Positions 1 to 30,746 of a stretch of 30,746 bases of DNA are shown one piece after another (the first letter of the stretch is position 1; each line of letters opens with the position of its first letter). The stretch lies in IMG/VR virus record IMGVR_UViG_3300012936_004484, positions 1 through 30,746 of that record, one strand, 5' to 3'. Source of the DNA: a virus. Both the position numbers and the translations under genes were made by a program. The notes below the pieces were generated by a model. That model was not told the origin of the DNA and ran no database searches. It saw nothing but the letters and a program-made list of their open reading frames with translations.

Positions 1-1
1 T

Positions 2-1024
2 AGTGAAACACTTAAACCACAAAATGACTCTGTTGAAATACTAGACATTAACACAACTAGCACAACAAATAAATTACCACTTGGAAAAAATTACAAATTT
101 AATGCATTTGGATATTTTACATATAATGACGGATTCACTGATCCTTACAAAATACGTGTAGCACTTGCTGATCCAGATAATGATACATATCCAGATGATC
201 CTGAAGCATTTAGTAAAATAGTAGGCAGTTCTACTATTAAATTAGGAACAACTACAGAAAATGGATATTCATTTACAGTGCAAGACAACACAAGCGGTAC
301 AACTATAGTTAATGGAAGAGGATCATTAAGAACTAAATTTAAGAGAACAGCAGATATAAATCAAGTTATAGATCCTAGTACAACAAATATAATAGATACA
401 TATGTATTGCTTGCAAGTTATGATGATGCATATAGGACTTGGGCATTGTATGATGGAAGAATACAAACTATACCAAATCCACCAACAGTGGGTGAGCTTA
501 GTGGCATGTTTGAAAGTTTAGTAAGTAAGAAAAGTATCAGTGATCAGGTAATATACAGACCTGTGAAATACAAAATACTATTTGGTGACTTGGCTAGTAG
601 TGAAGTACAAGCACGTTTTCTTGTTACTAAAACTGCAAACAGTACAATGAGCGATACAGAAATTCAAGCAAGAGTAATAAATCTTATTAGTCAATATTTT
701 AATATTGATAATTGGGACTTTGGTGAAGATTTTTACTTTACTGAAATGGCGGCTTTCATACATAATAACATGATAGGACAAATAAGTCAAGTTTCAATAC
801 AACCTGTAAGCAGTGATATTGAAAATACAGATCTGTTTGAAATAACAAGTGATAGTGATGAATTATTTTTACCTGTTGTACAAAGTAATAACGTAGTTAT
901 TACAAATACATCTACTTCTAATGCAACAACAATAACTGAAAATACAAGTGTTAGTACTGTAAGTATTGCAAGTTCTTCTGGTGGTGGAGGATCCAGCGGT
1001 GGCGGTGGTGGGAGTGGTTACTAA
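2..1024 (+). CDS. Baseplate wedge protein, gp6-like (5'-truncated)
   Basis: The reading frame is open from base 2, so the gene begins before the window; the GTG at 278 is an internal codon, not a start. About 340 residues are visible. The part from nt 590 to 880 (FLVTKT..., then INLISQYFNIDNWDFGEDFYFTE, an IHNN segment and DELFLPVVQSNNVVIT) has the pattern I associate with the C-terminal part of gp6, the baseplate J-like wedge subunit of marine T4-like phages. In T4, gp6 joins the wedges into the baseplate inner ring. The protein ends in a Gly/Ser-rich tail finishing GSGY. Its TAA overlaps the next start (TAATG), as expected for coupled translation of gp6 and its wedge partner. The gp6 call rests on remembered family pattern and gene order; a different baseplate protein is possible. 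Confidence 0.55.
   Translation, partial: SETLKPQNDSVEILDINTTSTTNKLPLGKNYKFNAFGYFTYNDGFTDPYKIRVALADPDNDTYPDDPEAFSKIVGSSTIKLGTTTENGYSFTVQDNTSGTTIVNGRGSLRTKFKRTADINQVIDPSTTNIIDTYVLLASYDDAYRTWALYDGRIQTIPNPPTVGELSGMFESLVSKKSISDQVIYRPVKYKILFGDLASSEVQARFLVTKTANSTMSDTEIQARVINLISQYFNIDNWDFGEDFYFTEMAAFIHNNMIGQISQVSIQPVSSDIENTDLFEITSDSDELFLPVVQSNNVVITNTSTSNATTITENTSVSTVSIASSSGGGGSSGGGGGSGY
980..1021 (+). repeat. Gly/Ser-rich C-terminal tail of the gp6-like protein
   Basis: Fourteen codons, almost all GGN with a few Ser, close the gp6-like protein (GGGGSSGGGGGSGY). The DNA is locally G-rich (GGTGGTGGAGG, GGCGGTGGTGGG), unlike its AT-rich surroundings. It probably forms a flexible linker or surface tail. 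No function is shown. Confidence 0.8.
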
Positions 1025-4000
1025 TGAGCTATCATTCTTCAAATTCTAATAATAATACAAGCAAAGATGTTGATGGCATCGAACGCACAAGTAATTCTAA
1101 GATTGCACCTAGGATTACAAGACCAGGCGAAAGTGCAGAACGCATAGGTACAAATAACATCACAGAATTTTTACCTGCTATTTTTAGAACAGATTCCAAT
1201 AAACAATTTTTAGATGCTACTTTAGAACAACTAATGAGTAGTGGTAGTTTAATGGCTATCAATAACCTAATAGGTCAAAGATACAGTCAAAATAAAAATT
1301 ATCTCACAGACGATAGAACTTCTGATAATTATCAATTTACACCTGGCTTAGTGAACAAAGATTCAAATGGAGCAGTCACAAAAGCAATTTCTTATGATGA
1401 CCTGATAAACAGTTTAGAATTTAATGAAGTCAATACAAAACAACACAATAATTTGTTTGGTGAATCAGGATCTACATTAGATTTACCAATCAACTATGAT
1501 ATGTTTTTAAATTATCACAAATACTTTTGGTTAGTAGATGTGTTACCTCCTTGTAGTATTAAACCAGCATATAACAATCCAATTGATATTGATACTATTT
1601 TTAATGATGTGACTTATACAACTCCTGCACTAAGCACAAACAACACATTAGAATTTATGAATGGCATGAGAATACGTTTTATGCCAACACAAATTGATAG
1701 ACTTACACAAACAAATGCTGTTAACACAAATTTCCAAGCTACAGTGACAAATGCTAATACACTTAAAGTTTATAAAAATAATCAATTACAGACATTAACA
1801 ACAGATTATACATATAATAGTGGCACTGGTTTAGTCACTTTTACAAGTGCTCCAGCATTAAATGATGAAATAGAAATACATAATTTTTATGCATACAGTA
1901 CCAGTGGCAACTACGCAGTAGGTGACATTTATATTGTTGACGGAATTAATCAATCAACAGGTATAAAACTTACAAAGCAATTTACAAGTGGACAAGTTCA
2001 AGGAACTTACAGCACAAGAAATTGGTTAAATCATACTGTTTACAGTAGTCAAGAACCCAAGGGTTTTGAAGAAGACGGAACTTCATTTGATTTTGATCCT
2101 TATGACATCAGAGAATGGAGAATGACAACCAGAGATTACTTTGTAGAGCCAAGGTGGACACCTGACCAAAGTGCGTGGGCAAGAAGTAATCTATGGATTC
2201 ATGAAACAGTGGCTCAAGCAGTAATTGCGTTTCAAGGATTAACATCGGGAGATTATCTGTCAGATAATTTTAGAGGTGTTAGACCTATTATTGAATTTAA
2301 ACCAGGAATTGAAAAGTATAATTTTGGTGTAAATCATATTGCCTATGTTAATCATCTGATGGATGATACATTTGATCCTGCTACAAAAATAGTTGGTCAA
2401 ATAAGCTACAGTCATAAAACAAGTAACATTACAACTGATTGGGCATCGGCTTCTGGATATAATCTAGGCGATCGTGTTCGTGTGAACATGAATGGATATT
2501 TAACTTATTGGGAATGTATTGTATCACACGGTGATCCATTCAACCCAACACATTATGAAAACAAAGAATATTGGAAAAAAATTAGTGAGGAAAATCTTGA
2601 AGATAATGATTTAGTTCTTTTTATTAATTCAACTAATACAGCATATGGACAAGATAAAATTTTTAAAGTTGGTGGAGTGACAGCAGGTACAGGTATAACA
2701 CTAACAGAAGAATATGGTCCCAATACGACACCCTTATATACAAATGATAAAATCGTTGTACTAACAGGTCATAACACTAGTTGGACATATCCTGGTGAAG
2801 ACCTAATACAACCTTACAGTGGAAGTGAATGGTGGTACAACGGCACTAAATGGATTTACGGACAACAAAAATTACATAGAAGCGATTCTATTCTTGCACA
2901 ATTATATGATACAACACTTACTAGATTAGATGATGAAACAAAATATCCTTTGAGTACATTTACAGGAGGTGACATTTTTAATTATGGATACAACAGTGCA
3001 AGCAAATTTGACGATGCATTAGGGTTTAATCCTAGATATGTTGATTATGGTAACACACCCGGACTAAGTTTTGATTTTGGACTAAATTCTAATAGATACA
3101 CATATAACATATTTGATGCAACTACTAATAGTAATAAAGTGCTTGACATTATAGGTTATTACTACTATAAGATAGGTTCATTGTATTACAATGGTTGGAG
3201 CAATGTAAGAAATGGGCAAACGGTCAAAAGACATATTCAAAAGACAGTCATTGATCCTACTAAATCAATACAGGTTAATTTAGGAACAAATGATTACAAT
3301 AAATCTACTAAATTTCATTTTAACCTCAGAGCAGATTTGTTAGAAGTAAGTAGTTATACAAATAAAAAAGTTGATCCAATTAGTGGTACGTTACCAGATA
3401 TCTTTATGGCACTTAACACTAATTATGATATAGAAACACAATTTCCGCAAGCAGACATTGAATTTGTAAAATGGAACGGAGATCCATTGACAAATATCAC
3501 ACGTACTCCAGGAAGTCAAGATACTTTCCAATTACAAATTTCTGCTCCTGCATATTCTCTTTTTAAATATAGAAGAGTCAGTGATCCTACTAATTTTGGA
3601 ATAGTAAGATTGTACACTGAAACAAACCCTACTACTATTGAGGTTAAAAAGAACGGAGTAAGTTATAGCACTTATACTCTTAATGGAAAAATATTAAGTT
3701 TTACAAATAACTTAGTTGCAGATGACGTATATGATATTACATTTACTAGCGATAGTGATTTAGATGATGACGCCGATGGCGTATTCATGACAGCAGATAC
3801 TCAAGTGTTTAATCCACAAAACAAGGCTCTTACAACAACCAGTTTTGGTGATTTGGTAAGTCATATTAAAGAACAAATGGAAAATATTCCAGGATTCACT
3901 GGAAGTTATTTTGGAATTAACAATTATGATAGTGTTAGCAAAGTACATCAATTTGGTGGTACAATAAGGCAACAACCTTTTAGCACTGAATTACTTAATC

Positions 4001-7000
4001 AACTGGAGATTAACAACGATACAGATGCTTTTAGTGCAATTAAATTCAGTGCTAATAGTTATGATAGATTTAAAAAACAATTTACTAGAAAAGTTGAACA
4101 ACTGAACAATAGTATGGCACAAGAAATTCCTGTGTACCAAATTGTTGATAAAGCTCTTGAAGAGATTAATATTGGTAAGAATACTGACAGCGAATTTTCC
4201 AACAGCAACATGGCAATGTATAGAGATTATGAAAGTGTTGATTACAGCTGGACTAACACAATGACAGCTAGTTTCAGATTACCAAAAACTGTTAATACAT
4301 ATGATGATAGCAAAAATCATATACAAGTTTGGTTGCAAGAAGACAACGGTAGTGGTACAATGGTATGGAAACCTCTGCAATCAAATAGCGAATATACTAT
4401 AACAGCAAATAATGTTACGGTAACCAAAAGCGTAACTTTTGGAAGTGCTGGACTTGCATATTTGCATGTACGTTGGTACCCACAAGATTCAGTGAGTTAT
4501 ATTCCACCTAGTGCAGTAAAACTTGGTCTGATACGTCCTTATGCACCAGAAACTTATAATGATGGAACCAATAATGTAATCATTCAACATGACGGTAGTA
4601 TATACATCAGACAAGGCACTGAATTGTATGATAGAAATTCTGCTAATTTTAATATAGTAGACAGTGCAATATGGGATTTAGAACATAGAATTTTCAATAA
4701 TTTACATTTAACAAATAATAACATAACATCATACTTAGACATATTTCCAAATCCTTATAGACCAACATCTTACACTTGGAGCGATGTTAACACAAGTTTA
4801 TTAAGTGAATTTAATAAATGGAAAAGTAATAACAGTATTCTAGCTTTGAACAGTACAACATATTATGATAGCAATGACAAATTTACTTGGAACTACAGTA
4901 GTGTGGGTCCTGGAATTGGTGGTTGGAAAGGATTATATCATTATTACTTTAACACAGAAAGACCACATACACATCCTTGGGAAATGCTAGGACACAATAC
5001 AAAACCAACTTGGTGGGACGCAAATTACAGTTGGACAGATGTTACAAAACGTTCTGCATTGATTGATGCACTTACTTATGGACACTACAATAATCCTGCA
5101 GAAACATATAAAAAATATGATAAAAATCTTGCAATACCAAAAGCTGTTTATGATCTAACAGCAAATACTTTGGTTACAAATGCAGGTGTATTAAATGACC
5201 CTATAACAGCTAATGTTGTATCAAGTCCTAATGTAGCAGAAGCTTCTAAAGATTTTGTTTATGGTGACTGGGGACCTGTTGAAGATGATTGGAGAAGATC
5301 TAGTCAATACAAAATACAATTATTCTTAGGTTTGTTGAGACTGAGACCATTATGGGTAACCAATATTTTCTTTATGCCCACACAACAAGTATTGTTAGAC
5401 ACTGCAACAATTGACAATCCACATTGGATTGATAATTCAGAATTACAATTAATTAATTACAGTAATGAACCTAGACTGAGTAGCACAACTTATGAAGATA
5501 GTATAATTGAAAGTGTCCGAGTATTAAGCGGAGGCACTTACACTACTGCACCACAATTGACGATATTCAGTAATTTTGGTACTGATGCTAAAGTCACAGC
5601 ATACCTTACAGCTGGTGTAGTAACTGATGTAAGTGTTGATAATCCAGGTAAAGCATATTATAATAAACCTAGAATTGTTCCTGCAACTGGATCAGCAAAG
5701 TTTGAAGCAACACTTACTAAAAATGCTAAAAAATATTTTATAGGACTTAACAATGCAATTGTTGAGTTTGCAAAATACAACGGTATCACACCTAATACTA
5801 TTGTTGAAAGATTCAAATTTAATGAATATAATCCTATTTTGAAAGCTGGAGGATTTTTAAATCCAAATAATCAAAGATTTATTTTACAAAGTAGTCAAGA
5901 CAAAGGTGCTACAAGAATTCCTGAAGAAAACTATACAAGTTTACTTTACACAAGCAAGCCTACTAAAGAAGTATTTTTTGGTGGAATAAAAATAAGCATT
6001 GACACAAATGGATATAAAATACAAGGATATGATAACAGCAATCAATACTTTACATATAAACCACCAATTTTAAGTAGTAGAAAAGTTTTAGTTTTACCTC
6101 CTGATACTCCTGAACTTTTAAGTCCAGATGAAATGATTCGTTATGAAAAATACGAACCTAATACACAGCAATTAAGCTACAACACAGTATTAGCTACAAA
6201 ACAAGACGTATATGACTTTATACATGGATATGAAGCATATCTACAAGAACAAGGATGGGACGCTAGTTGGAGAGGATCCGCTACTGACTTTATTAATTGG
6301 GCCAGTGGTAATAATACATCAACACCAATAACTATTATTCCAGATACAACAACAATTAAAATTTCAGATGGTAATAGAGGATTTTACGATACGCTAAACA
6401 AACGTTATGATGGTGTGTATAATATTTTAGACCAAAACGGAAAACAACTAACAACAAACAAAGTTCTTGTCAAAAGAGAATTAATGAACAACGACAGTTA
6501 TACAGAAATATCTGTTAAAAACAATTCAGATAGAATTTACGGAGTTCGATTATATAAAGTAGAAGTAGAACATGTTCTTGCATTTGATACCACTACAAAA
6601 TTTGATGATGTAGTTTACGATCCACAATTAGGACAACTACACAAACGCCTTACTTGGAAAGGAAGTAGAACTAAAAATTGGAATGGCAAATTTTATTCTC
6701 CAGGCTACATTATCGACGATAATAGCATATATCAAAACTTTGATACAACTGCAAGAGAACTAGATCAATATTACGGTTTAGGAAATACTCTTGGCAATAA
6801 ACAAATTGTGGACACTGCAAGATTTAATCATGGCTATAACAAACCACAGTGGAGTGAAAAATTAAATTTAGATGAAGATACAACGTTTGAATTTATGAAA
6901 GGTACTAAAAAATACAGAGGTACACGCTTTGCAATTGACGCTTTTATGAGAAATAATTCATTGTTTGATTCACAAGCTGATGCAAGTGTACTTGAAGAAT

Positions 7001-10000
7001 GGGCATTTAGAACAGCAGATTATGGTGATGTTAGAAGCAGAAATACTATTGAATTTGAACTTACAAAAGATCTGTTGACAACAAGTCCACAACCAGTTAG
7101 ATTTACTGACAAGGAAATTACAGATGTATTGACTGATATAGTAGTAGATGTTGATCCAAATAGTCCACTATTAGTTACTGGAGATCCAGGAAACGTTTTC
7201 ACAACACGTAGTCCTAAAACATATTTGCAACAGCAAAATATCTCTATCTCACAAGAAAAAGAGTTTGCTAATGATTTTCTTACTGCTGGTTTACCTCTTA
7301 CAAGTGAAGCAGATTATAGATGTTTGACATTAGAAGATATGACATTCTTTCCTGAAGATCCTAGTCAAAAGAACTACAATTTTGAAGGTGATTGGCAAAA
7401 AGTATTACAGTGGAATAATAGACAAAGTTATAAATTTGGTGATAAAGTATTGCATGAAGGACGCAGTTGGGAAATGTTAGATCCTGATGGAAGTAGTGGA
7501 CTGTCTAGACCAGAAGATCCTATTATTGTTACAGGTTCTATTTCACTTCCTGTGGTTCCTAGTACAGGAGAAACACTTATAATTGATGGTACTACAATCA
7601 ATCTCACAAAATCAACAACTACAACAAATTTAGATGTAATTAATGTAATAGGAACAAATGATGTTAAAACTAGTGATGTTATAGCACATAATAGCACTTT
7701 GATTTTAGGAGAAACAAGTGCTCTAACACAAACTGTAACTTTTAGTAATGTTGTAACTACATTACAGTATCAAGATATTGTTAAAACAGGTAGCGTAATT
7801 AATCCAACTATTCAAGGAAGTGCAACAGCAACACTAATAATTGACGGCAATACAGTAAATTTCAATGATACTACAAGTACAACAACAAATATTTCTGCAC
7901 AAACTGCATTTGAAAATGCATTTAATGCTAGTTGGACACAGAATACAGGAAACATAAGCAGTGAATCTGTAAGTAGATGTAATGCTATAGAAGCATTAAG
8001 AAATGCATACATAAGTGCTAACAGTAGTAGTGCATGGACAACCTGGCTAGGTGATTATTTCAGTAACAGCGACACAGGCATTAACATTACAAAGCTACAG
8101 ACAGAAATAAATGCAAATCCAAGTTGGTTAGTGCAACTACAAGCATTATTACAAAGTGATGTTACAATTATCAACAATGTACTCAATAGAACTTATACAA
8201 TAACTGATAGTATACCTGCACAAGATGTAACAGATACAACTACAGCCCTTAGTGCAGGACAATATATAGATAATGTTGCAACATATTTAATAGCAAACCC
8301 AAATAGTGTATTTGCAACAACTACAATTGTAACTACACAAAGTGGTACTGGATTTAAATTATACAATCTGACTGATATAGTACAAGAAATTACAAGTGCT
8401 GGTATTGCAAATATTACTGCAAGTGCTAGTAATAATCAATTAAGAATAACCAAAACTACAAGTAATACAGCACAATCTTTTAGTCTTACAATAAGTGTTG
8501 GCACGGCTAATTCAGCTGTTGGATTTAGTACAGCTACTGAAACAATTAATAGCACTGCTAGTAATATTGTTAGTACACCTAATCTAACCCTCCAACAAGC
8601 TGTTAATCAGATCAATGCGGCATCGATAGCTGGAGTAACTGCACAAATTAATCAAGCAAATCCAAACTTACTACAACTTAACTGTAACAAAGCCACACTT
8701 GTTATTGGTACAGGTACAGCTAATAGTGTAATAGGTTTAACATCAGGAATAGTACCAGCAAGTACTTCTACTACAACTGTAAATGTTGCTTTGTATATCA
8801 CTGATATTGCAAATTCTATAAACAGTGCGGGCGTAAGTGGTGTCACCGCTGGAGTAAGTAATAATAGAATACAACTTACAAGCATCAATAGCACGTTAGT
8901 GATTGGCTCAGGTACTGCAAACAGTACATTAGGTTTTACTGCACAAACATATAGTGCTACAGCGTCAACCATTAGTAATGTGTTCAATGCAATTGTAGGA
9001 AGTGATGGTAATCAAGTATTCAGAGAAATGACAAATGATCCAAATATCTTTAGCATTTGGGTAGCAGATAATAGCGAACAAGGAAGTTTTAACCAAGGCT
9101 ATGCTGTCTATCAAAGTATGGATTTTGGAATGTATATAACAAAAGCATGTGCAGGGGTAAATCCAGGTGATGATGCACAAATTATGATTGCTAGACAGAC
9201 CAATGATGTTCAAGCTCATAACCTTGTAGTTGGAGACTATGTATTAATTAGAGGAAGCACTACAGTTCCTAGCATAGATGGAGTACACAAAGTAACTGGT
9301 GTAAATCCTTCCAATAATAAAATGTTTTATATAGACGAATATATTGAACAAGAAGGAGGCGTAGGTAATGTTTATCCTCTGAGAAATGTAAGATTTAAAG
9401 ATAAAACAACATTGGATTCAGCATTATTGTTAAAACAAAATAATGTTTGGAAATATAACTTTAGCGGTGTTAGACAGAACAGCAATCAACTTCCTATTTT
9501 AATTTTTGTTGATGATGATGGTTCAGGCAAGCCAGCAGTTTACAAATATACAGGCGAGTGGAGCGATACTGTTGGTCAAGATTCTACAAAGCTGGTAAAA
9601 ATTAGAACACAAGAGGGTCAAGCTAGAAATGATTTAGTTGAAAATGTAAAAATATATGATGCAAAAAACAAAAGCACCATTGCTCAATTAGAAACATGGG
9701 ATCCTGCAAAAGGTATCATACTAGGATTTATACGTAATGAAATAGATTATATAGTAACTGCTGATATTGCAACATACAATTACAATACTATTGACGGACA
9801 ATTAGAAACAACAAAATCTTGGGGAGAAACATTTGTAGGTAAACGTTGGTGGAATATTAACACTGCAATGTATTTAAATTATGAGCAAGGTAGTGTTAGT
9901 TATCAGCAAAATAATTGGGGACGTTTATTTGATGGAGCAACCATTGATGTATATGAATGGACACGAAGCACTGTGCTTCCTGAACAATGGTCAAATCTAG

Positions 10001-12996
10001 TAGAAAATGGTACTACGATAAATGGTGTGCCTGCAAGTGGTGAAGCATACGTAGAAATTATTGGACAAGAAAGAGTTTACTCTTGGACAGAATCAACACA
10101 CTACAATCGACGAACTAATAGAACAGAAACAGAATACTACTTTTGGGTAAAAAACAAAACTTCTTTTGAAGGTTTGAGAAACTATAATACACTTCAGTTG
10201 AGTAAGATGTTAGAAAATCCTGACAGCTTTGATTTAAGTTGGGTTGCCGCTAGTGGTAATAATTTATTGTTCATTTCAAATGTAGATAGACATGTAACAA
10301 AAAACAGTGTAGTACAAGTTAATCAAATATATGACAGCAATAGTGAACCTTTAAATGAATGGACCATGCTAGCAGAAGGGGATGAAAGTGTAGCCATTCC
10401 GGAATATTTACACATTAAAATACGTGATAGTTTGGCTGGCTTCAATAATTATAAAGAAAGATTTACTTTTACAACTTGGTCAAATGCAACTTCTTATAAC
10501 CAAAATCAAGTTGTAATTGAAGGAACTAATTATTATATCAGTCTGAAAGCAAATAATTTAAATAATCAACCAAGCACAGATACAACACAAAGTTATTGGA
10601 GTAGAATTTACGATTATGACCTAGTCGCAGAAACACAGCAAGATGATATTGATGTATGGAGAGGTCAGATGATTCCTGATTTAGATTTACATGAATACAA
10701 TCGTTATGGACATTTGATTAGACCTCGACAAAGTTTATATAGAAACTTAGTAGATGCAAGACAAAATTTTGTTTACAAAACTAACGAATTATTAAGTACA
10801 ATCAACATTATAGATGAAATACAAAATTGGGAAGACACTTTTAATCATACTTTTACTAGAGGAGCAGTAACATATGAAATAGGATTTTATTGGAGTTGGA
10901 TTAATTGGACAGCAAAAGGATATAATTCTAATATTGTAGCAGATAAAACAGTGGATTCGTCTCAAGACTTAATTGATCTAACCGATGAGCCAGATGGAAC
11001 ATATGTTCGTGTTAGAAATGTTACACATGCAGATGGTATAAACAGACCCGAAATACATTATTATAACAATGGTACAAGTACACTAGTTTATAAAGAAAAA
11101 GCTACAATTGAACTAAGTGAAGAAATGTGGAACCAAGCTAAATTTGGGTATGGCATGGACGCAAGCGGTTTTGATTTGTTATCTTTTGATAGTGACAGTA
11201 GCAGTGTAATAGGAGAACTTTTTGATAAATTAAGAACTAACATTTTTATAGGTAGACACAAAATTTTGTATAGCAAACTTTGGTTTACTTGTTTATATGA
11301 AGCTGTGGTACAAAACACTACAGATGACTTTGCATTCAAAACAAGTTATGTTAAACTTAATGTTAGTCATCCTTTATTGCTTACACAAGATCATTTCAAA
11401 ATTTATGATATGAGTCCTGTTGAAGATTTCTTCAACGATATTAAACCTTTTCACACAAAGTTACACAATAGCTTAGAAAGTGTTACAGCTGAAGAGGCTA
11501 TAAAAGTCGAAGTAGATGAAGAAGATAGAAAATCAATAATTACTTTTAACTATGCAGATCATAGCACAAGAACTTGGGAAGGTCAAACGGTTTTAACCGG
11601 TAATGATTTTACCAGTACTTTAGAACATACAGATGCTTTAGACTTTACAACACCTGATGCTAATATTGAGTATGTTTATGATGGTAATGAATTTGATCAA
11701 CCGCATTATGAAGGTTGGGGAGAAGAACTTTATCCTGTAGATTACACTGAAAATCTTAGTATACTTGTACAAACAAACCCTCAAGCTACGGTTACAGTAG
11801 GTGCATTGTTTAGTGTAGTTTTTCAAGAAAATAATCCCAGAGGCATAACATTTAACAACGACGGAACAAAAATGTTTATTGTTGGTGCTCAAGGAGATGA
11901 TGTGAATGAATATACTCTTTCAGTAGGATTTGATTTGACTTCTACAGTTACTTTTACAAACAATTATCCAGTAGGTGGTGAATGTCCAAATCCAACCTCA
12001 GTAAAGTTTAATACTGATGGTACAAAAATGTTTGTTACTGGCACAGGAAATAGCAACGTTCATGAGTATGTATTAACAACTGGCTTTGATTTATCCACTG
12101 CGAGTTGGTTCCAAACACTGGTCACAACTGTTGACAATGATAATTTTGGACTTGACTTTAAAGATGATGGTACTAAAATGTGGATTACAGGAAATCAAAA
12201 CGATAAAATATATGAATACAATTTATCCAGTGCCTTTAATATTTCCACAGCAACATTCAATCAAGATTTATACTTAGGTGCAACAGACTTTGAACCATTT
12301 GGCATTGAGTGGAGTCCTGATGGTACCAGACTGTTTATAGTTGGGACAATCCACAATGGTGTAGATTTATTTTATGTATCTACACCTTGGGATATATCAA
12401 CAGCAACACATCAGGAATTTTATTTTATAGGTGGTAATCCTAGTGGTATACACATCAGTCCAGACGGCACAAAAATGTTTATTGTAGGCAATAGCAGTGA
12501 CATGGTAAAATCATACACCCTTTCAGTTCCATACGAATTTACAACAGGTAGCATCGCTACAGCAGATACAAGAACATTTAGAATTAACATGTATCGACCT
12601 GACAACTTGCAAACAAGCACTGTAATTGAAGATAGTAAAAAAACTACTACAACTGGAGCTGTGGGAGCTACAGATACTACTATTCCTGTGGCAAGTACTG
12701 CAAATTATCCTGACAGTGGAGTAATTTGGATTGGAAGTGAGCGTATTGAATATAGTGCAAAGGACGCAAATAATTTATTGTATGCAACCAGAGGTACATT
12801 AGGAACCAGTGCTATTGCACATAATGCTTCAAGTGTAGTGATAGATAATAATCAAGAGATACCTACACTCAATAGATTTAGCGATTATGGAGATAATCTA
12901 CGTCTAGCATACAATGATAGTGGAATAAGTTTAACTGCCGCTGGAACTACGCCCGAGCATGCATTCATTAGAAATGCAGGGCAAGGAACGATATAA
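1024..12996 (+). CDS. Giant modular virion structural protein (3990 aa), baseplate/tail
   Basis: One uninterrupted frame fills 39% of the window. ATG 1024 overlaps the upstream TAA. Visible modules: a Ser/Asn-rich start; a conserved N-terminal region (FLPAIFRTDSNKQFLDATL near residue 49) typical of very large marine T4-like phage structural proteins; beta-strand modules near 244-284 and 872-910 (TDYTYNSGTGLVTF type); a GGTYTTAPQLTI-type module at 1500-1565; Thr/Asn/Ala-rich repeats at about 2170-2655; a VGDYVLIRG...IDGVHKV module at 2709-2790; KLWFTCLYEAVVQ near 3420 and DIKPFHTKLHN near 3470; five propeller-like repeats at about 3600-3840; and a DTTIPVASTANYP...RGTLG module near 3885-3925. 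I see no enzyme motif. Position right after the gp6-like gene is the T4 gp7 (wedge initiator) slot, but T4 gp7 is only about 1030 aa, so homology is uncertain. It is surely structural; exact place in the tail is inferred. Confidence 0.75.
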   Translation: MSYHSSNSNNNTSKDVDGIERTSNSKIAPRITRPGESAERIGTNNITEFLPAIFRTDSNKQFLDATLEQLMSSGSLMAINNLIGQRYSQNKNYLTDDRTSDNYQFTPGLVNKDSNGAVTKAISYDDLINSLEFNEVNTKQHNNLFGESGSTLDLPINYDMFLNYHKYFWLVDVLPPCSIKPAYNNPIDIDTIFNDVTYTTPALSTNNTLEFMNGMRIRFMPTQIDRLTQTNAVNTNFQATVTNANTLKVYKNNQLQTLTTDYTYNSGTGLVTFTSAPALNDEIEIHNFYAYSTSGNYAVGDIYIVDGINQSTGIKLTKQFTSGQVQGTYSTRNWLNHTVYSSQEPKGFEEDGTSFDFDPYDIREWRMTTRDYFVEPRWTPDQSAWARSNLWIHETVAQAVIAFQGLTSGDYLSDNFRGVRPIIEFKPGIEKYNFGVNHIAYVNHLMDDTFDPATKIVGQISYSHKTSNITTDWASASGYNLGDRVRVNMNGYLTYWECIVSHGDPFNPTHYENKEYWKKISEENLEDNDLVLFINSTNTAYGQDKIFKVGGVTAGTGITLTEEYGPNTTPLYTNDKIVVLTGHNTSWTYPGEDLIQPYSGSEWWYNGTKWIYGQQKLHRSDSILAQLYDTTLTRLDDETKYPLSTFTGGDIFNYGYNSASKFDDALGFNPRYVDYGNTPGLSFDFGLNSNRYTYNIFDATTNSNKVLDIIGYYYYKIGSLYYNGWSNVRNGQTVKRHIQKTVIDPTKSIQVNLGTNDYNKSTKFHFNLRADLLEVSSYTNKKVDPISGTLPDIFMALNTNYDIETQFPQADIEFVKWNGDPLTNITRTPGSQDTFQLQISAPAYSLFKYRRVSDPTNFGIVRLYTETNPTTIEVKKNGVSYSTYTLNGKILSFTNNLVADDVYDITFTSDSDLDDDADGVFMTADTQVFNPQNKALTTTSFGDLVSHIKEQMENIPGFTGSYFGINNYDSVSKVHQFGGTIRQQPFSTELLNQLEINNDTDAFSAIKFSANSYDRFKKQFTRKVEQLNNSMAQEIPVYQIVDKALEEINIGKNTDSEFSNSNMAMYRDYESVDYSWTNTMTASFRLPKTVNTYDDSKNHIQVWLQEDNGSGTMVWKPLQSNSEYTITANNVTVTKSVTFGSAGLAYLHVRWYPQDSVSYIPPSAVKLGLIRPYAPETYNDGTNNVIIQHDGSIYIRQGTELYDRNSANFNIVDSAIWDLEHRIFNNLHLTNNNITSYLDIFPNPYRPTSYTWSDVNTSLLSEFNKWKSNNSILALNSTTYYDSNDKFTWNYSSVGPGIGGWKGLYHYYFNTERPHTHPWEMLGHNTKPTWWDANYSWTDVTKRSALIDALTYGHYNNPAETYKKYDKNLAIPKAVYDLTANTLVTNAGVLNDPITANVVSSPNVAEASKDFVYGDWGPVEDDWRRSSQYKIQLFLGLLRLRPLWVTNIFFMPTQQVLLDTATIDNPHWIDNSELQLINYSNEPRLSSTTYEDSIIESVRVLSGGTYTTAPQLTIFSNFGTDAKVTAYLTAGVVTDVSVDNPGKAYYNKPRIVPATGSAKFEATLTKNAKKYFIGLNNAIVEFAKYNGITPNTIVERFKFNEYNPILKAGGFLNPNNQRFILQSSQDKGATRIPEENYTSLLYTSKPTKEVFFGGIKISIDTNGYKIQGYDNSNQYFTYKPPILSSRKVLVLPPDTPELLSPDEMIRYEKYEPNTQQLSYNTVLATKQDVYDFIHGYEAYLQEQGWDASWRGSATDFINWASGNNTSTPITIIPDTTTIKISDGNRGFYDTLNKRYDGVYNILDQNGKQLTTNKVLVKRELMNNDSYTEISVKNNSDRIYGVRLYKVEVEHVLAFDTTTKFDDVVYDPQLGQLHKRLTWKGSRTKNWNGKFYSPGYIIDDNSIYQNFDTTARELDQYYGLGNTLGNKQIVDTARFNHGYNKPQWSEKLNLDEDTTFEFMKGTKKYRGTRFAIDAFMRNNSLFDSQADASVLEEWAFRTADYGDVRSRNTIEFELTKDLLTTSPQPVRFTDKEITDVLTDIVVDVDPNSPLLVTGDPGNVFTTRSPKTYLQQQNISISQEKEFANDFLTAGLPLTSEADYRCLTLEDMTFFPEDPSQKNYNFEGDWQKVLQWNNRQSYKFGDKVLHEGRSWEMLDPDGSSGLSRPEDPIIVTGSISLPVVPSTGETLIIDGTTINLTKSTTTTNLDVINVIGTNDVKTSDVIAHNSTLILGETSALTQTVTFSNVVTTLQYQDIVKTGSVINPTIQGSATATLIIDGNTVNFNDTTSTTTNISAQTAFENAFNASWTQNTGNISSESVSRCNAIEALRNAYISANSSSAWTTWLGDYFSNSDTGINITKLQTEINANPSWLVQLQALLQSDVTIINNVLNRTYTITDSIPAQDVTDTTTALSAGQYIDNVATYLIANPNSVFATTTIVTTQSGTGFKLYNLTDIVQEITSAGIANITASASNNQLRITKTTSNTAQSFSLTISVGTANSAVGFSTATETINSTASNIVSTPNLTLQQAVNQINAASIAGVTAQINQANPNLLQLNCNKATLVIGTGTANSVIGLTSGIVPASTSTTTVNVALYITDIANSINSAGVSGVTAGVSNNRIQLTSINSTLVIGSGTANSTLGFTAQTYSATASTISNVFNAIVGSDGNQVFREMTNDPNIFSIWVADNSEQGSFNQGYAVYQSMDFGMYITKACAGVNPGDDAQIMIARQTNDVQAHNLVVGDYVLIRGSTTVPSIDGVHKVTGVNPSNNKMFYIDEYIEQEGGVGNVYPLRNVRFKDKTTLDSALLLKQNNVWKYNFSGVRQNSNQLPILIFVDDDGSGKPAVYKYTGEWSDTVGQDSTKLVKIRTQEGQARNDLVENVKIYDAKNKSTIAQLETWDPAKGIILGFIRNEIDYIVTADIATYNYNTIDGQLETTKSWGETFVGKRWWNINTAMYLNYEQGSVSYQQNNWGRLFDGATIDVYEWTRSTVLPEQWSNLVENGTTINGVPASGEAYVEIIGQERVYSWTESTHYNRRTNRTETEYYFWVKNKTSFEGLRNYNTLQLSKMLENPDSFDLSWVAASGNNLLFISNVDRHVTKNSVVQVNQIYDSNSEPLNEWTMLAEGDESVAIPEYLHIKIRDSLAGFNNYKERFTFTTWSNATSYNQNQVVIEGTNYYISLKANNLNNQPSTDTTQSYWSRIYDYDLVAETQQDDIDVWRGQMIPDLDLHEYNRYGHLIRPRQSLYRNLVDARQNFVYKTNELLSTINIIDEIQNWEDTFNHTFTRGAVTYEIGFYWSWINWTAKGYNSNIVADKTVDSSQDLIDLTDEPDGTYVRVRNVTHADGINRPEIHYYNNGTSTLVYKEKATIELSEEMWNQAKFGYGMDASGFDLLSFDSDSSSVIGELFDKLRTNIFIGRHKILYSKLWFTCLYEAVVQNTTDDFAFKTSYVKLNVSHPLLLTQDHFKIYDMSPVEDFFNDIKPFHTKLHNSLESVTAEEAIKVEVDEEDRKSIITFNYADHSTRTWEGQTVLTGNDFTSTLEHTDALDFTTPDANIEYVYDGNEFDQPHYEGWGEELYPVDYTENLSILVQTNPQATVTVGALFSVVFQENNPRGITFNNDGTKMFIVGAQGDDVNEYTLSVGFDLTSTVTFTNNYPVGGECPNPTSVKFNTDGTKMFVTGTGNSNVHEYVLTTGFDLSTASWFQTLVTTVDNDNFGLDFKDDGTKMWITGNQNDKIYEYNLSSAFNISTATFNQDLYLGATDFEPFGIEWSPDGTRLFIVGTIHNGVDLFYVSTPWDISTATHQEFYFIGGNPSGIHISPDGTKMFIVGNSSDMVKSYTLSVPYEFTTGSIATADTRTFRINMYRPDNLQTSTVIEDSKKTTTTGAVGATDTTIPVASTANYPDSGVIWIGSERIEYSAKDANNLLYATRGTLGTSAIAHNASSVVIDNNQEIPTLNRFSDYGDNLRLAYNDSGISLTAAGTTPEHAFIRNAGQGTI
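7530..8980 (+). repeat. Thr/Asn/Ala/Ser-rich repeat region inside the giant protein
   Basis: Residues about 2170-2655 are low in charge and made of imperfect repeats. Two IDG(T/N)T(I/V)N units lie near nt 7585 and 7845. Three GTANS units follow (GTANSAVGF, GTANSVIGL, GTANSTLGF) with their Gly at residues 2493, 2564 and 2630, a period of about 66-71 residues. The later units alternate with stretches like DIANSINSAGVSGVTAG, reminiscent of flagellin/hook IN-type beta modules. It may form an extended beta shaft. Confidence 0.6.
11836..12535 (+). repeat. Five tandem ~50-residue beta-propeller-like repeats
   Basis: The signature (S/N)xDGTKMF(I/V)xG recurs with its Asp at residues 3613, 3665, 3715, 3766 and 3814 (nt 11860, 12016, 12166, 12319, 12463), spaced 52, 50, 51 and 48. 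Each is followed by a YxLSxxFDxSTA segment. The fourth unit is DGTRLF. This resembles YVTN/NHL-type propeller blades. Five clear units are visible; blades 6 and 7, if any, are not recognisable. Confidence 0.75.
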
Positions 12997-12999
12997 ATA
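12992..12999 (+). promoter_or_regulatory. Candidate T4-type late promoter (TATAAATA)
   Basis: An exact match to the T4 late promoter -10 octamer overlaps the stop codon of the giant gene and lies 19 bases before ATG 13019. In T4 such boxes are read by gp55-directed RNA polymerase for virion genes, and the genes behind it are structural. An all-A/T octamer is expected several times by chance in a window this AT-rich, so placement is the main support. Confidence 0.45.
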
Positions 13000-13018
13000 C
13001 ATTAAATGGAAAAGAGTT

Positions 13019-13618
13019 ATGAGCTTGAATAAAATAGAAACATCACTGTTAGGAATTGAAGGACATATAAAAATTTGGGATCCTGAGTCAGGCGAAGTAT
13101 TTGTCCGTAGACGCAATGCAGTAAATTATGAAAATATGAGTGTAGCAATTGCTAATCTTTTAGCCAATGCAAGTGGTAACACAAGCACACATGAAATAAA
13201 AACAATGAGATTTGGAAATGGCGGTACTAGTATTGACGGACTAGGTGCGGTGACATATAAAGCTACGAATACAAATAGTGCAAGTGGTTCATTATATAAC
13301 GAAACACACAGTCAGACAGTAGATGACGCTATTACAAGTTCAACAGATAATCAAGTTATTGCAAGCCATACTAGTCCAAATAATTTTAGTGATGTTATTA
13401 CAACATGTACATTGGATTATAATATTCCAGCAGGACAAGATACAACAGATACTGGTACTAACATGAACGGTACTTATGTGTTTGATGAATTAGCTTTATA
13501 TACAGGCAACAACGATTTGTTGACCCATGTAGTTTTTCACCCTGTACAAAAAAGTGCAAACAGAAAAATTCAAGTAATATATACTTTAAGAATAAGAAGT
13601 TCGTTTGCGGACTTATAA
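13019..13618 (+). CDS. Conserved phage virion structural protein (199 aa)
   Basis: I choose ATG 13019 (MSLNKIET...) because it follows a GGAAAAGAG ribosome binding site and a TATAAATA box. The longer in-frame start at 12959 would run 38 bases into the giant gene and add a poorly matching leader. The protein has the pattern of a family common in marine T4-like phages: a GHIKIWDPESGEVFVRRRNA start, ENMSVAIANLLA, then MRFGNGG, a VFDELALYT segment, and THVVFHPVQKS near the C-terminus before a beta-rich YTLRIRS end. No enzyme motif, signal peptide or membrane segment is seen. It is probably a tail or baseplate component. The family is recognised from memory, and its exact place in the virion is not known to me. 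Confidence 0.6.
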   Translation: MSLNKIETSLLGIEGHIKIWDPESGEVFVRRRNAVNYENMSVAIANLLANASGNTSTHEIKTMRFGNGGTSIDGLGAVTYKATNTNSASGSLYNETHSQTVDDAITSSTDNQVIASHTSPNNFSDVITTCTLDYNIPAGQDTTDTGTNMNGTYVFDELALYTGNNDLLTHVVFHPVQKSANRKIQVIYTLRIRSSFADL

Positions 13619-13630
13619 TAGGAAGAAGAG

Positions 13631-14545
13631 ATGCCATATACAATAGATTATTCAGATAGTGGAAAATCGCCAATTGTTGTTAATGACGGTACAGTTGATA
13701 CTAGTACTAGTCTTAGTTTAATTGGTAAAAATTATACAAATTTTGGCGAAGTTTTAAATGAGAATCAATTGCATTTATTAGAAAACTTTGCTAGTGGATC
13801 TGCACCAAGTAATCCTACAGAAGGACAATTGTGGTACGATTCAACAAATAATAAATTAATGTTATACGATGGAAGTTGGTACACAATAGGTGCTCCAGCT
13901 GGAACAACAAGAATAGAATATAGACGTCGACAAGATACATTAGGTAACTTTCATAACACAATTGAAATGATAGTAGATAATAATATCGTAAGTATTACAA
14001 CAGATGATACTACAGCGTTTACGCCTCATGCAACAGAATATTTAGAAGATGGTGTAACAGCCTTAACAACACAATTTGCAACTATTCAAGCAGGCATCCA
14101 AATGAATAGTACTGCAAACTACAAGTTTAGAGGTACAGCAACCAGTGCAGATTATGCCGACCTTGCAGAACGTTACGAAGCAGATGCAGAATATTCTGCA
14201 GGCACAGTTGTCCGTTTAGGCGGTACACATGAAATTACACAAACATTACAGGAATCAGACAGAGATGTATTCGGAATTGTAAGTACATCTCCAGGTTTTG
14301 AAATGAATGCAGGAGCAGGATCAGACGCTACACATCCTTTTGTAGCACTAGCTGGTCGAGTTCCATGTAAAGTTATTGGAAAAGTAGTCAAAGGAGAAAG
14401 ACTAGTTTCTAGTGCAACACCAGGACATGCAATGGCAATGAAACCTATTGACCCAGGTGAATACTATACAGTTATAGGAAGAGCATTAGAGTCAAAAGAT
14501 TCCGACGAAGCAGGAACAATCGAAATAGTTGTTGGAGCCAAGTAA
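13631..14545 (+). CDS. Tail-fibre-like protein with Peptidase_G2-like C-terminal domain
   Basis: ATG 13631 follows a purine-rich GGAAGAAGAG site 12 bases after the previous stop. The N-terminus (YTIDYSDSGKSPIVVNDG, then LIGKNYTNFGEVLNEN and LENFASGSAPSNPTEGQLWYD) is a pattern of marine phage tail proteins; the GQLWYD...LMLYDGSWY part is a common fibre-tip motif. From about residue 172 (ADYADLAERYEADAEYSAGT), through VFGIVST, VALAGRVPCKVIG and KGERLVSSATPGHA, it resembles the Peptidase_G2/IMC-type C-terminal domain of phage fibres and neck appendages, which can cleave itself after assembly. Whether self-cleavage occurs here cannot be read from sequence. The stop touches the next ATG directly, so the two genes are co-translated. 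Confidence 0.6.
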   Translation: MPYTIDYSDSGKSPIVVNDGTVDTSTSLSLIGKNYTNFGEVLNENQLHLLENFASGSAPSNPTEGQLWYDSTNNKLMLYDGSWYTIGAPAGTTRIEYRRRQDTLGNFHNTIEMIVDNNIVSITTDDTTAFTPHATEYLEDGVTALTTQFATIQAGIQMNSTANYKFRGTATSADYADLAERYEADAEYSAGTVVRLGGTHEITQTLQESDRDVFGIVSTSPGFEMNAGAGSDATHPFVALAGRVPCKVIGKVVKGERLVSSATPGHAMAMKPIDPGEYYTVIGRALESKDSDEAGTIEIVVGAK

Positions 14546-15712
14546 ATGCCAAGAACTATAGGCCAATTAGCTGAAGCAAGTCATTATAATTCAGTAGCAG
14601 AAATTGCAAATAAAGTTTTTGGAGACATTTATTCTTCTGCGGCGGTAACTGATAATAATCGAAAAGCAACACACAAATATGGCTGGGGAGCAACTAATGT
14701 TGATCAGGCATTGTCGGCAGGCACACCAATTACTGCTGATAAATTACAAGTTTTGGTAAATCATACAAATGTAAGTATAGATCATATTAATGTAACTGAC
14801 AGTGTTTTGGTTTTTGCTGTACCAACTAATAGAACTAATATTACTGCACAAACACTTGTTAGAGCAGAAGATTTAAACCTCATTGAGGATAAATTTAATA
14901 ATACAATTTTAGCAACTAATAATCATGGAACAGTTGATTCTGATAGTTCAAGTTTACTTACAGCAACTCCACTTAGTGGTGGACCTTACACGAGAACAGC
15001 TACTTGGCAAAATAAAATTACAGCTGAACACAAATGGACTTGGGGTAGTTACAACGCCGCAAGATATTTCTTTAACGGTGGCGGCACAGTAAATTTAGAT
15101 TTAGAAATGTCAGGAGGTTGTACTGCTGGATATTTTAATTGGGCTGATATGATCAACGAAATGGGTACACTAGTTTTTAATTGGGACACCGTAACTCAAA
15201 GTGCTAGTACCACAGCAGGTTATAGTTTTGGTAAAGGTTTTTATGATCTTACACAATACTATGGAGATGGTAGTGATGCAGGTTCAGCTGATGAAGGACT
15301 ACTATTTCAAAGTGCTGGTGTAACTCAAAATACAGCATATGGTTACGGTTATGGTTATGGTTATGGATACGGAAGTGCTGGTCTATTTGTAAGTAATGCA
15401 GACAGTGCATACTTATGGGCTGGACGCTGTGACGCTGGACCTAATGTTTATCTTGTATCTCAAAGTGGATACAGTGGTTATGCTAGTAGAGCATTTAAGT
15501 TGTATGGCAAATATGCGGCAAATGGTGCAGAAGTGCATCTCAAAGCTGTACTAGATAATACCACACTGACTCAGGTTGTAGACGGAACAATTGATGCAAC
15601 ATGCAAGTATTTGATGCCAGATATTATTACACAATCTACAAGTACATTTGATGTCACACCAGATCCAACATTGACTATTTTAGATAATTTTAATAGCGGT
15701 GATGACAGCTAA
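14546..15712 (+). CDS. Virion structural protein with Tyr-Gly repeat (388 aa)
   Basis: The ATG directly follows the upstream TAA. The N-terminal third is helical-looking and starts MPRTIGQLAEASHYNSVAEIANKVFGD. From about residue 140 it becomes Gly/Thr/Tyr-rich and beta-like, with NAARYFFNGGGTVNLDLEM and FNWADMINEMGTLVFNWD, a pattern I associate with marine phage tail or particle proteins. A six-fold Tyr-Gly run lies at residues 265-276. The C-terminus is acidic (NFNSGDDS). It is the last gene of the structural block. I infer a tail-fibre or tail-decoration role from position and composition only; no catalytic motif is visible. Confidence 0.5.
   Translation: MPRTIGQLAEASHYNSVAEIANKVFGDIYSSAAVTDNNRKATHKYGWGATNVDQALSAGTPITADKLQVLVNHTNVSIDHINVTDSVLVFAVPTNRTNITAQTLVRAEDLNLIEDKFNNTILATNNHGTVDSDSSSLLTATPLSGGPYTRTATWQNKITAEHKWTWGSYNAARYFFNGGGTVNLDLEMSGGCTAGYFNWADMINEMGTLVFNWDTVTQSASTTAGYSFGKGFYDLTQYYGDGSDAGSADEGLLFQSAGVTQNTAYGYGYGYGYGYGSAGLFVSNADSAYLWAGRCDAGPNVYLVSQSGYSGYASRAFKLYGKYAANGAEVHLKAVLDNTTLTQVVDGTIDATCKYLMPDIITQSTSTFDVTPDPTLTILDNFNSGDDS
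15338..15373 (+). repeat. Hexanucleotide (GGTTAT-type) repeat coding (Tyr-Gly)6
   Basis: Twelve codons alternate TAT/TAC and GGT/GGA, coding YGYGYGYGYGYG (residues 265-276 of the 388-aa protein). The core is nearly perfect GGTTAT units. Such tracts can change length by slippage in whole 2-residue steps without breaking the frame. Confidence 0.85.
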
Positions 15713-15720
15713 AAAAATCA

Positions 15721-15750
15721 TTGACAAATCACATATAAATAAGTTATAGT
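15721..15750 (+). promoter_or_regulatory. Composite promoter: sigma70-like hexamers around a TATAAATA box
   Basis: The 66-base gap holds an exact TTGACA (15721-15726), then 18 bases, then TATAGT (15745-15750, 5 of 6 to TATAAT). An exact T4 late octamer TATAAATA (15734-15741) lies inside the spacer. It drives toward the 15779 gene and the long gene run behind it. Either or both promoter types may be real; an 18-base spacer is one more than ideal for sigma70. Confidence 0.5.
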
Positions 15751-15763
15751 AGTAGTTAATTAT

Positions 15764-15770
15764 AAGGAGA
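15764..15770 (+). promoter_or_regulatory. Strong ribosome binding site AAGGAGA
   Basis: AAGGAGA lies 8 bases before ATG 15779 and is the best Shine-Dalgarno match noticed in the window. It fixes the start of the 115-aa gene at the head of the second gene run. Confidence 0.8.
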
Positions 15771-15778
15771 AACTCGCT

Positions 15779-16126
15779 ATGGATGAGAGACTCGAAAAAG
15801 CACTTGAATTTGCAAATTATCGTATTACCTTAGGTAATCAAAAAAGAAATATCAGATCTCGTATGGAAGTGTTACAAGCAATACACTATAATGCGGGTAG
15901 TTTTATTGCTAATCCAACAACTATAAGTTTTATTAATACTTTGATTAGCCTAGGCAAAAAGACAGCAGTTGTTATTGATACAAAAGATAATCCTATAGAA
16001 ATAGATGATCTTAAAGATTTTCAAAATTCTTTGGTTGATGCTTATTACAATGCCAGTAACGAATACAAAGTACAAATGGACAAAGTTAAAAAATCACGTA
16101 ATATTAAGAAAATTATGGATTGGTAA
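15779..16126 (+). CDS. Conserved small phage protein of unknown function (115 aa)
   Basis: A short, soluble, mostly helical protein (MDERLEKALEFANYRITLGNQKRNI...) with basic C-terminus ending KKSRNIKKIMDW. A middle beta-like piece (KKTAVVIDTKDNPIEI) is followed by another helix. It resembles small proteins of similar length found in the late region of marine T4-like phages, but I know no function for them. It sits first behind the composite promoter with the strong AAGGAGA site, so it should be well expressed. Its TAA overlaps the next ATG (TAATG). It could be a minor virion or assembly protein rather than part of the sugar pathway. Confidence 0.55.
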   Translation: MDERLEKALEFANYRITLGNQKRNIRSRMEVLQAIHYNAGSFIANPTTISFINTLISLGKKTAVVIDTKDNPIEIDDLKDFQNSLVDAYYNASNEYKVQMDKVKKSRNIKKIMDW

Positions 16127-17034
16127 TGTCTGGTAAAGAAGAAGATAAAGGCATTTGTTTTTTTGCCTACAACAATGAAGAAATAGACTATGTTCAATTA
16201 GCTCATATTGCCGCTGGTTATGTTAAAGCCAATATGAGTAATAACAAAACTTGTTTGATTACTGACAAAGGTACATACAGTTATTTTGAAAAAAGTGTAG
16301 ATAAAGATTTTCATGATGCATGTTTTGATCACGTGGTATTGACGGATGTTGAAAATGCTCCAAATCCTAGGCGTCATTATGATAGTCCTTGGACTGAATT
16401 TACTGCACAATTTAATAACAGTAACAAACATAAAATTTTTGAATATACTCCATTTGAAAAAACATTACTATTAGATATAGATTACATTGTCAAGAATAAT
16501 TTTTATGATTATATTTTTGACAGTGAATTTCCATTGGCAATGCATAGAGAATCACAATACTTACAGTATGAACCTCCGTATATGAATGAGATTACACTAG
16601 CAGATGGGGGCATTCATCATTGGTGGAGCACTGTGATTTATTTTGATCAAAGTGTTGAAAGTAAAACATTTTTTGATACTTGGGAACATGTAAAAGATAA
16701 TTGGGATTATTATCATTTATTATATCAATTTCCTCCAGCATTGTTTAGAACAGATTTTTGTGTAAGTATAGCATGTCATTTATTAAACGGGTATAACGAA
16801 AATAATTTTGTGCATGATTTTTTAGGGACAAAAATGAGAAACATGGATCAAAAAGATGAACTACATGAAATCAAAAGTTTAAATGATTGGATATTTTTAA
16901 GTCATGTGAGGAAAGAAGTTTGGAAAAATATTTTAGTAAGAAATCAGGACCTTAATATCCATGTGATGAATAAACGTGCTTTAACTAGACACGCAACACC
17001 TATTATAGAATCTCTAAAGGAAGAAATCTTATGA
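16126..17034 (+). CDS. GT-A-fold glycosyltransferase-like protein 1 (302 aa)
   Basis: I take ATG 16126, which overlaps the upstream stop as TAATG, rather than TTG 16120. The N-terminus (GICFFAYNNEEIDYVQLAHIAAGYV, then CLITDKGTY) looks like a nucleotide-sugar-binding Rossmann-like half. TPFEKTLLLDIDYIV carries a DxD pair, Asp117 and Asp119, the metal/nucleotide-sugar site of GT-A enzymes (GT8-like in layout). Trp/His-rich segments follow (GGIHHWWSTVIYFD). The protein has no signal peptide or membrane segment, so it acts in the cytoplasm. It is a clear sister of the next gene, sharing the TPFEK(T/S) box. Donor and acceptor are unknown. Family assignment is by motif, not close homology. Confidence 0.6.
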   Translation: MSGKEEDKGICFFAYNNEEIDYVQLAHIAAGYVKANMSNNKTCLITDKGTYSYFEKSVDKDFHDACFDHVVLTDVENAPNPRRHYDSPWTEFTAQFNNSNKHKIFEYTPFEKTLLLDIDYIVKNNFYDYIFDSEFPLAMHRESQYLQYEPPYMNEITLADGGIHHWWSTVIYFDQSVESKTFFDTWEHVKDNWDYYHLLYQFPPALFRTDFCVSIACHLLNGYNENNFVHDFLGTKMRNMDQKDELHEIKSLNDWIFLSHVRKEVWKNILVRNQDLNIHVMNKRALTRHATPIIESLKEEIL

Positions 17035-17909
17035 GCAGAGGATTTGTTATAATTGGTATAGATACAGATGTTGATTGTGTAAAGTATGCGGCTTCTCTTG
17101 CAATGAGTATAAAAAACTGTGACGCTGATAGTCAAGTGTGTTTGATTACCGATGAAAATTTTAAACTTTCTAAAAAATATATTGATTTAGATTGTTTTGA
17201 TTACACTGTAGAATTACCTTTTGGTAATACAGGACACAGAGATGGATTTCATGGCAGTAATTTTTGGCAAGTAGTGCATTGTACACCTTTTGAAAAATCA
17301 ATATATTTAGACTATGATATGTTGTTTGTTAATGTAGACATAGATTTGCTGTGGCAACAATTCTCAGACTATGAGGTTGCAATGCCGGTAATAGCAAGAA
17401 CTTATAGAAATGATATAGCTACTAAAACAAGACGTTTTGAAATAGAAAATACTTATCAGTTGCCTACATTCTACAGTCAAATATTTTATTTTAAAAATGA
17501 TAAATTTGCCTCAGATTGGTTTAAAATGGCTGATCCCTATTATCAAAATTGGCGTAGTGTATATGATGTATTTTTTAAAGATAAGAAACCAGAGTCATTT
17601 AATAAAAATATTATAAACAACTTAATTACACACTCTATGGATGAAACAGAAAATGTAAGCATAGTTCTCAATAATTTCTATGATATTGATGTTTGGAGTT
17701 CAAACTTGTGGAATGAAGATGTATCAGAAGAATGGACTGGATTACTCAATAATTGGTATAAAGACAATGGTGAAATTATAATTGAAAATAGTTTGATAAG
17801 TAGTGGAATCGTTCATTATAGAGATGAAAAATTTCTTACAAAAGAAATAGAAGATGTTATCACAAGTACTTTTAAAACAAATAAGCAAAGACAAGAAACA
17901 CAGTCATAA
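17031..17909 (+). CDS. GT-A-fold glycosyltransferase-like protein 2 (292 aa)
   Basis: Start ATG 17031 overlaps the upstream TGA (ATGA). The layout copies that of the preceding protein: an N-terminal GFVIIGIDTDVDCVKYAASLAMSI half, CLITDENF, then TPFEKSIYLDYDMLF with Asp94 and Asp96 as the DxD pair, then LPTFYSQIFYFKNDKFASDWF. This is the usual order of GT8-type transferases, where the acceptor site follows the DxD strand. The two genes probably come from an old duplication, as they differ widely outside the shared boxes. They may add consecutive sugars or act as a heteropair. No membrane segment is seen. The last 56 bases overlap the next gene. Confidence 0.6.
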   Translation: MSRGFVIIGIDTDVDCVKYAASLAMSIKNCDADSQVCLITDENFKLSKKYIDLDCFDYTVELPFGNTGHRDGFHGSNFWQVVHCTPFEKSIYLDYDMLFVNVDIDLLWQQFSDYEVAMPVIARTYRNDIATKTRRFEIENTYQLPTFYSQIFYFKNDKFASDWFKMADPYYQNWRSVYDVFFKDKKPESFNKNIINNLITHSMDETENVSIVLNNFYDIDVWSSNLWNEDVSEEWTGLLNNWYKDNGEIIIENSLISSGIVHYRDEKFLTKEIEDVITSTFKTNKQRQETQS

Positions 17910-18870
17910 ATTTTTTGTTTATTTTGACGAGTGGTCTGGTTTTATACAGGCTATAACTAGTAAACCAAATAAAAAAATTATGCACCCTCATATTGTTACA
18001 GACGATCCTATTTGTTCTAAGTTAATGCAAGGAACCATTAGTACTAAAAAATATCTAGTTGCAGAATTTTTAGAAGGTATGAAATTAGTGCAAAAAGACA
18101 AGCACATTAGAATTAGAAAAGCAGAAGAACAGCTTACTAAACTTAAAGAGATTTCGCACACAACAGAATCTGATATCAATGTAATACTTTATCTTCTTGA
18201 TTATAAGATGGAAATTAATGTTAAAAGTGAATTGATATACAAATTAAGTGGAAAACAACAAAACTCAAAGATTGTTGTAAATCAAAAAAGAGATTATGAT
18301 AATCTTCAATTTTTTCTTACTGCTAAGAATAATCCAATGAATTTGCTTGCAAACATTGAAATAGATATAATAGAATTATTAGAGGCAGGATACAAAATAA
18401 TTGATTTATCAAATCTCAAGAATAAAATTGAACTTAAAAATATTGATATTCTGACCAAACGTATTTTTAAAACATATGGGATAAAATATAAAAATAATTA
18501 TCTCAGTCCTGACTATGGATATAGAGTAACTAATAAACGTAGACATATAAAAATATTAGATAAAACTTGGTCAGATCCAACAGCATTTAGTGTAAGTCCG
18601 AGTACCCAAGGTTGGATCTTACGTAGTAATTTTGTAAACCCAAATGAGTACAAAATATACAAAGATATAAAGATATTTTTAACAACAGAAGATCCAAATG
18701 CTATGCTTGATAGAATAATTATACCATACGAAAAAGTAGGATACAATCAAGAGTGTATTGTTAAAACCAAAGTCGATCCAACTGACTGTAAGATATTAAT
18801 CGGAGAAGAAGGAAGGAACATCGACTTTAAATTTGAGGAAATAGAATATGTCAAACCTGGTCAGTATTAA
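17854..18870 (+). CDS. Conserved phage protein of unknown function (338 aa)
   Basis: No function recognised. ATG 17854 lies 56 bases inside the previous gene, an unusually long overlap here; no later in-frame ATG occurs before the well-folded-looking HKFFVYFDEWSGFIQAI stretch, which has the look of a short beta-rich N-terminal domain. A Lys/Glu-rich helical piece follows (IRKAEEQLTKLKEI), then beta-rich parts rich in Lys, Ile and Asn (RRHIKILDKTW, GWILRSNF, YKDIKIFLTTEDPNAM), and an acidic end (IDFKFEEIEYVKPGQY). No signal peptide, membrane helix or Cys motif is seen. It lies between transferase-like genes, so it might be an acceptor, scaffold or structural protein. I would not rule out a virion component. 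Confidence 0.45.
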   Translation: MLSQVLLKQISKDKKHSHKFFVYFDEWSGFIQAITSKPNKKIMHPHIVTDDPICSKLMQGTISTKKYLVAEFLEGMKLVQKDKHIRIRKAEEQLTKLKEISHTTESDINVILYLLDYKMEINVKSELIYKLSGKQQNSKIVVNQKRDYDNLQFFLTAKNNPMNLLANIEIDIIELLEAGYKIIDLSNLKNKIELKNIDILTKRIFKTYGIKYKNNYLSPDYGYRVTNKRRHIKILDKTWSDPTAFSVSPSTQGWILRSNFVNPNEYKIYKDIKIFLTTEDPNAMLDRIIIPYEKVGYNQECIVKTKVDPTDCKILIGEEGRNIDFKFEEIEYVKPGQY

Positions 18871-19828
18871 CGACTTTGATATAGTTTACATTAGTTATGA
18901 CGAACCTAACGCAGATGAAAACTATGCTGATTTATTAGAAAAATGCCCTTGGGCAAAACGTAGTCACGGAGTATGGGGCAGTGATGCCGCACACAAAGCC
19001 GCGGCGGCAATGAGTGAAACAGAACGTTTTATTACTGTTGATGCTGATAATATTGTACTTGATGATTTTTTTAATATTGAACTTGACATGGATAAAATTG
19101 GTGCTAATCATGTAATTAGTTTTGCCGCCAAAAACATTGTAAATGGATTAGTTTATGGCAATGGCGGTATTAAAATGTGGCCCGTTGAAGTTGTTAATGC
19201 GATGCGTACACATGAAGCGGCACCAGAAAGTGATAAAGCGGCTCAAGTAGACTTTTGTTGGAATATACAATATGTACAAATGAACAATTGGTACAGTTGG
19301 GTATACAATAACGGTAGTCCACTACAGGCATGGAGAGCTGGTTTCCGTGAAGGTGTCAAAATGGGTCTAGAAGGCGGAGATGTTGTTGATCCTAGTAAAC
19401 TAAAAGATATTTTTAGAGAAAATTACAGGCGTCTTATGGTATGGATGACTGTGGGTGAAGATATAGAAAACGGATTATGGGCAATATACGGTGCTAGATT
19501 AGGCTGTCATATGACAAATATTTTACGTCATGAATGGGATTGGAAAAATGTTAGAGATTTTGACTGGCTTAGTGATTATTTTAATAATGAACTTGCTCCG
19601 CAATTTAAAGGTACTGACCAAATGTGTCCTAGAACAGGAATGCAATGGGATAGCACTAAGCTCAAGAATGAAACTGTAAGACTAGGTGATGATCTAAGAG
19701 GTAAACTAGATTTAGAAATTGCTGACATTGGCGTAGCGGGTAGCCGTTTTTTCAAAACTGTGTATCGCAATCCTAGTAGATTAGGACCACAGATCAGAGA
19801 AGAACAAGTCAATGACAGTATTGGATAA
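18848..19828 (+). CDS. Glycosyltransferase-like protein 3 with DADN motif (326 aa)
   Basis: ATG 18848 overlaps the upstream gene by 23 bases. The start (FDIVYISYDEPNADENYADLL) and KRSHGVWGSDAAHKAAAAM, followed by RFITVDADNIVLDDFF with Asp65, Asp67 and Asn68, match a family frequent in marine T4-like phages that looks like a GT-A nucleotidyl/glycosyl transferase domain. The second half (NGLVYGNGGIKMWP, DFCWNIQYVQMNNWYSWVYN, ENGLWAIYGARLGCHM) is Trp/Asn-rich and has no match I can name. It is cytoplasmic in appearance. It differs from the two preceding sister proteins in sequence and DxD context, so it probably has another donor or acceptor. Activity is inferred from motif and context. Confidence 0.5.
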   Translation: MSNLVSINDFDIVYISYDEPNADENYADLLEKCPWAKRSHGVWGSDAAHKAAAAMSETERFITVDADNIVLDDFFNIELDMDKIGANHVISFAAKNIVNGLVYGNGGIKMWPVEVVNAMRTHEAAPESDKAAQVDFCWNIQYVQMNNWYSWVYNNGSPLQAWRAGFREGVKMGLEGGDVVDPSKLKDIFRENYRRLMVWMTVGEDIENGLWAIYGARLGCHMTNILRHEWDWKNVRDFDWLSDYFNNELAPQFKGTDQMCPRTGMQWDSTKLKNETVRLGDDLRGKLDLEIADIGVAGSRFFKTVYRNPSRLGPQIREEQVNDSIG

Positions 19829-20594
19829 AACTGTCTTAGTTACAGGAGGATTCGATCCATTACACAGTGGTCATATAAATTATTTCAAATGTGCTAGACA
19901 ATTAGGTGATAAATTAGTAGTAGGGGTTAACAGTGATGAATGGCTATCTCGTAAAAAAGGTAGAAGTTTTATGCCTTTTGAAGAACGTAAAATCATTATA
20001 GAAAATTTGGAGATGGTAGATGAGGTTATTAGTTTCAATGATAAAGATGGTACTGCAACTGAGGCTATTGAACAAGTTAAAGAAAAAAATCCCGGATCAA
20101 AAATTATCTTCGCAAATGGCGGCGACAGAAAGAAAGACAACATACCAGAAGAAAATGATGATGGAGTAGAGTTTGTTTTTGGTGTAGGCGGTACACACAA
20201 AATTAATAGTAGCAGTTGGATATTAGACAATTGGAAAGCACCTAAAATAAACAGAGATTGGGGATATTACAGAGAATTATACAATGGTACAGACTTCCGA
20301 GTTAAAGAATTAGTTATTGCACCACACACCAGATTAAGTATGCAAAGACATGAACATAGAAGTGAAACTTGGAACATAGTACATGGTAAAGCAAGTATTA
20401 AAATGAATCACAGAGACGGAAATCCATTTGACGGCTGTGCTGTATATCAATTACACCCAAACAATCCAGTAGATGTTCCTAAACGTACATGGCATCAAGG
20501 CTGTAACGAAACAGATAAACCTGCTCATATAGTTGAAATATGGAAAGGTAAAACTGAGCTGTTAACTGAAGATGATATAGAGAGATTAGAATGA
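19812..20594 (+). CDS. Cytidylyltransferase-like / cupin fusion protein (260 aa)
   Basis: Residues 1-150 form a nucleotidyltransferase of the RfaE/glycerol-3-phosphate cytidylyltransferase type: TGGFDPLHSGHINYF holds the HxxH signature (His18, His21), followed by VGVNSDEWL, the FMPFEERK segment and INSSSWIL near the usual ISST position. Such domains join a sugar- or polyol-phosphate to CMP or AMP. Residues about 155-260 form a cupin resembling mannose-6-phosphate isomerase type II/ManC C-terminal domains: SMQRHEHRSETWNIVHG with His180, His182 and Glu185, and His228 in TWHQG as likely metal ligands. Activation and isomerisation of one sugar-phosphate in one chain is the simplest reading. Start ATG 19812 overlaps upstream by 17 bases; its stop overlaps the next ATG. 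Confidence 0.75.
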   Translation: MTVLDKTVLVTGGFDPLHSGHINYFKCARQLGDKLVVGVNSDEWLSRKKGRSFMPFEERKIIIENLEMVDEVISFNDKDGTATEAIEQVKEKNPGSKIIFANGGDRKKDNIPEENDDGVEFVFGVGGTHKINSSSWILDNWKAPKINRDWGYYRELYNGTDFRVKELVIAPHTRLSMQRHEHRSETWNIVHGKASIKMNHRDGNPFDGCAVYQLHPNNPVDVPKRTWHQGCNETDKPAHIVEIWKGKTELLTEDDIERLE

Positions 20595-22339
20595 AATCTA
20601 TAAACGATATTGATTGGGAAAAAGAAAAATACGATGTTATCAGTAGTAATCTGTCTAACAGCAAAAAAATGAAAACCCTTTTAGACAGCAAAGGTTGTGG
20701 TTTTTGTTTGGCAAAATGGACACAGGTGACCATGCACTTGGGCACAGGACTAACACACAGTTGCCATCACCCTAATCCACATAAAATTCCAATTGATGAA
20801 ATAAAAAAGAATCCTGGTGCATTACATAATACAGCATACAAAAAGAAACAGCGTAAAGCAATGCTCAATGGAGAGCGTCCAGCTGAGTGTGATTACTGCT
20901 GGCGTGTAGAAGATGCCGCAAAGGAATCAGGAAATGAAAATTACAGTGATAGAGTATTTAAAAGTGTAGCTTCATTTAGTGTTTACGAACATGATAAAAT
21001 TGTGAATCTTACTGGTGACGAAGATGATATATATCCAACATATTTAGAAGTGAGTTTTAGTAATGTATGCAATTTTAAATGCTCTTATTGTAATCCAAAT
21101 TTTAGTAGTAAATGGGTCCAAGAAATTAAACAACATGGTTGGTATGTGTTACCAGAAGAAGGATATAATTTTACCCCCAATGTACAAATACCTGAATCTG
21201 AGGATAATCCATACACAGAGGCATTTTGGAAATGGTTCCCCGAAGCAAAAAAACATTTACATACACTTAGAATCACAGGTGGCGAGCCTTTGATGAGCAA
21301 ACACACTTTTAAATTATTGGAAGATATTAGAGATAATCCAACACCCAATATGGAACTTAGTATTAATACCAATGGAAATGCTCCTGCTAAGAACTGGAAA
21401 CGATTTTTAGAACTTATCGAAAACATATGTAATCTTAACAAAGTACAAAAATTCACACTGTTTATAAGTTGCGAAGGCTGGGGACAAAGATCTGAATACA
21501 GTAGAGATGGTCAAGATTTTAATGAATTTTTAGGTAATGTTGAAGAATTTTTAAGAACTACACATAACTCAAGACTTGTATTCATGTCTGCATTTAATTT
21601 ATTCGCAGTCAGTAATGTCATGCCTTTTTTAAAGTATGTTTTACAGTTGAAAAAAGAATTTAACTATAATGGTTTACTGCACTGGTTCGAGGAAAAGACC
21701 AATGGACAAACTACTAGAGTTTTGACAAAACATAATTGGGTATTAGATGGCGTTTTAGATGAAAGTTTAGATGATAGGCCGGTGCGTTCATTGACAGAAC
21801 GTAAGAATCTTGCTAAACGCAATCCAAATGAACGTGTTGGTATAGATATAGCATATGTAAGATATCCTGATTTCTTAGATGTAGGTGTAGTTGGCACAGA
21901 AGAATTACTACTAGATCATTTGATCCCAGCCTTAGATTTCATGTATAAGAATAATGAAAATACTGAGTGGACCAAATTCCAAGGTTTTACTGATTGGGAG
22001 GCAGGAAAGTTAAAGAGAATAGTTGAAATGTTGGTTTGGCAATTAGAAAAAGGAACTACAAAATGGGAAAAAAAGAGTCGATTAGCTAGAGAAAGATTCT
22101 ATGCTTTTGTTAATGAATACGATAAAAGAAGAGGCAAAAACTTTTTAAAAACATTTCCTGAAATGAAAAATTTTTACAATTTTTGTAAACAATTACACGA
22201 CGAATCGCATGTTACCAAAGACGGTGATACTGAATATTATCATAATGATGAAAACGGTAATAGAGTTAGACAAGTTGCAGTAGATGCAAAACATTTCTAC
22301 TCTAAACCAGTTAAATCAAAAGGTTATTCAAAAGCATGA
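20591..22339 (+). CDS. Radical SAM protein 1 with N-terminal Cys-rich domain (582 aa)
   Basis: The radical SAM core has CNFKCSYC (Cys160, Cys164, Cys167; CxxxCxxC binds the [4Fe-4S] cluster that cleaves S-adenosylmethionine) and RITGGEPL near residue 228, the SAM-binding GGEP motif. Before it lies a second Cys set: Cys36 and Cys39 (GCGFCLAKW), Cys58 (SCHHP) and Cys100/Cys103 (ECDYCW), which looks like a twitch/SPASM-type auxiliary cluster site placed ahead of the core instead of behind it. The last 200 residues are charged and helical. Marine phages and bacteria carry related 'twitch-domain' proteins, with substrates unknown to me. ATGA overlaps at both ends place it tightly in the gene run. 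It could act on a sugar nucleotide or on a peptide. Confidence 0.75.
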   Translation: MKSINDIDWEKEKYDVISSNLSNSKKMKTLLDSKGCGFCLAKWTQVTMHLGTGLTHSCHHPNPHKIPIDEIKKNPGALHNTAYKKKQRKAMLNGERPAECDYCWRVEDAAKESGNENYSDRVFKSVASFSVYEHDKIVNLTGDEDDIYPTYLEVSFSNVCNFKCSYCNPNFSSKWVQEIKQHGWYVLPEEGYNFTPNVQIPESEDNPYTEAFWKWFPEAKKHLHTLRITGGEPLMSKHTFKLLEDIRDNPTPNMELSINTNGNAPAKNWKRFLELIENICNLNKVQKFTLFISCEGWGQRSEYSRDGQDFNEFLGNVEEFLRTTHNSRLVFMSAFNLFAVSNVMPFLKYVLQLKKEFNYNGLLHWFEEKTNGQTTRVLTKHNWVLDGVLDESLDDRPVRSLTERKNLAKRNPNERVGIDIAYVRYPDFLDVGVVGTEELLLDHLIPALDFMYKNNENTEWTKFQGFTDWEAGKLKRIVEMLVWQLEKGTTKWEKKSRLARERFYAFVNEYDKRRGKNFLKTFPEMKNFYNFCKQLHDESHVTKDGDTEYYHNDENGNRVRQVAVDAKHFYSKPVKSKGYSKA

Positions 22340-23019
22340 CAATGGGTAAAAATACACTATATGTTGGTGGTTGTAGTTTTAGCGACTATTTTGAAAACAA
22401 TAAAGTTTGTTGGGGTGAAATTCTCGCGGAAAAATTAAACATGAATTATAATCATGATGCTGTTCTAACAAGTGGTAGCAATGATAGAATATGGCGTATA
22501 TTAACAGACAAAATAATAAAAAAAGAAATAACAAAAGATGATAAAGTATTCATACAATATACAATGCCTACTAGAAAAGAATTTGCAAGTTGGAAAAATC
22601 CTCGTGGACCAAAAGGTCATATGTTTAACACACAGGATGAAGATTTGTATCTTTTAAATTTTAAAGATCAATGTTATACTTGGCATGAAGAACCTGTTGC
22701 AAATAAATTTTTGAAACAATATGAAGAATATTTTTCAATAGATGAATATGATATGCACATTTTTAATCAAAGACAATATCAGTTTCAAACATTTTTAGCA
22801 TATCATAATATAGATGCCTACATGCTAACATTGAACGCTTATGTAATTTGGAATGATAATCATTTTTTGTCTGCTTATTTCAAAAAAAGATTATACAGTG
22901 ATAATAAATTTGGTTATGCAGAAGATGAGAGATATGCAGAAAATGATCCAAATCATTTAAGTGAAAGTGGTCACAATAAATTAGCTAATAGGCTGTATAC
23001 ATGGATGACTGATAGATGA
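22336..23019 (+). CDS. SGNH/GDSL-hydrolase-like protein 1 (227 aa)
   Basis: Residues 8-18 (LYVGGCSFSDY) give the block I Ser (Ser14) of SGNH hydrolases, SGSNDR around residues 46-51 resembles the glycine/asparagine oxyanion blocks, and DPNHLSESGHNKLA gives Asp204 and His207 in the DxxH of block V. The set is complete enough for a Ser-His-Asp triad. SGNH enzymes remove or transfer acyl groups, often acetate on polysaccharide. There is no signal peptide, so this one should work in the cytoplasm, fitting acyl transfer to or from a nucleotide-sugar or a protein. It sits between the two radical SAM genes with ATGA overlaps on both sides. Sequence between the blocks is unlike well-known members, so the call is by motif. 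Confidence 0.55.
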   Translation: MTMGKNTLYVGGCSFSDYFENNKVCWGEILAEKLNMNYNHDAVLTSGSNDRIWRILTDKIIKKEITKDDKVFIQYTMPTRKEFASWKNPRGPKGHMFNTQDEDLYLLNFKDQCYTWHEEPVANKFLKQYEEYFSIDEYDMHIFNQRQYQFQTFLAYHNIDAYMLTLNAYVIWNDNHFLSAYFKKRLYSDNKFGYAEDERYAENDPNHLSESGHNKLANRLYTWMTDR

Positions 23020-24314
23020 AACTAGATGACCTGCCTGCAAACAATTTATTTTGTCCTTTGCCATGGGTAGGTGCACATATTATGCCTACTGGCAAGTTCA
23101 GCTATTGTTGTGTGCAAAATCAGTTTGATGAAGATCTATTAAAAGCTGGCAATCTCAGAGAACAAACAATACAACAAGCTAGAAACAATTCTTGGTCAAA
23201 CAAACTAAGAAAAGATTTAATAAATGGAATACAACATAAAAGTTGTAGAGATTGTTGGAATTTAGAAAATCAAGGGATCAAAAGTTTAAGACAACACTAT
23301 CATAATCAATGGTTTAAAGATTATGGTTATGCTGATACTTTCCAACTCAATAGTGACGGGACACTAGATGATCAAAACATAATATATTGGGACGTAAGGC
23401 AAACTAATTTGTGCAACATGAATTGTATAATGTGTGGCCCAGATTATAGTAGTATATGGAACAGAGATATATTAAAAAGCCAAAACAAGCCAATACCAAA
23501 AGGCGGAGTCATCGATGCTGTAGAAGTAAGCAAAGATAACATACTTGATATAATCAAAAATAATATAGATAAAGTTTACAAGTTTTACTTTGCAGGCGGC
23601 GAGCCTCTTGTGAGTCCAATGCATTGGGCAATATTAGAAGAACTAGTAGAAAGAGAACTTTTCAATGTAGAACTTGCATACAATACTAATTTACTAAAGT
23701 TAGATTACAAAGGCAAAAATGCAATTGATTATTGGAAAAAATTTAACGTTGTATATGTTGGTTGTAGTATTGATGCAATAGGACAAAGAGCAGAAGTTGT
23801 TAGGACTGGAACTAATTGGGAAACTATAAACAATAATTTTATTAAATTAGATAAAGAGTTATATAATGCAAAAGCACTTAATATTACAACCAGTAATATG
23901 ACAATAGGTGGATTAGATGAAACTATTGCATGGGCAAAAGGGTTTAAATGGAACAACGAATATGGCACTCTGCTAGCAAATAATCTAGTATATCATCCTG
24001 AATGGCTGAGTATAAATGTATTACCAAGAGATGTCAAAGAAGAAACATGGCGTAAGATTAAACCAGCATTAAAAACTCTTGAAAACAAACAAGCTCTTGA
24101 ACAAATAGAAAACGAATTATGGAAAGAAATAGATGCTACTGATTTTAGGAGACTTAGTTTGCGATTTGTTAAACACATTCAGTGGACAAGCAGTATACGT
24201 AATCAAGATCCTGATAGTGTAGTATTAAGTGGTTTTCCTGAACTTTGGGATTGGTATGACGAATATCTTACTGAGTTTAAAACACTGACCCATGATCAAG
24301 CTGAGGCACTATAA
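23016..24314 (+). CDS. Radical SAM protein 2 with N-terminal Cys-rich domain (432 aa)
   Basis: CNMNCIMC (Cys133, Cys137, Cys140) is the radical SAM cluster motif and AGGEP (residues 193-197) the SAM-binding motif; NTNLLKL and GCSIDAIGQRAE follow in the order expected for the core barrel. As in the other radical SAM protein here, a Cys set precedes the core: Cys13 (FCPLPW), Cys31/Cys32 (YCCVQN) and Cys77/Cys80 (SCRDCW), with PTGKFSYCC in the manner of SPASM-type cluster domains. The FCxLPW...G...CC pattern is known from twitch-type radical SAM proteins of marine phages. The two proteins differ in length by 150 residues, so they probably have different substrates or act in sequence. Its TAA overlaps the next ATG (TAATG). 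Confidence 0.75.
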   Translation: MKLDDLPANNLFCPLPWVGAHIMPTGKFSYCCVQNQFDEDLLKAGNLREQTIQQARNNSWSNKLRKDLINGIQHKSCRDCWNLENQGIKSLRQHYHNQWFKDYGYADTFQLNSDGTLDDQNIIYWDVRQTNLCNMNCIMCGPDYSSIWNRDILKSQNKPIPKGGVIDAVEVSKDNILDIIKNNIDKVYKFYFAGGEPLVSPMHWAILEELVERELFNVELAYNTNLLKLDYKGKNAIDYWKKFNVVYVGCSIDAIGQRAEVVRTGTNWETINNNFIKLDKELYNAKALNITTSNMTIGGLDETIAWAKGFKWNNEYGTLLANNLVYHPEWLSINVLPRDVKEETWRKIKPALKTLENKQALEQIENELWKEIDATDFRRLSLRFVKHIQWTSSIRNQDPDSVVLSGFPELWDWYDEYLTEFKTLTHDQAEAL

Positions 24315-25438
24315 TGAAACTAGGATGGATAGGATTAGGTAAATGTGGATTACCGATAGCAGAACGTATAGCACAAACATGTGATGTAGTTGCACATGAT
24401 ATAATCCAAAAAGATACAGCTATATATACACATGATGTAAAAAATTTACTAAACACTGATATAATTTTTGTTTTAGTAGAAACGCCACATGTTGATAAAA
24501 CACTGGACGGTAGTTTACCCATAGAGTTACATACTGTAGATGACTATGATTATACAGCATTAGGCAGTGTGTTACTAACATTGGCAAATTACAGCTACCA
24601 AGGCATTGTAGTTGTTAGTAGCACTGTAAGTCCAAGCACAACAAAAAAACTTGCAACAAAATATAGTGATTTAAAAATTGTTTACATGCCTGTAATGATA
24701 CACATTGGAAGTGTAGCTGATAATTTTGTATCTGCACCAGTGTATTTTATTGGAGGCAAATATGAGTATACCAAACAAGTCGAAGACTGTATAAGAAAAT
24801 TTGTTACAGGTAATATTTTGCACGGCACCTATGAAGAAGTTGAAATGTACAAAATGTTTGGTAATATGTTTAGCAGTGTAAAGATTGCTTTCGCAAACAC
24901 CATAAGTGAAATGATTGAATATGGTAATTTTAATGCCAGCAGTTGGAATGTTATAAATGCTTTACTGCATGAAACAAAAAGTTTCAACAGCACTGCCTAT
25001 CTAACACCTGGCAGTGGCAACGGCGGTCCATGTCATCCTAGAGATGGTGTTGTGTTGACTTGGCTTACAGATAAGTTAAAAATGCAAAGTCACTTGTTAA
25101 AAGATGTAACACAAGTCAGACAGGATCAAGCACTAGCACTTGCAAAATATCTAGTAAGATACCAATTACCTATTGTAATATTAGGTAAAAGTTTTAAACA
25201 AGGAGTAGATCTAACTGTAGGAAGCTACAGTGTACTAGTAGGTGAATATTGTAAACAACTTGGAGCAAATATTCACTATGATAAATCCTGGGCAGAAGAC
25301 AGTGTAGTACTAATTGCCCATCCAGATAAAAAATTACTAGACAAATACAAACCCACTAAAAATAGCATAATAGTGGATTTATGGAATATGAATATACCAG
25401 GTGCAAAAGTTTGGGGAAATAATTTGCATGAAACATAA
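24314..25438 (+). CDS. UDP-glucose/GDP-mannose dehydrogenase-like protein lacking the catalytic Glu (374 aa)
   Basis: The N-terminal Rossmann motif is GLGKCG (Gly7, Gly9, Gly12). SSTVSPST keeps Thr104, the KMFGN helix keeps Lys180 and Asn184, and GNGGPCHPRDG keeps the nucleophile Cys240 and Asp244. The C-terminal domain start LGKSFKQGVDL is also present. But where the family has NPEFLREGS, this protein reads MPVMIHIGS: the conserved Glu is Val127. That Glu takes part in the second oxidation/thioester hydrolysis step in UDP-glucose dehydrogenase. The protein is also shorter than usual (about 390-450). It may oxidise another sugar nucleotide, stop at an aldehyde, or be inactive. Start ATG overlaps the previous stop. 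Confidence 0.7.
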   Translation: MKLGWIGLGKCGLPIAERIAQTCDVVAHDIIQKDTAIYTHDVKNLLNTDIIFVLVETPHVDKTLDGSLPIELHTVDDYDYTALGSVLLTLANYSYQGIVVVSSTVSPSTTKKLATKYSDLKIVYMPVMIHIGSVADNFVSAPVYFIGGKYEYTKQVEDCIRKFVTGNILHGTYEEVEMYKMFGNMFSSVKIAFANTISEMIEYGNFNASSWNVINALLHETKSFNSTAYLTPGSGNGGPCHPRDGVVLTWLTDKLKMQSHLLKDVTQVRQDQALALAKYLVRYQLPIVILGKSFKQGVDLTVGSYSVLVGEYCKQLGANIHYDKSWAEDSVVLIAHPDKKLLDKYKPTKNSIIVDLWNMNIPGAKVWGNNLHET

Positions 25439-26261
25439 GGGAATTGTAATATTTGGAGCAGGTGCATTCAGTCATGCACATTTGAGATGTTTAAAAGAAT
25501 TAGGAATAACTGAATGTATATTAGCTAAAAATACACCCTGGACCAGCCAACAACAACATAAATTTGCCGACGATCATCCTCTTATCTCATTTACATTTGA
25601 TAACAAACCAGATGTTACAGATAAAATAGTACACATAGTAACACCCAGTGATACACATTCGGAATTACTTTATCGTTATAGCAGATTATCTAGTAAAATT
25701 TTTATTGAAAAACCAAGTGTTCTTTACAATAAAGATATAGATTTTAATTATGCTAATTTTATTTCTAACACTGTATATCAGAATGATTGGTTAGCACAAA
25801 TACAAAATCATCGATCTCGTAAATACAAACCAAGTATAATACATTTTACATACGATGTCAAGAACAAAAATCAAATTGATCATATAACTGAAATATGGAG
25901 TCACATTATCAATCTTGTTTCTTTGTGGTATAAACCTAATTGTAAAATTCATATAAACAGTGAATTAGTTAAAAACAACGCAAGAAATATTAGTTGTATT
26001 ATTGACAATGAACTCGAACTTAGTATATCCACTTCAAGTGGTTTAGTAGAAAAAAGCAAGTGGCAGTTGCAGATAGATAATGAAGAATTTACCAGTGAGG
26101 AACTTGGTGGTAGTTTGCTTATAAATACATTAAGTACTATGTTAACTAACAAATTACCTTTGACTGATTGGTACAATGCTAGTTGGCTTATACACAGATT
26201 TAGATTGTTGTCAAGTCCAGAGATATTTGACAACCAATTTTTACTAAATTATAGGAAATGA
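25428..26261 (+). CDS. Gfo/Idh/MocA-type oxidoreductase-like protein (277 aa)
   Basis: I use ATG 25428 (MKHKGIVIFGAGAF), because the longer start at 25401 would add nine residues ahead of the first strand of the NAD-binding fold and overlap more with the previous gene. GAGAFSHAHLRCL is the dinucleotide loop. VTPSDTHSELL and FIEKPS (Glu94-Lys95-Pro96) are hallmark motifs of the family, with Lys95 the likely catalytic Lys. ITEIWSHIINLV resembles the GSHxxD region of the second domain. The protein is short for the family (usually 320-380), with a reduced C-terminal domain. Such enzymes oxidise or reduce sugar-nucleotide hydroxyls, for example at C3 before transamination. No aminotransferase is in the window. 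Substrate unknown. Confidence 0.65.
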   Translation: MKHKGIVIFGAGAFSHAHLRCLKELGITECILAKNTPWTSQQQHKFADDHPLISFTFDNKPDVTDKIVHIVTPSDTHSELLYRYSRLSSKIFIEKPSVLYNKDIDFNYANFISNTVYQNDWLAQIQNHRSRKYKPSIIHFTYDVKNKNQIDHITEIWSHIINLVSLWYKPNCKIHINSELVKNNARNISCIIDNELELSISTSSGLVEKSKWQLQIDNEEFTSEELGGSLLINTLSTMLTNKLPLTDWYNASWLIHRFRLLSSPEIFDNQFLLNYRK

Positions 26262-26262
26262 A

Positions 26263-26985
26263 ATGGATATTGATGTTAATTATATAAAAGCAAATGGGTA
26301 CGCTGTTATACCAAACTTCTTGAATACAGAAGAAGTGACTGCACTACAAAATTTATGTGATGCAACTCCCGTAGCCATGGGTGAGACATGGTATAAAAAG
26401 TGGAAAGCAAATGGAAGATTTGACGAGTATGAACATTGGTGGTCAGAATCTGTCAGAGATCATCCGTTAACAGTTTCGATCAAGGAAAAAATTCGTCCAA
26501 TGGCTGATAAATGTTTTGGTGAAGGCAACTATGAACAGTATGGTGGTGATTTTAAAGTAACGAATTCAGGCAGTAATTTTATGTATTGCCATTTTGACAC
26601 TCCCTATAGACATGATCGCTGGGCAAATGATTTCAGCGATGACATCAAAGGTATGCAATTTGGAATTGCACTGGACAAGTTTGATAATGAAAGCGGTGGA
26701 ACAAGAGTGTTGCCTGGCAGTCATAAAAAAGTATATCACAAAGAAGACATGGACGCTGGTCGACACAATGATGAATTTTTACGTGATGGTATCACAATGG
26801 ATCTTGAACCGGGCGGATTATTTTGCTATCACAGCAGAACCATGCACAGCACCATGCCTAATCTAACAGATAAACCACGTAGGTTAATGCTTATTTTGCA
26901 CTTGTGGAATGATCCAACATTCAAACAAGAATTAGCAGATATAGAATCAAAAGAATATGAAAAAAATCAAGAAATTAAATCCTGA
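26263..26985 (+). CDS. Phytanoyl-CoA-dioxygenase (PhyH)-family Fe(II)/2-oxoglutarate oxygenase (240 aa)
   Basis: The iron-binding facial triad is intact: His110 and Asp112 in CHFDTPY, and His195 in MHSTMPN; Arg206 in KPRRLML is placed to bind 2-oxoglutarate. Early NGYAVIPNFLNTEEV is the typical PhyH start, and ESGGTRVLPGSHKK is the usual loop before the distal His. Length fits small bacterial PhyH-like enzymes. Members hydroxylate, halogenate or rearrange small molecules or lipids, so here it may hydroxylate a sugar nucleotide or its acyl group. Iron and 2-oxoglutarate would come from the host. The ATG begins one base after the upstream stop, and the 3' end overlaps the next gene by 29 bases. 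Confidence 0.8.
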   Translation: MDIDVNYIKANGYAVIPNFLNTEEVTALQNLCDATPVAMGETWYKKWKANGRFDEYEHWWSESVRDHPLTVSIKEKIRPMADKCFGEGNYEQYGGDFKVTNSGSNFMYCHFDTPYRHDRWANDFSDDIKGMQFGIALDKFDNESGGTRVLPGSHKKVYHKEDMDAGRHNDEFLRDGITMDLEPGGLFCYHSRTMHSTMPNLTDKPRRLMLILHLWNDPTFKQELADIESKEYEKNQEIKS

Positions 26986-27337
26986 AATTAATCCTGTTAC
27001 ATTTAAAGATGGTAGAGGTATTATTCAGACATATTATCCTGAACAGTACAACATAGTAGAATGGAACTATATTGTAACACTCAAAGGTGCTGTTAGAGGA
27101 CATCACTATCACAAAGAATTTGATGAGTACATTATGTTTGTAGAAGGAGAAGGTGTGTACACAGAAATTACCAATGGAGAAGAATTAGTAACTCCTGTTA
27201 GTGCTGGAGATTGCATATACCTGCCTATGCATGTACCTCATACATTTTATCCAACTGCAGACTGTAAAATGATTGCAATGATTACCAAGCGTTGGAATGA
27301 TTGTGAGGAACCAATAACAAGGGTAGAAATAAAATGA
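26957..27337 (+). CDS. Cupin, sugar 3,4-ketoisomerase/RmlC-like (126 aa)
   Basis: A single-domain cupin. VRGHHYHKEFDEYIMFVEGEG holds the first cupin motif (His49, His50, His52, Glu57), and AGDCIYLPMHVPHTFYP the second, with His near residue 96. Arrangement resembles WxcM/FdtA-type dTDP-sugar 3,4-ketoisomerases and RmlC-like epimerases, which shift carbonyl or stereocentres on 4-keto-6-deoxy sugar nucleotides. It overlaps the PhyH gene by 29 bases and its TGA overlaps the next ATG. In context it would process a keto-sugar made by one of the SDR or Gfo/Idh proteins. It could also be a non-catalytic metal-cupin; motif evidence alone does not separate these. Confidence 0.65.
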   Translation: MKKIKKLNPEINPVTFKDGRGIIQTYYPEQYNIVEWNYIVTLKGAVRGHHYHKEFDEYIMFVEGEGVYTEITNGEELVTPVSAGDCIYLPMHVPHTFYPTADCKMIAMITKRWNDCEEPITRVEIK

Positions 27338-28233
27338 AACGAATAGCAATAACAGGCGGAGCAGGCTACATAGGTTGTAGGCTCTGTGAATATTTTTTAC
27401 AGCAAGGTCATACAGTAGATTGTATAGACTGGCTTAAATGGGGAATTGACCCAATACTCAATATTGTTGACCATGAAAACTTTTACTTACACAATATTGA
27501 TATTTGTTCACCTGAAGTTGAGCCAGTATTAAAAAATGCTGATGTAGTAATACACTTGGCTGGTATTATTGGATTTCCTGCATGCAATGCAGAGCCAGAC
27601 CTCGCATACAGAATTAACATAGAAGGCACTAAAAGAGTTGTTGAAGCAAGTGCTGATAAACCTTTTGTATATGCAAGTACCGGCAGTGTATATGGAGCAC
27701 TAGATAGTGTGTGTACCGAAGAAGCAGAAGCCAATCCAATTAGTACATATAGTGTTTACAAACTAGCAGGTGAACGTATGCTAGACAATAATGCAGTTAT
27801 AATAAGACCAGCTACAGCGTTTGGCGTTAGCAACAGATTACGTACTGACTTGTTGATAAATGATTTTGTACGCAAAGCCTGTATTGGTGAACATATGGTT
27901 TTATTCGAAGGACATTTCAAAAGAACATTTATTAGTGTTAATGATTTGGTTCGTTCATTTGCTTGGACTATAGAAAAATACGATCAAATGAAAGGCGGTA
28001 TCTGGAATGTTGGAGATCAAACACTTAATCATACCAAGTTAGAGATTTGTGAAACCATACAAAAACATATACCAACTTGGACATTTGAAAATAACACAAC
28101 TCTAGCACATGATCAGGATGGAAGAAATTATTTTGTCGATTATACAAAAATTAGAAACTTAGGATTTACAGCAAGTGAATCATTGGATCAAGGTATAAAG
28201 AATCTAATTAAGGTATACAAGGCGGTAGCATGA
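27334..28233 (+). CDS. Extended SDR: NAD-dependent nucleotide-sugar epimerase/dehydratase (299 aa)
   Basis: TGGAGYIG (residues 7-14) is the NAD-binding glycine motif. VIHLAGIIGFP, ASTGSVYG and YSVYK (Tyr139, Lys143) give the catalytic Ser/Thr-Tyr-Lys set of UDP-glucose-4-epimerase-like extended SDRs. RRTFI-like substrate loop residues appear as KRTFISVNDLVRSF, and WNVGDQT is the usual late NxG motif. Length (299) fits. It probably epimerises, or dehydrates, a sugar nucleotide; substrate cannot be told. Starts and ends with ATGA overlaps, so it is translated together with the cupin before and the SGNH-like protein after. Confidence 0.8.
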   Translation: MKRIAITGGAGYIGCRLCEYFLQQGHTVDCIDWLKWGIDPILNIVDHENFYLHNIDICSPEVEPVLKNADVVIHLAGIIGFPACNAEPDLAYRINIEGTKRVVEASADKPFVYASTGSVYGALDSVCTEEAEANPISTYSVYKLAGERMLDNNAVIIRPATAFGVSNRLRTDLLINDFVRKACIGEHMVLFEGHFKRTFISVNDLVRSFAWTIEKYDQMKGGIWNVGDQTLNHTKLEICETIQKHIPTWTFENNTTLAHDQDGRNYFVDYTKIRNLGFTASESLDQGIKNLIKVYKAVA

Positions 28234-29138
28234 AACTTATTTTTGATGGTGATAGTTGGACTTTTGGATGTGAAATCGTAGATCCTTCACTTCGCAAAAA
28301 ATATCCCGATTGGAATTGGAAACTTGATAAATCTTGGTATGAAGAAAATGACGAATATAGAACAAAAAGAATTTATCCTTACTTTATGTCGCAAGCTCTA
28401 GATTGCGATTATGTTAATTTATCCTGGACTGGAGATGATAATAGAACTATATTAGAAAGAACTATGACGTTTCTGAGTCGAGAATATATTACAAAAGGAA
28501 AATCAACTGACGACTTGTTTGTAATCATAGGATGGTCAAGTCCGGAAAGAAATAGTTTCTGGTGGAAAAGTAAAAATCTATCATTGCCATTTATATTGAG
28601 ACCTAATATTCCTGATTTTAAAGATCCTAAAATGAAAGATATATGGGAATTATATGTTCAGTATATGTGGCATGCAGAAGAATATCTTCCAAGGCATGTG
28701 TCTACTGTGGTACAATTTCAAAATTTTTGTAATGTTTACAACATTAAATGGTTATGTTTTGATGCATTTTATCATACTCCAGATTGCAAAGGCGACAACA
28801 TGGGTAATCTTCATCCTGATGATTGGAAATCTTTTGGGAACCTTCATCCTACTGAGTGGGAAGATATAAACATGTTAAAACAGTTAGAAAAAATTGACAG
28901 AGCTGGACATAAAGAGTTTGTTAATGGAAAAAGACAATTTGAAGATAACGATTATAAGTCACTGTGGAACACAGTCGATCCCGTTAGATTTTACAAAAAA
29001 GATCAACCTAACAATACTTTTAGAAGTTTTATACAAGCAGATACAACTAATTTAATCGGATGGCATCCTAGCCCTATTGGACATGAATTATGGGCAAATG
29101 AATTATTAAGATACATAAAGGAAAACAGTTTATTGTGA
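28230..29138 (+). CDS. SGNH/GDSL-hydrolase-like protein 2, with an altered triad (302 aa)
   Basis: FDGDSWTFGCEI (Ser9) is block I of SGNH hydrolases, and WTGDDNRTI (Asn71) resembles the oxyanion block. Near the end, IGWHPSPIGHELWANEL is the block V region with His279, but the Asp normally three residues earlier is Ile276, so only a Ser-His pair is evident. The mid-part is Trp- and Asp-rich, and carries a short duplication (GNLHPDDW, then GNLHPTEW, near residues 191-210). No signal peptide is present, so it acts in the cytoplasm if active. A role in moving acyl groups on the sugar is plausible. It could instead be a binding protein of the SGNH fold. Confidence 0.5.
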   Translation: MKLIFDGDSWTFGCEIVDPSLRKKYPDWNWKLDKSWYEENDEYRTKRIYPYFMSQALDCDYVNLSWTGDDNRTILERTMTFLSREYITKGKSTDDLFVIIGWSSPERNSFWWKSKNLSLPFILRPNIPDFKDPKMKDIWELYVQYMWHAEEYLPRHVSTVVQFQNFCNVYNIKWLCFDAFYHTPDCKGDNMGNLHPDDWKSFGNLHPTEWEDINMLKQLEKIDRAGHKEFVNGKRQFEDNDYKSLWNTVDPVRFYKKDQPNNTFRSFIQADTTNLIGWHPSPIGHELWANELLRYIKENSLL

Positions 29139-30022
29139 AAAAAATAGTTTTAACAGGAGGTAGCGGATTCCTACTGAGTAATCTACAACAAGATTATATT
29201 GCTGATTACATAGCACCTCGCAGTAGTGAAGTTAATTGGATAACGGGTAAAGGCGTAAGCACATTACCTAATCAACCAGATGTTTTTGTACACAGTGCGG
29301 CTATATACGGCGGATTAGTCTTCAATCAGAAATATCCAGAACGCATACTGCTAGATAACATGCGTATGTCTATAAATGTTTTTGATTACATCTTGACATG
29401 TAAGCCAAAAAAAGTTATTATAATAGGTAGTGCATGTAGCTATCCAGGTAATGCAACAGGCTTACTCACTGAAGATATGATTGGAAGTGGTAGAATGGAG
29501 TCAACTGTTGAACTATATGCTATTAATAAACTTTGGCAACTAGCGGCTAGTGAGCGTCTATTAGACAATTGGACACATCTTGTTCTAGCAAACATGTATG
29601 GTCCAAACGATCATACAAGTTTGGAAAAGTCGCACGTAACCGTAGCATTAATACAAAAAATATTAAAAGCTAAAAAGGAAAATAGAGATGTAAAATTACT
29701 GGGTACAGGAGAACCTTTACGTAGCTTGGTATATGTAAAAGATGTGTGTGCAGTTATTGATTATTTTATAAACAATGATGTCCCCAATGGGGCATATAAT
29801 ATTGGGCATGATAAAGGTTTAAGTATCAAAGCAATGGCAGAAGCTATTGCACAAACAGTTGGATATACAGGAAATATATTATGGGGAGATGCAAAGGATA
29901 ATGGTGCTATGGTAAAAGTATTAGACTATACGAAACTTGACACTGTATTTCCCAACAGACCAAAAACTGACCTTAAAAAAGGTTTAAAAAAAGCAGTAGA
30001 GCAATTCACATGGAATACTTAA
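29135..30022 (+). CDS. GDP-L-fucose-synthase-like extended SDR (295 aa)
   Basis: Starts at GTG 29135 in a GTGA overlap. HSAAIYGGLVFNQKYPERI, then IIGSACSYPG, and RMESTVELYAINK (Tyr128, Lys132) follow the pattern of GDP-fucose synthase (VGGI...YP, SSCIYP, EPTNEPYAIAK), the 3,5-epimerase/4-reductase that finishes GDP-L-fucose from the GDP-4-keto-6-deoxymannose made by GMD. The NAD motif is TGGSGFLL: the third Gly of GGxGxxG is Leu, a small oddity. Late YNIGHDKGLSI is the usual SDR NIG motif. No GMD is in the window, so the substrate may be supplied by the host, by another phage gene, or be a different 4-keto-6-deoxy sugar. Confidence 0.75.
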   Translation: MKKIVLTGGSGFLLSNLQQDYIADYIAPRSSEVNWITGKGVSTLPNQPDVFVHSAAIYGGLVFNQKYPERILLDNMRMSINVFDYILTCKPKKVIIIGSACSYPGNATGLLTEDMIGSGRMESTVELYAINKLWQLAASERLLDNWTHLVLANMYGPNDHTSLEKSHVTVALIQKILKAKKENRDVKLLGTGEPLRSLVYVKDVCAVIDYFINNDVPNGAYNIGHDKGLSIKAMAEAIAQTVGYTGNILWGDAKDNGAMVKVLDYTKLDTVFPNRPKTDLKKGLKKAVEQFTWNT

Positions 30023-30746
30023 CAGAAGTTGTTTTTACAAGAATAAAAAAATTACCAGTATGGACAGAAGCATTTAATGGTACAGAAAAGATCACAAATG
30101 ATTGGAGAATGTGGTGGAATGGTTACAATCTTGATAAGCTAAAAGAACATTTAAACAAACATATGCCAAGTTTGCTAGCCAATCAAACACTTCGTGAAAT
30201 TCATGTACCTTTAATAGAAGCAGTACCTGCCAGAACATACTGCGAATGTGTATTGCTAGATGAAGATAAAATGTTTTACTATCCTATAAGTTTGCATTGG
30301 TTTGACAAGTTTGTTGAAGGTATTGTCGAAAACACGATAGAGATACCAGATTATATAATTAAAAAAATTAACAATAAAACTGCAAAAATATTATTGTATC
30401 ATCCTAGAGAGCAATGGGGTCACAGTGCTTGGCAAAAAATGATTAACGATATATCAGCAAAATACAAATTAACACAGGATAATTTTGTTGTAAGCTGTAA
30501 TAATCCTAAATTAGAAAATATTAATAATGTGCCTTTGATGCATAATCAAAGGATAGTTCAAGATCCAGCATATTTTGATACTACTGATAAAATGTGGGCA
30601 GAACTATCTAGATTAATAAAAGATCCTCAGCCTCCAAATGAAATTAACGGAAAAGGTAAAAGACCTTGGAAATTTGTATGTTTGATGCGAAGACCAAACA
30701 CAAATAGATGGGCTATAAGTGCCGAATTAATGGAGTATAGGCTCAA
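30010..30746 (+). CDS. Probable glycosyltransferase-like protein (3'-truncated)
   Basis: ATG 30010 lies 13 bases inside the preceding gene and the frame stays open to the window edge, giving about 245 residues. The protein begins MEYLTEVVFTRIKKLPVW. It has ILLYHPREQWGH near residue 130 and VVSCNNPKLENI further on. Near the edge, RPWKFVCLMRRPNTNRW resembles the (K)xFxCLNRxPRxHR motif I recall from phage and viral transferase-like proteins that act on surface sugars. The gene is directly coupled to the GDP-fucose-synthase-like gene, so a fucosyltransferase-type role is possible, but only from position. No membrane segment in the visible part. Confidence 0.45.
   Translation, partial: MEYLTEVVFTRIKKLPVWTEAFNGTEKITNDWRMWWNGYNLDKLKEHLNKHMPSLLANQTLREIHVPLIEAVPARTYCECVLLDEDKMFYYPISLHWFDKFVEGIVENTIEIPDYIIKKINNKTAKILLYHPREQWGHSAWQKMINDISAKYKLTQDNFVVSCNNPKLENINNVPLMHNQRIVQDPAYFDTTDKMWAELSRLIKDPQPPNEINGKGKRPWKFVCLMRRPNTNRWAISAELMEYRL

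Follow-up and report, generated by a model that had tools for sequence, protein, structure and literature searches.

A putative glycan-tailoring island with a conserved transferase head and radical-SAM-rich cargo behind the tail-fibre genes of a jumbo-phage lineage

What does a phage do with a long run of sugar-pathway genes placed directly behind its tail fibres, and onto what would their product be transferred? The question is raised by a virus record whose entire 30,746 bases form the window analysed here. Directly downstream of the fibre genes, 17 ORFs (15779-30744) lie on a single strand with mostly overlapping ends (Table 1); the last is truncated by the end of the record, and the window does not extend to the far border of the island. 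A sequence-only reading had described an overlapping sugar-tailoring run behind tail genes, and this description held, with most families backed by models. As a run made up of sugar genes throughout it was right for most members, but not for the ORFs at 15779-16126 and 17854-18870, which are not recognisable as such.

Table 1. Features of the window, with supporting evidence
Feature	Position	Strand	Evidence and remarks
Baseplate wedge protein, C-terminal part	2..1024	+	PHROG 10646, E 3e-77; context
Virion structural protein, 3990 aa	1024..12996	+	PHROG 10938, E 4e-157; context
o3, small conserved structural-operon gene	12959..13618	+	PHROG 11259, E 1e-56; context
fib304, fibre/baseplate-type virion protein	13631..14545	+	PA5oct homologue; context
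fib388, fibre-like, fast-evolving	14546..15712	+	context
Sigma70-type promoter, near-consensus	15721..15750	+	TTGACA-18-TATAGT, 11/12
o115, small head gene	15779..16126	+	syntenic in 78/78 loci
GT1, putative glycosyltransferase	16120..17034	+	DxD motif LLLDIDYIV
GT2, GT1-like, putative	17031..17909	+	DxD
u338, beta-rich multi-domain protein, fast-evolving	17854..18870	+	model pLDDT 83.9, pTM 0.70
GT3, putative glycosyltransferase, GT-A fold	18848..19828	+	model pLDDT 85.7, pTM 0.86
CTcup, nucleotidyltransferase/mannose-P-isomerase-type cupin fusion	19812..20594	+	PF01467 4e-15, PF01050 2.5e-19
rS1, twitch-domain radical SAM	20591..22339	+	NF033640, E 3e-89; CNFKCSYC, GGEP
SG1, SGNH-like	22336..23019	+	GCSF...HLSESG; DUF6071, E 0.002
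rS2, twitch-domain radical SAM	23016..24314	+	NF033640, E 1e-89; CNMNCIMC, GGEP
UGDH-like nucleotide-sugar dehydrogenase, short form	24314..25438	+	PF00984 7e-16; catalytic-type Cys kept (GGPC)
Gfo/Idh-like oxidoreductase, weak assignment	25401..26261	+	PF01408, E 9e-4, under cut-off
PhyH-type Fe/2-oxoglutarate oxygenase	26263..26985	+	PF05721, E 3e-22
cup, single-domain cupin	26957..27337	+	PF07883, E 6e-9
SDR1, NAD-dependent epimerase/dehydratase type	27334..28233	+	PF01370, E 5e-36; GGAGYIG, YSVYK
SG2, SGNH-like	28230..29138	+	DUF6071, E 1.4e-11; GDSW...HPSPIG
SDR2, GDP-fucose-synthase-like SDR	29135..30022	+	NF047922, E 7e-46, under cut-off
Last gene, cut by record end	30010..30744	+	49% to L149:15257-16690 (478-aa protein)

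Phage lineage, promoter and fixed head

By its baseplate and fibre proteins, the source is classed as a jumbo myovirus with PA5oct, RaK2 and SCTP-2 as distant relatives, and not with the ordinary T4-like phages of the sea; the lineage is uncultured and its habitat probably marine. The baseplate wedge protein was ~40-44% identical to those of jumbo phages 121Q, GAP32 and PBECO4. The PA5oct homologue of the 3990-aa virion protein carries an ESI-MS/MS annotation, as does the PA5oct virion protein to which fib304 is 46.6% identical over 72%. The small gene o3, whose true start is probably ~13019, is syntenic in relatives, and fib388 contains a (YG)6 tract (15338-15373), with (YG)n tracts in the fib388 of many relatives. 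In the cultured relative, Pseudomonas phage PA5oct (Arenbergviridae), the genes for wedge, giant virion protein and fibres follow in the same order as in the window, but the operon stops after the fibres, with neither glycosyltransferase head nor island at this site, and the PA5oct record gave no NF033640 match above the cut-off.

The sigma70-type site in the 66-base gap before o115 is the top-scoring forward site of the region. A site of at least 10/12 was found upstream of o115 in 52/53 non-redundant loci, compared to 0-2 of 41-55 loci before neighbouring genes at the same threshold and 2.3% of random windows. Such a promoter would also fit early, host-directed action. A late promoter of T4 type (TATAAATA, 15734) was considered as proof of late expression and rejected, because relatives show this late-like sequence to be one form of a more loosely kept segment within the conserved sigma70 promoter. 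Since late-like 7/8 matches at the promoter were commoner than in shuffled sequence (68% versus 29%), the operon may be under dual control (sigma70 and late).

Behind the promoter, the order o115-GT1-GT2-u338-GT3 was identical in all 78 of the 78 relatives with contigs reaching that far, which excludes chance for the head. No relative of o115 was found in phage records. Several transferases had been proposed, and the genes at 16120, 17031 and 18848 all carry a DxD motif in the window, although none of the three matched a family; for GT1 and GT2, searches of Pfam, PHROG and PDB profiles yielded nothing, leaving the DxD. This motif is present in every copy of GT1 (79/79) and GT3 (81/81), and in GT2 is kept in 31/77, being degraded or lost in most relatives. 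GT3 is the most conserved gene of the region (61-90% identity), and the N-terminal half of its model is a GT-A fold (best Z 10.1 over ~139 residues), a generic match that nucleotidyltransferases of like fold share; with both fold and DxD, it is regarded as a putative GT-A glycosyltransferase. An ORF of the size of u338 stands in its place in 77/77 loci. The u338 model had significant fold matches solely to unnamed phage proteins, and its weak PDB matches (best Z 4.8) were discarded as evidence; we consider it a candidate virion protein or acceptor. A cellular origin of GT3, or of one member of the radical-SAM family, was not supported, as close-match patterns, which detect close relatives only, gave no relative in genome contigs.

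Radical-SAM expansion and the sugar cassette

Downstream of GT3, behind the conserved fibre genes, the cargo is variable, with families shared by few loci, and is dominated by twitch-domain radical-SAM genes, which account for 144 of 456 ORFs and carry CxxxCxxC in every case (144/144); the seven richest long contigs contain 6-14 such genes each above the NCBIfam cut-off. Both rS1 and rS2 scored ~300 bits against NCBIfam NF033640 (N_Twi_rSAM; cut-off 170), and the N-terminal twitch cysteines are conserved in alignment. Head and radical-SAM genes form a lineage-wide unit, and the phrase "paired radical SAM" in the sequence-only reading understates this expansion. Among the PDB relatives of twitch radical-SAM enzymes, some modify peptides and others sugars or nucleosides. 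No Fe-S scaffold (IscU/NifU) was found in 12 relatives; an A-type Fe-S carrier was present in two.

In the window itself, family models bore out the earlier assignments of CTcup, the UGDH-like gene, PhyH, the cupin, both SDRs and both radical-SAM genes. PDB relatives of the PhyH gene are EvdO2 and SptF, and SDR2 matched an SDR/epimerase family model (4e-29), with GDP-fucose synthase closest. The Gfo/Idh-like and the two SGNH-like assignments are weaker, the former lying under its cut-off, the latter drawing on the first and last block motifs and on DUF6071, a family without known function (Lipase_GDSL, E 0.1 only). Counting SGNH motifs in relatives proved overly strict and of no use; families identified by eye and DUF6071 matches suggest that SGNH genes are common there. 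The last gene matched no Pfam family.

Co-conservation of the run in relatives, the check proposed from the sequence, was found in part. It is lineage-wide for head and radical-SAM genes, but none of the 54 other non-redundant loci showed a relative of Gfo, PhyH, SDR1, SG2 or SDR2 behind GT3, and the window's nucleotide-sugar set is therefore not general. One diverged relative, L149, has CTcup-rS1-SG1-rS2-UGDH-Gfo-PhyH-cup-SDR1-SDR2-last in unchanged order; a cup-SDR1 pair recurs in ~20 loci, and SG2 goes with rS1, which lies upstream of it in 11/13 loci. Between window and L149, four-fold sites are only ~20-65% identical across the cassette; this strong divergence leaves recent horizontal transfer between the two phages unsupported, and by these comparisons the sugar set appears as a coherent old cassette. 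A pattern scan for PhyH relatives in viral contigs returned none, yet L149 has two, so the scan misses real relatives.

From GT3 onward, 446/456 ORFs are without a membrane segment as predicted by a simple hydropathy rule, and flippase family PF01943 is absent from 12 long contigs. Intracellular transfer, the conclusion previously drawn from the lack of a transporter, flippase or polymerase, is therefore the natural reading. The run in the window also has no membrane protein, unlike phage O-antigen conversion of Gtr type, which uses the membrane flippase GtrA, bactoprenol GtrB and a membrane transferase.

Proposed mechanism and alternatives

Gene content, synteny, motifs, the modelled GT-A fold of GT3, conservation of the promoter and the near-absence of membrane proteins are observations; the enzymatic activities, pathway order, product and acceptor of the island are inferred. 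The window would represent the promoter-proximal portion of a glycan-tailoring island with two tiers, inserted where the tail-fibre operon has its 3' end, and the island's own sigma70-type promoter would drive the fixed head and then interchangeable cassettes. CTcup would activate a sugar phosphate, and the activated sugar would be altered by UGDH/Gfo oxidation, by cupin/SDR epimerisation or reduction, and by PhyH hydroxylation; the twitch radical-SAM and SGNH-like proteins would probably carry out further tailoring. All cassette enzymes are predicted to be soluble and cytoplasmic, and GT1 and GT3, with GT2, would pass the product to an acceptor reachable from the cytoplasm. That the island acts by cytoplasmic sugar tailoring and transfer, whatever the acceptor, we believe somewhat more than we doubt. 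As acceptor, a phage-encoded protein (of the fibre region, or u338) is slightly favoured, at just short of an even chance, and a precursor of the host envelope, for example LPS core or lipid-linked units, is a substantial if tentative possibility. The more specific proposal of lineage-wide virion decoration, with the fixed head adding unusual, radical-SAM-tailored sugars to u338 or fibre and with phage-specific cassettes, seems unlikely as a whole. Systems that glycosylate virions are known in phages, mycobacteriophages among them.

The products could instead be added early in infection to host LPS core or lipid-linked sugars, so that neither competing phages nor the phage's own progeny could adsorb to the cell that made them. 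Such remodelling of the host surface is a serious contender, though we would not call it probable. It fits the island's own conserved sigma70-type promoter, apart from the fibre genes, and the finding in one relative that most of the other such promoters stand before genes for replication, nucleases, late sigma or nucleotide sugars; it also fits cargo that differs between relatives, and it is the published, there untested, reading of pelagimyophage and cyanophage clusters as modifying host O-chain or capsule (PMC7029224, PMC7824862). Against it, the cargo has no flippase, polymerase or membrane glycosyltransferase, and a near-invariant transferase head would be odd if the acceptor were a variable host glycan.

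SPASM/twitch enzymes often act on peptides, and the radical-SAM genes might modify a phage peptide or protein in RiPP-like fashion, for example fibre (YG)n or u338, with the sugar genes as separate cargo. Similarity of their profile to SkfB, a peptide-thioether enzyme, and the (YG)n tracts of fib388 point that way, but the profile also matches BtrN and cytosylglucuronate decarboxylase, several radical-SAM-rich relatives are without (YG)n, a non-systematic look noticed no precursor-peptide gene, and in Vibrio phage K566 the family adjoins glycosyltransferases; we regard this as improbable. The (YG)n tract as radical-SAM target was dropped, having no clean link with radical-SAM gene number. Glucosylation of modified phage DNA, a known use of phage glycosyltransferases, deserves hardly any credence: thymidylate-synthase-like and DHFR-like genes do occur downstream of GT3 in eight loci (by eye), but the former look like ordinary thymidylate synthesis, and no base hydroxylase or hydroxymethylase was noticed in the window.

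The island belongs to a known type, the host-recognition clusters of marine myoviruses, and the combination, which the sequence-only reading could not match to a known pathway, has published parallels. In pelagimyophages these clusters combine fibres with glycosyltransferases, rfaE, UDP-glucose dehydrogenase and radical-SAM cassettes and form, as in cyanomyophages, a hypervariable island in the structural region by the tail fibres (PMC7029224); the window likewise combines radical-SAM cassettes with putative glycosyltransferases and with genes resembling rfaE and UGDH. It differs from them in its PA5oct/RaK2-like baseplate lineage, in its fixed transferase head, preceded by a conserved sigma70-type promoter, and in having many more radical-SAM genes on each contig than the cassettes described in PMC7029224. 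In Tevenvirinae-type genomes such clusters lie between VrlC and neck gene gp14; in the window, the gene of a giant virion protein stands before the fibre genes. Cyanophage LPS/capsule clusters (P-SSM2) also combine SDR epimerases, cupins, nucleotidyltransferases and glycosyltransferases in a single run, and a second cyanophage type has, as here, 2OG oxygenases and cupins, but they include PfkB sugar kinases, none of which was seen here, and no radical-SAM arrays are described, the word "radical" being absent from the paper (PMC7824862). TARA_ERS488813_N000010, a T4-like marine viral genome compared by its description, is likewise large and radical-SAM-rich (12 genes) and has an A-type Fe-S carrier, as do two relatives here; in the accessible text its radical-SAM genes are read as Fe-S metabolism, with no link to a glycosyltransferase head or fibres described (PMC5332604). 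As an independent parallel, K566 (OZ196521) interleaves twitch radical-SAM genes with GT8-family genes, but has just five of the N_Twi_rSAM family and no relative of the baseplate protein. The lineage is new, and so are the fixed head plus promoter and the extent of the radical-SAM expansion, neither of which is described in PMC7029224, PMC7824862 or the accessible text of PMC5332604.

That marine phage genomes contain radical-SAM genes has been seen before, with no settled explanation. Here they are the dominant gene family of an island that keeps its position, has a fixed glycosyltransferase head and carries a promoter of its own, and the link to glycosyltransferases is repeated in an unrelated Vibrio phage; together these lead to a concrete hypothesis, that of phage radical-SAM sugar chemistry. 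Handles on it are GT3, as a marker of the lineage, K566, a phage whose record is deposited, and the small group of enzymes CTcup-cup-SDR1. If true, it would mean new sugar chemistry and a new route for phages to alter their own or their host's surface.

Structural context of the island

The IMG/VR virus record is a 30,746-base linear fragment, taken whole as the window. Its left half encodes the C-terminal part of a baseplate wedge protein, followed by a virion protein of 3990 aa and three more structural-operon genes. This context is secure because the wedge and virion proteins match jumbo myoviruses (26-44% identity to 121Q, PBECO4, GAP32, RaK2, Atu_ph07, PA5oct and SCTP-2) and because PA5oct has its wedge, virion and fibre genes, annotated ESI-MS/MS, in the window's order; the fibre-type protein fib304 shares 46.6% identity with a PA5oct virion protein over 72% of the query. 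The PA5oct operon stops after the fibre genes and is followed by small opposite-strand genes, whereas the window carries the island at this place; relative to PA5oct, the window's lineage has thus gained it as an addition. At the sensitivity used, no isolate among 50,697 phage records carries GT1, GT3 (putative glycosyltransferases), o115 (first gene of the island) or rS1 (twitch radical SAM). The fibre-like gene fib388 contains a (YG)6 tract; (YG) tracts of differing length occur in fib388 of many relatives, and others have only an FGWG/YGWG motif.

The sugar-gene run described in the sequence-only reading is real: 17 ORFs lie on a single strand, most overlapping the next, with the 17th truncated by the record end, and a simple hydropathy rule predicted membrane segments in none of them.

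Coordinates of features in the window and in relatives
Feature	Source	Position	Strand
Fibre-like fib388, (YG)6 tract	window	15338-15373	
Sugar-gene run, start	window	15779	
Head, o115 to GT3	window	15779-19828	+
GT2	window	17031-17909	+
DHFR-like gene	L088	10975-11463	
Thymidylate-synthase-like gene	L047	11443-12306	
Late-transcription sigma factor	L132	12290-13174	
Radical-SAM/GT8 cluster	L115 (Vibrio phage K566)	11711-19450	

The island head and its promoter

Searching IMG/VR with GT3 gave 268 encoding stretches, of which 80 were kept. The genes o115, GT1 and GT3 stand in constant order behind fibre genes in 78/78 loci having all three; the other two loci end before this set is complete and are outside the count. 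The position of u338, a beta-rich protein, is occupied by a 317-362 aa ORF in 77/77 loci tested. Compared with the window's own genes, GT3 of the relatives is 61-90% identical and u338 14-66%. The DxD motif is kept in GT1 (79/79) and GT3 (81/81); in GT2 it is intact in 31 of 77 sequences and not intact in 46. In some of these phages GT2 may therefore serve as a partner subunit or have lost its activity. In the GT3 model (pLDDT 85.7, pTM 0.86) the N-terminal half is of GT-A type, with B4GALNT1 as best fold match (Z 10.1, rmsd 3.0, 139 residues), followed closely by other glycosyltransferases and also nucleotidyltransferases, so that the fold alone leaves the function unfixed. The u338 model is beta-rich and multi-domain, and in fold comparisons only unnamed phage proteins match it significantly.

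The 66-base gap 5' of o115 holds TTGACA-18-TATAGT, the top-scoring forward site of the region. Among 53 non-redundant, mutually related loci, a sigma70-type site of at least 10/12 was present in this gap in 52, and of at least 11/12 in 47; neighbouring genes from those same loci, used as control, had a comparable site in 0-2 loci per gene, and random windows in 2.3%. A late-like element is also enriched before o115 (68% vs 29% in shuffled sequence). A 198-kb relative has similar sites 5' of its genes for a nucleotide-sugar epimerase, an exonuclease, a QueE-like protein and the late sigma factor and 5' of nuclease-type genes, but also 5' of the portal gene. The o115 promoter appears to mark a separate transcription unit that is probably switched on early, although the enriched late-like element makes later activity conceivable too. 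The late-transcription sigma factor of the relative L132 (phrog_12791, E 6e-83) has its own sigma70-type promoter.

Cargo genes, radical-SAM expansion and sugar cassettes

The cargo census comprised 456 ORFs from GT3 onward in 54 non-redundant loci and the window, at about 10 kb each. A single radical-SAM family accounts for 144 members in 46 loci, all 144 with CxxxCxxC; besides this family and GT3, every cargo family occurs in at most 12 loci. Members of NF033640 were present in 12/12 long contigs, seven of which have 6-14 above the curated cut-off and the others fewer. For 61 of 81 members the nearest relative sits in another phage and not in the same genome; the expansion is therefore old, and its members are distinct genes instead of fresh tandem copies. 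Of 95 proteins sampled from two islands, 35 belonged to the radical-SAM enzymes; the other family matches (methyltransferase, carbamoyltransferase, aminotransferase, desaturase, oxygenase) are those of predicted small-molecule tailoring chemistry. By eye, DHFR-like and thymidylate-synthase-like genes lie 3' of GT3 in eight loci each. Genes for an A-type Fe-S carrier (PF01521) are present in two relatives (L101, L102); no IscU/NifU scaffold was found in 12 relatives searched.

In Vibrio phage K566, which has no relative of the window's baseplate protein, twitch radical-SAM genes, five in all and two of them scoring over the NCBIfam cut-off, are interleaved with two GT8-family genes and one weak GT4-like gene. 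PDB profile relatives of the family are mixed (SkfB, acting on peptide; viperin-type; cytosylglucuronate decarboxylase) and include BtrN (aminocyclitol) for its N-terminal cluster domain. Together, this neighbourhood and these relatives favour a role in sugar or nucleotide chemistry. A PagP-annotated gene lies near the K566 cluster.

Co-conservation of the sugar genes, raised in the sequence-only reading, fails across most of the lineage and holds in one relative. Counting the window, UGDH occurs from GT3 onward in 7 loci, the nucleotidyltransferase-cupin CTcup in 6, the cupin cup in 5 and the SGNH-like SG1 in 3; Gfo, PhyH, SDR1, SG2 and SDR2 were found in none of the 54 other loci. The relative L149, retrieved with UGDH, has CTcup, rS1, SG1, rS2, UGDH, Gfo, PhyH, cup, SDR1, SDR2 and the last gene, all in window order; its insertions are one more radical-SAM/SGNH-like pair, another PhyH and a gene of 489 aa, and it lacks SG2. 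From CTcup to SDR2 the proteins are 55-90% identical, but four-fold sites only ~29-64%, which speaks against recent exchange and, given the conserved proteins, argues that the cassette was long kept under selection. The genes cup and SDR1 occur together in ~20 loci, adjacent or one or two genes apart, with CTcup upstream in six. In a wider set of loci, which contains further SGNH-like genes as well, rS1 is upstream of SG2 in 11/13. Gene order and linkage thus mark the cassettes as apparently real pathway units, common to some relatives only. Four relatives found with SG2 (L139, L140, L144, L145) carry several SGNH-like genes beside nucleotidyltransferase genes, and repeated genes starting IAVC(F/I/L)SGQ.RTW, a family without a match in Pfam.

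Known parallels of the island and its proposed acceptor

This kind of island is already known: its nearest parallels are the host-recognition clusters of pelagimyophages (PMC7029224), the surface-sugar clusters of cyanophages (PMC7824862), the TARA genome that carries 12 radical-SAM genes (PMC5332604) and, compared by description, an aquatic jumbo lineage whose core glycosyltransferases fall into four groups (PMC12619734). No description of the fixed head, its promoter or the radical-SAM family size was found in the accessible, mostly non-subscription literature. The literature parallels suggest a marine habitat.

We propose that soluble enzymes would make an altered nucleotide sugar, which the head transferases would pass to a cytoplasmic acceptor. 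That this acceptor is a host precursor is a substantial possibility, in keeping with the early type of the promoter, the variability of the cargo between relatives and the reading given in the literature for the known clusters. Other features point to the phage: the fixed head sits behind fibre genes, the fast-evolving u338 lies between conserved transferases, and membrane proteins are nearly absent from the cargo (446/456 ORFs without a predicted segment by the hydropathy rule; PF01943 not found in 12 long contigs). On these grounds we tentatively prefer, at a little under an even chance, an acceptor encoded by the phage itself.
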